Origin: Streptomonospora alba
GTDB taxonomy: Bacteria; Actinomycetota; Actinomycetes; Streptosporangiales; Streptosporangiaceae
Assembly (NCBI RefSeq): GCF_000826685.1
Contig: NZ_JROO01000027.1
Location: 124,001-188,000 of the forward strand
DNA length: 64,000 nucleotides
Direction: 5' to 3'
How positions within the stretch are numbered: position 1 is the stretch's first letter; every line of letters begins with the position of its first letter. Position numbers and translations under genes: made by a program. This document shows, piece after piece, positions 1 through 64,000 of the stretch. A model generated the notes under the pieces. That model was not told where the DNA came from and did not search any database. It worked only from the letters and a program-made list of their open reading frames with translations.

Positions 1-359
1 TTGACCAGCCAGGTGAACAGCTCCTCGTGGGTGGGGGTGAGCGCGTAGTCGGCGCCCTTGCGGTCCTTGAGCCGGAAGAGCGCGTCGCCGTACTCGGTCC
101 AGCGGCCGGTGGCCTCGTAGTACTCGCTCGGCAGCAGTGTGGGCAGCAGCATCTCCTGCGCGCCGATGCGGCCCATCTCCTCGCGGATCACCGCGGCGAC
201 GTTGTCGAGCACGAGCTTGCCCAGCGGCAGCCAGGAGTAGATGCCGGGCGCGGCACGGCGGACGTAGCCCCCGCGCGCCATCAGCCTGTGACTGGGCACC
301 TCGGCGTCCGCCGGGTCCTCGCGCAGGGTGCGCAGGAACAGGGTCGACATCCGCAGCAC
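1..359 (-). CDS. proS: Proline--tRNA ligase, N-terminal part (runs off window)
   Basis: Class II aminoacyl-tRNA synthetase that charges tRNA-Pro in the cytoplasm. Only the first 119 residues are in the window. The leftward frame reads [20 protein letters not shown], then the family pattern of a glycine-rich turn and [16 protein letters not shown] and the LTPTHEE segment of motif 2 near residue 112. This matches the start of bacterial prolyl-tRNA synthetases. The start is GTG at 359, with GAGGAG five bases upstream; an in-frame ATG lies three codons later. In many actinobacteria proS follows ispG and a GNAT gene, but here those lie about 44 kb away. Confident in the family; the C-terminal editing and anticodon domains cannot be seen. 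Confidence 0.93.
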
Positions 360-671
360 GGGCACTCCTCAAGTCGGTCGACAAGTCCAGTCGGATCCGC
401 GAGCCGGTCCGGTCCACGGGATCCGGTCTCGGGTGATCCCTTCGAGATCCGCGGTCCGCGGAAGACGGGGCCGCCCGCCGCGGGCGATACTCAGAGGAGT
501 TCCAGGCTAGCGCGCACGGCGCGCGCCCAGGCACCCCGAACGGCAGCAGGCCCATGCGATACGGGCGGGGCGGGCATGCCGCCCGCCGAGCGCCGGCGGC
601 CCGCCCGGAGCCCGTACCGTTGGACACGGATCGGCACACGGCGAAACGGCAGGCGATCGGGCGGTATCGGC
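360..671. other. Intergenic region between divergent proS and a methyltransferase-fold gene
   Basis: About 310 bases between divergent starts, so it should hold two promoters. Short G/C-rich inverted repeats occur around 440-485, but no convincing -10/-35 pair, operator or small gene could be identified. Weak open frames here lack a ribosome binding site and normal codon use. Confidence 0.5.
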
Positions 672-1511
672 ATGGCAGCGCACGGAATCGGAAGCGGAAC
701 GCGGCAGCCCGAGGTGGAGTTGATCCGCGACGCCGACCGCGCCGAATCCTGGTTGCTGATGGTCGACGGCACCCCGCAGTCGCACGTCGACCTGTCCGAC
801 CCGACCTACCTGGACTTCGAATACGTCCAGCGGATCGGGCACACCGTCGACCTGGCCTTTCCCGCCGGCCGGCGGATCCGCGCGCTGCATCTGGGCGCGG
901 GGGCGCTGACTCTGGCCCGCTACGTCGCGGCCACCCGCCCGGGATCCCGTCAGCGGGCCGTGGACAACAACCCGCGGTTGGTCGAGCTGGTGCGCGAGTC
1001 GCTGCCGTGGGACCGCCGCACCGATCTGCGAGTGGGCACCGGCGACGCGCGAGAGTGGCTGGCCCGGCGCCAGAGTGGCAGCGCCGACCTCGTGGTCTGC
1101 GACGTGTTCGCCGGCGCGCAGACGCCTGCCGCTCTGACGTCGGTGGAGTTCTTCGCCGACGCCGACCGGGTGCTGGACGAGGGCGGGGTGTGCGCGGCCA
1201 ACGTGGGCGACGGCCGGCGGCTGCGGCACGTACGCGCCCAGGCGGCCACGCTGGCCGAGGTCTTCGCTCACACCGCGCTGATCGCGGCTCCCGGGGTACT
1301 GCGCGGGCGGCGGTTCGGCAACTTCGTACTGCTGGGGTCGCAGCGTCCGCTGCCCGCCGGGGAGCTCACGCGGCGCGCGCACCGCGATCCCGACATGGCC
1401 CGGGTGCTGGAGGGCGAGACGCTGGAACGGTTCGTCGCCGGCGCGGCCGCGGTGCGCGACGCCGCGGCGACCGATTCGCCGGCGCCGCCCGACGACGTGT
1501 TCGCGCGCTGA
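672..1511 (+). CDS. Spermidine synthase-like (Rossmann methyltransferase-fold) protein
   Basis: 279 residues. Residues about 70-180 form the nucleotide-binding fold of the polyamine aminopropyltransferase family: the LHLGAGALTLARYVA glycine loop, an acidic VDNNP strand end and the DLVVCDVFAG segment where aminopropyltransferases carry their catalytic Asp. The N-terminus (DRAESWLLMVDGTPQSHVDLSDP..L.FEYVQ) matches the gate region of spermidine synthase-like proteins. Actinobacteria carry many such proteins annotated as fused MFS/spermidine synthase or spermidine synthase; real polyamine synthesis is unproven and no speD or speB is nearby. The ATG at 672 is chosen because the frame upstream has no typical codon use. 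It probably has its own promoter, divergent from proS. Family assignment is good, function uncertain. Confidence 0.72.
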   Translation: MAAHGIGSGTRQPEVELIRDADRAESWLLMVDGTPQSHVDLSDPTYLDFEYVQRIGHTVDLAFPAGRRIRALHLGAGALTLARYVAATRPGSRQRAVDNNPRLVELVRESLPWDRRTDLRVGTGDAREWLARRQSGSADLVVCDVFAGAQTPAALTSVEFFADADRVLDEGGVCAANVGDGRRLRHVRAQAATLAEVFAHTALIAAPGVLRGRRFGNFVLLGSQRPLPAGELTRRAHRDPDMARVLEGETLERFVAGAAAVRDAAATDSPAPPDDVFAR

Positions 1512-1550
1512 GCACGCCCGCGCCGCTCGCGGGTCGCGGTCGGACCGGGC

Positions 1551-2243
1551 TCAGTCGGGCAGTTCGTGGTCCAGCAGGAACGAGAACTCCGGCGTCTGCC
1601 TGATGCCTACTCCGCCACTGGGGTCGGGCTGGGTTCCCATGCCGGTGACGCGCCCGTTGCGCCACCAGATGATCTGGTCGGTGACGGGGGCGCCGTCCTG
1701 CACCAGGCTCTGGAAGGCCTGGTAGAGGAACGGGATGAGCGACAGGGACCGCTTGCTGCGCAGCACCGCGTACAGCATCGTGTTGGCCGAGGGCAGCATG
1801 ACCACCGCGCCGTACGGCAGGGGCTCCTGGGCCACCTCGACCAGCCGCATCACGTGTGCCGATCCCGGCCATCCGATCCCGTGCACGACGTGGACCGGGG
1901 TGTCGGCGTCGGTGCGGAGGCTCTGCAGGTCGAGAGGCTCGTGGGCGAGGTTGTGCATCGCCGCGAACCACAGGTCCTGCTTGCTGACGCCCCACGCGCG
2001 GGCGTGCCGGAGGTCCAGCACCGCCGCCTCGTAGGTCTGCGGGTTGGTCCGGCAGCACAGCAGCGCGGTCAGGCGCGGATTGACGGAGTAGGCGAGCTTG
2101 TCGGTGCCCAGCTCGGAAGGGTCGCCGGTGAGGATGATGCGCAGGTAGGGCAGGGCGGCGGCGTAGGGCTCGGCGAGCAGGCGGCTGTGCGCGTCCCAGG
2201 CGGGCAGGGACCGGCCGTGCGGCGGGGGGTCGGGGACGTTCAT
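1551..2243 (-). CDS. Conserved protein resembling DUF1444 (YtpQ-like)
   Basis: 230 residues with no signal peptide or membrane segment. The order of elements resembles the DUF1444/YtpQ family: a central LGVSKQDLWFAAMHNLA-like helix (read here as WGVSKQDLWFAAMHNLAHEP), a DTPVHVVHGIGWPGSAHVMRL segment, then YGAVVMLPSANTMLYAV, which is the family's late PS.D.L-type strand. No catalytic residues are known for that family, so no function is proposed. It converges with the spermidine-synthase-like gene, with about 40 bases between the stops. The ATG at 2243 precedes a proline-rich start. Resemblance was judged by eye; it could be an actinobacterial family with no named domain. Confidence 0.6.
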   Translation of the reverse strand: MNVPDPPPHGRSLPAWDAHSRLLAEPYAAALPYLRIILTGDPSELGTDKLAYSVNPRLTALLCCRTNPQTYEAAVLDLRHARAWGVSKQDLWFAAMHNLAHEPLDLQSLRTDADTPVHVVHGIGWPGSAHVMRLVEVAQEPLPYGAVVMLPSANTMLYAVLRSKRSLSLIPFLYQAFQSLVQDGAPVTDQIIWWRNGRVTGMGTQPDPSGGVGIRQTPEFSFLLDHELPD

Positions 2244-2650
2244 CGCGGCGGGGCTCGCTCCTGAGCTGACTGCGGTCGGCGGGGGTGGCGCTCGGCCCGG
2301 ACCGGGCGCCGGCGGGATCGCGGCCGGACGGGGACCGGTCAGTGGGCCGGAGACGTCGCTTCCCGGAAGTATCCCACCCGCGCACCACCCTCACCGCACC
2401 GTGCGGGCAGGTGACCCGGTCATCCCATGACTGAACAGGGTGCGCTACCCTCGCAGGCATGCGCTACAGGACACGAGGATTCGCCACTCCCCCTCCAGTG
2501 GTCTGAGGGGCGTTCGCCGCACCCGCGTCCGGGCTCCGAGGCGCCGCCCGCGGAGACGGCGGGTGCCGCGCGACGCGACGTCCGACGTGCTGCGACGCCC
2601 CTGCGCCGACGATTCCTCGACCATCGCCGTCGCCCCCGGAGTGGCCCACC
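2244..2650. other. Intergenic region, divergent promoters expected
   Basis: About 400 bases between the divergent starts of the DUF1444-like gene and the DMT transporter. TACCCT near 2447 could be a rightward -10 element, but no matching -35 is visible. Long frames crossing the region have poor codon use and no ribosome site. No gene or operator is called. Confidence 0.4.
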
Positions 2651-3670
2651 GTGTCCGAACCGCCTGTCACCGCCTCCTCCGCGACCGGAGCCCCCTCCGC
2701 CGCCGCACCGCCTCCCCGCTCCGACCGTCCCGACACGGCGGCCGGTCCCGATACCGCCCAGCGCGGATTCGTCCTGCTGGTGGCCGCCGGGCTGCTGTGG
2801 GGCACCAGCGGGATCGCCGGGCACGGCCTGCAGGCTGCGGGTGTCACAGTCGTGGCCGTCGCCTGCTATCGCCTGCTCTTCGCGGGCGTGGTGGTCAGCG
2901 GCTACCTGGCGCTGTCGGGCCGCCTGCTCCGCGTGCCGCGCACGCGCCGGGTAGTCATCCGCCTCCTGGTCAACGGCCTGCTGCACGCGGCCTTCCAATG
3001 CTTCTACTTCGCCTCGCTGACACTGGTGCCCGTCGGCCTGGCGACCCTGGTCAAGATCGGCAGCGTGCCGGTTTTCGTCGCCGCGGGGATCTGCCTGCTG
3101 GCGCGCCGCGCGCCCACGGCGCGCCTGGCGGTCTCCGTCCTGCTCGCGGTGACCGGCATGGCGCTGCTGGTCGGGTTCCCCGCGACCGACGCGAGCCCCG
3201 CCGAGTTGGCGCTGGGCATGACCTGCGCACTCGCGGCCGGGCTGACGTTCTCGGTGATGACCCTGGTCAACCGCTCTGCGGTGGTGGGCCTGGATCCGCT
3301 GGTCAACGCGGGGCTGGGGCTGCTCATCGGCGGTGTGCTGCTGATGCCGGCGGGCCTGATCGCCGGCATGGCGGTCCCGCCGGCACCCGCGCCGCTGGCC
3401 CTGCTGGTCTACCTGGGCCTCGTGCCCACGGTGCTGGCCTATCTCGCCTACTTCGGCGGGGTCAGCCGGGCCTCCGACGCCGGGGCCGCCGTGGGCACGA
3501 TCGCCGAGCCGCTGACCGCGGCGCTGCTGTCCATGGCGCTGCTCGGCGAGGAGATGACCGCGATCGGCGCGGCCGGCGCCGTCCTGCTGGCCGCGGCGAT
3601 GGGGACCGACTACGCCGCCGGAGTGCTCAGCCGCCGCAGGCTCCGCCGCGCGCGGACCGGGACGGGCTGA
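2651..3670 (+). CDS. EamA/DMT-family transporter
   Basis: Membrane protein of 339 residues, predicted to export a metabolite such as an amino acid across the cytoplasmic membrane. After about 35 hydrophilic residues rich in Ser, Pro and Ala, roughly ten hydrophobic helices follow in two EamA repeats. The first opens with FVLLVAAGLLWGTSGIAGHGL, containing the family's WGT.G motif. The second contains LALGMTCALAAGLTFSVMTL, and YLAYFGGVSRASDAGAAVGTIAEPLTAALL is the typical EPL/P segment of the last helices. The start is GTG, with GGAG about eight bases upstream. Substrate cannot be read from sequence. It lies upstream of a two-component system, separated by about 115 bases, so co-transcription is possible but not shown. 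Confidence 0.85.
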   Translation: MSEPPVTASSATGAPSAAAPPPRSDRPDTAAGPDTAQRGFVLLVAAGLLWGTSGIAGHGLQAAGVTVVAVACYRLLFAGVVVSGYLALSGRLLRVPRTRRVVIRLLVNGLLHAAFQCFYFASLTLVPVGLATLVKIGSVPVFVAAGICLLARRAPTARLAVSVLLAVTGMALLVGFPATDASPAELALGMTCALAAGLTFSVMTLVNRSAVVGLDPLVNAGLGLLIGGVLLMPAGLIAGMAVPPAPAPLALLVYLGLVPTVLAYLAYFGGVSRASDAGAAVGTIAEPLTAALLSMALLGEEMTAIGAAGAVLLAAAMGTDYAAGVLSRRRLRRARTGTG

Positions 3671-3785
3671 GGCCGACCGCCCTGGCCGCACCGCCGCCGC
3701 GTACTCCTCGGGGCGTAGGCGCGCCCCCGGCAGAACCTTCCAGCGGAGGACGGGCGGCAGGGGGTCCGGCGCGTAGCGTCGAAGG

Positions 3786-5084
3786 ATGCTGTCCCGGATC
3801 AAGCCCCGGCGCGGGGACGCGTGGATCACGGCCGCTGCGGCGGCGGTGATCCTCTCCTGGGCCATAGCGGTCCAACTGCTGCCCGACCCTCCCCCGGCTT
3901 CACGGCCGCTGGTGCCGTGGGGGCTGGTGTGCACCGGCGCGGCGGTGCTCCCGCTGGCCTGGCGCAGCCGGATTCCCGTGACTGTCGCGGTCGCGTCCGT
4001 CGCGGCGTCCACCGTCTACTACCCCCTGGGGTTTCCCGACGGCGGCACGGGCCTGGCCGGGATGGTCGCGCTGTTCGGACTGGCCGCCGACGGTTACCGG
4101 TGGCAGGCGTGGAGCCTGGGACTGGCGCAGTTCCTGGTGATCCACCTCTGGGAGGCGCTGGTTTTCGGGACTCCGCGCCTGGACTCGACCGTGGCGGTAC
4201 TGGAGATGGTGCTGGTCGTGCTCATCGCCGGCGAAGTGGCTCGGCGGCGGCGCGAGTACCGCAAGCTGGCGAGCGAGCGCGCCGACGAGGCCCTGCGCAC
4301 CCGCGAGGAGGCGATCCAGCGCCGGGCCTCGGAGGAGCGGGTGCGGCTGGCCCGCGATGTGCACGACGCCGTCGCGCACAACATCTCGCTCATCAACGTG
4401 CAGGCGGGCACCGCGCTCTACCTGATCGAGTCCGAGCCGGAGCGGGCCGCCGACGCGCTGGCGACGATCAAGCGGACCAGCAAGGACACGCTGCAGGAGC
4501 TGCGGGCGACGCTCAACGTGCTGCGCTCGGTGGACGAGCAGGCGCCGCGCTCGCCGACCCCGGGTCTTGAGGGGATCGAGGAGCTCGCCGAGGGCGCCCG
4601 ACGCGCCGGACTGGACGTGCGGGTCGTGCGCGACGGCGGGCCCCCTCCGACCGCGACCAACGTGCAGGCCGCCGCCTATCGCATCGTGCAGGAGGCGCTG
4701 ACCAACGTGGTGCGCCATTCCGGCGCCACCACGGTCACCGTCGAGATCGAGTGCGCACAGGGCGGTGTCGGACTGCTGGTGCGCGACGACGGCGCGGCGA
4801 CGCCGTTCGGCTTCGCGCCCGGCAACGGCATCACCGGGATGCGCGAGCGGGTCGCCGCACTGGGCGGGGAGGTTGCGATGGGACCCGCCCGCGGCGGAGG
4901 ATTCGCCGTACGGGCCCGGCTGCCCGGCACCGGCCACGGTGTCGGCCCGGCCGACGGCGACGGCGGGGCGGCCTCCGCAGGCGGCATCGGCGACACGGTG
5001 CACCGCTCCGAAGGCGGCGGCGAGCACGGCGAAGCGCGCGGCGGTGCGCGGCCGCCTCAGGGGGAAGAGGAGCGGCGCGGGTGA
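3786..5084 (+). CDS. Sensor histidine kinase, NarL/DesK type (HisKA_3)
   Basis: 432 residues. The N-terminal 155 residues contain about four or five membrane helices with short loops, so it senses in or at the membrane. A linker helix leads to the HisKA_3 dimerisation domain, where ERVRLARDVHDAVAHN places the phospho-accepting His at residue 193. The ATPase domain follows, with the N box in AAAYRIVQEALTNVVRHSGA and the G box GNGITGMRERVAALGG. A glycine- and glutamate-rich tail of about 60 residues ends the protein. Its stop overlaps the regulator's GTG start (GTGA), so the two are translationally coupled. The signal is unknown. Cytochrome bd genes follow the pair 0.9 kb downstream, which makes a respiratory or redox role possible but not demonstrated. 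Confidence 0.9.
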   Translation: MLSRIKPRRGDAWITAAAAAVILSWAIAVQLLPDPPPASRPLVPWGLVCTGAAVLPLAWRSRIPVTVAVASVAASTVYYPLGFPDGGTGLAGMVALFGLAADGYRWQAWSLGLAQFLVIHLWEALVFGTPRLDSTVAVLEMVLVVLIAGEVARRRREYRKLASERADEALRTREEAIQRRASEERVRLARDVHDAVAHNISLINVQAGTALYLIESEPERAADALATIKRTSKDTLQELRATLNVLRSVDEQAPRSPTPGLEGIEELAEGARRAGLDVRVVRDGGPPPTATNVQAAAYRIVQEALTNVVRHSGATTVTVEIECAQGGVGLLVRDDGAATPFGFAPGNGITGMRERVAALGGEVAMGPARGGGFAVRARLPGTGHGVGPADGDGGAASAGGIGDTVHRSEGGGEHGEARGGARPPQGEEERRG

Positions 5085-5746
5085 TCAGGGTCCTTCTTGC
5101 CGACGACCAAGCGCTTGTGCGCGCCGGATTCCGCGCGCTGCTGGACAGCGCCGAGGACGTATCGGTGGTGGCCGAGGCGGCCGACGGCCAGGAAGCGGTG
5201 CGGATGACCGCGGCCGAGCTGCCCGACGTGGTCCTCATGGACATCCGGATGCCGATCCTCGACGGGCTGGCCGCCACCCGGCGGATACTCGCCGACCCCG
5301 CGCTGGAACCGGTACGCATCGTCATACTGACGACCTTCGACCTGGACGAGTACATCTTCGAGGCGCTGCGCACGGGCGCCAGCGGATTCCTGGTCAAAGA
5401 CACCGAACCCGAGGAGCTGCTGCAGGGCGTGCGGGTGGTGACGCGCGGCGACGCGCTGCTGTCCCCGGCGGTCACGCGGCGGCTGATCGCCGACTACGCC
5501 GGCCGCCCCAAACGCCCCCGCCCCTCGGCGCGGCTGGCGGAGCTGACCGACCGCGAGCGCGAGGTCCTGGCGCTGGTGGCCGGCGGACTGACCAACGAGG
5601 AGATCGCCGAACGCCTCGTCGTCAGTCCGGCGACCGCCAAGACCCATGTCAGCAGGACCATGGTGAAGCTGCGGGTGCGCGACCGCGCTCAGTTGGTGGT
5701 CTTCGCCTACGAGAGCTCGCTCGTGGCCCCCGGTTGGCTGGAATAG
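5081..5746 (+). CDS. NarL/FixJ-family response regulator
   Basis: 221 residues. The receiver domain (1-120) has the acidic pair D8-D9, the phospho-acceptor D54 in VVLMDIRMP and the conserved Lys in SGFLVKDTEP. A LuxR-type helix-turn-helix occupies the C-terminus: LTDREREVLALVAGGLTNEEIAERL, followed by the recognition helix in VSPATAKTHVSRTMVKL. It partners the overlapping histidine kinase gene, and its GTG start shares four bases with the kinase stop. Phosphorylation should favour dimeric DNA binding. Targets are unknown; the adjacent cydAB genes are candidates by position only. A long perfect hairpin just after the stop likely ends transcription. Confidence 0.92.
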   Translation: MIRVLLADDQALVRAGFRALLDSAEDVSVVAEAADGQEAVRMTAAELPDVVLMDIRMPILDGLAATRRILADPALEPVRIVILTTFDLDEYIFEALRTGASGFLVKDTEPEELLQGVRVVTRGDALLSPAVTRRLIADYAGRPKRPRPSARLAELTDREREVLALVAGGLTNEEIAERLVVSPATAKTHVSRTMVKLRVRDRAQLVVFAYESSLVAPGWLE

Positions 5747-5752
5747 GCGCAT

Positions 5753-5784
5753 CGCGGCCGAGTCGGCCGGCCGACTCGGCCGCG
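5753..5784 (+). terminator. 32-base perfect palindrome after the two-component genes
   Basis: Sixteen-base arms pair perfectly about a centre between 5768 and 5769, starting seven bases after the regulator stop. There is no T tract, as is usual in high-GC actinobacterial terminators. The perfect symmetry means it could also be a dimeric protein site. Confidence 0.65.
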
Positions 5785-5978
5785 GCCGCTCCTGCGCCGA
5801 GCCTCGGAAACCCCGAGGCGGTCTGCGGGGCCCCTTACGCCGGAGGCGGTATCCGGGCGGCGCCGTGGGCGCCCGGCGGCGTAGGCGCAGAGCCGCCCGC
5901 CGGGCGACGCCCCGCGAGGCACCGCCCGGCCATGCTCGGTAGCGCTCATCCTCCGCCGACTCGTGAGGCGCCACCGAC

Positions 5979-7244
5979 ATGTTCGACCTGTTCCAGGATC
6001 CGCTGCTGCTGGCGCGCGTCCAGTTCGCGCTGACCGCGAGCGTCCACTACATCTTCGTGGCCCTGACCTTGGGCCTGGCCCCGTTCATCCTGTTCGGCCA
6101 GCTCGGCGCCACCCTGCGCCGTGACGAGGCGCGGATGCGGGCGGTGCGCTTCTGGGGCGGCCTCTACGTCGTCAACTACGCCATGGGCGTGCTCTCCGGC
6201 CTGGTCATGGAGCTGCAACTGGCGCTGAACTGGAGCGGGCTGGGCGACATGTTCGGCTACGCCTTCGGCGCACCGCTGGCCGTGGAGACGATGGGCGCGT
6301 TCTTCGTCGAGTCCACCTTCCTGGGACTGTGGATCTTCGGCTGGGACCGGATGAGCCGGTGGGCGCACCTGATGTGCTTCGCGGTCGTGACCGGGACCGC
6401 CTACCTGTCGGCCTACTGGGTGCTGGTAGCCAACGGCTTCCTGCGCTACCCGGTGGGCGGCCTGCGGATCGAGGACGGCACGGCGCGGGTGAGCGATCCG
6501 GCGGCTCTGATGGCCAACCCGTCGACCCTGATGGCGTTCGGGCACATCTGCCTCAGCGCGCTGGTTCTGGGGTCGGCGGTGGTCATCGCGGTCAGCGCCT
6601 ACCACCTGGCCCGCCGCAACGACCCCGACCGGATGTTCGGGCGCGGCATCCGCTGGGGCACGGCCGTGTTCGCTCTGGCGCTCTACCCCACTGCCCATGT
6701 CGGCGTCATGCAGTTCGCGCTCTACGATCGGGTCCCGCCCGGCAGCGGACTGACCTACGGCCCCGAGGAGATCGCCGCGATCGAGGCCGAGGGCAGCGCG
6801 CCGGGATTCTTCGACGCGTTCGGCGACGGGTTGATGATGGGCTCCTGGGCGCTGATGTCGGTGATCACGCTGGTGCTGCTGGCCGTGTGGCTGCTGCGCC
6901 GCCTGGACCGCTGGCGGGGCGTGCTGTGGCCGCTGGTGCTGCTGCCGTTCCTGCCGTACGGGGCGAGCGTCGGCGGGTGGGTGCTGCGCGAGACCCAGCG
7001 CCAGCCCTGGGCGGTGGAGGACCTGCTGACCACTGCCGATGCGATGACCGACATGACGCCGTCGATGGCCGCGGTCTCGTTCTCGCTGTTCACGCTCGCC
7101 TTCGCGGCGCTGGCCACCGTGACCTATGTGCTGCTGGTGCGCTACGCCCGGCTCGGCCCCGAGCTCGGCCCGCTCGCGCCCCTGCGCACGAAGGGGCCGG
7201 CCGAGGGCGACGACGCCGAACTCCCGACCGTCCACACCTTCTAG
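5979..7244 (+). CDS. cydA: Cytochrome bd ubiquinol oxidase subunit I (short Q-loop type)
   Basis: 421 residues, nine or so membrane helices; the heme-carrying subunit of the quinol oxidase that reduces oxygen to water at high affinity. FALTASVHYIFVALTLGLAP places the heme b595-type His ligand at residue 23. MAFGHICLSALVLGSA carries the next conserved His, and GGWVLRETQRQPW is the quinol-site signature (GRQPW in most homologues, here QRQPW). At 421 residues it lacks the long Q-loop insert of E. coli CydA and belongs to the short-loop group common in actinobacteria. cydB follows 46 bases downstream. The cydDC exporter genes needed for bd assembly are not in this window. Confidence 0.93.
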   Translation: MFDLFQDPLLLARVQFALTASVHYIFVALTLGLAPFILFGQLGATLRRDEARMRAVRFWGGLYVVNYAMGVLSGLVMELQLALNWSGLGDMFGYAFGAPLAVETMGAFFVESTFLGLWIFGWDRMSRWAHLMCFAVVTGTAYLSAYWVLVANGFLRYPVGGLRIEDGTARVSDPAALMANPSTLMAFGHICLSALVLGSAVVIAVSAYHLARRNDPDRMFGRGIRWGTAVFALALYPTAHVGVMQFALYDRVPPGSGLTYGPEEIAAIEAEGSAPGFFDAFGDGLMMGSWALMSVITLVLLAVWLLRRLDRWRGVLWPLVLLPFLPYGASVGGWVLRETQRQPWAVEDLLTTADAMTDMTPSMAAVSFSLFTLAFAALATVTYVLLVRYARLGPELGPLAPLRTKGPAEGDDAELPTVHTF

Positions 7245-7290
7245 CCCGGACCGCGCCTCCCCCGTACCGCCCTTTCCGAAGGAGCATGCC

Positions 7291-8409
7291 GTGGAAATCC
7301 TTGCCGTCGTCCTCCTCGCCGGTCTCGTGTCGGGCTATCTCGTCCTCGCCGGATGCGACATCGGGCTGGGCATGCTGATGCCCTACGTGGCCCGCACCGG
7401 CGCCGAGCGCAGGCGCGCGGTCTCGGCCATGGCCCCCTACTTCCTGGGCAGCGAAGTGTGGCTGCTCGGCACGGTGGGCGTGGCCATGGGACTGTTCCCC
7501 GTGTTGAAAGCCGAGGTGATCACGGGCCGGTGGCCGGTCTTCGTGGCGCTGCTGGCCGGGTGGCTGTTCCGCGACGCGGGGCTGTGGATGCGCGGCCGCA
7601 TGCGCACGGGCGCCGGGCGGGCGGTCTGCGACGTGTGGATCGTCGGCGGGAGCTGGACGCTGGCGCTGAGCCTGGGCCTGGTCGTCGGCGGGCTGCTGGG
7701 GGGCGGAAGCCTCCTGAGCCCGTTCGCGATCGCGTGCGCGCTGACGGCCGTCGCGCTGTTCGCGCTGCGCGGCGCGGCGTTCGGCGCTGAGAGGCTGGTT
7801 CCGGCGGCCGCGGCGGAGCCGATGCACCGGCAGAGCCCCTCGCCGGCGCCCGACGGTGTGGCCGCGGGAGGGGGCGGCGCCGTGCCCGGCCGCCTCCCGG
7901 GCGGCGGGGCGAGCGGGTCCGGCGCCGGCGGCGCACGGACCGCGTCGGGGGTTCCGGCAGCTGTTATCGGGCACACGGCGGCCCCCGGTTCCATGCCGAC
8001 CGAATCCGCTGTGTCCGCCGACACCGCCGCCCGGGCGACGCGCCCGCTCGCGCGCGCGGCGCTGGCCGCGGCCCTCCTCGCAGCGGCGGCGTCGCCGCTT
8101 CCCGGCGGTGTGGCGGCCGAGCGTCCGCTGGCGGCCGCCGCGACGGCACTCGTGGTGCTGGGTGCACTCGCCGCGACGTCGGGACTGACGGGACCGCGGC
8201 TGTCACGGCACACCTCGGCCGCGGCTCTGGCGTCGGTTCCGCTGCTGATCGCTGCTGCGGTGAACCTGCCCGTGGCCCCGGTTCCGGACGGCATCGCCGT
8301 GCTGTTCTACTCGGCCGTCGCCCCCCTCGTCCCGTTCATGGTGCTGGGCCAGATCTGGCTGTACCGGATGGTGCGGCGGCCGGCGCCGGCGTCGGGGTTC
8401 TTCGGCTGA
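7291..8409 (+). CDS. cydB: Cytochrome bd oxidase subunit II, divergent, with low-complexity insert
   Basis: 372 residues. The N-terminal half is recognisable as CydB: LAGCDIGLGMLMPYVAR corresponds to the family's LDGFDLGVGM...R, and FLGSEVWLL to the GNEVWLL segment. Residues about 175-250 form a Pro/Gly/Ala/Ser-rich stretch unlike a membrane domain, after which hydrophobic helices resume to the C-terminus. The insert replaces the middle of the normal fold, so this subunit is divergent. The GTG at 7291 is chosen because GGAG lies close upstream and the LAGCDIG motif then sits at the usual distance from the N-terminus. It is probably co-transcribed with cydA. The assignment rests on the N-terminal half and on gene order. 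Confidence 0.85.
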   Translation: MEILAVVLLAGLVSGYLVLAGCDIGLGMLMPYVARTGAERRRAVSAMAPYFLGSEVWLLGTVGVAMGLFPVLKAEVITGRWPVFVALLAGWLFRDAGLWMRGRMRTGAGRAVCDVWIVGGSWTLALSLGLVVGGLLGGGSLLSPFAIACALTAVALFALRGAAFGAERLVPAAAAEPMHRQSPSPAPDGVAAGGGGAVPGRLPGGGASGSGAGGARTASGVPAAVIGHTAAPGSMPTESAVSADTAARATRPLARAALAAALLAAAASPLPGGVAAERPLAAAATALVVLGALAATSGLTGPRLSRHTSAAALASVPLLIAAAVNLPVAPVPDGIAVLFYSAVAPLVPFMVLGQIWLYRMVRRPAPASGFFG

Positions 8410-8460
8410 TCCCGCCGATCGGCGCATGGGCGCGCCCGGCCGGGCGGGAGCGGGAGCGGA

Positions 8461-8492
8461 GCCGGGCGGCCGTCTACCGGCGGCCGCCCGGC
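8461..8492. terminator. Hairpin after cydB
   Basis: Twelve-base arms GCCGGGCGGCCG and CGGCCGCCCGGC enclose an eight-base loop, about 50 bases after the cydB stop. It also lies at the end of the possible leftward zinc-ribbon gene, so it could act in both directions. Confidence 0.6.
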
Positions 8493-8638
8493 GTGCTTCT
8501 CGGGGCGGCACCGCAGCGGGGGCAACACTCATCGAACCCCGCGGACGGGTTGGCGACCACGCACAGCGGGCATCTGTGTCGACGCAGTGCGACGCCTGCC
8601 CCGGCGGGCGTCCGCCACCCCCTTCGAGGAGGCACCAT
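8474..8638 (-). CDS. Possible small zinc-ribbon protein
   Basis: Leftward frame of up to 54 residues. Its last half reads CPLCVVANPSAGFDECCPRC, two CxxC knuckles separated by about a dozen residues, which is the layout of a small zinc ribbon. Third positions in this part are nearly all G or C, as expected for coding sequence here. The start is unclear: ATG at 8638 overlaps the start of the opposite metallothionein-like gene and has only a weak ribosome site, and a shorter non-ATG start is possible. The stop lies in the loop of the cydB terminator hairpin. It may be a real small gene or a chance antisense frame. Confidence 0.4.
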   Translation of the reverse strand: MVPPRRGWRTPAGAGVALRRHRCPLCVVANPSAGFDECCPRCGAAPRSTPGGRR

Positions 8639-8750
8639 GCCCGAGTCCGCCCCCACTCCCCCGGTCCCCGGCGGCTGCAACTGCGGCTCGAACTGCGGCT
8701 GCGGCTGCCAGAGCGGCGGCAGCTGCAGCTGCGGCGGCAACTGCAGCTGA
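8637..8750 (+). CDS. Metallothionein-like cysteine-rich peptide, 37 residues
   Basis: A 37-residue peptide with a proline-rich head (residues 1-11) and a tail made almost only of Cys, Gly, Ser and Asn. Eight cysteines sit at positions 14, 16, 20, 22, 24, 30, 32 and 36, in CxC and CxxxC spacing like metal-thiolate clusters. It has no signal peptide, so it should act in the cytoplasm, probably binding soft metal ions such as Zn(II), Cu(I) or Cd(II). GAGGAGG lies about five bases before the ATG, strong support for translation. A hairpin follows the stop. It does not match a named bacterial metallothionein that I recognise, such as SmtA or MymT. A modified peptide precursor is an alternative, but no maturation enzyme is adjacent. 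Confidence 0.72.
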   Translation: MPESAPTPPVPGGCNCGSNCGCGCQSGGSCSCGGNCS

Positions 8751-8757
8751 CCACCGC

Positions 8758-8791
8758 GGCCGCCGGTTCCGGGCACCCCGGGCCGGCGGCC
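8758..8791 (+). terminator. Hairpin after the metallothionein-like gene
   Basis: GGCCGCCGG at 8758-8766 pairs with CCGGCGGCC at 8783-8791, and the loop contains a further CCGGG/CCCGG pairing. It starts eight bases after the stop, which supports a separate short transcript. Confidence 0.6.
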
Positions 8792-8947
8792 CGCGCACGT
8801 CCCGAACAGCAGCCATCCGTTCGGTCACGCACCGAATCGGCGCGCCCACTCGGCGCGAGGACCGGGCGGCTGCGACAATCCTCGTTCGAGACAACACCGC
8901 CGCCGACCGCGGCGTGTCGCGGGGTCGGCGCCGCACGGGGAGGCCGC

Positions 8948-9316
8948 ATGTCGCTCTCGGACATCTTCGCGTCCACGGCCGGGCAGCTCGACGACCACGA
9001 GCGGCTCCGCATCTACGTGGAAGGCATCCGCGAACGCGCGGCCAAAGCGGTGCCGTGGGGGCCCGACACGGTCGGGGTCCCCGCGCAGTCCGACGGCAAC
9101 GCGCTGATGCGGATCAACGACATCGCCTTCTACGCCAACGCCCGCCAGGAGATCGCCTCATTCGCCGACCTGTGCCTGGCACTGCTGGAGACGCACCGCC
9201 CGCGCGACGCCGGTGCCCTCAGCAGCGACAGCACGCCACCCGTCCGGCGGTGCCGCTGCTGCATGCTGCGATGGCCCTGCCCCACCGTGCGGGAGATGGG
9301 GCGCCTGCTGGACTGA
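8948..9316 (+). CDS. Small conserved actinobacterial protein with CxCC...WPCPT motif
   Basis: 122 residues, no signal peptide or membrane segment. The N-terminal part is helical and charged (LSDIFASTAGQLDDHERLRI...). The C-terminus has CRCCMLRWPCPTVREMGRLL, a cluster of four cysteines with the WPCPT motif that recurs in small uncharacterised actinobacterial and actinophage proteins. The cysteines could bind zinc or form a redox site. It follows the metallothionein-like gene by about 200 bases but has a hairpin before it, so it is probably transcribed separately. The motif is recalled from such proteins, not matched here, and no function is assigned. Confidence 0.6.
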   Translation: MSLSDIFASTAGQLDDHERLRIYVEGIRERAAKAVPWGPDTVGVPAQSDGNALMRINDIAFYANARQEIASFADLCLALLETHRPRDAGALSSDSTPPVRRCRCCMLRWPCPTVREMGRLLD

Positions 9317-9602
9317 GGGACGCGGGCGCGGCATCGGTGGTCCAAGGGCGCCACCCGCCGACGGCGGGGCGCGTTCCACCGCCGGCAGGCGGCGCGCAGG
9401 CGCCCGGTGTCCGGCCGGGCGGCGGAGGGTCCCCGCCGCCCGGCCTCTCACCATGCCGGGCCTCAGAGCCGAAATTAGCTGTAGAACCGGTTTCACCGCA
9501 ATACCTGCCGATGAACCGGCTATACCCCTGTGAGCCGGGGGTCCTCGCCGGACCGAGCGCGGCGAGAACGCGATCTAGGCAGGGATCTCCACCGGCCTCG
9601 GA

Positions 9603-9899
9603 TCAGCTCGTGGAGAACTGCACGGCCGCCCGGTCGGCGAGCAGCGGGCGGATGATCCCCAGGGCGGCCTGGTGCTCGGGGTGGTCGCGGTAGGCCGCGA
9701 AGGCGTCCTCGTCCGCGACGTCGGCGACCACCGCGAAGTCGTAGGTGTCGGCCCCGATGCCGAGGTCGCGGCCGAAGGAGTAGCCGTCGAGCTCGGAGAT
9801 CAGACCGGGCAGGCGCCCGAGCGCCTCCTCGACCCGGGCGATCTGAGCGGGCGTGACGTCCTCGGACCAGCGGAACAGCGCGATATGCCTCAGTGCCAT
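9603..9899 (-). CDS. Dabb (stress-responsive alpha/beta barrel) family protein
   Basis: 98 residues, the length of a single Dabb domain. MALRHIALFRWSEDVTPAQI carries the family's early His on the first strand. The later Y.FAVVADVADEDAFAAYRDHPEHQA segment is the typical second strand and helix with the conserved H..H pair. Such proteins form dimeric beta-barrels; some are olivetolic-acid-cyclase-like or involved in stress, but most have no known substrate. It is a single gene read leftward, with the intergenic stretch 9900-10356 behind it. Family assignment is firm, function unknown. Confidence 0.85.
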   Translation of the reverse strand: MALRHIALFRWSEDVTPAQIARVEEALGRLPGLISELDGYSFGRDLGIGADTYDFAVVADVADEDAFAAYRDHPEHQAALGIIRPLLADRAAVQFSTS

Positions 9900-10356
9900 G
9901 GCACGAAGCTACAGGACCCGCGCCCCGCCCCCTCCGGCGGCACGGCCGGTACACGGCTCCGGCCCCAGGGGCGGGGGACAGCTCCTGGGGCCGGCCGAAG
10001 GGGGGATGAACCGCGGTAGCGCGCCCTCAGGGCCGTGCGGGGCCGGGGACGAGGCCGCGCGATGGGGCACCGCGTGCTGACGACGGTAACGGGGCTCCGG
10101 TCACGCGGACGGCCTGATCCGGTAACCGGAACGTCTCGATTGCTTGCTTTCGGCCGCCGAGTCCGACTGAGTGACCTGCCCGTATAAACCGGACATAAGC
10201 GGGATCAGGGGTTCCGCGGCGGACGCGTTCCCGCTGTCGGCGAGGGCGCCGAGCATGTCCGTGCAGGAAGGCGGGCCGCCCGCTCCGCGCCGCCCGGCCC
10301 CCGACACACGAGCGCCCGGGCACGTACGGGCCCGGGCGCCGACCGCCGTGTGCTCG
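9900..10356. other. Intergenic region with a 13-base palindrome and AT-richer core
   Basis: The region contains TCCGGTAACCGGA at 10117-10129, a perfect odd palindrome of the form bound by dimeric regulators. A TATAAA at 10183-10188 lies in an AT-richer stretch, a possible rightward -10 without a clear -35. A leftward frame ending at 10101 encodes a plausible 50-residue peptide, but its codon bias is weaker than that of its neighbours, so it is not called. Confidence 0.4.
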
Positions 10357-10626
10357 TCAGCTCACGCGGACCGCCGTGAGGTAGGCGTCGTCGGAGTCGG
10401 CGGCGACGATGTCGGTGATCCGCCAGGTCTGGCCGCCGACGGTGAACGTGTCGCCTCTGCGCACGTCGATCATGCCCTGGTCGCGCCACTCCTCGGGCCC
10501 GCCGAGCTTGGCCGCAGGGGTGCCGTCGTCCTCCAGCCAGAAGCGGCCGCCGCCGACCGGGCCGCCCATGAAGCGGTCGTTCCGGCCGTAGCTGATCTTC
10601 TCTTCCGCACCGATTTCATGCTCCAC
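10357..10626 (-). CDS. Small uncharacterised protein
   Basis: 89 residues, starting V(M)EHEIGAEEKISYGRNDRF. It is rich in charged and Gly residues and predicted to be beta-strand-rich: GGGRFWLEDDG, then RRGDTFTVGGQTWRITDIVA, which looks like a small barrel. It has no signal peptide or membrane segment. GTG at 10626 is preferred because GGAGA precedes it; a longer frame to 10776 has a basic, non-typical N-terminus. It lies downstream of the ring-opening amidohydrolase on the same strand, about 210 bases away, so co-transcription is possible but there is no functional link. I do not recognise the family. Confidence 0.6.
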   Translation of the reverse strand: MEHEIGAEEKISYGRNDRFMGGPVGGGRFWLEDDGTPAAKLGGPEEWRDQGMIDVRRGDTFTVGGQTWRITDIVAADSDDAYLTAVRVS

Positions 10627-10837
10627 GTCCGACCGTCTCCCGTCATGCGAGAAGTCCCGGTTTCCGCCCATGCGGAAGGGCGGGCGGGTTCCGGGCAGGG
10701 TGGTCCGCCCTTGGGTGTTTCGAACCTTACCCCGCCTGCCGTGCAATTGCATCGAGGCTCGGGGACTCAGCGGCATCGGTTCCGGGAGCGTACAGTCGGT
10801 GCGGCCGACCGAAAAGGGCCGTGGAATGCCGGAAACG

Positions 10838-11947
10838 TCACCCTCCGAGGTCGGCGACAGCTGCCACGGTGCCTCCGCCCGAGGGGCCCTGGTGGACCGC
10901 CGCGACCGAGACGAACACCGCCGGATCGCCGGTCACTCCGGCCGCGACGCCGCCGACGGTGGCCTTGATCTGCCGGTGCCAGTGCACGTCGGAGTCGTCG
11001 AGCATGATGTTGCGCCGCCCACGCACCCGCCCCGATGGGTCGGCCTCGCACTTGATGAAGACGTTGACCAACCGGTCGTCCAGATCGTCGGGGTGGGGGC
11101 GCTCGGGCAGGTCCACGCCTGCCGAGCGCACGGCCGACCAGATCCCGTCGGCGTCCAGAGCGTCGGCCATGACCCCGTGCCCGGCGCGGAACCTGCCGCC
11201 CACGCCGCGCGCGTTGCCCACCACCACGATCTGGGCCCGGTCCAGCTCCACACCGGAGGAGCAGGAGGCCACCGAGGAGTACAGGCTGAGGTCGGAGTGG
11301 ATCTGCTCGGCCGCGGGCTCCTCGATCTCGCCCAGCGCGGTGCCGATCCCCAAGGCGGTGGTGGAGTTGGAGATGTCCATCGACTTGAGCGTGTCCTCGG
11401 TGACCACGCTGTGGCCGCGCGACTTGGCGTCGTTGATGGTCCCCAGCACCAGCAGCGGAGTCTTGGTCTGCACGTAGTGCACGTCGGCGGGGTCGGTGAT
11501 CCCGGCCTCCCGCATCGCCGTGCGCACACCCGCGGCGACCTTGCGCACCATGGCCGGACGCCCGATGTCCTCGGGCAGGATCTCCTCGCTCATGGCGATG
11601 CCCACAGCCAGCCGCGGCTCGTCGGTGGGCGTGTAGCGCCCCTCGGGCGCGCGGGCGAAGACCGTGGCGTGCGGCGAGAGGACGCCGTCGGTGCCGCCCG
11701 ACCACACCAGCGGGACCTGCTTCACGGCCTCCTCGCTGCGGCTCCCCTTGTCCGTCAGCACCTCACGGAAGGCCCGGTCGGCAAGGATCCGGGTGTAGTC
11801 GTTGACACCGCCGTTGCCCTCGGTCTTGCCGATCACGGCCAGCACGTCGTCGGCGCGCACGGTGCCGTCGTCGATCAGCCGGGCCAGCCCGGACGCGTCC
11901 GTCACACTCTCGATCGCCACCTTGTGCACCTCGACGGGTGTGGGCAT
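10838..11947 (-). CDS. Ring-opening amidohydrolase, barbiturase/cyanuric acid hydrolase family
   Basis: 369 residues, the normal length for this small, structurally unique family, which hydrolyses barbiturate to ureidomalonate or cyanuric acid to carboxybiuret. The threefold Ser-Lys design can be read directly. K41 lies in [13 protein letters not shown] and S83 in [13 protein letters not shown]162 in QTKTPLL and S230/S231 in CSSGVELD; K299 in FIKCEAD and S347 in [13 protein letters not shown]. Residues 336-366 hold the family's glycine-rich C-terminal VGGV...[11 protein letters not shown] segment. ATG at 11947 follows AAAGAGGTGG. It is last in the hyuA-hyuB-carbamate kinase operon, 53 bases after the kinase. 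Its neighbours, a molybdenum hydroxylase and an AllFGH set, favour barbiturase over cyanuric acid hydrolase. Substrate choice is inference. Confidence 0.9.
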
Positions 11948-12000
11948 CTGGGTCCACCTCTTTCGTTGCGGAGTTCTCGGCTGCTGCTCGGGTCCGGGTT

Positions 12001-12939
12001 TCAGGGTTCGACGACGGTACCCGCCTGCCCGGCCAATCCTGCGGCGACACCGTCGAGTCCGGTGATGACGGCGCGCTGGCCGCCCGATTCCACGAACCGC
12101 ACGGCGGCCTCGACCTTGGGGCCCATGCTTCCCTCGGCGAACTGCCCGCCGAGGAGGTGGGCGCGCAGGTCGCCGGCGCGGATGCGCCCGATGGGACGGG
12201 CGTGGGACGTGCCGTAGTCGACGACCGCGTTGGGCACGTCGGTGGCGATCAGCAGGGCGTCGGCCCCCAGGGCGCACGCCATGAGGGCGGCGGTGCGGTC
12301 CTTGTCCAGTACGGCCTGCACGCCGTGCAGTCCGCCGGAGGCGTCGCGCGTCACGGGCACTCCGCCGCCGCCCGCGGCCACCGGCACCACGCCGGCGTCG
12401 AGCAGCGCGCGCACGGCGGGCGCATCGAGGATCTCGCACGGCTGGGGGGACGCCACCACGCGGCGCCAGCCGCGCTCTCCGAAGTCCACCCAGTCCTGTC
12501 CGAGGGCGGCCAAGCGCCGGGCCTCGTCTCGGGGTACATAGCGGCCGACCGGCTTGGCCGGCCTGTCGAAGGCCGGGTCGGCGGCGTCGACGAGCGTGCG
12601 TGTGACCACGGCGCTGACGGCGCGCTGCCGCCCGCGGCGGGCCAGCGCCGACTCCAGCGCGTTGGCGATGGTGAAGCCGATGGTGGCCTGGGTCTGCGCG
12701 CCGCACCAGTCGAGGGTGACCGGGGGGACCGTGTCGGCGGCCAGCTCGTTTTTGACCAGCAGGTTGCCGACCTGAGGACCGTTGCCGTGGGTGAGCACGA
12801 CCTCGGTGCCGGCGGCGACCAGGTCGGCGACGTGCTCCATCGCCGATGTGAGCGCGCTGCGCTGGTCGTCGGGGCGGGCGCTGCCGTCGGGGGCGGTCAT
12901 GGCGTTGCCGCCCAGGGCGATCACAACACGCGAAATCAC
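12001..12939 (-). CDS. arcC: Carbamate kinase
   Basis: 312 residues, full length for the amino-acid-kinase fold. It reversibly converts carbamoyl phosphate and ADP to ATP plus carbamate, which breaks down to ammonia and carbon dioxide. The N-terminus [12 protein letters not shown] is the phosphate-binding loop. [13 protein letters not shown] is the family signature, and [12 protein letters not shown] and [12 protein letters not shown] are the later nucleotide-site elements. GTG at 12939 overlaps the hyuB stop by four bases. Carbamate kinases in ureide catabolism (for example E. coli AllK beside AllFGH) run in the ATP-forming direction. No arginine deiminase or ornithine transcarbamylase gene is nearby, so a role downstream of the AllFGH-like genes at 30-34 kb fits best. 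Confidence 0.92.
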
Positions 12940-14822
12940 AGGCGATCGACCTCCGCGCTGTCCGCGCCGCCGGACAGGACGGGGTATCCGGGGCCGCGGT
13001 CGAAGAAGGGCGCGTCGTCGGGCCGGACGCGGCGCAGTTCGGCGCGCAGGCGCTCCACCTCGACCGCGTCGGTCCACGGATCGTCGCGGGGTCCCTCGAC
13101 GGGCACGCCGTAGTCGGCGCGGGCGGCCTCGCGGGAGACCTTTCCGCACCGCACATCGGCGACCACCGCGGCGGGGTCGCGTTCCAGCGGGTCGCCCCAT
13201 CCGCCGCCGCCGGTGGTGCGGATGCGGATGATCTCGCCCGCGCGCACCGGTTCGGCCTCGACCAGCCCGCCCGACTCGCGCTCATGGGGTCCGCCGGGGT
13301 CGATGGTCACCTGGAACGGCGCTCCGGCGCGGCCGCCCTTGACGCCCCAGCAGGAGAGGATGGAGCGGTCGGCGATGGACATGAACGACGCGTCGCGCAG
13401 CATCCGGATGTGCTTTTCGTAGCCCAGCCCGCCGCGGAACCTCCCTGCGCCGCCGGAGTCGGCAGCCAGGCCCAGCCTCTCGACGATGAAGGGGAACCGC
13501 GACTCGGTGAACTCGGTGGGCAGGTTGCGGGAGTCGGGCACCACGTGGATGGTGTCCTCGCCGTCGGCGTAGTGCCGCCCGCCGGAGCCGCCGCCCAGCA
13601 CCTCGCGCATGAGGTAGGGCTCGCCGTCGGTGCCGGTGCCGAAGACGCCGGTGTAGCGGATGGTCTCCTGGTCGGCGGGCATGTAGCCGTCCACGGCCTT
13701 GGCCAGAGCGCCGGCGAGCACGCCCAGCAGGCGCAGGATGACGAAGGTGCGCGCGTTGGTGGGCGCCGGGAAGACGGGCGTGAGCAGAGTGCCCTTCTCC
13801 GGAAAGCGCATCTCGATGAGCGGCACCACGCCCTCGTTGACGTCGAGTTCGGCCATGCGCTCCGGGGTGTCGGCGAGGTTGCGCAGGATCGGCGCCAGCC
13901 ACTTCTTGAGGAAGTTGCCGTCGGCGTAGTCGCCGCAGTGGTTGATGGGCCCTCGGGCCTGCGGCGAGGTGCCGGTGAAGTCGATGACCAGCCGGTCGGG
14001 CTCCTTGGTCAGCGTGATGCGCTGGCGGTGCAGCCGCGGCTCGTCGACGCCGTCGTGCTCGGCGTAGTCCTCCCACATGTAGGTGCCGTCGGGGATCTTG
14101 GCCAGGATCTCACGCCGGTAGGTCTCGGTGGTGGCCTCCAGCACGGCGTCGAAACTGCGCTCGACGGCGGCGCGGCCGTAGCGGTCGAACAGGTCGGCGA
14201 GCCGGCGAGCCCCCATCAGGCAGGCGGAGCATTCGGCGTCGAGGTCGGCCGCCAGCGAGTCGGGCATGCGGGAGTTGCGCACCATGATGCGCAGCGCGGC
14301 GCGGTTGGGCACACCCTGGTCCCACAGCTTGATCGGCGGGACCATGAGGCCCTCCTCGAACACCGAGGTCGCCTTGGGCGGCATGGATCCGGGGCAGGCG
14401 CCGCCGATGTCGTCGTGGTGGCCGAAGGCCTGCACGAACGCCACCACCTCGGGGCCCGAACCGTCGTCGTGGAATACCGGCACCGTCACGCACAGGTCGG
14501 GCAGGTGGCCGATGCCGCCCTCGGACTCGTACACGTCGTTGTGGAAGAACACGTCGCCGGGGCGCATGGTCTCAAGCGGGAAGTCGCGGGCGACGGGATG
14601 GACCAGGGCCGAGTAGGAGCGGCCGGTGAGCTTGCGCAGCCGCCGGTCGTGGATGCCTGCGCGGAAGTCGTGGGCGTCGCGGATCATGGGCGATCGGGAG
14701 GTGCGCGCGATCGCGGTCTCGACCTCCTTCTCCACCGACGCGAGGGTGCCTTCGACGATCTCGACCAGCACCGGGTCGGCCGGGGGCCGGTCGGCGGCCG
14801 TGGCAGCGGGGCCGTCGTTCAA
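12936..14822 (-). CDS. hyuB: Hydantoinase B / oxoprolinase-family subunit
   Basis: 628 residues, the B subunit of an ATP-dependent cyclic-amidase of the N-methylhydantoinase / 5-oxoprolinase / acetone carboxylase superfamily. Recognisable parts are [18 protein letters not shown] near the N-terminus, [26 protein letters not shown], the [16 protein letters not shown] loop and [17 protein letters not shown]. The TTG start overlaps the hyuA stop (TTGA), and GAGGAG lies just upstream. The stop overlaps the carbamate kinase start, so three genes are translationally chained. The subunit pairs with HyuA to open a ring or activate an amide or ketone with ATP. The substrate is unknown here; a cyclic ureide is likely given the neighbours. 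Confidence 0.9.
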
Positions 14823-16957
14823 CGCTGCGCCTCCTCGACTGCGGGCGGGGTATCGGCGGTGACGGCGAGACCGCCGTCGGGGTGCACGCGGGCGGTGAAC
14901 CCGGGGTGCAGAGGCAGGGTCGAGGCGTACTCCTCGATCACCGCGGGGCCCGAGACGGTCTGGCCGGGTGCGAGCAGGTCGCGCCGGTAGACCGGGGTGT
15001 CGGGGCAGACGGCGCCGTCGAAGCGGACGTCGCGCGCCCCGGTGCGCGCCCTCTCGGGGCCGCCCTCGCCGCCGGCGGTGAGGGGCCGCGGTTCGGGCCG
15101 GCGGATGCGGCCGATGCCGGTGACGCGCAGGTTGACCCACTCCACCTGCTGATTGGGATCGTCACGCAGGTCGTAGCCGTAGAGGTCGCGGTGTGCGGTG
15201 TGGAACTCCGCGGCGACCTCGTCGGCGGCAGCGGCGTCCAGCGGACCGGGCGGGACCGGCACCCGCACCTCGTAGGCCTGGCCGAAGTAGCGCAGGTCGG
15301 CGCTGCGCTCCAGGCGCATCCCGCCGACGCCGTCCTGACCGACCTCGTCGTCGAACCCCTCGTCTCGCAGGGACGCGGCCGCCTCGGCCGCGAGTTCGCC
15401 GAAGACGGACTCGGCCGCGCTCGCGTCCAGGTCTGCGTGGCGGGCGACGCGGGTGCGCACGTAGTCGTTGCGCACGTCCACGCTCAGCAGCCCGAACGCC
15501 GAGACGTTGGCGGGGTCGGGCGGCACGAACGCGCCCGCGGGGCCGAGGATGTCCAGCAGCGGGCACAGCAGCAGCGAGCCCGAGCCGCCGAAGGCCACCA
15601 GGTGGAAGTCGCGCACGTCCAGCCCGCGCTGGACGGTGACCTGGCGCAGGGCGTTGGCCTGGTTCCACGCCGAGATCCGCAGGATGCCCTCGGCGGTCTC
15701 GGCCGTGTCCATGCCCAGCTTGTGTCCCAGCCCGGCCAGGGCCTCCTGCGCGGCGGCGGCGTCCAGAGGCATCTCGCCCCCGAGCAAGTGCGGCGGGATG
15801 CGACCGAGGGCGGCGTGGGCGTCGGTGACGGTGGGTTCGGCGCCGCCCTTGCCGTAGCAGACCGGGCCGGGGTCGGCGCCGGCCGAGGCGGGGCCGACCT
15901 TGAGGGCGCCCTCCGGGGAGATGCGCGCGATGGATCCGCCGCCGGCGCCGACCGTGACGACGTCGATCATCGGGATCTTGGACGGGTGGCGGCCGACGCT
16001 GCCCTCGGTGGTCAGCCCGGGCTCGCCGTCGAGCACGACCGACACGTCGGTGGAGGTGCCGCCGCCGTCGAGGGTGAGGACGCGGTCGTAGCCGGCGCGC
16101 CCGGCCAGCAGGGCGGCGCCCAGCGCCCCGGCGGCCGGGCCCGACATCACCGTGCTGATGGGCTGGTTGACGACCTCCTCGGCGGAGAGCACACCGCCGT
16201 TGGACTTCATCACCAGAAACGGCGGGCGCCCGCCGCCGGCGCCGAGCCCGGCCTGCTCCAGGCGCGCGGCGATGCCGCCGATGTAGCGGGCGACTCCGGG
16301 TTTGACGGCGGCGTCGACGAGGGTGGTCATGGAGCGCTCGTACTCGCGGTACTCGCGCAGCACCTCCGAGCTGATGGAGACGGTCGCCCCGGGGTGTTCG
16401 GCACGCAGGATCTCGCGCAGCCGGCGCTCGTGTGCGGGGTCGGCGTAGGAGTGCAGCAGGCACACGCCGATGGTGTCGATGCCGCGGTCGCGGAACCAGC
16501 GGGCGGCCTCAGCGGCCTGGTCCTCGTCCAGGGGCCGGATCTCGGCGCCGGTGTGGTCGAGTCTGCCGCCGACGGTGCGCACCAGGTCGGCGGGCACGAT
16601 CCGCTCGGGCTTCACCCAGAAGTAGGAGTTGCCGTAGCCGTCGGGCACTGCTTGGCGGGCGATCTCCAAGATGAACTCGTAGCCCTCGGTGGTGATGAAT
16701 CCGAGCGGGCCCGTCTCGCCTTCCAGCAGCAGGTTGGTGGCCACGGTGGTGCCGTGGCACAGGGCGCTGACCTCGGTCTGGGCGCCCAGCAGGTCGAGGG
16801 CCTTGGCGGCGCCGTCCATGAATCCGGCGGAGGGGTCGGCGGGTGTCGACGGGGTCTTGGTCGCCAGCAGCGCTCCGGTGGCCTCGTCGAGTGCCACGAC
16901 GTCGGTGAAGGTGCCGCCGGTGTCGATGCCGATGCGGACTCTGCGCTGCCCTGCCAT
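14819..16957 (-). CDS. hyuA: Hydantoinase A / oxoprolinase-family subunit
   Basis: 712 residues, full length for the ATP-binding A subunit. RRVRIGIDTGGTFTDVVALD at residues 5-24 is the ASKHA-fold phosphate loop. ALCHGTTVATNLLLEG is the second conserved loop, and GRAGYDRVLTLDGGGTSTDVSVVLDG the third nucleotide-binding element. The C-terminal third carries the family's DLYGYDLRDDPNQQVEWVNLRVTGIGR segment. It is the first gene of a leftward operon, followed by hyuB, carbamate kinase and the ring-opening amidohydrolase, with overlaps at the first two junctions. ATP hydrolysis would drive opening of a five- or six-membered ureide ring. Alternative activities in the superfamily (5-oxoproline, acetone or acetophenone carboxylation) cannot be excluded by sequence alone. 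Confidence 0.92.
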   Translation of the reverse strand: MAGQRRVRIGIDTGGTFTDVVALDEATGALLATKTPSTPADPSAGFMDGAAKALDLLGAQTEVSALCHGTTVATNLLLEGETGPLGFITTEGYEFILEIARQAVPDGYGNSYFWVKPERIVPADLVRTVGGRLDHTGAEIRPLDEDQAAEAARWFRDRGIDTIGVCLLHSYADPAHERRLREILRAEHPGATVSISSEVLREYREYERSMTTLVDAAVKPGVARYIGGIAARLEQAGLGAGGGRPPFLVMKSNGGVLSAEEVVNQPISTVMSGPAAGALGAALLAGRAGYDRVLTLDGGGTSTDVSVVLDGEPGLTTEGSVGRHPSKIPMIDVVTVGAGGGSIARISPEGALKVGPASAGADPGPVCYGKGGAEPTVTDAHAALGRIPPHLLGGEMPLDAAAAQEALAGLGHKLGMDTAETAEGILRISAWNQANALRQVTVQRGLDVRDFHLVAFGGSGSLLLCPLLDILGPAGAFVPPDPANVSAFGLLSVDVRNDYVRTRVARHADLDASAAESVFGELAAEAAASLRDEGFDDEVGQDGVGGMRLERSADLRYFGQAYEVRVPVPPGPLDAAAADEVAAEFHTAHRDLYGYDLRDDPNQQVEWVNLRVTGIGRIRRPEPRPLTAGGEGGPERARTGARDVRFDGAVCPDTPVYRRDLLAPGQTVSGPAVIEEYASTLPLHPGFTARVHPDGGLAVTADTPPAVEEAQR

Positions 16958-17166
16958 TCACCCGCCCCTGCGTGTCCGTCGAATCGTCCGCGGCCGCCGC
17001 GAGCGCGGGGCCGCACTAGGGATTCAACTGGTCGCAGCGGCGTGGTTAATCGGCAAGATCTGACAACACCTGAGCGGTTTCTTTGGTCGCGGCACGAGCA
17101 CGGCGGCAGGCGGCCCCGCTCGTGGATTCGGAGTCCTCTCGACGGCTTCACCGGCCGGAACGGATC

Positions 17167-17211
17167 GGGGCCGCGCCCCTGCCGCGTAAGCGGCGGTCGG
17201 GACGCGGCCCC
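17167..17211 (-). terminator. Double hairpin downstream of secA2
   Basis: Outer arms GGGGCCGCG (17167-17175) and CGCGGCCCC (17203-17211) enclose an inner hairpin, GCCGC-GTAA-GCGGC, at 17181-17194. It begins about 20 bases past the leftward secA2 stop and separates secA2 from the hyuA promoter region. Confidence 0.65.
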
Positions 17212-17230
17212 TGGAAGCTTCGCCGTACTC

Positions 17231-19558
17231 TCAGGCCATCTGGCCGCTTCCGGAGAGCTTGCCGCGGAAGCGGCCGGCCGCCGTCTCCAGCGCCGAGGAG
17301 AACGGGTGGTCGTGAACCATGTAGGTCCAGGTCATGGTGGGACGCTTGACGCCGACCTCGGCGACGTCGATCGTGCCGTCCTCGCCGACCTCGACCTCGG
17401 CGAAGGTCTCGGCGGCGCGGGCGCGGGCCTCGTCCAGGAAGCCCTTGAACGCCGGGACGGCGTCGGCGTTGAACTCGTCCAGCGGGTCGCGCCGGCCCAG
17501 GAAGCGCAGGTGGATGCCCTCGCGCAGCTCGGCCAGGTACGCGTTGTGGTTGGTCCAGCCGCGGTCGAGGTGGTAGAGGGTGATCAGCCGCGCGGCCCGC
17601 GCGGTCTCCTCCTCGCCGGCGGACTCGAGGAGTTCGGCGTGGTGGGCCGGGCAGTCGACCCGCAGCTGGCGGTCGCCCAGATCCTCGGAGAGCACCGCCT
17701 CACGGTGCTCCAGCACCACGCTGCGCTGCACGTCGATCAGCTTGTTGTAGCGCCAGGTGTTGCGGTGGACCTCCAGCAGCCTGCCCTCGGAGACACGCTG
17801 GGCGTGGTCGACCATCCGCAGCCAGCTGTCGTCGGTGATGGCACCGTCGCCCTGGGCCTCGTAGCCGCGGGTCTCGGGGGCGTTGTTGGCGACCAGGTCG
17901 TCCTCGACCGAGACGAAGTAGACCGAGGCACCGGGGTCGCCCTGGCGGCCCGCGCGCCCGCGCAACTGGTCGTCGAGCCGGCTGCTGGGATAGCGGCCGT
18001 AGCCCATCACGTAGAGGCCGCCCTTCTCGACCACCCGGTCGCGGTCGGCCATGTCGCTGCCGCCCAACCGGATGTCGGTGCCGCGACCGGCCATCTGGGT
18101 GGAGACGGTGACGGCGCCGTGGGTGCCGGCCTCGGCGATCACGGCGGCCTCGTCGGCGTCGTTCTTGGCGTTGAGGACGACGCACTCCAGGCCTTCGTCG
18201 GCCAGGCGCTTGGCCAGCGCTTCGGACTCGGCCACGTCTTGGGTGCCGATCAGGACGGGCCGCCCGGTGGCGTGCACCTCGGCGATCTCCTCGACGAGGG
18301 CGTCCTCCTTCTCCTCAAGGGTGGCGTAGAGCCGGGTGCCCTCGTCCTCGCGGATGCAGGGCTTGTTCGGCGGGACGACCGCGACCTCGAGTTCGTAGAA
18401 CTCGCGCAGCTGCTCGGCCACGGCCATCGCCGTGCCGGTCATGCCGCAGCGCGTGGGATAGCGCAGCACCAGCGCCTGCACGGTGATGGAGTCGAGGACC
18501 TCCCCGGTGTCGGAGACGGCCACCTTCTCCTTGGCCTCGACGGCGGCCTGCAGGCCGTCGGGCCAGCGCTGCAGCATCGCGATGCGGCCGCGCGACTCGT
18601 TGATCAGGCGGACCTCGCCGTCGCGGACGACGTAGTGCACGTCGCGCTGGAGCAGGGCGTGGGCGTGCAGGGCGAGGTTGACGCGAGGCAGCACCGAGGT
18701 GTCGTCCTCGTCGTAGAGGTCGACACCGCCGAGCTCCTTCTCGACCTTGTCGATGCCGGTGTCGGTGAGCTGGACGTTGCGGCCCTCGGGGTCGATCTCG
18801 TAGTCGACGATGGGGGTGAGGTGCCGCACCAGCTCGGCCATCTCGGCGTCGGGGTCGGCGGTCTCGGCGGCGCCGGCCAGCACCAGCGGGACACGGGCCT
18901 CGTCGACCAGGACGGAGTCGGCCTCGTCGATCAGCGCGATGTTCGGTTCGGGCACCACGCGCTGGTCGAGGTCGGTGGCCATGCGGTCGCGCAGCACGTC
19001 GAAGCCCAGCTCGCTGACCGCGGCGTAGGTGACGTCGGCGGAGTAGGCCGCGCGGCGCTGGTCGCGGGTGGAGTCCTCGGCGATCCAGGAGACGGCCACG
19101 CCCAGCATGTCGTAGAGGGGGGACATCCACTCGGCGTCGCGGCGCGCCAGGTAGTCGTTGACGCTGAGCACGTGCACGCGCTGCCCGCGCAGCGCGAACC
19201 CGGCCGCGGCCAGCGCACCGGAGAGGGTCTTGCCCTCGCCGGTGGCCATCTCGGCGATGTGGCCGTCCAGCAGCGCCATGACGCCGAGGAGCTGAGAATC
19301 GTAGGGCCGTTCGTCGAGGGTGCGGCGGGCCGCCTCGCGGCCGACCGCGCACAACTCGACGAGGTCCTGGCGGTCGTAGGGCAGATCCGCGTTGCCCAGC
19401 TCCGTCGCCTTCTCACTCAGCTCGGCGTCGCTGAGCTCGCGGAGGTCGGGCTCGCGGGCCTCGATCGGTTCCAGAAGCTTTGTATAGGGGCGCAGATCCA
19501 CCGCGCCGGGCTTACCCAGCAGACGGCGGACGCTATCAGCCATTCGTCCGAACACCAC
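17231..19558 (-). CDS. secA2: Accessory Sec translocase ATPase SecA2
   Basis: 775 residues, clearly shorter than housekeeping SecA1 (about 900). This ATPase drives export of a subset of proteins through SecYEG in actinobacteria. MATGEGKT at 104-111 is Walker A, DEAD at 211-214 is Walker B, and GRAGRQGDPGAS and QMAGRGTDIRL are the helicase motifs of the second nucleotide-binding domain. The C-terminal SEC-C zinc motif of SecA1 is missing, as expected for SecA2. An ATG at 19543 is an alternative start. It sits alone between terminators, inside the catabolic region but with no functional tie to it. The lack of a specific export substrate nearby is notable. Confidence 0.93.
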   Translation of the reverse strand: MVFGRMADSVRRLLGKPGAVDLRPYTKLLEPIEAREPDLRELSDAELSEKATELGNADLPYDRQDLVELCAVGREAARRTLDERPYDSQLLGVMALLDGHIAEMATGEGKTLSGALAAAGFALRGQRVHVLSVNDYLARRDAEWMSPLYDMLGVAVSWIAEDSTRDQRRAAYSADVTYAAVSELGFDVLRDRMATDLDQRVVPEPNIALIDEADSVLVDEARVPLVLAGAAETADPDAEMAELVRHLTPIVDYEIDPEGRNVQLTDTGIDKVEKELGGVDLYDEDDTSVLPRVNLALHAHALLQRDVHYVVRDGEVRLINESRGRIAMLQRWPDGLQAAVEAKEKVAVSDTGEVLDSITVQALVLRYPTRCGMTGTAMAVAEQLREFYELEVAVVPPNKPCIREDEGTRLYATLEEKEDALVEEIAEVHATGRPVLIGTQDVAESEALAKRLADEGLECVVLNAKNDADEAAVIAEAGTHGAVTVSTQMAGRGTDIRLGGSDMADRDRVVEKGGLYVMGYGRYPSSRLDDQLRGRAGRQGDPGASVYFVSVEDDLVANNAPETRGYEAQGDGAITDDSWLRMVDHAQRVSEGRLLEVHRNTWRYNKLIDVQRSVVLEHREAVLSEDLGDRQLRVDCPAHHAELLESAGEEETARAARLITLYHLDRGWTNHNAYLAELREGIHLRFLGRRDPLDEFNADAVPAFKGFLDEARARAAETFAEVEVGEDGTIDVAEVGVKRPTMTWTYMVHDHPFSSALETAAGRFRGKLSGSGQMA

Positions 19559-19637
19559 GCAAGGGTAACGCTGTCACGCCCCTCACAGTTCCATCCGGCC
19601 GACCGAGATTGCGGAGATCGGGCCGGAAGGCTCCCGC

Positions 19638-19666
19638 GAGCCCGCGGCACGCGGGCCGGCGGGCTC
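19638..19666 (-). terminator. Hairpin at the end of the conservon-type GTPase gene
   Basis: GAGCCCGC (19638-19645) pairs with GCGGGCTC (19659-19666). The stem overlaps the GTPase stop codon and leads into the secA2 promoter gap. Confidence 0.5.
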
Positions 19667-20267
19667 AGCGCACGAGCTGGCCGTGCGGGCCGTTCTGGCC
19701 GCTGCGCTGGGCGGCCTCCATGGCGATCGCATGGCGCACGAGAGCGGCCAGGGTGTCGGCGACCGACTGCCGCTCCCGGGCGTCGCAGCGCACGATCGGC
19801 ACGTCGGCGCTGAGGTCGAGGGCGTCGCGCAGCTCCTCGGTCGAGTGGCCGGGGTCGTTCTCGAAGGAGTTCAGAGCGACCAGGAAGGGCAGGCGGTACT
19901 GCTTCTCGAAGTAGTCCAGCGCCTGGAAGGAGTCCTCCAGACGTCTGGTGTCGACGAGGACGATCGCGCCCAGGGCGCCGCGTACCAGGTCGTCCCACAT
20001 GAACCAGAACCGCTGCTGGCCCGGGGTCCCGAACAGGTAGAGGGTCAGGTCGGTCTCCAGCGAGATGCGGCCGAAATCCATGGCCACCGTCGTACTCGTC
20101 TTGTCGGGCGTGTGGGAGAGGTCGTCGATGCCCGCGCTGGCGGCGCTCACGGCGGCCTCGGTACGGACCGGCGGAATCTCCGAGACGGCACCGATGAAGG
20201 TCGTCTTCCCCACGCCGAATCCGCCGGCGACGATGATCTTCGTTGAGAGTTTCGGTGTTTCGCTCAC
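19665..20267 (-). CDS. Conservon-type (CvnD-like) small GTPase, orphan
   Basis: About 200 residues. STKIIVAGGFGVGKTTFIGAVSEI carries the P-loop, with the extra GGFG typical of CvnD proteins. LYLFGTPGQQRFWFMWDDL is switch II, where TPGQQRF replaces Ras DTAGQE. LVALNSFEND takes the place of NKxD, and VRCDARERQS lies near the G5 position. These membrane-associated GTPases normally end a four-gene conservon: sensor kinase, roadblock protein, DUF742 protein, GTPase. Here the three partners are absent, and coxG is the nearest upstream gene. GTG at 20267 starts the usual core; a TTG at 20300 would add eleven residues. Its partners must be encoded elsewhere, or it works alone. Confidence 0.88.
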   Translation of the reverse strand: MSETPKLSTKIIVAGGFGVGKTTFIGAVSEIPPVRTEAAVSAASAGIDDLSHTPDKTSTTVAMDFGRISLETDLTLYLFGTPGQQRFWFMWDDLVRGALGAIVLVDTRRLEDSFQALDYFEKQYRLPFLVALNSFENDPGHSTEELRDALDLSADVPIVRCDARERQSVADTLAALVRHAIAMEAAQRSGQNGPHGQLVR

Positions 20268-20627
20268 GTGGATCTCGGCTCCCTCACGACGCTGGGCCAA
20301 ATCAGGGGGTTCGTAGCGGACCCTGTCAGACGATGCGAAAAACGCCTGCGGCTACGGAGATGCGGGTCGGCGGTGGCTTTCGCACACCTCGGAGCGAACC
20401 TAGCACCGCCCGGCGGCGCCAGGTGACCGGTTGACTACCGAAGCAGATTACGAGAGAGCGACAACGTGGAGAAATACGTCCTGAATCGCCGGTTCCCGGG
20501 GCTTCTCCATGATCCGGGCTGTGCGCACACGCGTGCGCCACCCCGGATGGAGCCGCGAGCCCGGGCGGGCCGACGCGGCCGGAGTGGCGCACACGATGCC
20601 CGCGGCACGCCCGGCGCCGCGGGGGAT
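20268..20627. other. Intergenic region between GTPase and coxG
   Basis: About 360 bases, AT-richer than the surroundings between 20320 and 20490, suggesting a leftward promoter for the GTPase gene. TAGGTT (complement of 20397-20402) is a possible -10 element, but no -35 at the right distance was found. No gene is seen. Confidence 0.4.
20599..20623 (-). terminator. Hairpin after coxG
   Basis: CCCGCGGC and GCCGCGGG form an eight-base stem with a nine-base loop, just past the coxG stop. It marks the likely end of the permease-molybdenum hydroxylase operon. Confidence 0.55.
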
Positions 20628-21305
20628 TCAGCCCCTTCGCCCGCGTCCCGCCCAGGCGCCGACGACCACGCCCGCGAGTGCCGCGGCGGCGCCGAAGAGC
20701 GCGCCGCGCATGAACACCGCGGAGCCGTCGCCGCCCGCTGCCGCGGGCGCCGGTGCGGCGGGGGCGTGCGGGCGCGGCGGCCCGGGAGCGACGGTCGAGG
20801 CCTGCGGTTCGGCCGGAGCCGTGGGGCCCTCGGCCTGCTCGGGCACGGCCCCGCTCAGCTCCGCTCTTGTGGACACCTCCTCGTCCAGGCGGCCCAGGAA
20901 CTCCCCGGCCATCTTGCGTGCGACGCCGCTGAGCATGCGCTGGCCGACCCCGCCGACCATTCCGCCTACCACCGCCTCGGCATCGTAGGACAACTCGGTG
21001 CGGCCGTCGCCGAGGTCCTTCAGGCGCACGCCGATCTCGGCGTTGACCGTGCCGGGCGCGCCCGCCCCCTGAGCGTGCATGGTCAGGGACTCGGCGGGCC
21101 GCAGGTCGCCCAACCGCACGTCACCCTGGAAGCTGCCCTTGATCGAGCCGACACCGGCGGTGACGGTGCCGCGGTACTCGTTGGGTCCGGTCCGCTCCAG
21201 GTGCTCGCAGCCGGGGATCGCCCGCCCCAGCGCCTGGGGGTCGAGCATGCGGTCCCAGACCCGCTGCGCGGGTGCCTGGAGTGTGGCGCTGCCGGTGATC
21301 TTCAA
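20628..21305 (-). CDS. coxG: CoxG-like SRPBCC protein with C-terminal membrane anchor
   Basis: 225 residues. Residues 1-145 are the CoxG/SRPBCC fold: MKITGSATLQAPAQRVWDRM..P..L..AIPGCEHL at the start and an amphipathic helix (SGVARKMAGEFLGRLDEEV) at the end. A Pro/Ala linker follows, then a membrane helix with a basic tail at about 197-225. CoxG proteins help dock or assemble molybdenum hydroxylases at the membrane. The TTG start overlaps the stop of the large subunit by four bases, so it is coupled to it. In this operon it probably anchors the three-subunit enzyme to the inner face of the membrane. That role is inferred from the family. Confidence 0.88.
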   Translation of the reverse strand: MKITGSATLQAPAQRVWDRMLDPQALGRAIPGCEHLERTGPNEYRGTVTAGVGSIKGSFQGDVRLGDLRPAESLTMHAQGAGAPGTVNAEIGVRLKDLGDGRTELSYDAEAVVGGMVGGVGQRMLSGVARKMAGEFLGRLDEEVSTRAELSGAVPEQAEGPTAPAEPQASTVAPGPPRPHAPAAPAPAAAGGDGSAVFMRGALFGAAAALAGVVVGAWAGRGRRG

Positions 21306-23860
21306 CGGGGCTCCCTCGCGGACGGGACTGGCGGTTCGGACGGATCCGGCCCCTCGGGCGGGGCGGCGCCGGCGGGCGGGGGCGACGAAGGGGCAGGGGC
21401 GTCCGCGGCGGCTCCGCTCGGGGCGGATGCCGGCGACGGGCGCGCAGGGACCGAGGGGACACCTCCGGCCGCGTGGCGCCGCCGCAGTTCGAACAGCTCC
21501 GAGGGCGAGATGGGCATCCGGTCCACGCGGAAGCCCTCGGCATCCTCCACCGCAGCCGCCAGCGCGGCCGAAGCCGGGATGACGCCCGCCTCGCCGGCCC
21601 CCTTGACCCCCAGCGGATTGAGCGGGCTGGGCGTCTGCATGTGCGCGATCTCCACGGACGGGATCTCGCTGGCGTAGGGCATCAGGAAGTCCATCAGCGA
21701 GGCGTTGAGGAGCTGGCCGTCGGAGTCGTAGGCCATGCGCTCGTACAGCGCCCCCGCCACGCCCTGGGCGACGCCGCCCTGCACCTGGCCCTCGACGATG
21801 CGCGGGTTGATCAGGTTGCCGCAGTCGTGGACGACGCAGTAGCGCAGGATGCGGATCTCGGCGGTGTCGGGGTCGGTCTCGACGATCGCCGCATGGGCGC
21901 CGTTGGCGAAGGTGCAGCGCAGCGGCGAGTGGTAGTCGGTGCCCTCCAGGCCGGGCGCCTCGCCCTCGGCCACGGGCGGCCGGTCGTAGTCGGCGGAGCC
22001 GCTGAACTGCGTGGCGGCGGCCGAGGCGCTGTCGAAGGCGTAGCGCAGCGGGTTGGACAGCACCGCGACGGTGCTCAGGTCGATGGAGTGGACCGGGCTG
22101 CCCGTGACCTGGATGCGCCCGTCGGCGAACTCCAGGTCGCCGGCGTCGGCCTCCAGCGCGTCGGCGGCGATGCGCAGCGCCTTGTCCTTGAGGCGGCGTG
22201 CCGCCAGCGCCACGGCGCTGCCGCTGGTGACGGCGCCGCGCGAGGCGAACGTGCCCACCGAGTAGCCCATGCGCCGGGTGTCGCCGGTGGTGACCTCCAC
22301 GTCCGACAGCGGCACGTCGAGCTCGTCGGCGACGATCTGGGCGAGCACCGTGCCGTGCCCCTGGCCCTGGCTGGTCAGCCCGGTGGCCACGCGCACCTTG
22401 CCGCTGGTCTCGACCTGCACGTGGCCCCCCTCGTAGGGGCCGGGACCGGTGCCCTCGACATAGCAGGCCACGCCGATGCCCACGCGGCGCCCTTCGCGAT
22501 GCGCTCGATCGCGGTACTCGGCGAAGCCGGGCCAGTCCACCAGCTCGGCGATCATCTCCAGCATCCGCGGATAGTCGCCGGAGTCGTAGATCAGCGGGCG
22601 GCCGTCCTGGAACAGCAGCCCCTGGTCGTAGGGCATCTCGTCGGGCCGGATGACGTTGGCCGCGCGCACCTGCAGGCGGTCCAGTCCCAGGTGGTCGGCG
22701 ATCGCGTCCATGGTGCGCTCCATCGCGAAGACGCCCTGGGGCCGGCCTGCGCCGCGGTAGGGGGTGACGATCACCGTGCTGGTGTAGAGGCTGCGGAACT
22801 CCACGCGGTAGGCGCCCGGCTTGTAGGGGCCCAGCAGCTGGGTGGAGGTCACGATGGGCACGATGACGCCGTAGGGCAGGTAGGCGCCGTTGTCGTGCAG
22901 GAGATCGACGTCCAGGCCCAGCATCCGCCCGCTGTCGTCGAAGCCCACCCGCACCCGTTGGCGCTGTGCGCGCTCGTGCGCGGCGGCGACGAAGTGCTCG
23001 CGGCGGTCCTCGGTCCATTTCACCTCGCGGCCCAGGCGGCGGGCCGCCCAGGGCACCATGACCTCCTCGGGCCAGGGGTGCACGATCTTCACGCCGAACC
23101 CGCCGCCGACGTCGGGCACCACCACCTCGACCTGGCCCAGCGCCAGTTCCAGCTTGGCGGCCACGGCGGCGCGCACCCCGGTGGCGGTCTGGGTGGAGGA
23201 GTAGACGCGGAGCCGGCCGTCGTCGCTGCCGGTCGAGCTGGAGGCGGGTTCCCAGCGGGCGTAGACCCCGCGGCCCTCCAGCGGGGTGCCGGCCGAGCGC
23301 TCGACGTCCAGATCCAGCTCCAGGCTGTTGGGAGCGGCGTCGACGGCGGCGCGGGCGTCGCCCACCTCCTGGACCAGGTGGGCGGCGACGTTGTCGGCCA
23401 TGCCCTCGTGCACGGTGCGCTCGGCGGCGACGGCGGCGTCGATGCCGACCACGGCTTCGCCGACCTCGTAGTCGACGCGGATGCGGGCCGCGGCGTCCTC
23501 GGCGGCGTAGCGGTCCTCGGCGATCACCATGGCCACGGCCTCGCCCACGTGGTGGACGTACTCGCGGGCCAGGGCGTAGGGGGTGCGGCTGTCGAGGATG
23601 GAGGGGTGGGGGATCAGCAGAGGCAGCGGCTCGGCCATGGGGCCGGACAGGTCCTCGTAGGTGTAGACGGCGATCAGGCCCTCGACGCCGACGGCGTCGG
23701 CGGCGTCGATGTCGCGGATGCGGGCACGGGCGTGCGGGCTGCGGACGAAGGCGGCGGCGCAGGCGGCGGCGCCCAGGTCGTCGAGGAAGGCGCCGCGTCC
23801 GGCGACCAGCCGCGCGTCCTCGCTGCGCTGGACGGGCGCTCCGAACATGCGGGTGCTCAC
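21302..23860 (-). CDS. Molybdenum hydroxylase large subunit (xanthine dehydrogenase family, not form I CODH)
   Basis: 852 residues, carrying the molybdenum-cytosine-dinucleotide site. The N-terminal ald_Xan_dh domain is followed by molybdopterin-binding regions. TPYRGAGRP puts the active-site loop at residues 368-373. The AYxCSFR loop of form I carbon monoxide dehydrogenase is absent, so CO oxidation is unlikely. SQGQGHGTVLAQIVADEL near 495-512 and GVKGAGEAGVIP, with the catalytic Glu near 757, complete the hydroxylase motifs. GTG at 23860 overlaps the iron-sulfur gene stop. Such enzymes hydroxylate N-heterocycles; with an adjacent nucleobase permease and a barbiturase-family gene in the region, uracil, thymine or a purine is a reasonable substrate. 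The exact substrate is inferred. Confidence 0.92.
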   Translation of the reverse strand: MSTRMFGAPVQRSEDARLVAGRGAFLDDLGAAACAAAFVRSPHARARIRDIDAADAVGVEGLIAVYTYEDLSGPMAEPLPLLIPHPSILDSRTPYALAREYVHHVGEAVAMVIAEDRYAAEDAAARIRVDYEVGEAVVGIDAAVAAERTVHEGMADNVAAHLVQEVGDARAAVDAAPNSLELDLDVERSAGTPLEGRGVYARWEPASSSTGSDDGRLRVYSSTQTATGVRAAVAAKLELALGQVEVVVPDVGGGFGVKIVHPWPEEVMVPWAARRLGREVKWTEDRREHFVAAAHERAQRQRVRVGFDDSGRMLGLDVDLLHDNGAYLPYGVIVPIVTSTQLLGPYKPGAYRVEFRSLYTSTVIVTPYRGAGRPQGVFAMERTMDAIADHLGLDRLQVRAANVIRPDEMPYDQGLLFQDGRPLIYDSGDYPRMLEMIAELVDWPGFAEYRDRAHREGRRVGIGVACYVEGTGPGPYEGGHVQVETSGKVRVATGLTSQGQGHGTVLAQIVADELDVPLSDVEVTTGDTRRMGYSVGTFASRGAVTSGSAVALAARRLKDKALRIAADALEADAGDLEFADGRIQVTGSPVHSIDLSTVAVLSNPLRYAFDSASAAATQFSGSADYDRPPVAEGEAPGLEGTDYHSPLRCTFANGAHAAIVETDPDTAEIRILRYCVVHDCGNLINPRIVEGQVQGGVAQGVAGALYERMAYDSDGQLLNASLMDFLMPYASEIPSVEIAHMQTPSPLNPLGVKGAGEAGVIPASAALAAAVEDAEGFRVDRMPISPSELFELRRRHAAGGVPSVPARPSPASAPSGAAADAPAPSSPPPAGAAPPEGPDPSEPPVPSAREPR

Positions 23861-24447
23861 GGGCGGCCTCCCTCCGTTCGGGGCGCCGCGGCGGTGGCGT
23901 CGCCCGCGGCGCCGTCGTGTTCGGCGGACGGGCGCGCGTGGGGCACGCCGGCGCCGCCGTCCTGCTCGCGGGTGATCTCCGCGGTGCGCAGCACGGCGTT
24001 GACTATGTTCTGGTAGCCGGTGCAGCGGCAGAGGTTGCCGGTGACGGCCTCTCGGGCGTCCTCCTCGTCCGGAGCGGGGTTGTCGCGCACGTAGGCGGCG
24101 ACCAGAGTGAGGAAGCCCGGTGTGCAGAAGCCGCACTGAAGCGCGTGGCACTCGCCGAACGCCTGTTGCGCCGGATGGGGCGTGCCGTCGGGCGCGGCCA
24201 GGCCTTCGACGGTGGTGATGTCGTCGTGCTGGGCGGCACTGACGGCCAGCATCAGGCAGGAGCGCACCGGCCGGCCGTCGACGAGGACGGTGCAGGCGCC
24301 GCAGACCCCGTGCTCGCAGCCGACGTGGGTGCCCGTGAGCCCCAGGTCGTGGCGCAGGCAGTCCGACAGCAGGCGGCGGGCGGGCACGCGGGCGGTATGC
24401 GGAATCCCGTTGACGCGCAACCGGATGTCGTGCTGTTCCTCGGTCAT
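23857..24447 (-). CDS. Molybdenum hydroxylase iron-sulfur subunit
   Basis: 196 residues with two [2Fe-2S] sites. The plant-ferredoxin-type cluster uses C44, C49, C52 and C64 (VGCEHGVCGACTVLVDG...SC). The second uses C105, C108, C140 and C142 (CGFCTPGFL...NLCRCTGYQNIV). It passes electrons from the molybdenum centre to FAD. The C-terminal 35 residues are a hydrophilic tail rich in Ala, Gly and Asp beyond the usual domain length of about 160. ATG at 24447 overlaps the FAD-subunit stop (ATGA) and its own stop overlaps the large-subunit GTG, so the three subunits are translated as a chain. Confidence 0.94.
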   Translation of the reverse strand: MTEEQHDIRLRVNGIPHTARVPARRLLSDCLRHDLGLTGTHVGCEHGVCGACTVLVDGRPVRSCLMLAVSAAQHDDITTVEGLAAPDGTPHPAQQAFGECHALQCGFCTPGFLTLVAAYVRDNPAPDEEDAREAVTGNLCRCTGYQNIVNAVLRTAEITREQDGGAGVPHARPSAEHDGAAGDATAAAPRTEGGRP

Positions 24448-25337
24448 CGGTCGGCTCCGGTGTAGGCGGCGGAGGCGGACGCGGCGGCGGACGCCTGGGC
24501 GAGTGCGCGCCCGGTGAGCACCCGCGCCAGGTGGCGGCGATAGTCGGCGCCGGCGTGGATGTCGTCGTCGGGGTCGGTGCGCTCGGCGGCGACGGCGGCG
24601 GCCTCGTCGATCTCGTCGGTCTGGGCGCCGCCTCCGGCGAGCTGCGGAGTCAGGTCGACGACGAGGGGCACGGGGGCGACGGAGATCAGGCAGCACCGGG
24701 CCCGGGTGACGCGCCCGTCGGCGCCGAGGGTGACCGCCGCGGCGGCGCCGCACAGGGCGTAGTCGCCGTGGCGGCGGCTGATCTCGACGAAGGCGGTCCC
24801 GGTGCCGGGCTCGGGGCGCGGGAACCGGGCGGCCGTCGCGATCTCTCCCGTGGCCAGCGCCGTCTCCATGGGTCCGGTGATGAACTCGGCCGCGGGCACC
24901 GTGCGGGTGCCCGCCGGACCGCGCACCTCGACGGCGCCGTCCAGCAGCGCGAGCACGGCGGGCATCTCGGCGGCCGGGTCGGCGTGGACGATGCTGCCGA
25001 CGGTGGTGCCCCGGTTGCGGATGACCGGGTGGGCCACCAACCGCAGACCTTGGCCCAGCAGCGGAACGGCCTCGGCCGCGGCGGTGTCGGCCTCCAGTTG
25101 CGCGTGGCGCACCAGGGCACCCACGCGCACGCCGTCGGCGTCGACCTCGACACCGCCGAGCCCGGCGACCCGGTTGAGGTCGACCAGGACGCTGGGCGCG
25201 GCCAACCGCATGTTCAGCAGTGGGATCAGGCTCTGCCCGCCGGCCAGGGCCTTGCCTTCGGCGCCCGCCTCGGCCAGCAGGCCGACGGCCTCGTCCGGAT
25301 CGGTGGGCGCATGGTAGGCGAACGGCGGTGGCTTCAC
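24444..25337 (-). CDS. Molybdenum hydroxylase FAD-binding medium subunit
   Basis: 297 residues, the CoxM/XdhB-type flavoprotein subunit that takes electrons from the iron-sulfur clusters. ALAGGQSLIPLLNMRLA near residue 33 is the first FAD-binding loop, and RGTTVGSIVHADPAAEMPAV the second. The C-terminal CO_deh_flav_C domain spans about 175-290. GTG at 25337 follows AAGGAG. It starts the run of overlapping subunit genes, 60 bases after the permease. No XdhC/CoxF-type maturation factor or MobA-like protein is in the window, so insertion of the sulfurated cofactor must rely on genes elsewhere. Confidence 0.92.
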   Translation of the reverse strand: MKPPPFAYHAPTDPDEAVGLLAEAGAEGKALAGGQSLIPLLNMRLAAPSVLVDLNRVAGLGGVEVDADGVRVGALVRHAQLEADTAAAEAVPLLGQGLRLVAHPVIRNRGTTVGSIVHADPAAEMPAVLALLDGAVEVRGPAGTRTVPAAEFITGPMETALATGEIATAARFPRPEPGTGTAFVEISRRHGDYALCGAAAAVTLGADGRVTRARCCLISVAPVPLVVDLTPQLAGGGAQTDEIDEAAAVAAERTDPDDDIHAGADYRRHLARVLTGRALAQASAAASASAAYTGADR

Positions 25338-25397
25338 GGAGCTCCTTTCGCTGCGTGCTCGCGCAGGGCGGACCGCGGCGGGCGGCCTCGGACCGGT

Positions 25398-26891
25398 TCA
25401 GGTGCCGGCGGCGCCCCCTTGACGGTCTTCCTTCCCGGTATCGGCGCCGCCACCGGCCTCGGTTTCGCTGTACTCGCCGGTCACGGTGTCGGCACCGCTG
25501 CCGAGCACGATCCCGGCGCCGGCGTCCGACTCGCCCGTCCCGGCTCCGTCGCCGTCGGGCGCCGGCGTCGGCCGCATGCTGGGCGGCGCCAGGCGATACA
25601 GCAGGTGGTATCCCACGAGGATGATGATCGTTCCCAGGGCGATGCCCTCCAGCGAGAAGCCCTCGGTGATGGTCAGGCTGACACCGCCGATGCCGGCGAT
25701 CAGGCCGGCCGCGAGGGGCACGAGCACGATCGGGTTGCCGAAGTCGACGCGGTTCTCCACCCAGATCTTGGCGCCGAGCAGGCCGATCATGCCGTAGAGC
25801 ACGACGGTGATGCCGCCGAGGACGCCGGCGGGGGTGGCGGCGACGAGTTCGCCGAACTTGGGGCACAGCCCGAAGAGGATCGCCACGATCGCGGCCACGT
25901 AGTAGGCGGCGGTGGAGTAGACGCGGGTGGCGGCCATGACGCCGATGTTCTCGGCGTAGGTGGTGGTGGGCGAGCCGCCGACCGAACTGGCGACGGAGGT
26001 GGCCAGTCCGTCGGCGAAGATGGCGCGGCCCATGTAGGGGTCGAGGTCGTCGCCGGTCATCTCCTGCACGGCCTTGACGTGGCCGGCGTTCTCGGCGATG
26101 AGCGCGATGACGGCGGGCAGCGCGACGAGCACGGCCGAGCCCTCGAAGGCGGGGGCGTGGAAGTCGGGCAGACCGATCCATGCGGCGTCGCCCACGGCGC
26201 TGAGATCGACCCGCGGTGCGGCGCCGCCGCCCTCGCTCTCGGGCAGCGGCGCGGCGCCGAGGACGAGGTCGAACACCCACGACAGCACGAAGCCGAAGAC
26301 CAGGCCCAGCAGGATGGTGATACGGCCGAGGAAGCCGCGCAGCAGCACTGTGGCCAGGACGACGAAGGCCATGGTGAGCAGGCCGGTCCACTGGTCGAAG
26401 GGCCAGTAGTTGTCGGCCACCACGGGGGCGAGGTTGAAGCCGATGAGCATCACGACCGCGCCGGTGACCGCGGGCGGGAAGGCGGCCATCACGGCCTTGG
26501 GGCCGAGCAGGTGGATGGCGATGCCGGAGAGGGCAAGCGCCAGACCGGCGACCAGGATGGCGCCGGTGAGCAGGGCCGGGTTGCCCCCTTCGGGCGAGAT
26601 GGCGACCGACGCGGCCACGAAGGAGGCGCTGGTGCCCAGGTAGCTGGGCACCCTGCCTTGCACGATGAGCAGGAACATGATGGTGGCGACGCCCGACATC
26701 ATGATCGCCAGGTTGGGGTCCAGGCCCATGATGATCGGGAAGACGAACGTCGCACCGAACATGGCGACGACGTGCTGGGCGCCGAGACCCGTGGTGCGCC
26801 CCCAGGAGAGGCGCTCCTGGGGCCGGACCACCTCTCCGGGAGGCGGCGCGCTGCCGTCTCCGTAGAGCTTCCACCGCAAGCCGAGGTTCAC
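25398..26891 (-). CDS. Nucleobase:cation symporter-2 family permease (uracil/xanthine type)
   Basis: 497 residues and about 12-14 membrane helices. GLGAQHVVAMFGATFVFP opens the transport domain, where Q.V.AMFGAT is the NCS2 first-helix motif. ALIAENAGHVKAV supplies the conserved Glu, and SVGGSPTTTYAENIGVMA is the NAT signature region with the second Glu. KVDFGNP-like VENRVDFGNPIVLVPLAAG resembles RutG/UraA-type pyrimidine permeases more than purine ones. About 65 hydrophilic C-terminal residues are rich in Gly, Asp and Thr. GTG at 26891 is chosen because GGAGG stands six bases upstream; a longer ATG start at 26957 is possible. It heads the operon encoding the molybdenum hydroxylase, so it likely imports that enzyme's substrate. 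Confidence 0.9.
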   Translation of the reverse strand: MNLGLRWKLYGDGSAPPPGEVVRPQERLSWGRTTGLGAQHVVAMFGATFVFPIIMGLDPNLAIMMSGVATIMFLLIVQGRVPSYLGTSASFVAASVAISPEGGNPALLTGAILVAGLALALSGIAIHLLGPKAVMAAFPPAVTGAVVMLIGFNLAPVVADNYWPFDQWTGLLTMAFVVLATVLLRGFLGRITILLGLVFGFVLSWVFDLVLGAAPLPESEGGGAAPRVDLSAVGDAAWIGLPDFHAPAFEGSAVLVALPAVIALIAENAGHVKAVQEMTGDDLDPYMGRAIFADGLATSVASSVGGSPTTTYAENIGVMAATRVYSTAAYYVAAIVAILFGLCPKFGELVAATPAGVLGGITVVLYGMIGLLGAKIWVENRVDFGNPIVLVPLAAGLIAGIGGVSLTITEGFSLEGIALGTIIILVGYHLLYRLAPPSMRPTPAPDGDGAGTGESDAGAGIVLGSGADTVTGEYSETEAGGGADTGKEDRQGGAAGT

Positions 26892-27340
26892 TGGGGCCTC
26901 CAGGCGTGACGTGTCCGTAGCGACCGGGCGCAGGGCGCGCCCACGCGGGGCACGCACTCGGTTCGGCGGGTCACCGGTACGTGATCCACTTCACTTCCGG
27001 GCAACCTTAGGAGCCGTGCGCGACGGCGGCATGGGCGATATCTGCCAAAGGACCGGCACCCGGTTGGCGAACTCCGACCCCCGATCGCATGTGCCCCCAC
27101 AGTTGGGCACAGCCGCATGACGGCCGTATCGCCGCCCGGTTGCGCAGCGGTAACCGATGCCCGCGCGCGGTTCCCGTCTCCGCTGGAGGGCGGCCCCGCA
27201 CGGTTCAGCCCCTCGGCCGGATACTTTGTGCGGCCTCTTGAGTGCAGGCCGTGTCGGGCATAGGATACGGGTTCGCGTGAAGTGGACCCCATGGGTCGAG
27301 GCCGCATGACTCGCCCACTGTCGAACCGCTTCGAGGACTC
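26892..27340. other. Divergent intergenic region between permease and LPMO
   Basis: About 450 bases holding promoters for the leftward permease operon and the rightward LPMO gene. GTGCCC and GGGCAC around 27090 form an inverted repeat with an eight-base spacer, a possible operator. GTGAAGTGGATCAC-type symmetry (complement strand, around 26983) lies nearer the permease. No gene is seen. Confidence 0.45.
27238..27266 (+). promoter_or_regulatory. Predicted sigma-70-type promoter for the LPMO gene
   Basis: TTGAGT (27238-27243) and TAGGAT (27261-27266) are separated by exactly 17 bases and lie about 75 bases before the ATG. Both hexamers are close to the actinobacterial housekeeping consensus. 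No CelR-type GAGCGCTC site is present near it. Confidence 0.6.
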
Positions 27341-28069
27341 ATGTCTGCGCAATCCCTCCGTGTACCGCGCCCCTCGTTCCCGTCCACCGCTCTGCGGCGC
27401 GCCCTGGTCATCGGCGCCGTGGTCCCGCTCGCCCTGACCACCGTCTTCACCGGCAACGCCTTCGCCCACGGCTCGACCGTCGACCCCGCCTCGCGCAACT
27501 ACGGCTGCTGGGAGCGCTGGGGCGACGACTTCCAGAACCCCGACATGGCCGCCGAGGACCCCATGTGCTGGCAGGCCTGGCAGGCCGACAGCACGGCGAT
27601 GTGGAACTGGAACGGCCTCTACCGCGAGAACGTCGGCGGCGACCACCGGACCGCCATCCCCGACGGCCAGCTGTGCAGCGCCGGGCGCACCGGCGGCGAC
27701 CGCTACGCCGCGCTGGACGAGCCCGGCCCCTGGCACGCCGCGCCGGTGGACAACGACTTCACCGCCACCGTGCACGACCAGGCCCGCCACGGTGCCGACT
27801 ACATCCGCATGTACGTCACCGAGCAGGGCTTCGACCCCGCCACCCAGCGACTGGCCTGGGACGACCTGGAACTGGTCGCCGACACCGGCACCATCCCGCC
27901 CGGCGAGGGCCGCTCCTCCGACGGGGAGTCCCTCAACGGCGTCTCCATCGACATCGACATCAGCGCCCCCGGCCGCTCCGGCCACCACATCGTCTACATG
28001 ATCTGGCAGGCCAGCCACTACGACCAGGTGTTCTACGCCTGCAGCGACGTCACGTTCCCCGAGGGCTGA
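27341..28069 (+). CDS. Secreted AA10 lytic polysaccharide monooxygenase, single domain
   Basis: 242 residues. A signal peptide ends AFA, so His43 becomes residue 1 of the mature enzyme; it pairs with His149 (RHGADYIRMYV) to form the copper histidine brace. HGSTVDPASRNYGCWER is the family's mature start, seen in chitin- and cellulose-active AA10 enzymes. The C-terminus HHIVYMIWQASHYDQVFYACSDVTF holds the conserved strand with the axial aromatic. There is no carbohydrate-binding module, so substrate binding must rely on the flat active-site surface. It oxidatively cleaves chitin or cellulose outside the cell. It has its own promoter and a perfect terminator, and it interrupts the nucleobase region without functional connection. 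Confidence 0.93.
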   Translation: MSAQSLRVPRPSFPSTALRRALVIGAVVPLALTTVFTGNAFAHGSTVDPASRNYGCWERWGDDFQNPDMAAEDPMCWQAWQADSTAMWNWNGLYRENVGGDHRTAIPDGQLCSAGRTGGDRYAALDEPGPWHAAPVDNDFTATVHDQARHGADYIRMYVTEQGFDPATQRLAWDDLELVADTGTIPPGEGRSSDGESLNGVSIDIDISAPGRSGHHIVYMIWQASHYDQVFYACSDVTFPEG

Positions 28070-28080
28070 CGCACGCCCCG

Positions 28081-28109
28081 GCCCCGCCCGCCGCACCGGC
28101 GGGCGGGGC
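28081..28109 (+). terminator. Strong hairpin after the LPMO gene
   Basis: Thirteen-base arms (GCCCCGCCCGCCG and its complement) surround a CAC loop, 12 bases after the stop. As the pucR gene ends leftward at 28191, it can serve both converging transcripts. Confidence 0.75.
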
Positions 28110-28190
28110 GCCACGGGCGCGCGGGGGCGACCGGCGCGTCGGAGCGCACCCCGCTGCCCGCCCGATCGGTGGTGCGGCTGCGCCCGGGAC

Positions 28191-29906
28191 TCAGCCGCGG
28201 AGGTCGTGCATGCGTACCGCTCTGAGGGCGACGAGGAGGTTCAGGCGCAGGTGGGGGTCGGTGGAGAAGGGGCCCAGCATGCGTTCGAGCTTGCCGATGC
28301 GGTAGCGCAGCGTGTTGTAGTGGAAGTGCAGCAGCCGCGCCGTCTCGGCGACGTTGAGGTTGTTGTCCAGGAGCGTCTCCAACGTGGTGCGGAGATCGTC
28401 CTTCTCGGGCGAGCCGGTCTCGGCGAGCTCGCCCAGCGTCTCGGCGATGAAGGAGCGCAGCTCCGCGGTGTCGGGGATCTGGCTGAGCAGCCGGTAGACG
28501 CCCAGGTCGTCGAACTCGGCCACCGAACCCGGCCCGTTCATGCGCCGGCCGACGCGTGCGGCCTGGCGGGCCTGCTCGTACGCGCGCGGCAGCTCACCCG
28601 GGGCCGCGGCCACCCGGCTGATTCCGGTGGTGAACGGGCGCCGCCCGCCTCCCCCGTCGCCGGCGACCTGGGCGATCACCGATCGCACCCGCGGTCCGAC
28701 GCCGCCCCCGCCGCCGTCGGCGCCCAGCAGCACCACGACCTCCTGGCTGTAGCCCACGACGACGGCTCCCGGGTCGCGTTCGCGCACCACCATGCTCCAG
28801 GCGCCGGCGAAGCGCTCGTGGGCGGGGCGCAGCTCGCCGGCCGCCGGCACCGGCGCGCCGGCCTCACCGTCGAGTTCGGCCACCACGGCCACCAGCGGGC
28901 GGTCGATGTCCCACCCCAGACTGGCGCAGTGGCGGATCACGTGCTCGTCGCCGCCCGCGTTTCCGGCGAGCAGATCGCGCAGGAAGTCGCCCTGGTACTT
29001 GCCCTCCACCGCCGACACCGCCAGGTCCCGGGTGATGACCAGGGCGGCGGTCGCCGCGGCGCGCTCCAGCAGGTGCACGTCGGCGGCCTCGGCGCTGCGG
29101 CCGCGGGTGATCAGCACGACGCGGCCGTGGTCGAGGCTCCCGGCGAGGACGGGCACCTGCACCACGCGGGGGTCCTCGTCGTCCAGCGCGCGGGCGCCGT
29201 GCTTGAAGTGCTCCACCTGGAACCGGCCCCCGGAGGGGTCGAAGAAGCGCGGGTCGGCCAGCACCTCCTCGTCCATGCCCGATCGGGCCAGCACGCGGCC
29301 GTCGGGCGTGGTGACCATGACGCTGCCGTCCAGCAGCTCGGGCAGCTTCTCCGCGATCGCCGCCAGCCCTCCCCCGGCCAGGATGACGTCGACCAGGACG
29401 CGGTGCACCTCCTCCGCGCGCGCAAGCGTGGCGGCCTGGCGGTTGATGATGTCGGTGAGCAGCTGGTTGAGCACGTCGTCGAAGGCCACCGCGCCGCTCA
29501 GCCGCAGCAGCGGCAGCCCGAGGGAGTCGGCGGTGCGCAGCACTTCGTCGGGCAGGGTGTCGACGTAGCGGCCGAGCTTGATGGCGACCGCGGCCAGCCC
29601 CCGCTCGTCGAGGTCGCGCACCAGCCCGGCCAGATCGCCTGCGCTCTGCAGCGGATAGCCCGTCGTCAGGAGCAGCTCGTGGGGCTTGACCCAGGGCAGT
29701 ATGTCGGGGACCTCCATGACGTTGAGCCGCTGGATCACCCGGTCCAATCCGGTCGCACCGGCCAGCACCTCGGTGCCCGCCAGGCTCGACAGGCTCAGTG
29801 CGTCGGCCACCGAAAGACCACGCGCCAACGTGCTCGCCGAATGCACGTGGTCGGCGCTCGGCAGATCCTGTCCAGCTCGGGACCCATCGTTGGCAACGTT
29901 TTCCAT
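28191..29906 (-). CDS. pucR: PucR-family transcriptional regulator
   Basis: 571 residues. The PucR N-terminal sensory domain spans about 30-155 (LSVADALSLSSLAGTEVLAG...LPWVKPHELLLTTGYPL). A GGDEF-like middle domain of the CdaR type follows, then a C-terminal HTH_30 domain at about 515-565 (DNNLNVAETARLLHFHYNTLRYRIGKLERML). PucR homologues control purine, ureide or amino-acid use, often in response to a pathway intermediate. It is divergent from allH with only 77 bases between starts and should control that operon; the permease and hyuA operons are further candidates. ATG at 29906 is chosen; the open frame extends further but lacks coding character. A palindrome lies in its first codons. Confidence 0.9.
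   Translation of the reverse strand: MENVANDGSRAGQDLPSADHVHSASTLARGLSVADALSLSSLAGTEVLAGATGLDRVIQRLNVMEVPDILPWVKPHELLLTTGYPLQSAGDLAGLVRDLDERGLAAVAIKLGRYVDTLPDEVLRTADSLGLPLLRLSGAVAFDDVLNQLLTDIINRQAATLARAEEVHRVLVDVILAGGGLAAIAEKLPELLDGSVMVTTPDGRVLARSGMDEEVLADPRFFDPSGGRFQVEHFKHGARALDDEDPRVVQVPVLAGSLDHGRVVLITRGRSAEAADVHLLERAAATAALVITRDLAVSAVEGKYQGDFLRDLLAGNAGGDEHVIRHCASLGWDIDRPLVAVVAELDGEAGAPVPAAGELRPAHERFAGAWSMVVRERDPGAVVVGYSQEVVVLLGADGGGGGVGPRVRSVIAQVAGDGGGGRRPFTTGISRVAAAPGELPRAYEQARQAARVGRRMNGPGSVAEFDDLGVYRLLSQIPDTAELRSFIAETLGELAETGSPEKDDLRTTLETLLDNNLNVAETARLLHFHYNTLRYRIGKLERMLGPFSTDPHLRLNLLVALRAVRMHDLRG
29888..29898. promoter_or_regulatory. Palindrome in the first pucR codons, possible autoregulatory site
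   Basis: CGTTG-G-CAACG is a perfect 5-1-5 inverted repeat located in codons 3-7 of pucR, next to the shared pucR/allH promoter gap. A looser pair, CGACG and CGTCG, lies at 29911 and 29933. Either may bind a dimeric regulator; this is pattern evidence only. Confidence 0.35.
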
Positions 29907-29983
29907 GGGTCGACGATAGCCCTCGCCCGTAGCGTCGCTTGCGGGTCCACCCGGACACACGGTGGCGCGAAGGGAGGGGTGCC

Positions 29984-30901
29984 ATGGCAGCCGGTACGCC
30001 GTGCGCCGCGGGATCCGCCTCCGCCACGGCCGGGATCCCGCCCGCACGCGCCCGTGCCGCAGGGCGCTCCTGGCCTGCGGCGGCCTCTTCCGCGGTTTAT
30101 GACATTGTGAGCGGCCCATTTCGGCCGTCGCGAATACTGGGCGGTTCGCGTCTGGCGGTCTACCTTGAAGTCGAGGGCCCGCACGAGGCGACGGTGATCG
30201 CTCTCCTGGCACGAGACGCCGTCCGGTTGCCCAACGGGCTGGTCCTCGTCGGCACGCAGAGCGTGGGGCCGTTCGCCGACGTCGCCTCGGCGACGTCGGT
30301 CCGCATCGGTCGATGCTCCGCGGTGTTCGACGGCCCCACCGGCCCGTGTACCGTCCGCGCGGGCCGGTGGTGGCGTCCTCCGACACCGCGCGCCCCCCGC
30401 CCCGAGCACCTCGCCGCGGCGACGGCCGAACTGGACCGGGCCCTGCGCGGCGTCTCCGGCGGCCTGCCCGCCGACGCCGCCGCCCTCGACGGGGACCTCT
30501 CCCGCGCGGGCGCCGCCGAGGAAGCCTGCGCGCGGCTCGTCGGGCGCGGCCCCGGCCTCACCCCCAGCGGCGACGACCTGCTCTGCGGCTACCTGCTGGC
30601 CGCCCGCCACCTCGGCGCACCGCAGGCGGCCGAGGCCGTGGCAGCCGCCGCGGCGCAGGCCGCGACGGCCACCACCGCTCTGTCGGCCGACCTGTTGCGC
30701 CACGCGGCCGCCGGGCGCGCCTGCCCGCAGGCCGTGCACGTGCTCGACGCGCTCTCCGGCCGCGCCCCGTTGCCGCCCGCCCTGGAGGAGCTGCGCGGCA
30801 TCGGACACACCTCCGGCACCGATCTGGCCCTGGGACTGCTGGCCGGCGCCCGCGCAGCGCTGGGAAGCAGCGGGGCCCACACCACAGGGAGCGCTCTATG
30901 A
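29984..30901 (+). CDS. allH: DUF2877 protein, AllH-like subunit of a ureido-acid transcarbamylase
   Basis: 305 residues. After a low-complexity Ala/Arg start, the DUF2877 domain runs from about 40 to the end. LVGRGPGLTPSGDDLLCGYLLAAR is its hallmark glycine/aspartate loop, and HTSGTDLALGLLAGARAAL the C-terminal motif. In E. coli the homologue (ylbF, renamed allH) is one of three genes needed for oxamic transcarbamylase, which converts oxalurate and phosphate to oxamate and carbamoyl phosphate. GGGAGGGG precedes the ATG at 29984. It is the first gene of the operon, and its stop overlaps the fdrA start (ATGA). Order here is H-F-G; in E. coli it is F-G-H. The likely substrate in this organism is discussed under findings. 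Confidence 0.85.
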   Translation: MAAGTPCAAGSASATAGIPPARARAAGRSWPAAASSAVYDIVSGPFRPSRILGGSRLAVYLEVEGPHEATVIALLARDAVRLPNGLVLVGTQSVGPFADVASATSVRIGRCSAVFDGPTGPCTVRAGRWWRPPTPRAPRPEHLAAATAELDRALRGVSGGLPADAAALDGDLSRAGAAEEACARLVGRGPGLTPSGDDLLCGYLLAARHLGAPQAAEAVAAAAAQAATATTALSADLLRHAAAGRACPQAVHVLDALSGRAPLPPALEELRGIGHTSGTDLALGLLAGARAALGSSGAHTTGSAL

Positions 30902-32385
30902 CCACGGAACCGGCGACCGCGATGCGGGTGGAGGTGCGCAAGGGCGCCTACCGCGACTCGGTGGCGCTGATGCGCGTCACGCGCGAGGTGGCGGCCGTAC
31001 CCGGGGTCGAGGCGGCGCTGGTGGCCATGGCCACCGACCTCAACCTGGGCATCCTCGCCGACATGGGCGGCGTCGCGCCCGAGGGCACCGGGCCCGACGA
31101 CCTGCTGATCGCGGCGCGGGCGGCCGACGACGCGGCACTGGCGAGCGCGCTGGCCACCGCCGAGACCGAGCTGGCGGCGATGTCGGCGGGCGGAGACGGG
31201 GCCGCGCCCGCCGACGTGCCGCCGCGCACGCTGCGCACCGCCGCCCGGCAGGCGCAGGCGCAGGGGACCCCGGCCACGCTCGCGCTGGTGTCGGTGCCCG
31301 GACGCTACGCCGCAGCCGAGGCCTTCGACGCGCTGGAGGCCGGGCTGGACGTGCTCGTCTTCAGCGACAACGTGCCCGTCGAGCAGGAAGTGGCGCTCAA
31401 ACGCACCGCCGAGGAGCTGGACCGGCTGGTCATGGGCCCTGACTGCGGCACCGCCATGGTGGGCGGCGCCGGGCTGGGCTTCGCCAACGCCGTGCGACCG
31501 GGCCCGGTGGGCGTCGTCGCGGCCTCGGGCACCGGAGCGCAGCAGGTGATGTGCCTGCTGGATGCGGCCGGGGTGGGCACCAGCCACTGCCTGGGCGTGG
31601 GGGGACGCGACCTGTCGGCAGCGGTCGGCGGCGCCTCCACGCGCCGGGCGCTGCGGATGCTCGACGAGGACCCGGGCACCGAGCGCATCGTGCTCGTGTC
31701 CAAACCGCCGGCGCCGCAGGTGGCCGAGGAGGTGCGCCGGCTGGCCGAAGGGCTCCGGACCCCTGTGCACACGGTGCTGGCGGGCACCGAGGGCTCCGAC
31801 ATCACCGCGGCCGTGGCCGACGTCGTCGCCGCCGCGGGCGGCAGTGTGCCGCGGTGGCCGTCCTGGCTGCCCGTCCAGACGCCGCCCGGGCGCACCGGAG
31901 CCCTGCGCGGACTCTTCTGCGGCGGCACGCTGGCCCAAGAGGCCGCCGCCGTGGCCTCCGGCACGCTCGGCCCCGTCGCCTTCGGCGGCGATCCCGCCGG
32001 TCCCGAGGCTGGCGGGCACCTGGTGATCGACTTCGGCGACGACGCGTTCACCCTCGACCGGCCGCACCCCATGATCGACCCGGCCGCGCGCACCGAGCGC
32101 TTCGCCGCCGAGCTCGCCGACCCCGCCGTCGCGGCGGTACTGGCCGACGTCGTGCTGGGCCACGGCGCCCACCCCGACCCGGCGGCCGGCCTGGTCGAGG
32201 CGCTGGCCAAGGCCGACCCGCGGCGACCGCACGCGGTGGTCTCGCTGTGCGGCGCGGCCGGTGACAGCCAAGGACGCGACGAGCAGGCCGAACGGCTGCG
32301 CCGGGCGGGCGCCGAGGTCTACGGCTCCAACTCCGCGGCGGCCCGCCGCGCGGCCGCCCTGGCCGCCGGCGCGGAGCCCGCCTGA
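30898..32385 (+). CDS. allF: FdrA/AllF family protein (acyl-CoA-ligase-like)
   Basis: 495 residues. It contains two Rossmann-like domains of the succinyl-CoA synthetase alpha type. VFSDNVPVEQEVALK at 154-168, MGPDCGTAMVGGAGLGFAN from 179, VVAASGTGAQQVMCLLD from 206 and GVGGRDLSAAVGG at 233-245 are the family's phosphate and nucleotide-like loops. RPHPMIDP near residue 385 is the conserved C-terminal motif. The E. coli homologue FdrA (AllF) is a required part of oxamic transcarbamylase. Translation is coupled to allH by a four-base overlap, and allG follows after 54 bases. It probably carries part of the active site that transfers a carbamoyl group to phosphate. The biochemical role of each subunit is not settled. 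Confidence 0.92.
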   Translation: MTTEPATAMRVEVRKGAYRDSVALMRVTREVAAVPGVEAALVAMATDLNLGILADMGGVAPEGTGPDDLLIAARAADDAALASALATAETELAAMSAGGDGAAPADVPPRTLRTAARQAQAQGTPATLALVSVPGRYAAAEAFDALEAGLDVLVFSDNVPVEQEVALKRTAEELDRLVMGPDCGTAMVGGAGLGFANAVRPGPVGVVAASGTGAQQVMCLLDAAGVGTSHCLGVGGRDLSAAVGGASTRRALRMLDEDPGTERIVLVSKPPAPQVAEEVRRLAEGLRTPVHTVLAGTEGSDITAAVADVVAAAGGSVPRWPSWLPVQTPPGRTGALRGLFCGGTLAQEAAAVASGTLGPVAFGGDPAGPEAGGHLVIDFGDDAFTLDRPHPMIDPAARTERFAAELADPAVAAVLADVVLGHGAHPDPAAGLVEALAKADPRRPHAVVSLCGAAGDSQGRDEQAERLRRAGAEVYGSNSAAARRAAALAAGAEPA

Positions 32386-32439
32386 TGGCGCCGGGAGCCG
32401 TTCCCACCACCGTGGCACGCAGCCGAAAGGCAGGATGAG

Positions 32440-33870
32440 ATGAGCACGTCCCGACTCCTCACCGACGATCCCGTGGTGGCGGCCTCCGGCGCCCGGCTGC
32501 TGTCGGAGGCGCTGGCTGCGCAGGCCGTCCCGGTCTCCGACGCGGAGTTCCACCCGCCCATGGCCGCGCCCGACGGCACGGACACCGCCGCGGAGCTGGT
32601 GCGCGTGCTGGCCGACCCGCGCCGAGCCGCCGCCAACGCCGAGGCCGCGCGCCGCATGCTGGCGGTGCGGCCGCAGCTGGTGGACGTGCGTCCGGCCGAC
32701 GAGGCGCTGGGCCTGCGTCCCGGCTCCTTCCTGCACGCCGGCCCGCCGGTGGACTGGGGGAGCGCCTCGGGCCCGCTGCGCGGTGCGCTGATGGGCGCGA
32801 TGGTCTTCGAGGGGCTCGCCGACACCCCCGAGCAGGCCGAGGCCGAGCTGCGGCGCGGCGGCGCGGACCTGGAGCCCTGCCACCACCGCGGCGCCGTGGG
32901 CCCCATGGCAGGCGTGGTCAGCCCGTCGATGTGGGTGTTCGAGCTGTCCGACGCCGACACCGGCCGCCGCTCGTGGTGCTCGCTCAACGAAGGGCTGGGG
33001 GCGGTCCTGCGCTACGGCGCCTACGGCCCCGAGGTCATGGATCGCCTGCGCTGGATGTCGCGGGTGCTGGGACCGCTGCTGCGCGACGCGGTGCGTTCCC
33101 ACGGCCCTCTCGACATCGGCGCGATCCTGGCGCAGATGCTGCAGATGGGGGACGAAGGCCACAACCGCAACCGCTCGGGCACGCTGATGCTGCTGCGCTC
33201 GCTGCTGCCCGACCTGCTCTCCGGCGACGCGCCCGCCTCCGACGTCGCGGCCGCGGCCGACTTCATCGGCGGCAACGACCACTTCTTCCTGAACCTGGCC
33301 ATGCCCGCCGCCAAGCTGATGGCCGACGCCGCCCGCGGCGTTCCCGGCTCCAGCGCGGTGGTGGCGATGGCGCGCAACGGTACGGAGTTCGGCATCCAGG
33401 TCTCCGGCTGCGGCGACCGGTGGTTCACCGCGCCCGCGGAGATGCCCGACGGCCTGTTCCTGGGCTCCTTCGGGCCCGAGGACGCCAACCCCGACATCGG
33501 CGACTCCACCATCACCGAGACCTGCGGACTGGGCGGCTTCTCCATGGCCACCGCCCCGGCGATCGTGCGCTTCGTCGGCGGCGACGCCGGGTTCGCGCTG
33601 CGCACCACGCGCCGCATGTACGAGATCACCCTGGCCGAGAACCCGGCGTTCCAGCTTCCCGTCCTGGACTTCCGCGGCGCCCCCACGGGCATCGACGTGA
33701 CCCGGGTCGTGCGCACCGGCATCCTGCCGCAGATCAACACCGGCATGGCCGGGCGGGAGCCCGGCACCGGCCAGGTCGGCGCGGGCTTGGTCACCCCGCC
33801 CGCCGAGTGCTTCACCGCGGCGCTGTCGGCGCTCGCCGCCGAGGCCCCCGGCCTGCCGGCGGCCGGGTAG
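32440..33870 (+). CDS. allG: DUF1116 protein, AllG-like subunit
   Basis: 476 residues, full length for DUF1116. Conserved-looking stretches include RPQLVDVRPADEALGL, the CHHRGAVGPMAGVVSPSMWVFEL segment, LQMGDEGHNRNRSGTLML, FIGGNDHFFLNLAMPAAKLM and NGTEFGIQVSGCGDRWF. The E. coli homologue ylbE (allG) works with AllF and AllH in transcarbamylation. The enzyme has no active-site model that I can apply residue by residue, although the His/Asn/Asp-rich GHNRNRSGT and GGNDHFFLN loops look like a ligand site. AAGG lies about 12 bases before the ATG, after a 54-base gap. It is the last gene of the operon. Confidence 0.9.
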   Translation: MSTSRLLTDDPVVAASGARLLSEALAAQAVPVSDAEFHPPMAAPDGTDTAAELVRVLADPRRAAANAEAARRMLAVRPQLVDVRPADEALGLRPGSFLHAGPPVDWGSASGPLRGALMGAMVFEGLADTPEQAEAELRRGGADLEPCHHRGAVGPMAGVVSPSMWVFELSDADTGRRSWCSLNEGLGAVLRYGAYGPEVMDRLRWMSRVLGPLLRDAVRSHGPLDIGAILAQMLQMGDEGHNRNRSGTLMLLRSLLPDLLSGDAPASDVAAAADFIGGNDHFFLNLAMPAAKLMADAARGVPGSSAVVAMARNGTEFGIQVSGCGDRWFTAPAEMPDGLFLGSFGPEDANPDIGDSTITETCGLGGFSMATAPAIVRFVGGDAGFALRTTRRMYEITLAENPAFQLPVLDFRGAPTGIDVTRVVRTGILPQINTGMAGREPGTGQVGAGLVTPPAECFTAALSALAAEAPGLPAAG

Positions 33871-33985
33871 GCCGGTCCCGCGGCCGTGCGCAGCGGTCGC
33901 GGGCGCGCGGGATTCCGCCTACGGCGCGGGGAGGGCCTACCATTGGGCTGTTTCCAGTACCGGCCTCAAGGAGCCACCCGAACCC

Positions 33986-35305
33986 ATGTCCGACCAGCGC
34001 ATCCTCCGTCCGACACCCATCAGCGGCTTCCCCGAGTGGTCGCCGGAGATCCGGTCCGTGGAGCAGGCCTGGCTGGACCATATCCGCACCGGGTTCGAGC
34101 GCTACGGCTTCGCCTCGATCGAGACCCCCTCGGTGGAGAGCCTCGACGTGCTGATGGCCAAGGGCGAGACCTCCCAGGAGGTCTACACGCTGCACCGGCT
34201 GCACGAGGGCGCCGAGGGCGACTCCTCCGACGCCCGCCTGGGGCTGCACTTCGATTTGACGGTGCCCTTCGCGCGCTACGCCGCCCAGCACTTCAACGAG
34301 CTGACGTTCCCGTTCAAGCGCTACCAGATGCAGCGCGTGTGGCGCGGTGAGCGCCCGCAGGAGGGCCGCTTCCGCGAGTTCACCCAGTGCGACATCGACG
34401 TGATCAACGCCGACCAGGTGCCGCTGCACTTCGACGCCGAGCTGCCGCGCATCGTCCACGAGGTGCTCAGCGGGCTGGACCTGCCCGCCTGGACGATCAG
34501 TGTGAACAACCGCAAGGTCCTGCAGGGCTACTACGAGGGCTTGGGCATCACCGACCCGATCGCCGTGATCCGCGCCGTGGACAAGCTGCACAAGATCGGC
34601 GCCGACGGCGTGCGCGCGATCCTGGTGGAGGACGCGGGCCTGAGCCGGGAGCAGGCGGCGGCGTGCCTGGAGCTGGCCGCGGTCAAGGGCGCCGACGCCT
34701 CGGTGGTGACCGAGGTCAAGCGCTTGGGCGTGCAGTCGCGACTGCTGGATGAGGGCCTCGAAGAACTCGGCTTCGTGCTGGACTCGCTGGCCGACCTGCC
34801 GACGGGCAGTGTGGTGGCCGACCTGTCGATCGCCCGCGGGCTGGACTACTACACCGGCACCGTCTACGAGGCGGCGTTCGACGACGACCCCGGTTACGGG
34901 AGCATCTGCGCGGGCGGCCGCTACGAGGATCTGGCCGGGGAGTTCATCCGGCGCCGGCTGCCGGGCGTGGGCATCTCCATCGGGCTGACCCGCATCTTCG
35001 CCAAGCTCGTGGCCGAGGGCCGCATCACGCCGGGCCGCTCCTGCCCCACGGAGGTGCTGGTGGCGGTGCCCTCGGCCGAGCGCCGCGGCGAGGCGCTGCG
35101 CACCGGCGCGCAGCTGCGGGAGCGCGGTATCAACACCGAGGTGTTCCACCAGGCCGCCAAGATCGGCAAGCAGATCCAGTACGCCTCGCGCAAGGGTATC
35201 GGCCACGTCTGGTTCCCGCCGTTCGAGGACGGCAAGGACCACGAGGTCAAGAACCTGGACAGCGGAGAGCAGACCACCGCCGACCCGGCGTCCTGGCGCC
35301 CCTGA
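33986..35305 (+). CDS. hisS: Histidine--tRNA ligase
   Basis: 439 residues, complete. This class II synthetase charges tRNA-His. MQRVWRGERPQEGRFREFTQCDIDVI is motif 2, SIARGLDYYTGTVYEA is the histidine-binding HisA loop, and GGRYEDLAGEF plus LPGVGISIGLTRIFAKL include motif 3. The C-terminal anticodon-binding domain covers about 350-430. AGGAG precedes the ATG. It stands about 115 bases after allG, with its own upstream space. A hairpin follows. This may be a second-type HisRS, because its sequence (SDQRILRPTPISGFPEW) resembles the variant found in addition to the housekeeping enzyme in some actinobacteria; a second copy cannot be checked here. Confidence 0.95.
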   Translation: MSDQRILRPTPISGFPEWSPEIRSVEQAWLDHIRTGFERYGFASIETPSVESLDVLMAKGETSQEVYTLHRLHEGAEGDSSDARLGLHFDLTVPFARYAAQHFNELTFPFKRYQMQRVWRGERPQEGRFREFTQCDIDVINADQVPLHFDAELPRIVHEVLSGLDLPAWTISVNNRKVLQGYYEGLGITDPIAVIRAVDKLHKIGADGVRAILVEDAGLSREQAAACLELAAVKGADASVVTEVKRLGVQSRLLDEGLEELGFVLDSLADLPTGSVVADLSIARGLDYYTGTVYEAAFDDDPGYGSICAGGRYEDLAGEFIRRRLPGVGISIGLTRIFAKLVAEGRITPGRSCPTEVLVAVPSAERRGEALRTGAQLRERGINTEVFHQAAKIGKQIQYASRKGIGHVWFPPFEDGKDHEVKNLDSGEQTTADPASWRP

Positions 35306-35312
35306 TCCGACA

Positions 35313-35347
35313 CCCGGCCGGGGCGGCCCACGTCGCCTCCGGCCGGG
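35313..35347 (+). terminator. Hairpin after hisS
   Basis: CCCGGCCGG (35313-35321) pairs with CCGGCCGGG (35339-35347) around a 17-base loop, eight bases after the stop. Confidence 0.5.
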
Positions 35348-35530
35348 CTGCGCGCGTTCTACCACGCTCGTGTACGCACCTGGCGGCCGTTCACCCCGCG
35401 TGCCGGAACCGGCCATTCGCAAGACATCGGCGTGGACGCATGCAACACTGCTGGCCAGGGCCGATACCGGGCCGGAGCCCCCCGCGCCCCGGTGCGGCCA
35501 TCACGACGCGGCCGCCTAGCGAACGAGGCC

Positions 35531-37963
35531 ATGACCACCCCGCGCCCAACCCCGCCCCCCGCGGCCGGCCAGCTCATCGGCCGCGAACGCGACATCGCCG
35601 ACCTGTGCCGAGTCGTCGGCGGCAACCGCCTTGTATCCCTCACCGGAACGGGCGGCATGGGCAAGACCCGCCTGGCCCTTCGCGTGAGCGAACTCGTCGC
35701 ACAGCGCTTCGCCGGGGGTGTCCGGTTCGTGGACCTCGGTGAGGCGGCCTCGCCCGACCAGGTGGTACGCACCGTCGCCCGCTCGCTGCGGGTCCTGGAG
35801 AACAGCGAGAAACCGCCGCTGGACGCGATCATCACCAACCTGCGCGATCAGCGGGTCCTGGTGCTGCTGGACACGTGCGAGCGCGCGGTCGAACCGCTGG
35901 CCGACCTGTGCCGCGAGGTGCTCGCCTGCTGCCCGGGCGTGCACATCCTCGCCACCAGCCGCCAGCCGCTGCGCCTGTCCGGCGAGGCCGTCTGGCGCGT
36001 GCCCCCGCTGTCGCTGCCCCCGCCGCCGCGCTCAAGCGAGGACGGCTCCCGGCCCGCGATATCGCCCGACCACGCCCGCCGGTTCGAGGCCGTGCGGCTG
36101 TTCGCGACCCGCGCCCGCCAGGCCCGCCCGGCCTTCCGCCTGACGACCGAGAACGCCGACGACATCGTCAAGATCTGCCGGATGCTCGACGGCGTCCCGC
36201 TGGCCATCGAGCTCGCCGCCGCGCGCGTGCGGGTGCTGTCGGTCCAGCAGATCCTCGGCCGCCTCGACGACCGGTTCCGGTTGCTGGTGGCCTCTGACAG
36301 CGGACTGCCGGCCCGCCAGCGCACACTGCGCGCCGTCCTGGAATGGAGCCACCACCTGCTCAGCCATCCCGAGCAGGTGCTGCTGCGCCGCCTGACCGTG
36401 TTCGGCACCTGGAATCTGGAGCAGGCCGAGCGCGTGTGCGGGCACAGCGGGGTCGAACCCGGCGACGTGCTGGAACTGCTGTCCTCCTTGCTGGACAAGT
36501 CGCTGGTCATGCTCGACACCGAACTCGACGGCACCGTTTTCTACCGGATGCCCGACACGGTGCGCGCCTACGCCGCCGAGCGCCTGGCGGCGGCCGGCGA
36601 GGAGAGCGCCACCTGGCAGCGGTGCCTGGAGGAGGCCGTCGACAGGATGGAGGGGCTGGCCGCCGAGATCGCGCGGCCGCTGCCGTGGCCCCGCCGCCTG
36701 GAGCGCCTGAACCTTCTCGATCACCACCGCGAGAACATCGCGCGCCTGCTGACCTGGGCCCAGCGCAACGGCCGCGCCGAGGAAGGGCTGCGGCTGTGCG
36801 TCGCGCTGCGGCCCTACTGGTTCGTACGCGGACTGTTCATCGACGGCACCCGCTCGCTGCGCCAGCTGCTGTGGGTCTCCCCCGACACCCAGCCGCCGCG
36901 GGTGCGCGCCCGCGCTCTGGCGGTACACGCCGAGCTGTGCCTGGAGGTCGAAGGCGCCGGAACCGCCTCCTCCATCGCCGCCGACGCCCTGGAGACCGCA
37001 CGCGGCTGCGACGACACCCCGGCCGAGGCGATCGCGCTGGGTGTACTGGCCGCCTCCGCACTGCGCATGGGCCAAGACGACGCCTGCAGCGCCAACGCCC
37101 ATACGGCGCTGGCGGCCGCCGAGCAGGTGCCCGACCACTTCACCGAGGTCTCCGCGCTGGGCACGCTGGGGCGGCTGGCCCGCCGGCGCGGCGACACCTG
37201 CATCGCCGAGGGGTACCTGAAGCGCAGCATCGCGGTGGCCGAACGGCTGGACGACCGCTGGTGCGTGGCGCGCTGCCTGAACGGGCTGGGGGTGCTCTCC
37301 ACCCAGCGCGGCGACCTGGAGACCGCCGCCGAACTGCTCGACCGCGCGATGCGCATCCTCACCGAGATGGGCGTCGCGCCGCAGAACGTCCGCTGCTCCG
37401 CGTCGATGGGCTATCTGGAACTGGCCCGCGGCGACACCTCCGGCGCCCGGCGCCGCTTCGCCGGGTCCCTGCGCATCAGCGCCGCCGCGGGCCGGCGCGG
37501 TGCGGTCGCGCGGGCGCTGGAGGCCCTGGCCGAGCTGGCGCTCGCCGAGGAGCAGGTCGAGCGCGCCGCCTCACTGGCCGGTGTGGCCGCGCGGCTGTAC
37601 TCGGCGCTGCAGCAGCCCTCGCCGCGTGCCGAGCGGCTCTACGAGCGGGCCGAGCACGTGCTGACGGGCGACGTCGCCGACAAAGCGTGGAAGGCCTGGC
37701 GCACGCTGCCGCTGGACCAGGTCGTCGACCGGGCCGTGTCCTTCCCGGCGCCGCACAGGCCGCTGCCCTCGCTGCTGACCCGCCGCGAGCACGAGATCGC
37801 CGTCCTGATCGGCGAGCAGATGTCCAATCGGCAGATCGCCGAGGAGCTCACCATCAGCCAGGCGACCGCCGCCCGCCACATCGCCAACATCTTCCGCAAA
37901 CTGCTGATCACCTCCCGCGCGGAACTCGCCGACTGGGTCCACGAGCACGGCCTGCAGGGCTGA
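35531..37963 (+). CDS. NB-ARC/TPR-type transcriptional regulator with LuxR HTH, copy 1
   Basis: 810 residues. An ATPase domain opens the protein: LIGRERDIADLC, Walker A GTGGMGKTRLAL near 40-52, Walker B VLVLLDTCERAVEPL and the GVPLAIELAAARVRVLS segment near 240. A long TPR-like helical array spans about 400-700. The C-terminal LuxR-type HTH lies at about 745-805 (LTRREHEIAVLIGEQMSNRQIAEEL, then ISQATAARHIANIFRKL). Such proteins are signal-integrating STAND ATPases. ATG at 35531 follows GAGG. The next gene encodes a paralogue with the same layout, suggesting tandem duplication. The inducer is unknown. Domain assignment is firm; any link to a metabolic target is not. Confidence 0.88.
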   Translation: MTTPRPTPPPAAGQLIGRERDIADLCRVVGGNRLVSLTGTGGMGKTRLALRVSELVAQRFAGGVRFVDLGEAASPDQVVRTVARSLRVLENSEKPPLDAIITNLRDQRVLVLLDTCERAVEPLADLCREVLACCPGVHILATSRQPLRLSGEAVWRVPPLSLPPPPRSSEDGSRPAISPDHARRFEAVRLFATRARQARPAFRLTTENADDIVKICRMLDGVPLAIELAAARVRVLSVQQILGRLDDRFRLLVASDSGLPARQRTLRAVLEWSHHLLSHPEQVLLRRLTVFGTWNLEQAERVCGHSGVEPGDVLELLSSLLDKSLVMLDTELDGTVFYRMPDTVRAYAAERLAAAGEESATWQRCLEEAVDRMEGLAAEIARPLPWPRRLERLNLLDHHRENIARLLTWAQRNGRAEEGLRLCVALRPYWFVRGLFIDGTRSLRQLLWVSPDTQPPRVRARALAVHAELCLEVEGAGTASSIAADALETARGCDDTPAEAIALGVLAASALRMGQDDACSANAHTALAAAEQVPDHFTEVSALGTLGRLARRRGDTCIAEGYLKRSIAVAERLDDRWCVARCLNGLGVLSTQRGDLETAAELLDRAMRILTEMGVAPQNVRCSASMGYLELARGDTSGARRRFAGSLRISAAAGRRGAVARALEALAELALAEEQVERAASLAGVAARLYSALQQPSPRAERLYERAEHVLTGDVADKAWKAWRTLPLDQVVDRAVSFPAPHRPLPSLLTRREHEIAVLIGEQMSNRQIAEELTISQATAARHIANIFRKLLITSRAELADWVHEHGLQG

Positions 37964-38186
37964 AGCGCCCTCCCCAAGGACCGACCGGGCGGCGCCGCTT
38001 CGTCGTCCGGTTCCGCTGCCTGCGGCGATGCGATCGGCCTTCACCGATTCCGCCGTATCGCTTGCATACCGAGAGTGCACCTAATAAGACAGAGCCCTAG
38101 GCACGAGAGCACGCACCACCCCTGATCCCCGAGCCCGCCCTTACCCCCAGGCAAGGTGAGCGCGGTCCCCCGAACCGCCTACTCGC

Positions 38187-40715
38187 GTGAAGGCCATGGC
38201 ACCTCAGACCGCGCCCGCGCGGCAGAATCTCCCCGTTGAATCCGACAGTCTCATCGGCCGCGACCGCGATCTGAGTGATCTGCTCAGGCTGCTGGAGGCC
38301 GACCGCGTGCTCACGCTGACCGGCGCCGACGGTGTCGGCAAGACCCGGTTGGCGCTGCGGCTGGCCGCCCAGGCCACTGCGTTCTTCTCCGACGGGGTGT
38401 GGCTGGCCGCCCTGGCCGACGCCGCCACACGCGCGGAGGTCGCCGCGCGGATCTGCGGCGCGCTGGGTATCACCGAGGAGGGCCGCCGCGACCCGTTGGA
38501 GACCCTCTGCGACGCGCTGCACGGGCGCCGCCTCCTGCTTGTACTCGACGGCGTCGACGGCGTGGCGCCCCATGTAGCCGAGATCGGTGCGCGGCTGGTG
38601 GCCTCCTGCCCCGCGGTTTCGCTGCTGACGACAGGGCGCGATCCGCTGCGCATCCGAGGCGAGACCGTGTGGCGCGTGCCGCCGCTGCCCGTGCCGCCGT
38701 CCGCCGAGGGCGCCGAGCCCGCCGCGGACGGTGCGATGCGGCTGTTCTTGGATCGGGCGCGCACCGCGGTTTCCGACTACGCCGAGGCCCCGGAGGAGCT
38801 GGCGGCCGTCAAGCGGATCTGCCGCCGCGTCGACGGCATCCCCCTGGCCGTCGAGTTGGCCGCCGCCTGGGCCGGGCGCATCGACGCCGAACGCATCGAC
38901 GCCGGGCTGGCCGCTGCGCTGGAGAGCGCCGGTGCGGATGGGGAGGGCAACGGCTTCCCGCGCTCGCGGGTGCTGGACGCCGTCGTCGGCTGGAGCTACG
39001 GGCTGCTCAGCGGCCCCGAGCGCGCCCTGCTGCGCCGGCTGTCGGTCTTTCCCAACTGGTGCCTGGAGCTGGCCGAACAGGTCTGCGCGGACGCACCGCC
39101 GACCGAGCAGGGCCGCGCGGAGCCGCCGCTGGCCGAGGCCGAGGTCCTCGATCTGCTTTCCGCGCTGCTGGACCGATCGTTGATCACCCTGACCGGCGAG
39201 CACCAGAACCGGGTGCGCTACCGCCTGCCGGGGCCCGTGCGCGAGCACGCCCGCGCACGGCTGGCCGAGTCGGGCGAGCAGGAGGCCGTGCGCGTTCGGC
39301 ACACCGCCCGGATGATCGCCGTCGCCGAGGACCTCGGCGGAGTGGCGCTGTCGAGCCACGCGATGCCGTGGAACGAGCGGTTCTCGTACTGGGACCGCGC
39401 GCTTGCCGAGTACGACAATCTGCGCACCGCCCTGCGCTGGTCGGCCCGGCACGGCCGCGTCCGCGACGGCCTGCGGATCTGCGCGGGGTTGCGGCCGCTG
39501 TGGTTCACGGGCTGCCAGTTCACCGAGGGCCGGGAATGGGCCGAGACCTTTCTGGCCATGGACGGCGGCTCGCAGGCGGACGACGACGGCGGCCCGAGCA
39601 CCGATGCGCTGCGCGGGAAGGCCATGGTGCACCTGGTCGAGCTGTCCTGGCCGCGGAAGCGCTTCGACGAGGCCGCAGAGCAGGTGAGCCGGGGCGCGGC
39701 GCTGTGCCGTCCTGCAGGCGACGTGGCGTCGGTGTGCCTGGCGAAGACACTGCTGGCCATGCTCGCCGCTGTCCGCGGCGGCGATGCTGAAGCCCGCCGG
39801 CTCGTCGACGAGGTGCTGGAGCTCGCGCGTTCCTCGGGCGATCTGTGGCACGAGGCCATCGCACTCAACGTCGAGGGCTCGCTGAACGCCCGCGCCGGCG
39901 CCTTCGCCGAGGCGGAAGGGCGCTTCAACACCGCCCTGATGATCATGCGCGGCATGGACCACCGCTGGGGCGTGGGCACCACGCTCATGGCCCAGGGCGC
40001 GGTGGCCGAGGCCCAGGACGACGCGCAGACGGCCGACCGCTGCTACCGCGAGGCGATGGACATCCACCGCACCATCGGCGCCTTCCCGGAACTGGCCGCC
40101 TGTCTGGCGGGCGTGGGACGGATCGCCTCCCGGCTCGGGTCGGCGGCCCAGGCCTACGACTACCTCGGTGAGAGTCTGCAACTCAGCCACACCACCGGCC
40201 AGCGCGGCGGCGTCGCAGAAGCGCTCGCCTCGATCGCGAGGGTCGCCGAGCGGCAAGAGATGGCCACGGAGGCCGCACGGTGCGCCGGCGCGGCTTCCGC
40301 GCTGCTGGAGACCAGCGGCTGGTCCGGTCCCGGCTCGCCCCGGTTCCCGCTCTCCGCCGACACCTCAGGGGCCGGCACGTCCGATGAGACCCGCGCCTGG
40401 TGGGAGGAGGGCCGCCGGCTCGCCCTGGAGGAGGCGGTGGAGCTGGCCGCGAGCGTCGCCGAGTCCGGACGGATGCCGCGCACACGCCCGGCGCCGTCGC
40501 CCTCCTCGGCGACGCCGCGCACGGCGCTCACCCCCCGCGAAAGACAGATCGCTCAGCTCGTCGGCGAGGGCCGCAGCAACCGCGCCATCGCCGAGCGGCT
40601 GTTCATCGCCCCGGCCACGGTGGCGCGGCACGTCGCCAACATCAACCGCAAGATGGGCTTCAACTCCCGTCAGCAGATCGCCTCGTGGGTGACTCGGCAC
40701 GCTCTCTCATCCTGA
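38187..40715 (+). CDS. NB-ARC/TPR-type transcriptional regulator with LuxR HTH, copy 2
   Basis: 842 residues, the same architecture as its upstream neighbour. Walker A is GADGVGKTRLALRL near 50-60, Walker B LLLVLDGVDGVAPHV, the GIPLAVELAAAWAGRI segment lies near 225, the TPR-like array covers 420-740, and the LuxR HTH is C-terminal (LTPRERQIAQLVGEGRSNRAIAERL...ATVARHVANINRKMGF). The inserted segment DGEGNGFP near 255 and a longer linker before the HTH set it apart. GTG at 38187 or ATG at 38196 may start it. The two genes are clearly related but diverged throughout, so the duplication is old. Each has a separate AT-rich upstream region of over 200 bases. Confidence 0.88.
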   Translation: MKAMAPQTAPARQNLPVESDSLIGRDRDLSDLLRLLEADRVLTLTGADGVGKTRLALRLAAQATAFFSDGVWLAALADAATRAEVAARICGALGITEEGRRDPLETLCDALHGRRLLLVLDGVDGVAPHVAEIGARLVASCPAVSLLTTGRDPLRIRGETVWRVPPLPVPPSAEGAEPAADGAMRLFLDRARTAVSDYAEAPEELAAVKRICRRVDGIPLAVELAAAWAGRIDAERIDAGLAAALESAGADGEGNGFPRSRVLDAVVGWSYGLLSGPERALLRRLSVFPNWCLELAEQVCADAPPTEQGRAEPPLAEAEVLDLLSALLDRSLITLTGEHQNRVRYRLPGPVREHARARLAESGEQEAVRVRHTARMIAVAEDLGGVALSSHAMPWNERFSYWDRALAEYDNLRTALRWSARHGRVRDGLRICAGLRPLWFTGCQFTEGREWAETFLAMDGGSQADDDGGPSTDALRGKAMVHLVELSWPRKRFDEAAEQVSRGAALCRPAGDVASVCLAKTLLAMLAAVRGGDAEARRLVDEVLELARSSGDLWHEAIALNVEGSLNARAGAFAEAEGRFNTALMIMRGMDHRWGVGTTLMAQGAVAEAQDDAQTADRCYREAMDIHRTIGAFPELAACLAGVGRIASRLGSAAQAYDYLGESLQLSHTTGQRGGVAEALASIARVAERQEMATEAARCAGAASALLETSGWSGPGSPRFPLSADTSGAGTSDETRAWWEEGRRLALEEAVELAASVAESGRMPRTRPAPSPSSATPRTALTPRERQIAQLVGEGRSNRAIAERLFIAPATVARHVANINRKMGFNSRQQIASWVTRHALSS

Positions 40716-41140
40716 GCGCGACTGACCTGCGTCTCCGTTTACTACATAGCGGATTGCACGAAACTACATATGCAGGTGCACAGGTTTATGCATGTGCAAA
40801 CGCTCGGTAAAACGCTAGAGTCGGAGACATCGGATCGCGTCCGGGAACAAAGTCCCTAGCGGACGACGAGGACGCGGCACGAACCCCGGGGGTGATTCTC
40901 CGGGAAACGCCGTGGATGCCGCGCCGGCGGCAGGTCCCGACCGAGCCCTGCTTCGTGCCGATCGGGGGCGAGGGATCGGGACGCCGGCCGCGGGCGGTCC
41001 ACGGTGGACGCTGGAAACCCGTGCGGGGTCTTGGGCGCGCAGAGGGGAGGCGCCCACGGCACCGACCGCACGGGGAGTGCCGGGCTCGTCACGTGGAGGG
41101 GGCGTGACGAGCCCGGCCGCGAACGCGAGATGGGGGACCG
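40716..41140. other. Intergenic region with AT-rich direct repeats
   Basis: About 425 bases. The first 110 bases are AT-rich and contain repeats (listed separately) and a possible promoter, GTGCAA (40794-40799) with TAGAGT (40816-40821). The remainder is G/C-rich and may be a long leader of the AMP-binding-like gene. No further gene is supported. Confidence 0.5.
40741..40798. repeat. Short direct repeats ACTACATA (x2) and ATGCA(G/T)GTGCA (x2)
   Basis: ACTACATA occurs at 40741-40748 and 40763-40770, 22 bases apart. ATGCAGGTGCA (40770-40780) and ATGCATGTGCA (40788-40798) are 18 bases apart. They sit in a sudden AT-rich patch between the second LuxR regulator and the AMP-binding-like gene. This arrangement suggests a tandem operator. 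Confidence 0.5.
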
Positions 41141-41992
41141 ATGAGGGCCGAGGGCTCCGACGACGACCGACCGCCCTTCCTCGGCGGCGCAGCGCCGGTG
41201 GGGTCGCTCACCGGCGGCCTGCTGGCCCGGCTGCGCCGCACCGAGGCCCGTCCGACCGTGTCCGGCAGCGGGGGCACCGCGATCGCGGGCGTGGATTTCG
41301 CCGCCACGGTCGAGCGGGCCGCCGCAGGGCTGGTGCGGCGGGGCATGTGCCCCGACGACATCATCGGCGTCCTGGCACCGGTCGGCCCGGACCGGCTGAC
41401 CGCCGTCTACACGGTCATGGCGATGGGCGGGCTGGCCCTGCCGCTGGACCTCGACTCCGACCTGGAGACCATCACCGACATCCTCACCACCGTGGACGCC
41501 CGGATGGTCCTGGTGAGCGCGCCGCTGGCGGGCATCGCCCGTGAGCTGGCCGACCGCTCACGGGTGCGCCAGGTGGTCGCCTTCGGCGACGCGCCCGAGA
41601 CCACTCCGTTCAGCGAGCTTTTGCAGCCCAGCCCCGACGGCAGCGGCTACGACCCCGCGCGCGGGCTCTTCGACAACGGCATCCTGAGTTGCTCCGCCGG
41701 GGTGTCGGGGATCGAGAGCACCCTGCACGGCCACCGCGAACTGCTGGGCAGGTTCCACACCGTCAGCCGCGAGCTCGCGCTGACCTGCCGGGACGTCGTC
41801 GTGCTCGACGCCGGATCCGACGAGTCGGAACGCGCCGTGCTCGGTGCCGCCGCGCTGTGGGCCGGCGCCTCGGTGATCACCACGGCCGCCGACGACGATC
41901 CCGGGATCACGGCCGTGGCCGACGCCCACGCCGCCACCGTGCGATGCTCGCCGGTCCCCCACCGCGTCGCCGTTCGGCACGCCGCGGGCTGA
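41141..41992 (+). CDS. Truncated AMP-binding (acyl-CoA synthetase-like) protein
   Basis: 283 residues, about half the length of an adenylate-forming enzyme. The first 130 residues fit the N-terminal subdomain (AGLVRRGMCPDDIIGVLAPVGPDRLTAVYTVMAMGGLALPLDLDSDLE is the typical A1-like region). ILSCSAGVSGIESTLHGHREL lies where the ATP loop SSGTTGxPKG should be, but the Gly/Thr/Lys residues are mostly replaced. The A5-A10 motifs and C-terminal lid are missing, and the frame ends in a proper stop. It therefore should not catalyse adenylation, and may bind a ligand or a partner, or be a decayed gene. Codon use is normal. The three upstream hundred bases include possible regulatory repeats. Confidence 0.6.
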   Translation: MRAEGSDDDRPPFLGGAAPVGSLTGGLLARLRRTEARPTVSGSGGTAIAGVDFAATVERAAAGLVRRGMCPDDIIGVLAPVGPDRLTAVYTVMAMGGLALPLDLDSDLETITDILTTVDARMVLVSAPLAGIARELADRSRVRQVVAFGDAPETTPFSELLQPSPDGSGYDPARGLFDNGILSCSAGVSGIESTLHGHRELLGRFHTVSRELALTCRDVVVLDAGSDESERAVLGAAALWAGASVITTAADDDPGITAVADAHAATVRCSPVPHRVAVRHAAG

Positions 41993-42007
41993 AGAAGGGC
42001 CCGGCCT

Positions 42008-42577
42008 TCAGGCTTCGCGGTCGACGTCGATCTCGAACCACGCCACGTGCGTGGTGTCGGTCCAGTACTCCCCGCTGCGGGTGGTGCAGCTCTCGATGAT
42101 GAGCTTGCCGCGCCCGTAGTCGTCGGTGTCGCCGCGGTCGGCGTCGCCGGAGCCGGGCGCCTGGTTCTTCTCGCCCTGGTCGGCGACGGCGACCCGCACG
42201 CGATCGCGGCCCGAGCGGATGAACAGGGTCATCACGCCGCCGGTCTGGCCCGAGCGGGAGTGCAGCAGCGCATTGGTGGCCAGCTCGCTGGAGGCCAGTT
42301 CGGCGTCCTCCAACACGGGCTGCGGCGGCTTGGAACGCTCCAGGAACTCCCGCACACGGGCGCGGATCGAGCGCACGGCGGTCAGGTTGCCGACGCAGCT
42401 CCACACCGTGTGGTCGGTGGCGGCTCCGGTCTCCTCGCTCGCCTCCAAGGCGCCGGCCTCGGCCTCGATCGCCTCAGCGGGATCCTCGGCGCTCTCGTGC
42501 CCGTAGGCGCCGGAGCGGAGGTCGGCGGCGGCCGTGTCGGCAGCGGCGTGTTCGCGGAGTCGCTGCGAATCACTCAT
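42008..42577 (-). CDS. RsbW-like ATP-binding (anti-sigma kinase-type) protein
   Basis: 189 residues. The N-terminal 65 residues are acidic and Ala/Glu-rich. The C-terminal 120 form a HATPase_c domain of the RsbW/SpoIIAB type: LEDAELASSELATNALLHSRS is the N box, RVRVAVADQGEKN the D-containing strand, and DDYGRGKLIIESCTT the G box. These proteins regulate sigma factors or act as phosphatase partners in the many actinobacterial partner-switching systems. No sigma factor or anti-anti-sigma gene is adjacent. ATG at 42577 has GGGAG at good spacing; an ATG 18 bases further upstream is possible. It converges with the AMP-binding-like gene, only 15 bases separating the stops. Confidence 0.8.
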   Translation of the reverse strand: MSDSQRLREHAAADTAAADLRSGAYGHESAEDPAEAIEAEAGALEASEETGAATDHTVWSCVGNLTAVRSIRARVREFLERSKPPQPVLEDAELASSELATNALLHSRSGQTGGVMTLFIRSGRDRVRVAVADQGEKNQAPGSGDADRGDTDDYGRGKLIIESCTTRSGEYWTDTTHVAWFEIDVDREA

Positions 42578-42974
42578 TCCCGTCTCACTCCCCATCACCA
42601 CCGGGCGACAGCCGACGGCCTCACCTTAGACAACGCCACACCTCCACCAGGACAGCACATCCGGCCGCGGTGACTCCCGCATACCCCGCACAACACGGCC
42701 CCGTGTCGGCCCGAATCGATTCGGGGGAGGCCGACGCAACCTCAGAGGGACCCTTTGACCTGCCCATTCATGGTACGCGCCACTGCGGCGTGCCTGTGCG
42801 GCCTTCGCGGGTCCCCTCCTCGAACCGGCAACCGGGCCACCAGGACACGATCCGGTGAACGAGGTGACAGACGCCCTTCCAGCAACGATAATCGTTTCCA
42901 TTACCGTGTGTGCCGCCGCGGCGGCGCCGCGCTGTAGGAATCCAACCCGTCACCGGACACCCGGGAGGCCACCT
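42578..42974. other. Divergent intergenic region with a metal-regulator-like site
   Basis: About 400 bases between the divergent RsbW-like and MinD/CooC-like genes. It is G/C-rich except for the patch described in the next entry. TAGGAA near 42937 could be a -10 element for the rightward gene. No coding sequence is supported. Confidence 0.5.
42884..42903. promoter_or_regulatory. Zur/Fur-like operator candidate
   Basis: Read on the minus strand, TAATGGAAACGATTATCGTT is close to actinobacterial Zur boxes of the type TGAAAACGATTTTCA (12 of 15 core positions by eye). The plus strand holds a perfect AACGAT-A-ATCGTT palindrome. Such an AT-rich block is exceptional in this DNA. It lies about 70 bases before the GTG of the MinD/CooC-like gene, where a repressor would block the promoter. 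Confidence 0.5.
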
Positions 42975-43943
42975 GTGAAGATCGCATTCGCCGGCAAGGG
43001 CGGCAGCGGCAAGACGACGCTTTCGGCCCTGTTCACCCGCTACCTGGCGGCCGCGGGCGCCGAGGTCGTCGCCGTGGACGCCGACATCAACCAGAACCTG
43101 GGCGCGGCCCTGGGGCTGGCGCCCGACGATCTGGCGCGGATCCCGCCGCTGGGTTCGCACCTGTCGGAGATCAAGGAGATCCTGCGCGGCAGCAACCCGC
43201 GCATCGCCTCGGCCGACGCCATGATCAAGACCACACCGCCCGGGCGCGGCTCGCACTTGCTGGACATGACGCCCGCCAACCCGATCCACCGCCGCTTCGG
43301 CCATCCCGCCGCAGGAGCGACGCTCATGGTCACCGGCCCCTTCAGCACGGACGACCTGGGCGTGGCCTGCTACCACTCCAAAGTCGGCGCCGCCGAGATG
43401 TACCTGAACCACCTGGTCGACGGTCCCGGCGAGTACGCGGTGGTCGATCTGACCGCCGGTGCCGACTCCTTCGCCTCAGGCCTGTTCACCCGCTTCGACG
43501 TCACCTTCCTGGTGGCCGAGCCCACCTTGCGCGGCGTCGGCGTCTACCGCCAGTACGCCGACTACGCCCGCGACCACGACGTGGAGATCCGCGTCATCGG
43601 TAACAAGGTGCAGGACGAGGGCGACGTGGAGTTCCTGCGCGAGCACGTGGGTTCGGCGCTGTCGGCGTGCTTCGGGCACTCGTCCTTCGTGCGCGCCATG
43701 GAGAAGGGCCGCCACCCCGACCTGGCGGAGTTGGAGGACGACAACGCCAAGACGCTGGCCTGGATGCGCGACAGCGTCGACACCGCACCCAAGGACTGGG
43801 CCCGGTTCACCCGGCAGAGCGCGGAGTTCCACGCGCGCAACGCCCGCGCGTGGGCCAACACGACGACCGGGACCGATCTGGAGGCGCAGATCGATCCGGA
43901 GTTCGTGATGGGTCCGGAGGCGCTGGAGGCCCAGCGCGCCTAG
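42975..43943 (+). CDS. MinD/CooC-like P-loop ATPase
   Basis: 322 residues. KIAFAGKGGSGKTTLSALF at residues 2-20 is the deviant Walker A with the signature Lys, and VVAVDADINQNLGAALGL the following switch. YAVVDLTAGADSFASGLFTRFDVTFLVAEPT is Walker B and switch II. RVIGNKVQDEGDVEFL gives the base-specific region. These features match the CooC subgroup, whose members deliver nickel to carbon monoxide dehydrogenase, and related metal-cofactor ATPases. No nickel CODH is present in the window, and the distant CoxL-type enzyme uses molybdenum, not nickel. The Zur-like site upstream suggests zinc-linked regulation. GTG at 42975 follows GGGAGG. A metallochaperone role is inference. Confidence 0.8.
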   Translation: MKIAFAGKGGSGKTTLSALFTRYLAAAGAEVVAVDADINQNLGAALGLAPDDLARIPPLGSHLSEIKEILRGSNPRIASADAMIKTTPPGRGSHLLDMTPANPIHRRFGHPAAGATLMVTGPFSTDDLGVACYHSKVGAAEMYLNHLVDGPGEYAVVDLTAGADSFASGLFTRFDVTFLVAEPTLRGVGVYRQYADYARDHDVEIRVIGNKVQDEGDVEFLREHVGSALSACFGHSSFVRAMEKGRHPDLAELEDDNAKTLAWMRDSVDTAPKDWARFTRQSAEFHARNARAWANTTTGTDLEAQIDPEFVMGPEALEAQRA

Positions 43944-44173
43944 GTGTTCCCTGGCGCGGGGGGTACCGCCGGGGGCGGGCCCCCTCTCATCCCCGTGACC
44001 GGCCGCAGCACCGGCCGACGGTCTCCGGCTCCACTTCGGTGGGGGCGCCGGTGATCGGCGCGATCGGTGCCGACGACGACCGTGGCCGGGTACTGCGCGG
44101 CGAGAGGTCCCTCGTCGGCGTCGACGGCGTGTGCCATGGCGGCCTCGGTGCCGACCTGCCGCCCCCGCTGTCC

Positions 44174-45022
44174 CTAGAACAGCACCGAACGCACCGCCCC
44201 GACCTCGCGGAAGCCCACACTGCGGTAGGCCGCGCGCGCGGGGGCGTTGTAGTCGTTGACGTAGAGGGTCACCCGCGGGGCGATCTCGGCGAGGGCGTAC
44301 TGCACGACAGCGGCCATGCCGGTGATGGAAAGGCCGCGCCCGCGGAGCTCGGGGTGCACCCACACGCCCTGCACCTGGCAGGCGTGCTCGGTGACGGCTC
44401 CGATCTCGGCCTTGAACACGATGCGGCCGTCCTCGATGCGGGCGAAGGCGCGGCCGGTGCGCACCAGCTCCTCGATCCGGGCGCGGTAGAGCGAGCCGCC
44501 GTCGCCGGCGTCGGGCGGGACGCCGACCTCCTCGGTGAACATGGCCACGCACGCCGGCAGCAGGATGCCGATCTCGCTGGGACGCACCCGGCGCACCTGG
44601 GGATCGGCGTCGACGGCGGGCGGCCGGGAGATCTCCATGACGGGCTGGCGTTCGCGGATGGCCCGAGCCGGCCCCCATGCGGGGCTGAGCCGGTTCCACA
44701 GGTCGGCGACGGCGTCGACGGGGCCGACGATGGAGGAGCAGCGCCGGCCCTGCCACCGCGCGTGCTCGGAGAACTGGCGGATGGCGTCGGGCCCGGCGTT
44801 GACCGGGACCAGGTTGGCGCCGGAGTAGCACAGCGCGGTGATGCGGCCGCCTTCGATGTATCCCCACAGTTCGGCGCCGAGGCGGCCGGAGTCGATGCCG
44901 GCGCTGCGCAGTCGCGAGCTGACGAAGACGTTTCCCACGGGGTCGGCGTCGAGCAGAGCCCGGACGGAGTCGCGATCGCCTTCGTCGAGTACACGCACCG
45001 ATGAGGTCCGCAGCACCTGCAT
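44174..45022 (-). CDS. GNAT acetyltransferase with N-terminal DUF4081-like domain
   Basis: 282 residues. The first 130 residues (RVLDEGDRDSVRALLDADPVGNVFVSSRL...) are the DUF4081-like domain. The C-terminal half is a GNAT fold, in which CQVQGVWVHPELRGRGLSITGMAAVVQYAL contains the acetyl-CoA pyrophosphate loop RGRGL, and ARVTLYVNDYNAPARAAYRSVGF-like PRVTLYVNDYNAPARAAYRSVGF ends it. This gene is commonly found beside ispG and proS in actinobacteria. Here it lies about 210 bases from the secreted hydrolase gene that separates it from ispG. ATG at 45022 is chosen, with a GTG one codon before. The acceptor substrate is unknown. Confidence 0.88.
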   Translation of the reverse strand: MQVLRTSSVRVLDEGDRDSVRALLDADPVGNVFVSSRLRSAGIDSGRLGAELWGYIEGGRITALCYSGANLVPVNAGPDAIRQFSEHARWQGRRCSSIVGPVDAVADLWNRLSPAWGPARAIRERQPVMEISRPPAVDADPQVRRVRPSEIGILLPACVAMFTEEVGVPPDAGDGGSLYRARIEELVRTGRAFARIEDGRIVFKAEIGAVTEHACQVQGVWVHPELRGRGLSITGMAAVVQYALAEIAPRVTLYVNDYNAPARAAYRSVGFREVGAVRSVLF

Positions 45023-45230
45023 CACCCCGTCCGGTTGCAGGCGGTCCCGCCGCATGCGCGCGGCCGCCGGGTGGCGGCCCGGAAGGTCGGTCCCGCGCCG
45101 TGAACAGTCATGTTCCTCGCCTCCCAGACTAAACGACCCCGGAGGCGATGCCGCTCCCGGTGCGGATGCGGTCCGCGCGCGCGGCGGGCGGCCGGGCGCG
45201 CGGGTGTCGGCTGCCGACCGCGGCGGCCGG

Positions 45231-46832
45231 TCACCACGGCAGGAGGGGGTACGGCGCGGCCTGCGGTTCGCGCGTGTCACCGCCGGAGGAGCCGCCCGGG
45301 TCGGACGGTTCGGGAGCGGGCGCGGCGGGGCAGGCGAGGTCGGGTTCGCCGGACTCGTCCGCGGCCGGGGGCAGGCTCCCCTCGCTCAGGTAGTCGGTGA
45401 GCGCTCCGTCGACGCAGGGGTTGCCGCCCAGTGAGACGCCGTGGGAGAGCCCGCCCTGCTCGACGACGAGCCGGGCGCCGGGGAATCGGGCGCGCATGGC
45501 GAAGGCGCCCTTCACGGGTGTGGCGCCGTCCTCGCTCGCCTGGACGAGCAGGGCGTCGTCCACGGCGCCGCCGTCGACCTCGAACCAGGTGCGGCTCGGC
45601 GCGGACCAGGACGCACACGGCATGTTGTACCAGGTGTTGTTCCAGGCGTGGAAGGGTGCGTCAGCGTGGGTATCGGCGCCGTCCTCCAGCCACGTGCGCG
45701 GGTCCTGCGGCCAGTGGGAGTCGGTGCACTGCGTGGCGAGGTAGGGGCCGTAGGAGGCGTCGTCCTCGGGGCTCTCGCCGTACTTCTCGTGCGCGGCCAC
45801 GAGGGCGGTGCTGTCGCCTTCGGCGTGGTCGGCCAGGGCGTCGGCCAGGTCGGGCCAGGTGGACGTGCTGTAGGCGGCGGCGAGGTAGGCGCTCTCCAGC
45901 TCGGCGGGGCCCGCGACGCCCTCGGCGGGGCGCTCGGCGAGCCCGGCGCGGGCGTCGTAGTAAGCGGCGGCGGTCTCGCCGGGAGTGCTGCCCAGGCCGT
46001 AGGCGTCGTCGTGGCGGGCGGTCCAGGCGAAGAAGTTCTGCGCGGCGCCGTCGAGCGAGCGGCTCTGCCGCAGGTTGCTCTCGAACCAGGGACGGCCGGG
46101 GTGCACGACGCTGTCCAGCACGAGGCGGCGCACCCGGTCGGGGTGGAGCGTGGCGTAGACCGCGCCCAGCAGACTGCCGTAGGAGTAGCCGAGGTAGTCG
46201 ATGCGCTCCAGGCCCAGTGCCTGCCGGATGGCGTCGATGTCGGCGGCGGAGTCGGCGGTGGTCATGTTCTCCAGCAGCGGAGCGGGAGAGTCGGCGCAGG
46301 CCGCGGCGTAGTCCGCGGCGCGCTCCGCAAGCCGGGAGGAGTCGGCGGGCGTCGCGGGCACGGTGTCGGGGCGGGGCGGTTCGAAGTGGGCGGGGTCGCA
46401 GGAGACGGCGGGGGTGCTCGCGCCGGTGCCGCGGGGATCGAAGCCGACGACGTCGTAGTGGTCGCGGAGGTCGGCGGGCAGCGAGGCCGCGGTGCGAGCG
46501 GCCCACAGGCGGCCGGGGCTGCCCGGTCCGCCGGGGTTGACCACCAGGGTTCCCCTGCGCTCGGCGCGTGCGGCCACCCGGGAGAGCGCGAGTTCGGCCG
46601 TCGCGCCGTGCGCGCCGGGCTCGTCGCGGTCGAGGGGGACGCTCAGGCGAGCGCAGCGCACCGCACTGTCACCGGGGACTTCCAGGCCGGTGCACTCGCC
46701 CCAGTCCAACCGCTGCCGCACGCCGGTGTCGGCCGCGGCCGGCCCCGGCACCAGGACGGCGGCGGCAACCAGGGCCGCCGCGGCCACCCACCGGGAAGAA
46801 GCCACGCCCATCCCCCTCCGACGCAGTGTCAT
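45231..46832 (-). CDS. Secreted alpha/beta hydrolase, tripeptidyl aminopeptidase-like
   Basis: About 533 residues. An N-terminal signal peptide (RWVAAAALVAAAVLVPGPAAA) is followed by the alpha/beta hydrolase fold: GTLVVNPGGPGSPG forms the oxyanion loop, YDVVGFDPRGTGAS the next strand, and YLGYSYGSLLGAVYA carries the nucleophilic Ser in GYSYG. A TAP-like C-terminal domain supplies DALLVQASEDGATPVKGA with the Asp and EQGGLSHG with the His. Such enzymes remove N-terminal peptides outside the cell. Several in-frame starts exist (46832 and 46811). It is inserted between ispG and the GNAT gene, usually adjacent genes, and has a separate regulation region. Confidence 0.88.
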   Translation of the reverse strand: MTLRRRGMGVASSRWVAAAALVAAAVLVPGPAAADTGVRQRLDWGECTGLEVPGDSAVRCARLSVPLDRDEPGAHGATAELALSRVAARAERRGTLVVNPGGPGSPGRLWAARTAASLPADLRDHYDVVGFDPRGTGASTPAVSCDPAHFEPPRPDTVPATPADSSRLAERAADYAAACADSPAPLLENMTTADSAADIDAIRQALGLERIDYLGYSYGSLLGAVYATLHPDRVRRLVLDSVVHPGRPWFESNLRQSRSLDGAAQNFFAWTARHDDAYGLGSTPGETAAAYYDARAGLAERPAEGVAGPAELESAYLAAAYSTSTWPDLADALADHAEGDSTALVAAHEKYGESPEDDASYGPYLATQCTDSHWPQDPRTWLEDGADTHADAPFHAWNNTWYNMPCASWSAPSRTWFEVDGGAVDDALLVQASEDGATPVKGAFAMRARFPGARLVVEQGGLSHGVSLGGNPCVDGALTDYLSEGSLPPAADESGEPDLACPAAPAPEPSDPGGSSGGDTREPQAAPYPLLPW

Positions 46833-47018
46833 CGAATGAATTCTCTCCGTGTTCGGCATGGACACGCGGAAGCGACACGGTATGGGCCGCGCGCGGGACC
46901 GCAGGGCTTCCCATGGGGAAAAGCGGGCCCCGGCGGGCACGGTGCCCGCCGGGGTCCGCGAGAGAGCCGGGCGGCTCGGCTCCGGGCCGCGCTCAGACGG
47001 CCGGGAGGACGCCGCCGG

Positions 47019-48176
47019 TCAGCCTGCGATGGAGACCGAGGGCTCGCCGGGCTCGGCGCCCTCGTTCTCCATCTCCTCGGCGATGCGCTGGGCCTCGTCG
47101 ATCAGCGTCTCGACGATCTGGGCCTCGGGGACGGTCTTGACGACCTCGCCCTTGACGAAGATCTGGCCCTTGCCGTTGCCCGAAGCCACACCCAGGTCGG
47201 CGTCGCGGGCCTCACCCGGGCCGTTGACCACGCAGCCCATGACGGCCACGCGCAGCGGGACCTCCATGCCCTCCAGCCCAGCGGTGACCTCGTCGGCCAG
47301 CTTGTAGACGTCGACCTGCGCGCGCCCGCAGCTGGGGCAGGAGACGATCTCCAGGCCCCGCTCGCGCAGGCCCATCGACTCCAGGATCTGGTTGCCGACC
47401 TTGACCTCCTCGGCCGGAGGCGCCGACAGCGACACCCGGATGGTGTCGCCGATGCCCTCCGACAGCAGGGCGCCGAAAGCCGCCGCCGACTTGATGGTGC
47501 CCTGGAAGGCGGGCCCGGCCTCGGTGACGCCCAAGTGCAGCGGGTAGTCGCACTTCTCGGCGAGCAGACGGTAGGCGTTGATCATCACGACAGGGTCGTT
47601 GTGCTTGACCGAGATCTTGATGTCGCGGAAGCCGTGCTCCTCGAACAGCGAGCACTCCCACAGCGCGGACTCCACCAGCGCCTCGGGCGTGGCCTTGCCG
47701 TGCTTCTCCAGCAGCCGCTTGTCCAGCGAACCGGCGTTGACCCCGATGCGGATGGGCACACCGGCGTCGCTCGCGGCCTTGGCGATCTCGCCGACGCGGT
47801 CGTCGAACTTGCGGATGTTGCCGGGATTGACGCGCACAGCGGCGCAGCCGGCCTCGATCGCCGCGAAGACGTACTTGGGCTGGAAGTGGATATCGGCGAT
47901 GACCGGAATCTGGGACTTCTTGGCGATGATCGGCAGGGCCTCGGCATCGTCGGCGCTGGGCACGGCGACGCGCACGATCTGGCATCCCGAGGCGGTGAGC
48001 TCGGCGATCTGCTGGAGCGTGGAGTTGATGTCGGATGTGACGGTGGTCGTCATCGACTGCACGGAAACGGGGGCGTCCCCACCGACCGGGACATTGCCGA
48101 CCATGATCTGCCGCGATTGCCGCCGCTGAGCCAGCGGGCGGGGTCGGGCGGCGGGGATTCCAAGATCGACGGTCAC
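47019..48176 (-). CDS. ispG: 4-hydroxy-3-methylbut-2-enyl diphosphate synthase (flavodoxin/ferredoxin type)
   Basis: 385 residues, complete. This enzyme makes HMBDP from methylerythritol cyclodiphosphate in the non-mevalonate isoprenoid pathway. [20 protein letters not shown], from about residue 40, is the family signature. The [4Fe-4S] ligands lie in [12 protein letters not shown] and [19 protein letters not shown] near residues 280-325. GTG at 48176 starts it. It belongs to the dxr-rseP-ispG block, but 400 bases separate it from rseP, so it likely has its own promoter. Confidence 0.96.
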
Positions 48177-48583
48177 GCGTTTTCACCTCACGGCTGCCGG
48201 GGGCTCGGCCGGCAGCATCGTTAGAAGTCGGTTTGAAATCTGGGCAGCGGACAGCGGAGAGCCGCCGCCGGGGGCGCCGGATCGGACTCCGGGCGCTCCG
48301 ACACGCTGACAAGGCTACCCGTATCGAGTGGGACGTTACGCCCTGGCCAAGAGAACAGAGGGTGACCGTTCGCAGCGTGATTGCGGTGATTCGCCCCGCA
48401 TTTCGATTCCGAAGATCACCGGCGGAGCGGGGCAAGGCGGATGCGTGGTTCCGAGGTACGGCGATCACTGCGGCCCCACGGGCCTCATGCGCAACAGGCG
48501 ACACGATAGCGGGAGCAGGGAGGCATCGTCGACACGGCCGACGTTTCATGGCGATACGGGGCACCGGCGACCGGGCGCCGTCG
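48177..48583. other. Intergenic region between ispG and rseP
   Basis: About 400 bases with no convincing gene on either strand; open frames lack third-position G/C bias. It probably holds the leftward ispG promoter. No operator or RNA structure could be assigned. Confidence 0.4.
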
Positions 48584-49942
48584 TCATTGCGTGAGGCGCA
48601 CCGGATTGACCACGTCGGCGACCAGCAGCATCAGGCTGAAGACCACGAAGCAGGCCACCACGACGTAGGCCACGGGCATCAGCTTGGCCACGTCGAAGGG
48701 CCCCGGGTCGGGCCGCCGGAACAGCCGCGCCAGGCCCCGGCGCACCGACTCCCACAGCGCGCCGAAGATGTGCCCGCCGTCCAGCGGCAGGATCGGCACC
48801 ATGTTCAGAGCGAACAGGAACAGGTTGACCCCGGCGAGCATGTTGGCGAGGAACACGACGCGGTCGGTCATCGGGATCGGCTGGGAGAGAACCTCGCCGC
48901 CGATGCGCGAGGCGCCCACGATCCCCACCGGAGAGTCGACGGTGCGCTGCTCGCCCATGAACGCCGCGCGGAAGACGTCGTCGACCTTGCCGGGCAGGCC
49001 GATCAGGGCGTCGACGACGCCCACGACCGACTCCCACATCCGCTCGGCGGACTGGGCCGGGGTCAGCGGCTCGCGCTCCTGGGCGAAGGTGATGCCCAGG
49101 AACCCCGCCGTCTCCATGGCCGGCACGCGGAAACCGCGCTCGTCGGTGACCGGCTCGCCGTCGGAGTCGGTCTTGTAGGCGACCTCGCCGTCGTCGTCGC
49201 GCGCTACCACCTGGTTCTCGATGAGGTCGGCCGTGACCGTGCGGGGGCCGCCGTCGCGCTCGACGGTGATGTCGGTGGGCCCGATGTTGCGCTTGATGGC
49301 GGTGTTGGCCTCGTGCCAGTCGTCGACCGGCTCGCCGGCCACGCCCACGATCTCGTCGCCGGGACGGATGCCGGCCTCCATGGCCGGGCTGGGCTCGGCG
49401 CCGGGCGGGCAGTCGGTGCTGGCGGCGTCGGCGGGCAGCACGCACTTGGACACGCTGTTCACCGTCGTGGTGTTCTGCGGCACGCCGATGCCCATCATGA
49501 TGGCGGCGAACAGCACCACGGCCAGGATCACGTTCATCCCCGGCCCGGCCCCCATGACGATGATCCGCTTCCAGGGCGGGCGCTGGTAGAACTGGCGGTT
49601 CTCGTCGCCGGGTTCGAGCTCGACGGTGTTGGCCTCGCGGGCGTCCTCGATCATCGCCCGCCAACGCGACAGGGGCTTGGCCGAGGTCTCGCGGGGTTTG
49701 TCCGCGGGCGGGATCATGCCCACCAGCCGCACGAAGCCGCCCAGCGGCACGAGCTTGATGCCGTACTCGGTGTCGCCCCACGTGCGCGACCAGAGGGTCT
49801 TGCCGAAGCCGACCATGTACTGGGTGCAGCGGATGCCGAACATCTTGGCGGTGGCGAGGTGGCCCAGCTCGTGCCAGGCGATGGAGAAGAGCAGTCCCAG
49901 GAAGAACAGCACGATCCCCGCGGCGGTCAATAGCGTGACCAT
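48584..49942 (-). CDS. rseP: Site-2 protease, RseP/Rip1-type M50 metallopeptidase
   Basis: 452 residues, complete. HELGH at residues 24-28 in the first membrane helix is the zinc motif. LPLDGGHIFGALWESV near residue 395 holds the third ligand Asp. A PDZ domain lies between, around 150-280 (EAGIRPGDEIVGVAGEPVDDW). Two or three further membrane helices follow. The enzyme cleaves membrane anti-sigma factors and other substrates within the membrane, as Rip1 does in mycobacteria. It follows dxr with 22 bases between, so the two are probably co-transcribed. Confidence 0.95.
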   Translation of the reverse strand: MVTLLTAAGIVLFFLGLLFSIAWHELGHLATAKMFGIRCTQYMVGFGKTLWSRTWGDTEYGIKLVPLGGFVRLVGMIPPADKPRETSAKPLSRWRAMIEDAREANTVELEPGDENRQFYQRPPWKRIIVMGAGPGMNVILAVVLFAAIMMGIGVPQNTTTVNSVSKCVLPADAASTDCPPGAEPSPAMEAGIRPGDEIVGVAGEPVDDWHEANTAIKRNIGPTDITVERDGGPRTVTADLIENQVVARDDDGEVAYKTDSDGEPVTDERGFRVPAMETAGFLGITFAQEREPLTPAQSAERMWESVVGVVDALIGLPGKVDDVFRAAFMGEQRTVDSPVGIVGASRIGGEVLSQPIPMTDRVVFLANMLAGVNLFLFALNMVPILPLDGGHIFGALWESVRRGLARLFRRPDPGPFDVAKLMPVAYVVVACFVVFSLMLLVADVVNPVRLTQ

Positions 49943-49964
49943 GGACCTCTCCCCGTACCTCTCG

Positions 49965-51239
49965 TCATACCGCCCGCGTGATCAGCTCCCGGGCGCGGCG
50001 GCGCGCCCATTCGTCGGCCGCATACAGCTCGGCCAACGAGAGATCGGACGCGGCGACCCCCACCCGATGCTCTGAGACTACCTGTGCCACCGTGTCCACG
50101 ATGGCGGGGAATGCCAGGGTTTCACCGAGGAACGCGGCCACCGCCTCTTCGTTGGCGGCGTTGTAGACCGCGGGGGCGGTGCCGCCGGCCGAGCCGACCT
50201 CGCAGGCCAGCGACACGGCGGGGAAGGCGTCGTCGTCGAGCGGGGCGAAGGTCCAGGTGTGGGCGCTGGTCCAGTCGATGGGCGGAGCGGCGGCCCCGAC
50301 GCGCTCGGGCCAGCCGATGCCGTAGGCGATGGGGATGCGCATGCTGGGCGGGCTGGCCTGGGCCAGGGTCGAGCCGTCGACGTATTCGACCATCGAGTGG
50401 ATCACCGACTGCGGGTGCACCACCACCTCGATGCCGTCGAAGGGGATGTCGAAGAGCAGGTGGGCCTCGATGACCTCCAGCCCTTTGTTGACCAGCGTGG
50501 CCGAGTTCACGGTGATCACCGGGCCCATGTCCCACGTCGGATGGTTCATGGCCTCGGCGGGTGTCACACCGGCGAGCTCCTCGCGGGTACGGGCCCGGAA
50601 GGGGCCGCCGCTGGCGGTGATGACCAGCCGGCGGACCTCGTCCAGCGGGGCGGCGACCTGGCCTTGGGCGAGGCTGGAAAGCGCGCCCGGCGCGGCCCGC
50701 GGGAAACACTGGGCCAGCGCGAAGTGCTCGGAGTCGACCGGCACGATCTGGCCGGGCTCGGCGGCCTCGCGCACCAGCGGCCCGCCGATGATCAGCGACT
50801 CCTTGTTGGCCAGCGCCAGCAGCCGCCCGGCCCGCAGCGCCGCCAGCGTGGACTCCAGCCCCAGCGCTCCGGTGATGCCGTTGAGCACGACGTCGCACTG
50901 CCAGGCCGCGAGTTCGGCCACGCCCTCGGACCCGGCCAGGACCTTGGCCGAGGACCCGCACTCGCGCAGGCGCGCGGACACGTCGCCGACCGCGCGCTCG
51001 TCGGCCACGGCCACCGCCTCGACGCCCAGCGCGGCGGCCTGGTGTGCCAGCACGTCGGGCCGACCGCCGCCGGCGGCCAGACCCACGACGCGGAAGCGGT
51101 CGGGTTCGGCGGTGACGACCTCGATCGCCTGGGTTCCGATGGAGCCGGTGGAGCCGAGGATCACGACCTCGCGCCGGCGCTTGGCAGGGACGTCCGCAAG
51201 TAGCTGCTCCGCGATTCGCACACCGCCATTGTCGCCCAT
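49965..51239 (-). CDS. dxr: 1-deoxy-D-xylulose 5-phosphate reductoisomerase
   Basis: 424 residues, complete. This enzyme makes methylerythritol phosphate with NADPH. REVVILGSTGSIGTQAIEVV is the NADPH-binding site. VPVDSEHFALAQCF carries the metal-binding DSEH, and TASGGPFRARTREEL and NHPTWDMGPVITVNSATLVNKGLEVIEAHLLF are the catalytic and substrate-binding loops. It starts the rseP and ispG cluster and lies divergent from the protease gene at 51368. It and ispG supply isoprenoids for quinones and cell-wall carriers. Confidence 0.96.
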   Translation of the reverse strand: MGDNGGVRIAEQLLADVPAKRRREVVILGSTGSIGTQAIEVVTAEPDRFRVVGLAAGGGRPDVLAHQAAALGVEAVAVADERAVGDVSARLRECGSSAKVLAGSEGVAELAAWQCDVVLNGITGALGLESTLAALRAGRLLALANKESLIIGGPLVREAAEPGQIVPVDSEHFALAQCFPRAAPGALSSLAQGQVAAPLDEVRRLVITASGGPFRARTREELAGVTPAEAMNHPTWDMGPVITVNSATLVNKGLEVIEAHLLFDIPFDGIEVVVHPQSVIHSMVEYVDGSTLAQASPPSMRIPIAYGIGWPERVGAAAPPIDWTSAHTWTFAPLDDDAFPAVSLACEVGSAGGTAPAVYNAANEEAVAAFLGETLAFPAIVDTVAQVVSEHRVGVAASDLSLAELYAADEWARRRARELITRAV

Positions 51240-51367
51240 CGCGGCAGCTCCGACGGAGCGCCGTCCACAAGAGCGAGCGGCGTCACGGACCCGGGCCGTC
51301 CGTCCGACCCGCCATACTTTCCCAAAGTAGTCACTCGATTACACAAAGTATGGCATGATCCGGGGCC

Positions 51368-52405
51368 ATGCGCTCACCCGCCTCCCACAAACTCATCGCC
51401 TCCCTGCTCGGCGCGGTCACGGCGCTGACCGGGCCGTCCGGGGCTCAGCCCGGGAACGATCCCGCCGACCACGGCGGGGCCGGTGCTTCGCCCGAAGCCG
51501 TCGCCCCCTCGTCCCAGCAGGCACAGGACCGAACCGAGCCCGCCGAACGCGAGCACGGGGCCGTGCGCCAGGCCGCCGCCGTGGGCGACCACGAGCACCG
51601 CGCGGTCCTGGACTACTGGAGCCCTCAGCGCATGGCCGAGGCGGAGCCGCTGATCCCCGCGCTCGACGATCTGGCCGACAGCGTCCTGCCGGAGGCGTCC
51701 GACCAGCAGGCGGCCGGGGACTCCTCCAGCGCCGGCCGGCCCTGGACCGGCGGGGGACGCGTGGCCGCGACCACCGGCAAGGTCTTCCTCACGATGAACG
51801 GGCGGGACTTCACCTGCTCCGCCGCTGTCGTCTCGGCCGACAACCGCGAAACCGTCCTCACCGCCGGGCACTGCCTCAAGGACGGCTCCGGCCCCTGGGC
51901 CGAGAACTGGGCGTTCGTCCCCGGATACGACGACGGCGAGAGCCCGAACGGGCGCTACACCGCACGGCAGATGTTCGTGGCACCGCAGTGGTCGAACGGG
52001 CCCGACGACAGCTACGACTTCGGCATGGCGGTGCTCAACCGCTCGGACGGCGAACACGTCCAGGACCGCGTCGGCGCCCAGCCCATCGCTTTCAACACCG
52101 AGCCCGACGATCCCACCTACGCGTTCGGCTACCCGGCGACCGGCAGGTTCGAGGGGCGCCGGCTGCACTACTGCTCGGGCCGCACCGTGGAGGACGACGG
52201 CGGCACCACCGCTGAGGGCATGGCCTGCTCCATGACCGAGGGCTCCAGCGGCGGGCCGTGGCTGAGCGGCTTCGACCGGGAGTCGGGCACCGGCACCGTG
52301 GTCTCGGTGATCAGCTTCAAATACGCCGACGACACCCGCACCCAGTACGGCCCCCACCTGGGCGAAGCCGCCCGCAAGCTCTTCGAGCGCGCCCAGTCGT
52401 ACTAG
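51368..52405 (+). CDS. Secreted trypsin-like serine protease
   Basis: 345 residues. A short signal-like N-terminus (residues 1-26) and a Gly/Ala/Gln-rich propeptide to about 125 precede the chymotrypsin fold. The triad is H168 (TAGHC), D217 (SYDFGM) and S294 (GSSGGP). Cys pairs C150-C169 and C269-C287 are at the usual places. The family includes streptogrisin-like and V8/glutamyl endopeptidase-like enzymes, and the sequence STYDFG-like SYDFGMAVL fits the latter. It should be exported and activated by propeptide removal. It is read divergently from dxr, from an AT-rich promoter region at 51315-51360. A hairpin follows the stop. Confidence 0.88.
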   Translation: MRSPASHKLIASLLGAVTALTGPSGAQPGNDPADHGGAGASPEAVAPSSQQAQDRTEPAEREHGAVRQAAAVGDHEHRAVLDYWSPQRMAEAEPLIPALDDLADSVLPEASDQQAAGDSSSAGRPWTGGGRVAATTGKVFLTMNGRDFTCSAAVVSADNRETVLTAGHCLKDGSGPWAENWAFVPGYDDGESPNGRYTARQMFVAPQWSNGPDDSYDFGMAVLNRSDGEHVQDRVGAQPIAFNTEPDDPTYAFGYPATGRFEGRRLHYCSGRTVEDDGGTTAEGMACSMTEGSSGGPWLSGFDRESGTGTVVSVISFKYADDTRTQYGPHLGEAARKLFERAQSY

Positions 52406-52409
52406 CCGG

Positions 52410-52447
52410 GGCGGCGGGGGCACCGGGAGCCCGCGGCCCCCGCCGCC
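52410..52447 (+). terminator. Hairpin after the serine protease gene
   Basis: GGCGGCGGGGGC (52410-52421) pairs with GCCCCCGCCGCC (52436-52447), a twelve-base perfect stem beginning five bases after the stop. Confidence 0.7.
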
Positions 52448-52598
52448 CGCCGGAGACGCTTCGCGGCGCCCGCTTTCCGTCGGCCGCCGAGCCCACGCCG
52501 CCCGTGCCGAGGGGAGCCGGGCCGCCGGTGGCGCATCTCAGGCGTGCGGGGCGCCCGGCCCGGTCGACGTCTCGTGCGGCGCCGACCGGGTCCCGCTC

Positions 52599-54029
52599 TC
52601 AGGTCCGCGAATCCGCGGCCGGGGCGGGCCGGCGGCGGCCGAAGTACAGCAGGCCCAGCAGGAGCGAGGCCGCCAGCAGCACGGCCATCACGACGAGCAG
52701 CGGCACGGGCCCGAACTGCAGGATCAGCGGGATCGCGGCCGCGGTGACCAGGCCGCCGCCGAAGAACGGTTCGAAAATGAGCTGCTTGTAGCCGAAGGCG
52801 GGATAGGCGGGGGTGCGCAGCTCCGGGTCGGCCACCCGCATCAGGATCAGCCCGGTGGCGGTCACGCCCAGCGACTGGCCCAGGTCGCCGATGCCGCGCT
52901 CGAACCAGTAGTCCGGCAGCATCCGCGGCGCCAGGAACAGGAACACGGCGATGCAGTAGGTGACGCCGACCAGTGCCAGCAGCAGGAACGGAACGAAGTT
53001 GGCGGCCAGCACCTGCAGCGACAGGGTGCCCAGAGCCGAGATGATCAGCGCGTCCAGCGAGAAGCCCTGGATACGCTCGATCATCTGCCGGTCGACCACC
53101 TGCAGCCGGTCGACGCGGTCGATGACGATCTGCATGACGATCCCGCCGATCATCGCCAGCGGGAACAGGGGCACGTACTCGAACAGCTCGATGGTGTCGG
53201 CCCACAGCGCGGCCTCCAACGCCTGCAGGCCCCACAGCAGCAGCTGCCCGATGATGACGGCGATCGCCAGCAGCCCGAAGTGCAGAGCCAGCGGCTCGAT
53301 CGAGGAGGGGTGCACGGTCAGCGTCGCCGCCGCCGTGCGGTTCTCACGCTCGACCACGCCCATCCGCTCGGTCACCGACGGCGTGGCGGATGCGGAGAGC
53401 TCGGCGGTGCGTCCGGTGCGCACGCCCCAGTTGATCAGGACGATCCCGGCGATGATGCCGGTGAGCAGACCGATGGTGGCCATGCCCAGCGCCAGGTCTT
53501 CGCCCTCGGGAAAGCCCGCCTGCTCGAAGGTCTCGTTGAGGCCGGCCGCGGTGCCGTGGCCGCCCTCGAAGCCGATCTCGATCAGTGCGCCGGTGAGCGG
53601 CGGCAGGCCGAACACCGGCCCCAGTACCAGCAGTGCCAGCAGCAGGCCCACGACGTACTGCCCGGTACCGAAAGCGAACCCCAGCGTGATCTGCGGCCCC
53701 GCGAGGCGCCCGGCCTCGCGCACGTTGGGGATGCGCTGGCCGAGGAAGAGTCCGGCGAAGACGAGGGAGATCAGCAGCCCCGGAAGGGCGCTCCAGACCT
53801 CCATCACGCCGCTTCCCCACAGGCCGCCCTCGGTGAAGCGGTCGGTGCCCAGCGCCGCGGCGATGCGCCCGAAGACGTCGGGACCCAGCAGCAGCGCGAT
53901 GCCGCCGCCGATGATCGAACTGGGGAGGAAGAGCCGCTGCGCCAGCTTCCACCGCACGCGGATCAGCTTGGCCACCAGCAGCACGACTCCGATGAGCAGG
54001 AGCGCGAAACCGATCGCTTCGGGTGACAT
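52599..54029 (-). CDS. Sodium/glutamate symporter-like membrane protein (GltS family)
   Basis: 476 residues with about 11-13 membrane helices. FLPSSIIGGGIALLLGP is the GltS-type loop in the first half. GFEGGHGTAAGLNETFEQAGFPEG is the family's conserved re-entrant motif, in which the GGHGTAA element is typical, and GIGDLGQSLGVTATGLILMRVADP is the matching motif in the second half. Na-driven glutamate uptake is the best-known function, but many actinobacterial members are of unknown specificity. The ATG at 54029 gives the full first helix. It is monocistronic and divergent from the D-alanyl-D-alanine carboxypeptidase gene. Confidence 0.85.
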   Translation of the reverse strand: MSPEAIGFALLLIGVVLLVAKLIRVRWKLAQRLFLPSSIIGGGIALLLGPDVFGRIAAALGTDRFTEGGLWGSGVMEVWSALPGLLISLVFAGLFLGQRIPNVREAGRLAGPQITLGFAFGTGQYVVGLLLALLVLGPVFGLPPLTGALIEIGFEGGHGTAAGLNETFEQAGFPEGEDLALGMATIGLLTGIIAGIVLINWGVRTGRTAELSASATPSVTERMGVVERENRTAAATLTVHPSSIEPLALHFGLLAIAVIIGQLLLWGLQALEAALWADTIELFEYVPLFPLAMIGGIVMQIVIDRVDRLQVVDRQMIERIQGFSLDALIISALGTLSLQVLAANFVPFLLLALVGVTYCIAVFLFLAPRMLPDYWFERGIGDLGQSLGVTATGLILMRVADPELRTPAYPAFGYKQLIFEPFFGGGLVTAAAIPLILQFGPVPLLVVMAVLLAASLLLGLLYFGRRRPAPAADSRT

Positions 54030-54361
54030 CAGATGCCCGCAATTCCTTTCCCGCGAGGAGGTGTCGCCGACGGGCCCGCCGCGGCGGGCGGGACCCTTCG
54101 CCGTCGTCAGCGTCGCAATGCTACGCCTCGCACGCGAGGGATCGCGGACGGCGACGATCCCGGGCGCGCCTGCGGAAGACTCGCAAGGTGCGGCGACGCC
54201 CGCCGTCGGCGCGATCCGCGTGTGCGGCGGATGGCCGTCGCGGCGCCGACCGAGACGACGATCACGTGGCGCGCGCCCGAGACCCGGCACGGCCGCTTCG
54301 ACCGGCGGTCCCGTGCGGCGGCCTTCCCCGGGGGACCGCAACTGCTGTAAGTTACAGCGCC

Positions 54362-55993
54362 ATGCCGAACCGTAGTCACCCGGCCTCCCGCCCCGCCCCG
54401 GGCACGGCGCGCCCGCGCGGCCTCGCCGCCAGCGCCGGCTCCGCCGCCGCGGCCGCCGCGGTGAGCGCCGCCCTGCTGGCCGCCGCGGCCGCTCCGGCCT
54501 CCGCCGCGACCGCTACGGGCGTCGCCGACCTGCGCAGCGACATCGACGCGCTGCTCGCCGACGCGCGGCTGGAGGGCGCCTCCTCGGGTGTGCTCGTGCG
54601 CAGCCTCACCCGCGGCGACGTCCTGTACCGCGAGGAGGCGCGCACGCCGCTCGTCCCGGCCTCCAACGCCAAACTGCTCACGTCCGCGGCGGCGATGGAG
54701 GTGCTGGGCCCCGGCTACCGCTTCACCACCACCGTCGCCGCCGTCGACGACCCCGGCGACGGCGTCGTCGAGGGCGACCTGCACCTGATCGGCACCGGCG
54801 ACCCCACGCTCACCGCCGGGGCCGTAGACGAACTGGCCGCCGAGGTGGCCGACTCCGGTGTCACCGAGGTGACCGGCGACCTGCTCGCCGACGACACCCA
54901 CTTCGACGACCAGCGCCTCTCCCCCGCCTGGGACCCGGCCGACGAGCCCTACTACTACTCGGCGCAGATCTCGGCGCTGACCCTTGCCGCCAACGGCGAC
55001 TACGACACCGGGGTGGTCGACGTCGAGGCCGAGCCCGGCACCCGAGCGGGCGATCCCGTCGCCACGGCGCTGCACCCGATGACCGACAACCTCGCCCTGG
55101 CCGAGGAGGGCTCGACCGGCGCGCCCGGCAGCGCCTCGACCTTCGCCGTGGACCGCGCGCGGGGCACCAACGACTTCACCGCCCGCGGCTCGCTGCCGAC
55201 CGACCGCACCTACTCCACGCTGCGCACGGTGCACGAGCCCACCGACCACGCCGCGCACCTGTTCGCCGCGGCCCTGCGCGACCACGGCGTGCACGTGGCC
55301 GGCGCAGTGGATCGGGGCACCGCGCCGCCCCGGGCCGAGGCCGTCGCCGAACGCTCCTCGATGGAGCTGGGCGACCTGCTGGTGCCGTTCATGAAGCTGT
55401 CGAACAACGGCCACGCCGAGATCCTGATGAAGGCCATGGGACGCGAGACCGTCGGCGCGGGCAGCTGGGACGCGGGCACCGCTGTGGCGGCGTCGGCCCT
55501 GTGGCGCCTGGGCGTCGGCACCCGCGGCGTCGCGCTGGACGACGGCTCGGGCCTCGCCCGCTCGGACCGGTTGAGCGCCGCGACCGCCGTGCGGCTGCTG
55601 GACCGGGTACGCCACCGCCCGTGGTTCGACGCATGGCACAAGGCGCTGCCGGTCGCCGGCGCCCCCGACCGGATGGTCGGCGGCACGCTGTCCGGCCGCA
55701 TGGGCGGCACCGCCGCCGAGGGCAACGTGCGGGCCAAGACCGGAACACTCACCGGTGTCAGCGCGCTGTCGGGCTATGCCACCGCCGCCGACGGCGAGCT
55801 GCTGGCCTTCTCGATCATCAACAACGGACACGACGGCGGCGCACCGCGCGGTATCCAGGACGCGATCTCCGTGCGGCTGGCCGAGTTCTCCCGCGACGAC
55901 ACCGCGCCCGTCGAACGGCCCACCGCCGCCCAGCGCGTCGCGCCCGGCGCGCCTGAGGCCGAGCTGGAGTGCAGCTGGGCCGGCACCTGCTGA
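54362..55993 (+). CDS. dacB: D-alanyl-D-alanine carboxypeptidase/endopeptidase (PBP4 type)
   Basis: 543 residues. A signal peptide rich in Ala (to about residue 49) is followed by the peptidase S13 fold. S101-N-A-K104 is the catalytic SxxK, KLSNNGHAEIL supplies SxN, and VRAKTGTLTG the KTG motif. The interposed domain with DDTHFDDQRLSPAWDPADEPYYYSAQISAL is typical of PBP4/DacB. It trims or cleaves peptidoglycan cross-links outside the membrane. A C-terminal extension of about 35 residues contains two Cys, possibly a disulfide. Regulation is not visible. Confidence 0.93.
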   Translation: MPNRSHPASRPAPGTARPRGLAASAGSAAAAAAVSAALLAAAAAPASAATATGVADLRSDIDALLADARLEGASSGVLVRSLTRGDVLYREEARTPLVPASNAKLLTSAAAMEVLGPGYRFTTTVAAVDDPGDGVVEGDLHLIGTGDPTLTAGAVDELAAEVADSGVTEVTGDLLADDTHFDDQRLSPAWDPADEPYYYSAQISALTLAANGDYDTGVVDVEAEPGTRAGDPVATALHPMTDNLALAEEGSTGAPGSASTFAVDRARGTNDFTARGSLPTDRTYSTLRTVHEPTDHAAHLFAAALRDHGVHVAGAVDRGTAPPRAEAVAERSSMELGDLLVPFMKLSNNGHAEILMKAMGRETVGAGSWDAGTAVAASALWRLGVGTRGVALDDGSGLARSDRLSAATAVRLLDRVRHRPWFDAWHKALPVAGAPDRMVGGTLSGRMGGTAAEGNVRAKTGTLTGVSALSGYATAADGELLAFSIINNGHDGGAPRGIQDAISVRLAEFSRDDTAPVERPTAAQRVAPGAPEAELECSWAGTC

Positions 55994-56074
55994 GCCGCTG
56001 CCGGTCCCGGACGGCTCCGGTGAGTGCGCACGGCCTGACGGTGCGGGTGCTACGGCGCCCTACCCTGGGAGGCG

Positions 56075-57007
56075 ATGGAGCGCAGCAGTGAAGCGGTGGA
56101 GGCTTCGCCCGAGGGCGGGCTCGACGTGCTCGACGCCGACACCTGGCGCGAGCGGGAGCACCGCCACCACGAGCGCGTCGACGCGCTGCTGGCCGGCCAC
56201 CTCGACCGGCGGCGCCGCGGGATCGCCCACCCGGTTGAGGACTTCCTCTTCACCTACTACAGCCACCGTCCCGCGCAGCTGCGGCGCTGGCATCCCGGTC
56301 CGGGAGTGCTGCTGGAAGGCGCCGACCACCGGGAGTCCGGCGGCGGGTGGTACCGCGCCGCCGCCACCGACGCCCACGGGCGCACGGTGCGCGGCGCCGC
56401 CCTGGACACGGAGGCGTTCGCGGCCAAGCGCGGCACGACCGTGGAGTTCGTGCGCGCGCTGCTGGGCGCCGTGCAGCAGCGGCCCGCCCACCTGGGCTGT
56501 TTCGGGCTGCACGAGTGGGCGATGGTCTACCGCCTGCCTGCCGAGCAGGTCCGCCATGCGCAGGTCCCCCTGCGGCTGGGCGCCGAGGGCACCGACCGGG
56601 TCGTCGAGTCGCACCGCATCCGCTGCTCGCACTTCGACGCGTTCCGGTTCTTCACCGACGCCGCGCGCCCGCGCAACGGGCTGCAGCCCACCCGCGATTC
56701 GCAGGTCGACCTGGATCAGCCCGGCTGCCTGCACGCCAACATGGACCTGTACAAATGGGCCTACAAACTCTCCCCCGGCGTGCCCGGCGAGCTGGTGGCC
56801 GACTGCTTCGAGCTGGCCCGCGACATCCGCGAGCTGGACATGCGCGCCTCGCCCTACGATCTGCGCGACCACGGCTACGAGCCGGTCCGGATCGAGACGC
56901 AGCAGGGCAAGGCCGCCTACGTCGAGGCGCAGCGCGCCTTCGCCGAACGCGCCGGCGGCCTGCGCGCACGGCTGCTGGAGGTCTGCGACCGCCTCCCCGC
57001 GGGCTGA
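56075..57007 (+). CDS. Uncharacterised protein of an actinobacterial family often labelled 3-methyladenine DNA glycosylase
   Basis: 310 residues, no signal peptide or membrane segment. HPVEDFLFTYYSHRPAQLRRWHPGPGVLLEG opens the family region, and CFGLHEWAMVYRLP, SHRIRCSHFDAFRFF and LDQPGCLHANMDLYKWAYKLSP are the conserved segments, rich in His and aromatic residues. Databases often label such proteins 3-methyladenine DNA glycosylase, but no HhH-GPD or Mag motif is visible to me, so the label is doubtful. The aromatic/His pattern could form a ligand or metal site. It is a single gene read rightward, starting at a GAGG-preceded ATG about 80 bases after dacB. Confidence 0.65.
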   Translation: MERSSEAVEASPEGGLDVLDADTWREREHRHHERVDALLAGHLDRRRRGIAHPVEDFLFTYYSHRPAQLRRWHPGPGVLLEGADHRESGGGWYRAAATDAHGRTVRGAALDTEAFAAKRGTTVEFVRALLGAVQQRPAHLGCFGLHEWAMVYRLPAEQVRHAQVPLRLGAEGTDRVVESHRIRCSHFDAFRFFTDAARPRNGLQPTRDSQVDLDQPGCLHANMDLYKWAYKLSPGVPGELVADCFELARDIRELDMRASPYDLRDHGYEPVRIETQQGKAAYVEAQRAFAERAGGLRARLLEVCDRLPAG

Positions 57008-57379
57008 GGTCCCGGCGCTCGGCGCCCGCGGGGAAAGGGGCGGGTCGCCGCGAGCCGCCCGCCGGCCTGCGTTTCGCGACCCGGCGGGAGCCGACGCCGG
57101 CTGTGCTCGGTCAGGGGCGGTGGTCCAGCACGGCCTGTTCGCGCTGGGCCGGGCGCGGCTGCAGCGGTCGGCCGGTCCGGCTGTGCCTTCGGTGCCCTCG
57201 CGGCGGATCCAGCGGTGAGCGCATCGGCGCGAGATGACCGGAGGCGGTCGGGTGTGCGCTGGCGCGGGCTGTGCAGAACCTCCCGTGGTGTGGAGGCGGA
57301 TCTCTCCACAGCACTGGAGGTCTTCTGCATGGGTCGACAGCCGACGCCGGTGTGGCACCGACGTGCCGGCTGAGTACAT
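57008..57379. other. Convergent intergenic region
   Basis: About 370 bases between converging stop codons. A short inverted repeat, TGTGGAG and CTCCACA around 57291-57312, may end leftward or rightward transcripts. No gene with normal codon use is present. Confidence 0.4.
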
Positions 57380-59002
57380 CTAGCCGTAGGCAGCCAGCAG
57401 CGCGTGGACGGAAGTCAGCAGCACCGCGGTGGAGACGAGCAGCGACAGGCCGAAGCAGGCGGCGTGCAGCCACCGCACGCGTCCCGCCTCGACCGCCGCG
57501 CGCGGCCAGTGCCAGACGCCGACCGCCCCCGCGGCGACCACGGTTCCCGCCGACGCCGCCCAGAGGGCCGGAGGTGTGCTGACCCAGTCGCCCAGCGGGA
57601 GCGCCGCCAGCAGCGCGGCGGAGGTGCCCGCGGTCATCGAGACGATGCGCAGCCGGTCCAGCGGCCGCTGCCCCACCAGGGTGCGCCGGCGCAGCATGAG
57701 GGAGAGCGCCATCAGGGGCGGCAGCAGAACCGGTGGCAGCGTGGTCGCCAGCCCCACCACCGGCGACGCGGCCGGGGATGCGGCGAGCGGAGGCACATCG
57801 GGGGCGTCGAGCAGGCGGGGGCCGATCGTCGCGGCGTCGGCGCTGAAGCTGTTCGACAGCACGACCGCGCCGCGCTCGCCCTGGAAGCCGATGAACGCAG
57901 TGGCCCCGTAGGTGGCCCCGCTGTGCTGCACGAGCTCGACGCCGCCGCCGAAGTCGGTGGTGAGCCAGCCGAGCCCGGTGCGGGTCTCGGACACCGGGCC
58001 GTCGTGGAGCGGCTTCGTGGCCGCCGAGCCCGGCGCGCTGCCGTCCACGACCGCGCGCAGGAACCGGGCCATGTCGCCGGCGGTGGTCCAGGTGCCGATG
58101 CCCACGGGCAGGTACTCCCGGGACCTCCACGCCTGCACGCGCTTGCCCGGCACGGAGTGCGGCAGGGCGGCGTGCCGCGGCAGGCCGTCGCGGTCGGCGC
58201 CGCGCATGACGGTGTCGTCCATGCCCAGCGGGTCGAGGACGCGCTCGCGCACCAGCCGCGGGTAGGGGATGCCGGCCTCCTCGGCCAGCGCGGCGCCCAG
58301 CACGGCGTACCCGAAGTTCGAGTAGCTCCACTCGGGACCGCCCTGCACGGGCACCGCGGCGGCCAGCGACTCCCGTACCGGCGGCATGGCGCGGTAGGGG
58401 TCGGTGCCGGTGAACGGGGTGACCACACCCGCTGCCATGCCGCCGGCGGGGATCCGGGGGAGCCCGGAGCGGTGGGCGGCCAGCTCCTCCAGGGTGATGG
58501 CGGCCGTCGCGGGCGAGGCGAAGTCGAGGTCGGCGAAGACCTCGCCGAGCGTGCGGTCCAGGGAGGTCTCGCCGTCGGCCGCGAGGTCGGCCAGGGCCAT
58601 GGCCGTGAAGACCTTGAACACCGAACCGGTCGCGAAGCGGGTGTCCTCGCGCACGGGCCGCTCGCCGTCGATCGTGCCTCCCGTGAGGAAGCGCGTCTCC
58701 TCGCCTTCGACCTCCACCACCGACAGCCCCTGCACGCGGTCCTCGCGCCCGTCGACGCTCGCGGCCACCGAATCCGCGAGCACCGGAGCCCCCCGAAGCT
58801 GCGCTCCGCCGGGCTCGGCGGGCGGCTTCGCGGGCATGACCAGGTAGGCGGCCACGGCCGCGGCGGCGCCCAGCGCGCCCGCCGCCGCCCATACGCGGCC
58901 CGGAGCACGCCGCGTCAGCGGGGGTTTCGGGCTGCGCCGGGGGCCGTGGGGCGGGGGCGGGACGTCCGCCGCCGGCGGTGGTGCGGTGTCGTCGCGAGTC
59001 AT
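57380..59002 (-). CDS. Membrane-anchored class C beta-lactamase-like serine hydrolase
   Basis: 540 residues. One membrane helix lies at about 36-56 after a Pro-rich cytoplasmic start, then the beta-lactamase-like domain: S127-V-F-K130 is the SxxK motif, WSYSNFGYAVLG contains YSN, and VQHSGATYG takes the KTG place as HSG. Four hydrophobic helices occupy about 395-540. This is the arrangement of D-aminopeptidase/esterase-type serine hydrolases tethered to the membrane. The acceptor is unknown; antibiotic resistance should not be assumed. It is divergent from the adjacent secreted protein gene. Confidence 0.85.
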   Translation of the reverse strand: MTRDDTAPPPAADVPPPPHGPRRSPKPPLTRRAPGRVWAAAGALGAAAAVAAYLVMPAKPPAEPGGAQLRGAPVLADSVAASVDGREDRVQGLSVVEVEGEETRFLTGGTIDGERPVREDTRFATGSVFKVFTAMALADLAADGETSLDRTLGEVFADLDFASPATAAITLEELAAHRSGLPRIPAGGMAAGVVTPFTGTDPYRAMPPVRESLAAAVPVQGGPEWSYSNFGYAVLGAALAEEAGIPYPRLVRERVLDPLGMDDTVMRGADRDGLPRHAALPHSVPGKRVQAWRSREYLPVGIGTWTTAGDMARFLRAVVDGSAPGSAATKPLHDGPVSETRTGLGWLTTDFGGGVELVQHSGATYGATAFIGFQGERGAVVLSNSFSADAATIGPRLLDAPDVPPLAASPAASPVVGLATTLPPVLLPPLMALSLMLRRRTLVGQRPLDRLRIVSMTAGTSAALLAALPLGDWVSTPPALWAASAGTVVAAGAVGVWHWPRAAVEAGRVRWLHAACFGLSLLVSTAVLLTSVHALLAAYG

Positions 59003-59187
59003 GGGATCAGCGTGGTGGGCACCGGCCGCGCACTGTAGTCGGCGATGTCAGCGATCGGCGATGACACCTGTCATGCGCGGCCGGGGCCGGGTGCCGCGGC
59101 GGCGCACCGGTACGGGAGCCTCGCCGGGCCCGGCCCGCACCTTTCGCGGCGGGAACCGGGAGCACCCCTGCGCCCGTCGGAAGCACC

Positions 59188-60066
59188 ATGAATCCGCCTG
59201 AACCGCCTGAGCCCGGCCAGCCCTTTCCTGCGCCGTCCGTGCCGTCCCGGTCACAGCAGGGACGCGGGATCGCCGTCGCCGTCATGTCGACGGTCGCCGT
59301 GCTGGGCGCGAGCATCGTCGTCCTGATCGTGGTCATGGCCCAGGGGCTGTCCCTACCGCGACCGCCTCAGCTGCCCACCGCCGGGGGCGGCGAGCAGGGG
59401 GACGAGCGCGGCGCGCCCGGTGCGGGCGAAGAGCCCTCGGACGAGCCTTCACCGGTGGGCATCCGGACGCCCACGGCCGACGACCCCGAGGCTCTGACGA
59501 CCGCGACGGTGCCCGGCTGGAAGGGCGTCGCTGTGGAGAAGCGCGGAATGGCCTACGACATCCCCGATTCCTGGTTCGCGGAGGCGCCGGGAGTCCTCGT
59601 CGGCTTCACCGGCGAGAAGGACGACGTGCACGTGGGCGTGGGCGGCAGCGCCGTGTACGGCGCGCGGCAGGGCCCCTGCTACAGCTACACGCCCTCTCCC
59701 GGCCGCGCCGGGATATCGACGATGGGCGAGGTCATGGACACCGCCGAGGGTGCCCGGCAGCTTGCGGAGCTGTGGGCCACGCTCGGCTACCGCAACGACA
59801 AGGGCGATCCGGAACTGTCCGTCGGCTCCCCCGAGCCTTTCGCCGCCAACGGCCTCACCGGCCACACGGTCACCGTCGAGGTCCAGGCGCCCGAGTTCGA
59901 CTGCTACCCCGAGCGCGCCGTGGTTCAGGTCGTCTCGTTCCTCTCGCCCGCGGGCGACGACGTGTTCAACCTGGTCGCCCACGCCGACACGGCGGGAGCG
60001 CAGGCGCCGGAGGCGCCCGAACAGACGCTCGGCCGGATGGCGGACTCGCTGCGGCCGCTGCCCTAG
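59188..60066 (+). CDS. Uncharacterised single-pass membrane protein with extracytoplasmic domain
   Basis: 292 residues. Residues 1-26 are Pro-rich and cytoplasmic, about 27-52 form one membrane helix, and a Gly/Glu/Pro linker leads to a folded domain (GVAVEKRGMAYDIPDSWFAEAPGVLVGF...). The YDIP..W strand, two Cys (CYSYT and FDCYPERAVVQ) and a LVAHADT ending fit a small surface domain family seen in actinobacteria. It has no catalytic motif that I recognise. It is transcribed away from the serine hydrolase gene and ends 185 bases before the beta-glucosidase gene, which converges. Function is unknown. Confidence 0.7.
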   Translation: MNPPEPPEPGQPFPAPSVPSRSQQGRGIAVAVMSTVAVLGASIVVLIVVMAQGLSLPRPPQLPTAGGGEQGDERGAPGAGEEPSDEPSPVGIRTPTADDPEALTTATVPGWKGVAVEKRGMAYDIPDSWFAEAPGVLVGFTGEKDDVHVGVGGSAVYGARQGPCYSYTPSPGRAGISTMGEVMDTAEGARQLAELWATLGYRNDKGDPELSVGSPEPFAANGLTGHTVTVEVQAPEFDCYPERAVVQVVSFLSPAGDDVFNLVAHADTAGAQAPEAPEQTLGRMADSLRPLP

Positions 60067-60250
60067 TCGCTCTGTCCCGCGAGGTCGGTGCTGCCGTCGT
60101 GGGGTTTCGGTCGGCCGACTCCCGCCGCACCGTCGCGGGCCCCGTCCGAGGCCCCGGCACCGTCTGGAACCGGGTCCCGGGACTCGAAGGCCGCTTCGCC
60201 TCCGGCCCTGCGCAGCGGCGCTGCCGCCGCGCGGGGCCGGAGGCGGTCGG

Positions 60251-61657
60251 TCACCCGCGTTTGGCCGCGTGCTCCCGGACGAGGTCGCGGTACCAGTAGT
60301 AGCTGTCCTTGGGGATGCGCTCCAGGCTCTCGTAGTCGACCCGGACGATCCCGAAGCGGCGGTCGTAGCCGAACGCCCACTCGAAGTTGTCCATCAGCGA
60401 CCACACGAAGTATCCGCGGACGTCGACGCCCGCCTTGATCGCCTCGGCGACCGCGTCCAAGTGGCCCCGGACGTAGTCGATGCGGTCCGCGTCGTGCACC
60501 CGGCCCTCGTCGCTGCGGTCCAGGTCGGCCTCAGCCGAGCCGTTCTCGGTGACCAGGACGGGGGGCAGGTCCGGGTACCGGCGCTGAAGGTCGACCAGCA
60601 GGTCGGCGAAGGTCTCGGGCATCACCGGCCAGTCCATCTGCGTGAGGCGCACCCCGTCGAAGGGGACGGCGGACGTCCGGATGTCGGTCGCGGTGCGGCG
60701 GGCGGGATCGGGCTCGTCGTAGGGGGCATCCTTGATCTTGCCAGGGCGGTAGTAGTTGATGCCCATGAAGTCCAGCGGCTGCCCGATGATCTCCAGGTCG
60801 CCCTCGCGCCGATAGGAGCCGTCGGCGAGCTCGGCCCAGGTCTCGTCCTCGTTGCGCGGATAGTGGCCGCACAGCAGCGGATCCAGCCAGATGCGGTTGT
60901 GCAGGGTCTCGGCACGGTCGGCGGCCGCGCGGTCCTCGGCGGAGTCGGTGGCCGGAATGATCCGCTCCAGGTTCAGCGTGATGCCGACCTCCGCCCTGCG
61001 GTCGTGCTCGGCGGCGGAGGCGCGCAGCTGCCGGGTGGCCAGGCCGTGGGAGAGCAGCAGGTGGTGCGCGGTGGCCAGCGCGGGGGTGCCCTCGCGGGTC
61101 CCGGGGGCGTGGCGGCCGATGGCGTGGCCGATGAAGGCGGCGCAGAAGGGCTCGTTGTGCGTGATCCACCGGGTGATCCGGTCCCCGAGGCGGTCGGCGA
61201 CGATGCGGGCGTACTCCCCGAAGCGCTCCGCGGTGGAGCGCACCCGCCAGCCGCCCTCGTCTTCCAGCGCCTGGGGCAGGTCCCAGTGGTAGAGGGTCGC
61301 CACGGGCTCGACGCCGGCTGCCAGCAGCTCGTCGACCAGGCGGTCGTAGAAGGCGAGGCCTTCGGGATTGGCCGGGCCGCTGCCGTCGGGCTGGATCCGC
61401 GGCCAGGCGATGGAGAAGCGGTAGGCGTCCACGCCCAGCTCCCGCAGCAGCCCGACGTCCTCGCGGTAGCGGTGGTAGTGGTCGCAGGCCACGTCTCCGG
61501 TCTCGCCGCGGTCAACGGCGCCGGGGGTATGGCTGTAGGTGTCCCAGATGGAGGGGCCGCGACCGCCCTCGTGGACGGCGCCTTCGATCTGGTACGAGGC
61601 GGTGGCGGCCCCGAACCGGAAATCGGGGGGGAGGTCGGGGAGTCCGTTCGAAGTCAT
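60251..61657 (-). CDS. GH1 family beta-glucosidase
   Basis: 468 residues, complete. FRFGAATASYQIEGAVHEGGRGPSIWD is the GH1 N-terminal signature. The acid/base E169 is in WITHNEPF and the nucleophile E371 in VTENGSAE. The C-terminal WSLMDNFEWAFGYDRRFGIV binds glucose at subsite -1. It has no signal peptide, so it hydrolyses cellobiose or other beta-glucosides taken up into the cytoplasm, like Thermobifida BglC. GAGGA precedes the ATG. A perfect CelR/CebR-type operator lies about 80 bases upstream, so induction by cellobiose is predicted. Confidence 0.95.
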   Translation of the reverse strand: MTSNGLPDLPPDFRFGAATASYQIEGAVHEGGRGPSIWDTYSHTPGAVDRGETGDVACDHYHRYREDVGLLRELGVDAYRFSIAWPRIQPDGSGPANPEGLAFYDRLVDELLAAGVEPVATLYHWDLPQALEDEGGWRVRSTAERFGEYARIVADRLGDRITRWITHNEPFCAAFIGHAIGRHAPGTREGTPALATAHHLLLSHGLATRQLRASAAEHDRRAEVGITLNLERIIPATDSAEDRAAADRAETLHNRIWLDPLLCGHYPRNEDETWAELADGSYRREGDLEIIGQPLDFMGINYYRPGKIKDAPYDEPDPARRTATDIRTSAVPFDGVRLTQMDWPVMPETFADLLVDLQRRYPDLPPVLVTENGSAEADLDRSDEGRVHDADRIDYVRGHLDAVAEAIKAGVDVRGYFVWSLMDNFEWAFGYDRRFGIVRVDYESLERIPKDSYYWYRDLVREHAAKRG

Positions 61658-62381
61658 CGTCGTTCCTCACTCGTCGTCATCTCCGCCGCACGGTCGGCTC
61701 GGCGGACGTCATTGCTCGTAAAGGGGGCGCCGCGTAGCGGGAGCGCTCCCAAGCAGGCCGGGGCACCGGCTGCGGACTCCCACCCCTGGACCCCGCGATC
61801 GCCCGGAGTCCGCAGCCGCAGCGGACTCCGCGCGATCGCGCAAGGCGGGCCGGCGTTCGGCAGAAGCACGGCGATGCGCCGGAAGCGGCGCTGGGGAGCG
61901 GGCGCCCGTGGCCGGCGCACTGCCTCGGCTCGCACTGCGGCCACGCCCACCCTTCTCGGCTCCTGCACGGATCGAAGCGCTTCAGCGTCCGCGCCGCCTC
62001 CGGGCGCCTGGACTACTGAACCGATTCACCTTCCCTAGGGATGTTAGGAACGCGTCCACACAGGGTCAATGCCTGATCATGGGATGTGCTGCGAGAATCC
62101 CGGCGTGGCGGACGATGCGGGGGCGGCACGGGCGCGCGTGGCGCTCGCACGGGACGGTGGAGGCTGCGGGGCCGCCCGGTGCCCCCGGCAGCCGGATACG
62201 AACATCCGCCGCCGGGATTCGCAGAACCGCCGACCGCCTCCCGCGGACCGCCGCCGAGAGCCCCCGTTTTGCCAAGTCCACCCCGCGGGGTTATCGTTTT
62301 GCTCCGGCGATCTATTCCGGCCTTCCGGACGGCGGACCCGGAAGGCGAACGGACAATACGAAACGGGAACGGCGGCGCCCA
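61658..62381. other. Long divergent region between beta-glucosidase and HsdR-N-like gene
   Basis: About 720 bases without a supported gene. Contains the CelR-like site (listed) and TGAACCGATTCA at 62017-62028, a near-perfect palindrome of the LacI-family type. The sequence near 62270-62370 is somewhat AT-richer and probably holds the promoter of the HsdR-N-like gene. Open frames here show poor codon use. Confidence 0.5.
61739..61750. promoter_or_regulatory. CelR/CebR-type operator upstream of beta-glucosidase
   Basis: GGGAGCGCTCCC is a perfect palindrome, and the flanks give CGGGAGCGCTCCCA. The known Thermobifida CelR / Streptomyces CebR site is TGGGAGCGCTCCCA, so thirteen of fourteen bases match. 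LacI-type repression released by cellobiose is known for this site. Confidence 0.85.
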
Positions 62382-63134
62382 ATGGACCCGGATGCTACGC
62401 AGATCCTGAACAGAACCGCGGAATTCCCGGAATTCGGAGATTCGACTCCCGAATGGGAGACCGAAGTGCGCAGCCGCCTCTCCGGCGTCGTCGAGCGGTT
62501 CGCCGGACCCCTGGATGAGCTCCTGGACCGCGACGCCAACGAAGGCGACACCCGGATGCTCGTCGCCGATCTCCTGACCGAGGGCCTGGGCTTCAGCAAG
62601 TACGGGGAACTCACCACCGAGTACCGCACCAAAGGCGAATCCGTCGACTACGGAATCACGCTGGACGGCGAACTCTTCGCCTTCATCGAAGTGAAACCGT
62701 GCTCCACCGAACTCGACGCGCGGAACCTGCGCCAGGCGAAACTGCACGCCGGCGAGGAGGGAATCGCGTGGGTGGTCCTGACCAACGGCCGGGTGTGGCA
62801 GGTGCACCATGTCGGCGACGGCGACGACGGCACCGGCTTGGTCGTCGACGTCGACCTGCGCGCCGAGTCCCCGCTGCACAAGCGCGTCGACGCACTGCTC
62901 CCGCTCACACGCGAGGCCGTCGTCCGCGGCCGCCTGGACGAGCTGCGCGCCTGGCGGGCCGCCCTGGAGCCGGAGCCCTTGGCCCACGTGCTGCGCAGCG
63001 ACCCCGTCGCCTCCGCGATCCGCGCCGAGGTGCGCCGCCGCACCGGCCATGTCGGCCACCTCGGAGACCTGGACGAGGTCCTCGGGGCCCTGACCGAGGG
63101 CGTCATCGCCCGCCGCCTCCAGCCGGAGGAGTGA
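62382..63134 (+). CDS. Stand-alone HsdR-N-like (PD-(D/E)xK) protein
   Basis: 250 residues. The region 45-135 resembles the N-terminal nuclease domain of type I restriction R subunits: NEGDTRMLVADLLTEGLGF, then D89 in SVDYGITLDG, E103-V-K105 in FIEVKP and Q118 in RQAKLHA, which form the PD-(D/E)xK site. GIAWVVLTNGRVWQVHHV is the following strand pair. The helicase domains of HsdR are absent and no hsdM or hsdS gene is adjacent. The C-terminal 90 residues are helical. Families of this kind are often uncharacterised; a DNA-related or defence role is possible. ATG at 62382 is chosen on codon use. Confidence 0.75.
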   Translation: MDPDATQILNRTAEFPEFGDSTPEWETEVRSRLSGVVERFAGPLDELLDRDANEGDTRMLVADLLTEGLGFSKYGELTTEYRTKGESVDYGITLDGELFAFIEVKPCSTELDARNLRQAKLHAGEEGIAWVVLTNGRVWQVHHVGDGDDGTGLVVDVDLRAESPLHKRVDALLPLTREAVVRGRLDELRAWRAALEPEPLAHVLRSDPVASAIRAEVRRRTGHVGHLGDLDEVLGALTEGVIARRLQPEE

Positions 63135-63142
63135 GCGCAGCG

Positions 63143-63490
63143 TCAGTCCGAACGGAGGCCCTCCCCGACCGCAGCTTCGGGGACGGGGAAGCGTTCCTCG
63201 TTGAGGTCCACCTTCTCCCGCAGCGCCGCCTCCACGTCCACGTCGAGGACGTCGGCCAGCCGCAGCAGATAGCTCAGCACGTCGGCCATCTCAGATCGTA
63301 CGGCCCCGGCCTTGCCGGGCTCGGCCATGACCTCGGCCGCCTCCTCGGGGGTCAGCCACTGGAACTCCGCGGCCAGCTCCCCCGCCTCCCCGGCCAGCGC
63401 CATCGCCAGGTTCTTGGGCGTATGGAACCGCCCCCAGTCGCGCCGCTCCGCGAAGTCCGCCAGCAGCTCCTGCATCGTCGAGATACTCAC
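63143..63490 (-). CDS. MazG-like nucleotide pyrophosphohydrolase
   Basis: 115 residues. The all-alpha NTP-PPase fold is recognised by HTPKNLAMALAGEAGELAAEFQWL, whose GEAGEL..EFQW is the first metal-binding EExxE-type motif, and by EMADVLSYLLRLADVL, the second, with E and D ligands. The enzyme should hydrolyse a (deoxy)nucleoside triphosphate to the monophosphate and pyrophosphate, like the dCTP pyrophosphatase group. GTG at 63490 follows AAGGGG; an ATG at 63508 would add six residues. It converges closely with the HsdR-N-like gene (8 bases between stops). Confidence 0.85.
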   Translation of the reverse strand: MSISTMQELLADFAERRDWGRFHTPKNLAMALAGEAGELAAEFQWLTPEEAAEVMAEPGKAGAVRSEMADVLSYLLRLADVLDVDVEAALREKVDLNEERFPVPEAAVGEGLRSD

Positions 63491-63741
63491 GGCGCCCCTT
63501 TCTACCATCAGGCTCCGGCGGGCATCGGCGCTGAGGCCTCGCCGCGCCCCTCCACCGCCCTACGAGCGGTCTGGCGGAAATCCAGGAAATCGCGTACCCG
63601 AAACGCAGGAGACCGGCCACCTGTATCCACCCCGCCACACAATCATCACCGGCCGTTATCCGTGTCGCTCTTTCGCGCATAGGCGGTCACTGAGGAATCT
63701 GGGGGCGCAATGTCCACGCCACCCCCGGAAGGGGATCCCCC

Positions 63742-64000
63742 TTGCGTCACCCCGCTCGACGTATCGGACAATCTGTGCTCGCGGCTTCGGCCGCCGCGAT
63801 TCTCGCCTTCACCGGATCGGGGATCGCGAACGCCGCCGTCGCGCTTCCGCCCGATGAGCTGCGGCGCGTCACCGACGACTACCTTTTCCACACACCGCTG
63901 AACAGCTTCATCGACATTCGCGCCCAAGCCCCCCACAACGACCAACTCGACTGGAGCACCGATTCCTGCAGCTGGTCCCCGGACCAGCCGATCGGGTACG
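63742..64000 (+). CDS. Secreted prokaryotic phospholipase A2, N-terminal part (runs off window)
   Basis: 86 codons visible. A signal peptide (basic start, then SVLAASAAAILAFTGSGIANA) ends near residue 29. The mature part has LDWSTDSCSWSPDQPIGY near 67-84, which matches the segment FDWSTDLC.QAPDNPFGF of Streptomyces phospholipase A2, leading to the calcium-binding and catalytic HD. The catalytic region itself lies beyond the window. TTG at 63742 is chosen because GGAAGGGG stands seven bases before it and the signal peptide starts there. Phospholipid cleavage outside the cell is the likely function. Confidence 0.8.
   Translation, partial: MRHPARRIGQSVLAASAAAILAFTGSGIANAAVALPPDELRRVTDDYLFHTPLNSFIDIRAQAPHNDQLDWSTDSCSWSPDQPIGY

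Follow-up and report, generated by a model that had tools for sequence, protein, structure and literature searches.

Which ureide would be split by an AllF-AllG-AllH carbamoyltransferase that is encoded beside a barbiturase, and what would the organism gain from this reaction? The question is raised by a gene cluster of Streptomonospora alba, located at positions 10838-33870 of the stretch of DNA that was analyzed (64,000 nucleotides, referred to here as the window). The initial annotation had proposed that the three proteins act on ureidomalonate, so that oxidative pyrimidine breakdown would yield ATP.

Gene content and conservation of the cluster

Pfam and NCBIfam scans together with gene calling recovered in this span every gene that the initial annotation had named. 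The reverse strand encodes a barbiturase of the AtzD/TrzD "Toblerone" family (10838..11947; PF09663, 495.6 bits), a carbamate kinase (12001..12924), HyuB (hydantoinase/oxoprolinase B subunit, 12936..14822; PF02538, 471.6 bits), and HyuA (ATP-dependent-type hydantoinase/oxoprolinase A subunit, 14819..16957; PF01968, PF05378). On the same strand are a CoxG-like protein (20628..21305; PF06240, 94 bits), the large (21302..23860; PF02738/PF20256), [2Fe-2S] (23857..24447; PF01799, PF00111), and FAD (24444..25337; PF00941, PF03450) subunits of a Mo-hydroxylase, an NCS2 nucleobase permease (25398..26891; PF00860), and a PucR-type regulator (28191..29906; PF07905, PF17853, PF13556). The permease is nearest to RutG/uracil permease models (TIGR03616 RutG, 383 bits, below the model cut-off of 758). 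On the forward strand, AllH (DUF2877, 30107..30901; PF11392, 95.6 bits, cut-off 25), AllF (FdrA, 30898..32385; PRK06091 FdrA, 370.5 bits, below the cut-off of 433), and AllG (DUF1116, 32440..33870; PF06545, 309.8 bits) are adjacent, and thus all three subunit families by which an oxamic transcarbamylase is recognized lie side by side. The best PDB match of AllF is FdrA (3dmy), with succinyl-CoA synthetase alpha next, a likeness that gives no hint on the substrate. According to gene calling, HyuA and HyuB, the Mo-hydroxylase subunits and CoxG in a chain, and AllH and AllF overlap by 4 bases, which points to an operon-like arrangement. The span also holds genes for SecA2 (17231-19543), a PF03029 GTPase (19665-20300), and an LPMO (27341-28069), which the initial annotation did not mention; they were rejected as members of the system, and none of them is clustered in genome G045, which has the most compact related cluster.

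Ten related regions were fetched whole. All of them contain barbiturase, HyuA, HyuB, CoxG, the three Mo-hydroxylase subunits, and the permease, and the gene caller found PucR, carbamate kinase, AllF, and AllG in nine of the ten each. Because the same genes recur across these regions, their grouping is not due to chance. The related clusters additionally carry an amidase or nitrilase (nine of ten), a CoA-transferase III, and a fused AccD/AccA carboxyltransferase, which would suit malonamate and malonate as downstream metabolites. In the window genome, homologues of the amidase (59% identical), the CoA-transferase (63%), and the carboxyltransferase (71%) are encoded outside of the cluster, while an ortholog of the nitrilase is absent from that genome (best match only 29% identical). 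Judged from the sequences, the amidase of the window genome adjoins an apparent amino-acid permease and cobalamin-type genes, without pathway context. In another genome (G093), an amidase of the cluster type lies near AtzD-like genes although AllG is absent.

Identity of the enzymes

That the AtzD-family enzyme belongs to the barbiturase family was confirmed and could be narrowed to barbiturase itself. The best PDB match is 5hwe, named "Barbiturase" (573 bits, versus 328 for the highest-scoring cyanuric acid amidohydrolase), and its residues N194/H324/K328/V348/A349 correspond to the signature Asn194/His324/Lys328/Val348/(Ser or Ala)349 that was described for barbiturases in the PF09663 family (PMC3758960). 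The cyanuric acid hydrolase signature (Arg195/Thr321/Arg325/Gly345/Gly346) is not present. With 475 bits against a cut-off of 360, the NCBIfam model NF052395 would make the enzyme a cyanuric acid amidohydrolase; cyanuric acid catabolism was nevertheless rejected, as both the residue signature and the relatives are of the barbiturase type. By sequence, the prediction of barbiturase activity is firm.

The carbamate kinase passes the curated model NF009007 (281.2 bits, cut-off 266) but not TIGR00746 (323 bits, cut-off 358). The large subunit of the Mo-hydroxylase is a predicted uracil dehydrogenase. True CO dehydrogenase large subunits carry an AYXCSFR active-site loop, whereas the corresponding loop is PYRGAGR in all 11 clusters. 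An aerobic CO dehydrogenase was thus rejected, despite a score over the cut-off of NF040766 (1426 bits). For HyuA the best PDB match is the N-methylhydantoinase 7hk5, and HyuB exceeded the cut-off of no equivalog model. Caprolactamase was rejected (485.9 bits against 1000 for HyuA and 187.8 against 1000 for HyuB), and so was acetophenone carboxylase, whose models gave even lower scores.

Co-occurrence of AllG with barbiturase and its relation to allantoin

The co-occurrence check that the initial annotation had suggested was carried out on 296 genomes from 114 genera of the organism's class (Actinomycetes), and it was clearly passed. AllG is encoded in 72 genomes and an AtzD/barbiturase gene in 67, with both in 61, AllG only in 11, and AtzD only in 6 (odds ratio 201, Fisher p 1.6e-44). 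The association also appears among the 114 genera (30 with both, 8 and 6 with a single gene, 70 with neither; p 1.8e-14) and within the window's own family (13 with both, 1 with barbiturase only, 0 with AllG only, 14 with neither; p 7.5e-7), although all of these p-values overstate independence because the genomes are related. Among 35 named barbiturase genomes, at least 3 of which are also part of the 296, AllG is found in 34; Marinactinospora thermotolerans has a barbiturase without AllG. The two genes share a contig in 37 of the 61 double positives, at most 50 kb apart in 30, and the diverging layout is identical in all 37. Some positives are weak, namely G051 (divergent AllG only), G020 (partial AllG), G023 (barbiturase fragment), and G209 (split barbiturase). 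G068 has a second, divergent AllG. The four genomes in which the AtzD-like protein shares no more than 32-41% identity with that of the window all lack AllG, a further reason for rejecting cyanuric acid catabolism.

Carbamate kinase is over the cut-off in 64 of the 72 AllG genomes, and in 54 of the 67 genomes with an AtzD/barbiturase gene it lies at most 3 kb from that gene; six double positives have none over the cut-off (G020, G023, G131, G200, G209, and G241). A kinase in a barbiturase operon would require a source of carbamoyl phosphate, and among the proteins of the cluster only AllFGH would be a candidate for this role.

As E. coli AllFGH cleaves oxalurate (PMC11326118), the proteins may have kept this role, with oxalurate formed from allantoin via ureidoglycolate, and may stand beside barbiturase only as part of a set of PucR-controlled nitrogen-scavenging genes. 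The initial annotation stated that no allantoin gene is present, which holds within the window but not for the genome, where another contig (C28) encodes uricase, allantoinase, and allantoicase. Such a pathway had been named beforehand as one half of what would speak against ureidomalonate as substrate, the other half being activity on oxalurate only. However, glyoxylate carboligase and 2-hydroxy-3-oxopropionate reductase are encoded alongside, which directs the route on C28 to glyoxylate and not to oxalurate. AllD, which forms oxalurate in E. coli, is over the cut-off in none of the 296 genomes (51 weaker matches); the window genome has an AllD-like dehydrogenase below the cut-offs (247.6 against 496.2 bits, and 256 against 356 bits for NF011599). 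AllG is not associated with allantoicase in the survey (odds ratio 1.01, p = 1.0), and 41 of the 61 double positives lack allantoicase. Moreover, the 37 barbiturase-linked AllG sequences form a clade of their own (support 99/95) apart from E. coli AllG, whose exact placement is unsure because of its long branch and with which the window AllG does not group. A retained oxalurate role is therefore considered improbable. The positions that separate this clade (97, 165, 245, 341, 342, 446, and 453 of the window AllG) are candidate specificity determinants, and ureidomalonate is the predicted substrate of the window AllG.

The alternative that AllFGH splits an N-carbamoyl acid delivered by HyuAB (e.g., oxalurate from parabanate or the 5-methyl analogue from thymine), with barbiturase forming a parallel branch, draws on the presence of HyuAB in all ten fetched clusters and on the kinship of HyuA with N-methylhydantoinase. 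It is unlikely, if slightly less so than the oxalurate role, since carbamate kinase mostly adjoins barbiturase, the downstream genes that recur in related clusters are of the malonate type, and of 80 named barbiturase loci only 2 gave a match for HyuA and 5 for HyuB, within flanks limited to 10 kb. We consider it least probable of all that a ureidomalonase, perhaps an amidase, releases malonate and urea while AllFGH does something else. Malonic acid and urea have been described as the products of a route through barbiturase and ureidomalonase (Soong 2001, cited in PMC3758960), and the amidases or nitrilases of the fetched clusters could serve this step, but carbamate kinase and AllFGH would be left unexplained, and no urease alpha was found in the window genome. 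Urease-free organisms might use urea through urea carboxylase.

Proposed pathway and comparison with known systems

We thus favor, with a probability of about 70%, the reading of the cluster as an energy-conserving oxidative pyrimidine pathway in which a predicted phosphorolysis replaces the urea-releasing step. The gene families, the barbiturase signature, the co-occurrence, the conserved layout, and the homologues elsewhere in the genome were observed directly; we infer every substrate and the order of the steps. Uracil would be imported by the permease and oxidized to barbiturate by the Mo-hydroxylase (with CoxG), after which barbiturase would open the ring to ureidomalonate. AllFGH would then most likely phosphorolyse this N-acylurea to malonamate and carbamoyl phosphate, from which carbamate kinase would form ATP, NH3, and CO2. 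An amidase could release the second nitrogen from malonamate, and the CoA-transferase and fused carboxyltransferase could convert malonate to malonyl-CoA and acetyl-CoA, with the homologues outside of the cluster as the putative enzymes in the window genome. The pathway first proposed is thus favored by the co-occurrence, the barbiturase identity, and an AllG tied neither to allantoicase nor to a cut-off-level AllD, while the allantoin pathway and the AllD-like dehydrogenase of the genome count against it, as does the conserved HyuAB, for which the scheme offers no function.

If this reading is true, oxidative pyrimidine catabolism would end in a gain of ATP and not in the loss of urea, genes would be supplied for steps around barbiturase that are unassigned in the literature surveyed, the recently identified carbamoyltransferase family would have a new substrate, and names in many actinomycete genomes would need correction. 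A wider reading, which taken as a whole we hold to be evenly poised between right and wrong, is that AllF-AllG-AllH proteins are N-acylurea phosphorolases and not oxalurate enzymes as such, whose ureide-producing partner differs by lineage (AllD for E. coli, a barbiturase for actinomycetes, and hydrolases of the biuret type for nitrifiers as well as some other actinomycetes). For the actinomycetes considered here, the oxidative breakdown of pyrimidines would accordingly be a form of substrate-level phosphorylation; their "oxamate carbamoyltransferases" would be misnamed ureidomalonate phosphorolases, and their "group 5 CO dehydrogenases" misnamed uracil dehydrogenases.

Judged by the genomes, there is strong evidence that the cluster represents a new variant on two systems already known. 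The open-licence PMC literature contained no paper that treats barbiturase together with carbamate kinase, and none that links it to fdrA, allFGH, oxamic transcarbamylase, or oxamate carbamoyltransferase. The source organism of the oxidative pyrimidine pathway is reportedly Rhodococcus erythropolis. That pathway, which runs through uracil dehydrogenase, barbiturase, and ureidomalonase (Soong et al., cited in PMC3758960), shares the barbiturase signature, the Mo-hydroxylase, and the nucleobase permease with the window, but proceeds by hydrolysis to urea and malonate, whereas phosphorolysis with a gain of ATP is predicted here. The cyanuric acid pathway shares the AtzD enzyme family; the specificity signature of the window enzyme is, however, barbiturase-type, and scans of the cluster detected no AtzE-, AtzF-, or BiuH-type genes. 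With the E. coli AllFGH-AllK system (PMC11326118), the cluster has in common the three subunit families, a carbamate kinase, and an N-acylurea chemistry leading to carbamoyl phosphate. The window AllG is 47% identical to E. coli AllG but lies outside of its part of the tree, the kinase is placed with barbiturase instead of with AllFGH, the subunit order is AllH-AllF-AllG instead of AllF-AllG-AllH, a cut-off-level AllD is missing, and the predicted substrate is one CH2 longer. In nitrifiers, too, AllFGH and carbamate kinase occur together in a ureide cluster that lacks upstream purine genes; their allFGHK, read by the authors as oxalurate degradation, lies beside biuret/triuret hydrolase genes (PMC12625717), whereas the partner in the window is barbiturase.

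Gene content and enzyme identities

The window (73% GC; contig C32:124001-188000) comes from a genome of 5.9 Mb in 110 contigs, and all genes named in the initial annotation were recovered by Pfam and NCBIfam scans and by a simple GC3-based gene caller, whose start codons are approximate. The minus-strand genes are, in listed order, PucR, the permease, the FAD, FeS, and large subunits of the Mo-hydroxylase, CoxG, HyuA and HyuB (hydantoinase/oxoprolinase subunits), carbamate kinase, and barbiturase (10838-11947), with an LPMO gene between permease and PucR. To the right of this block, AllH-AllF-AllG (AllG at 32440-33870) lie on the plus strand. Two minus-strand genes interrupt the cluster between CoxG and HyuA (17231-20300), one for a PF03029 GTPase and one for a SecA2 of the mycobacterial type; SecA2 homologues are also found in barbiturase loci (L103, L163) of Murinocardiopsis, near HyuA, and Bailinhaonella. 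Downstream of AllG come genes for a histidyl-tRNA synthetase and for two STAND/LuxR-type regulators (33986-35305, 35531-37963, and 38187-40715), an arrangement also seen after AllG in G180 (L189:2055-8946), with identities of 81%, 45%, and 50% to the window.

The AtzD-family (PF09663) enzyme of the window exceeds the NCBIfam cut-off for cyanuric acid amidohydrolase (475 bits vs 360); its top PDB match is 5hwe, "Barbiturase" (573 bits), and the best cyanuric acid amidohydrolase there scores 328. In Peat et al. (PMC3758960), Asn194, His324, Lys328, Val348, and Ser/Ala349 are given as the barbiturase signature. The aligned window sequence reads N, H, K, V, and A at these positions, and the full signature is present in 124 of 130 AtzD-family alignment rows, some genes being entered twice. 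Four genomes (G031, G093, G100, and G122; one G093 protein is duplicated) account for the six other rows, three with a cyanuric-hydrolase signature and three with a mixture, and these divergent proteins are 32-41% identical to that of the window, against at least 69% for the other proteins in the identity comparison.

The large subunit of the Mo-hydroxylase (21302-23860) matches NF040766, named aerobic CO dehydrogenase "group 5". This name is probably wrong for the group, as all 11 cluster large subunits carry a PYRGAGR loop and none the AYXCSFR active-site loop of true CO dehydrogenases. Uracil dehydrogenase would be the natural role.

Co-occurrence and layout of AllG and barbiturase

The expectation that AllG and the barbiturase family co-occur was borne out: among 296 genomes of the window's class, AllG (PF06545) is encoded by 72 and PF09663 by 67, with both in 61, AllG only in 11, PF09663 only in 6, and neither in 218. 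Weak rows scored as positive here include G051 (its sole AllG divergent, at 202 bits), G020 (partial AllG), G023 (a 25-position barbiturase fragment), and G209 (barbiturase in two pieces). Without the four genomes with divergent AtzD proteins, AllG accompanies PF09663 in 61 of 63 genomes, the two lacking it being G206 (Marinactinospora thermotolerans) and G014 (72% complete). The double-positive genomes span 13 families. The pattern holds for genera (both in 30 of 114, AllG only 8, PF09663 only 6; p 1.8e-14) and within the window's family (both 13, barbiturase only 1, neither 14; p 7.5e-7), with p-values that overstate independence because the genomes are related. AllG was also found in 34 of 35 searchable genomes of a second, named sample (36 chosen for genus spread among the top 80 loci by similarity to barbiturase), which overlaps the first by at least G206, G055, and G259. 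The M. thermotolerans barbiturase (L092, L120), ~86% identical to that of the window, is adjoined by a CYP152-like P450 gene scoring below the model's cut-off.

Both genes share a contig in 37 of the 61 double-positive genomes, less than 50 kb apart in 30 and farther (90 kb to 1.7 Mb) in 7, and in all 37 they are divergently oriented. Ten regions of this kind were retrieved in full, with contents taken from our own gene caller and clustering. Barbiturase, HyuA, HyuB, CoxG, the three Mo subunits, and permease are found in all ten; carbamate kinase (not in G241), PucR and AllF (neither in G158), and AllG as a separate gene in nine each; and AllH, which is short and divergent, in five. The most compact region, G045, has the PF06545 and PF09663 matches 18 kb apart with cluster genes between, and SecA2, GTPase, and LPMO were not detected in it. 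In G275 (L081:11008-13809), alone among 12 genomes compared, AllF and AllG form a single 933-aa open frame without a stop between them, an apparent natural fusion, the alternative being a stop lost by sequencing error; if genuine, it would support both working as one enzyme.

Carbamate kinase (NF009007) passes the cut-off in 77 of 296 genomes and in 64 of the 72 AllG genomes, and is missing at that level from 6 of the 61 double-positive ones. Of the 67 PF09663 genomes, 54 have a match less than 3 kb from the barbiturase-family gene, with G020 and G051 included on the strength of sub-cut-off pieces. Allantoicase (PF03561; 94 of 296) is independent of AllG, occurring in 23 of the 72 genomes with AllG and in 71 of the 224 without it (odds ratio 1.01, p = 1.0). 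AllD, the oxalurate-forming enzyme of E. coli (TIGR03175), passes its cut-off in none of the 296 genomes, with weaker matches in 51, and in one of 14 control genomes, presumably E. coli. The earlier statement that allantoin genes are absent from the window holds. Elsewhere in the genome, a group on contig C28 joins the genes for uricase, allantoinase, and allantoicase to those for glyoxylate carboligase and 2-hydroxy-3-oxopropionate reductase and to a hydroxypyruvate-isomerase-like gene, in a pathway that runs to glyoxylate. The window's AllG is the only one of its genome, contig C13 encodes an AllD-like dehydrogenase scoring under the cut-off, and a search of the genome for the urease alpha subunit found none.

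A proposed route from ureidomalonate to ATP

Oxalurate and ureidomalonate are N-acylureas of a short carboxylic acid, one CH2 apart. The place of carbamate kinase within the barbiturase operon suggests that its carbamoyl phosphate derives from the barbiturase's product, and AllFGH is the sole candidate in the cluster for making it; together, these point to phosphorolysis of ureidomalonate followed by ATP formation. AllFGH would convert ureidomalonate and Pi to malonamate and carbamoyl phosphate, from which ATP would be made. PMC11326118 gives the E. coli reaction as oxalurate + Pi <-> oxamate + carbamoyl phosphate, and barbiturase with ureidomalonase is described as yielding malonate and urea (Soong 2001, as cited in PMC3758960). 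In the open-licence PMC papers searched, no link of barbiturase to AllFGH or carbamate kinase was found. As a guess, HyuAB may open a ring that barbiturase refuses, e.g., 5-methylbarbiturate from thymine.

Nine of the ten regions contain either an amidase (PF01425 type; G045, G237, G126, and, by looser clustering, G019) or a nitrilase-type hydrolase (PF00795 type; G102, G158, G217, G241, and, by looser clustering, G275), never both, and G030 has neither. G093, too, carries an amidase of the cluster type close to its divergent AtzD genes. Among 98 PF09663 loci (94 barbiturase-type and 4 divergent, at least one genome counted twice), a family III CoA-transferase is nearby in 25 and a fused AccD/AccA carboxyltransferase in 19. 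Actinomadura macra (L105) has the order AllG, one opposite gene, permease, nitrilase, CoA-transferase, carboxyltransferase, carbamate kinase, and barbiturase. With their presumed substrates, these enzymes match the needs of malonamate and malonate breakdown. Malonamidase E2 is a distant relative of the amidase (E 4e-25), which has many closer ones, and the CoA-transferase scores under every equivalog cut-off among the models matched. The window genome encodes an amidase 59% identical to that of G045 (contig C52) and, on C18, a CoA-transferase 63% identical to that of G045 adjoining a carboxyltransferase that shares 71% identity with the G102 enzyme; a search of it for a nitrilase ortholog found none.

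The AllG family and its other contexts

In a tree of 47 AllG sequences (46 from the class, window included, and E. coli), the 37 rows from double-positive genomes, of 61, group with G108 (a MAG of 80% completeness) in a single clade (support 99/95), outside which fall E. coli AllG and eight AllG from genomes without PF09663, with exact places unsure on long branches (E. coli, G290, and others). Absent from the tree are G167 and G220 (without PF09663), the divergent G051 AllG, the second G068 AllG, and the unfetched AllG of the remaining double-positive genomes. The window's AllG is 61-78% identical to barbiturase-linked AllG and 47% to that of E. coli. Its closest relatives are in G180 and G028, with several other families closer than most of its own; those of the window's barbiturase are mostly from its own family. 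These differing relatives hint at partly separate histories of the two cluster halves.

Two genomes (L083, L088) have a divergent AllG with a common neighbour set, in L088 ComA-like, Lyase_1, PLP-dependent, and radical SAM genes, which represents another context for the family. Three further loci (L082:7023-11595, L087:6146-11126, and L090:7152-11723), from genomes with AllG and without PF09663, carry AllF-AllG-carbamate kinase next to an isochorismatase-family hydrolase and resemble the biuH-allFGHK clusters described in nitrifiers. In nitrifier genomes, according to PMC12625717, allFGHK adjoins biuret/triuret genes without upstream purine genes, a context that fits a wider N-acylurea role of AllFGH.
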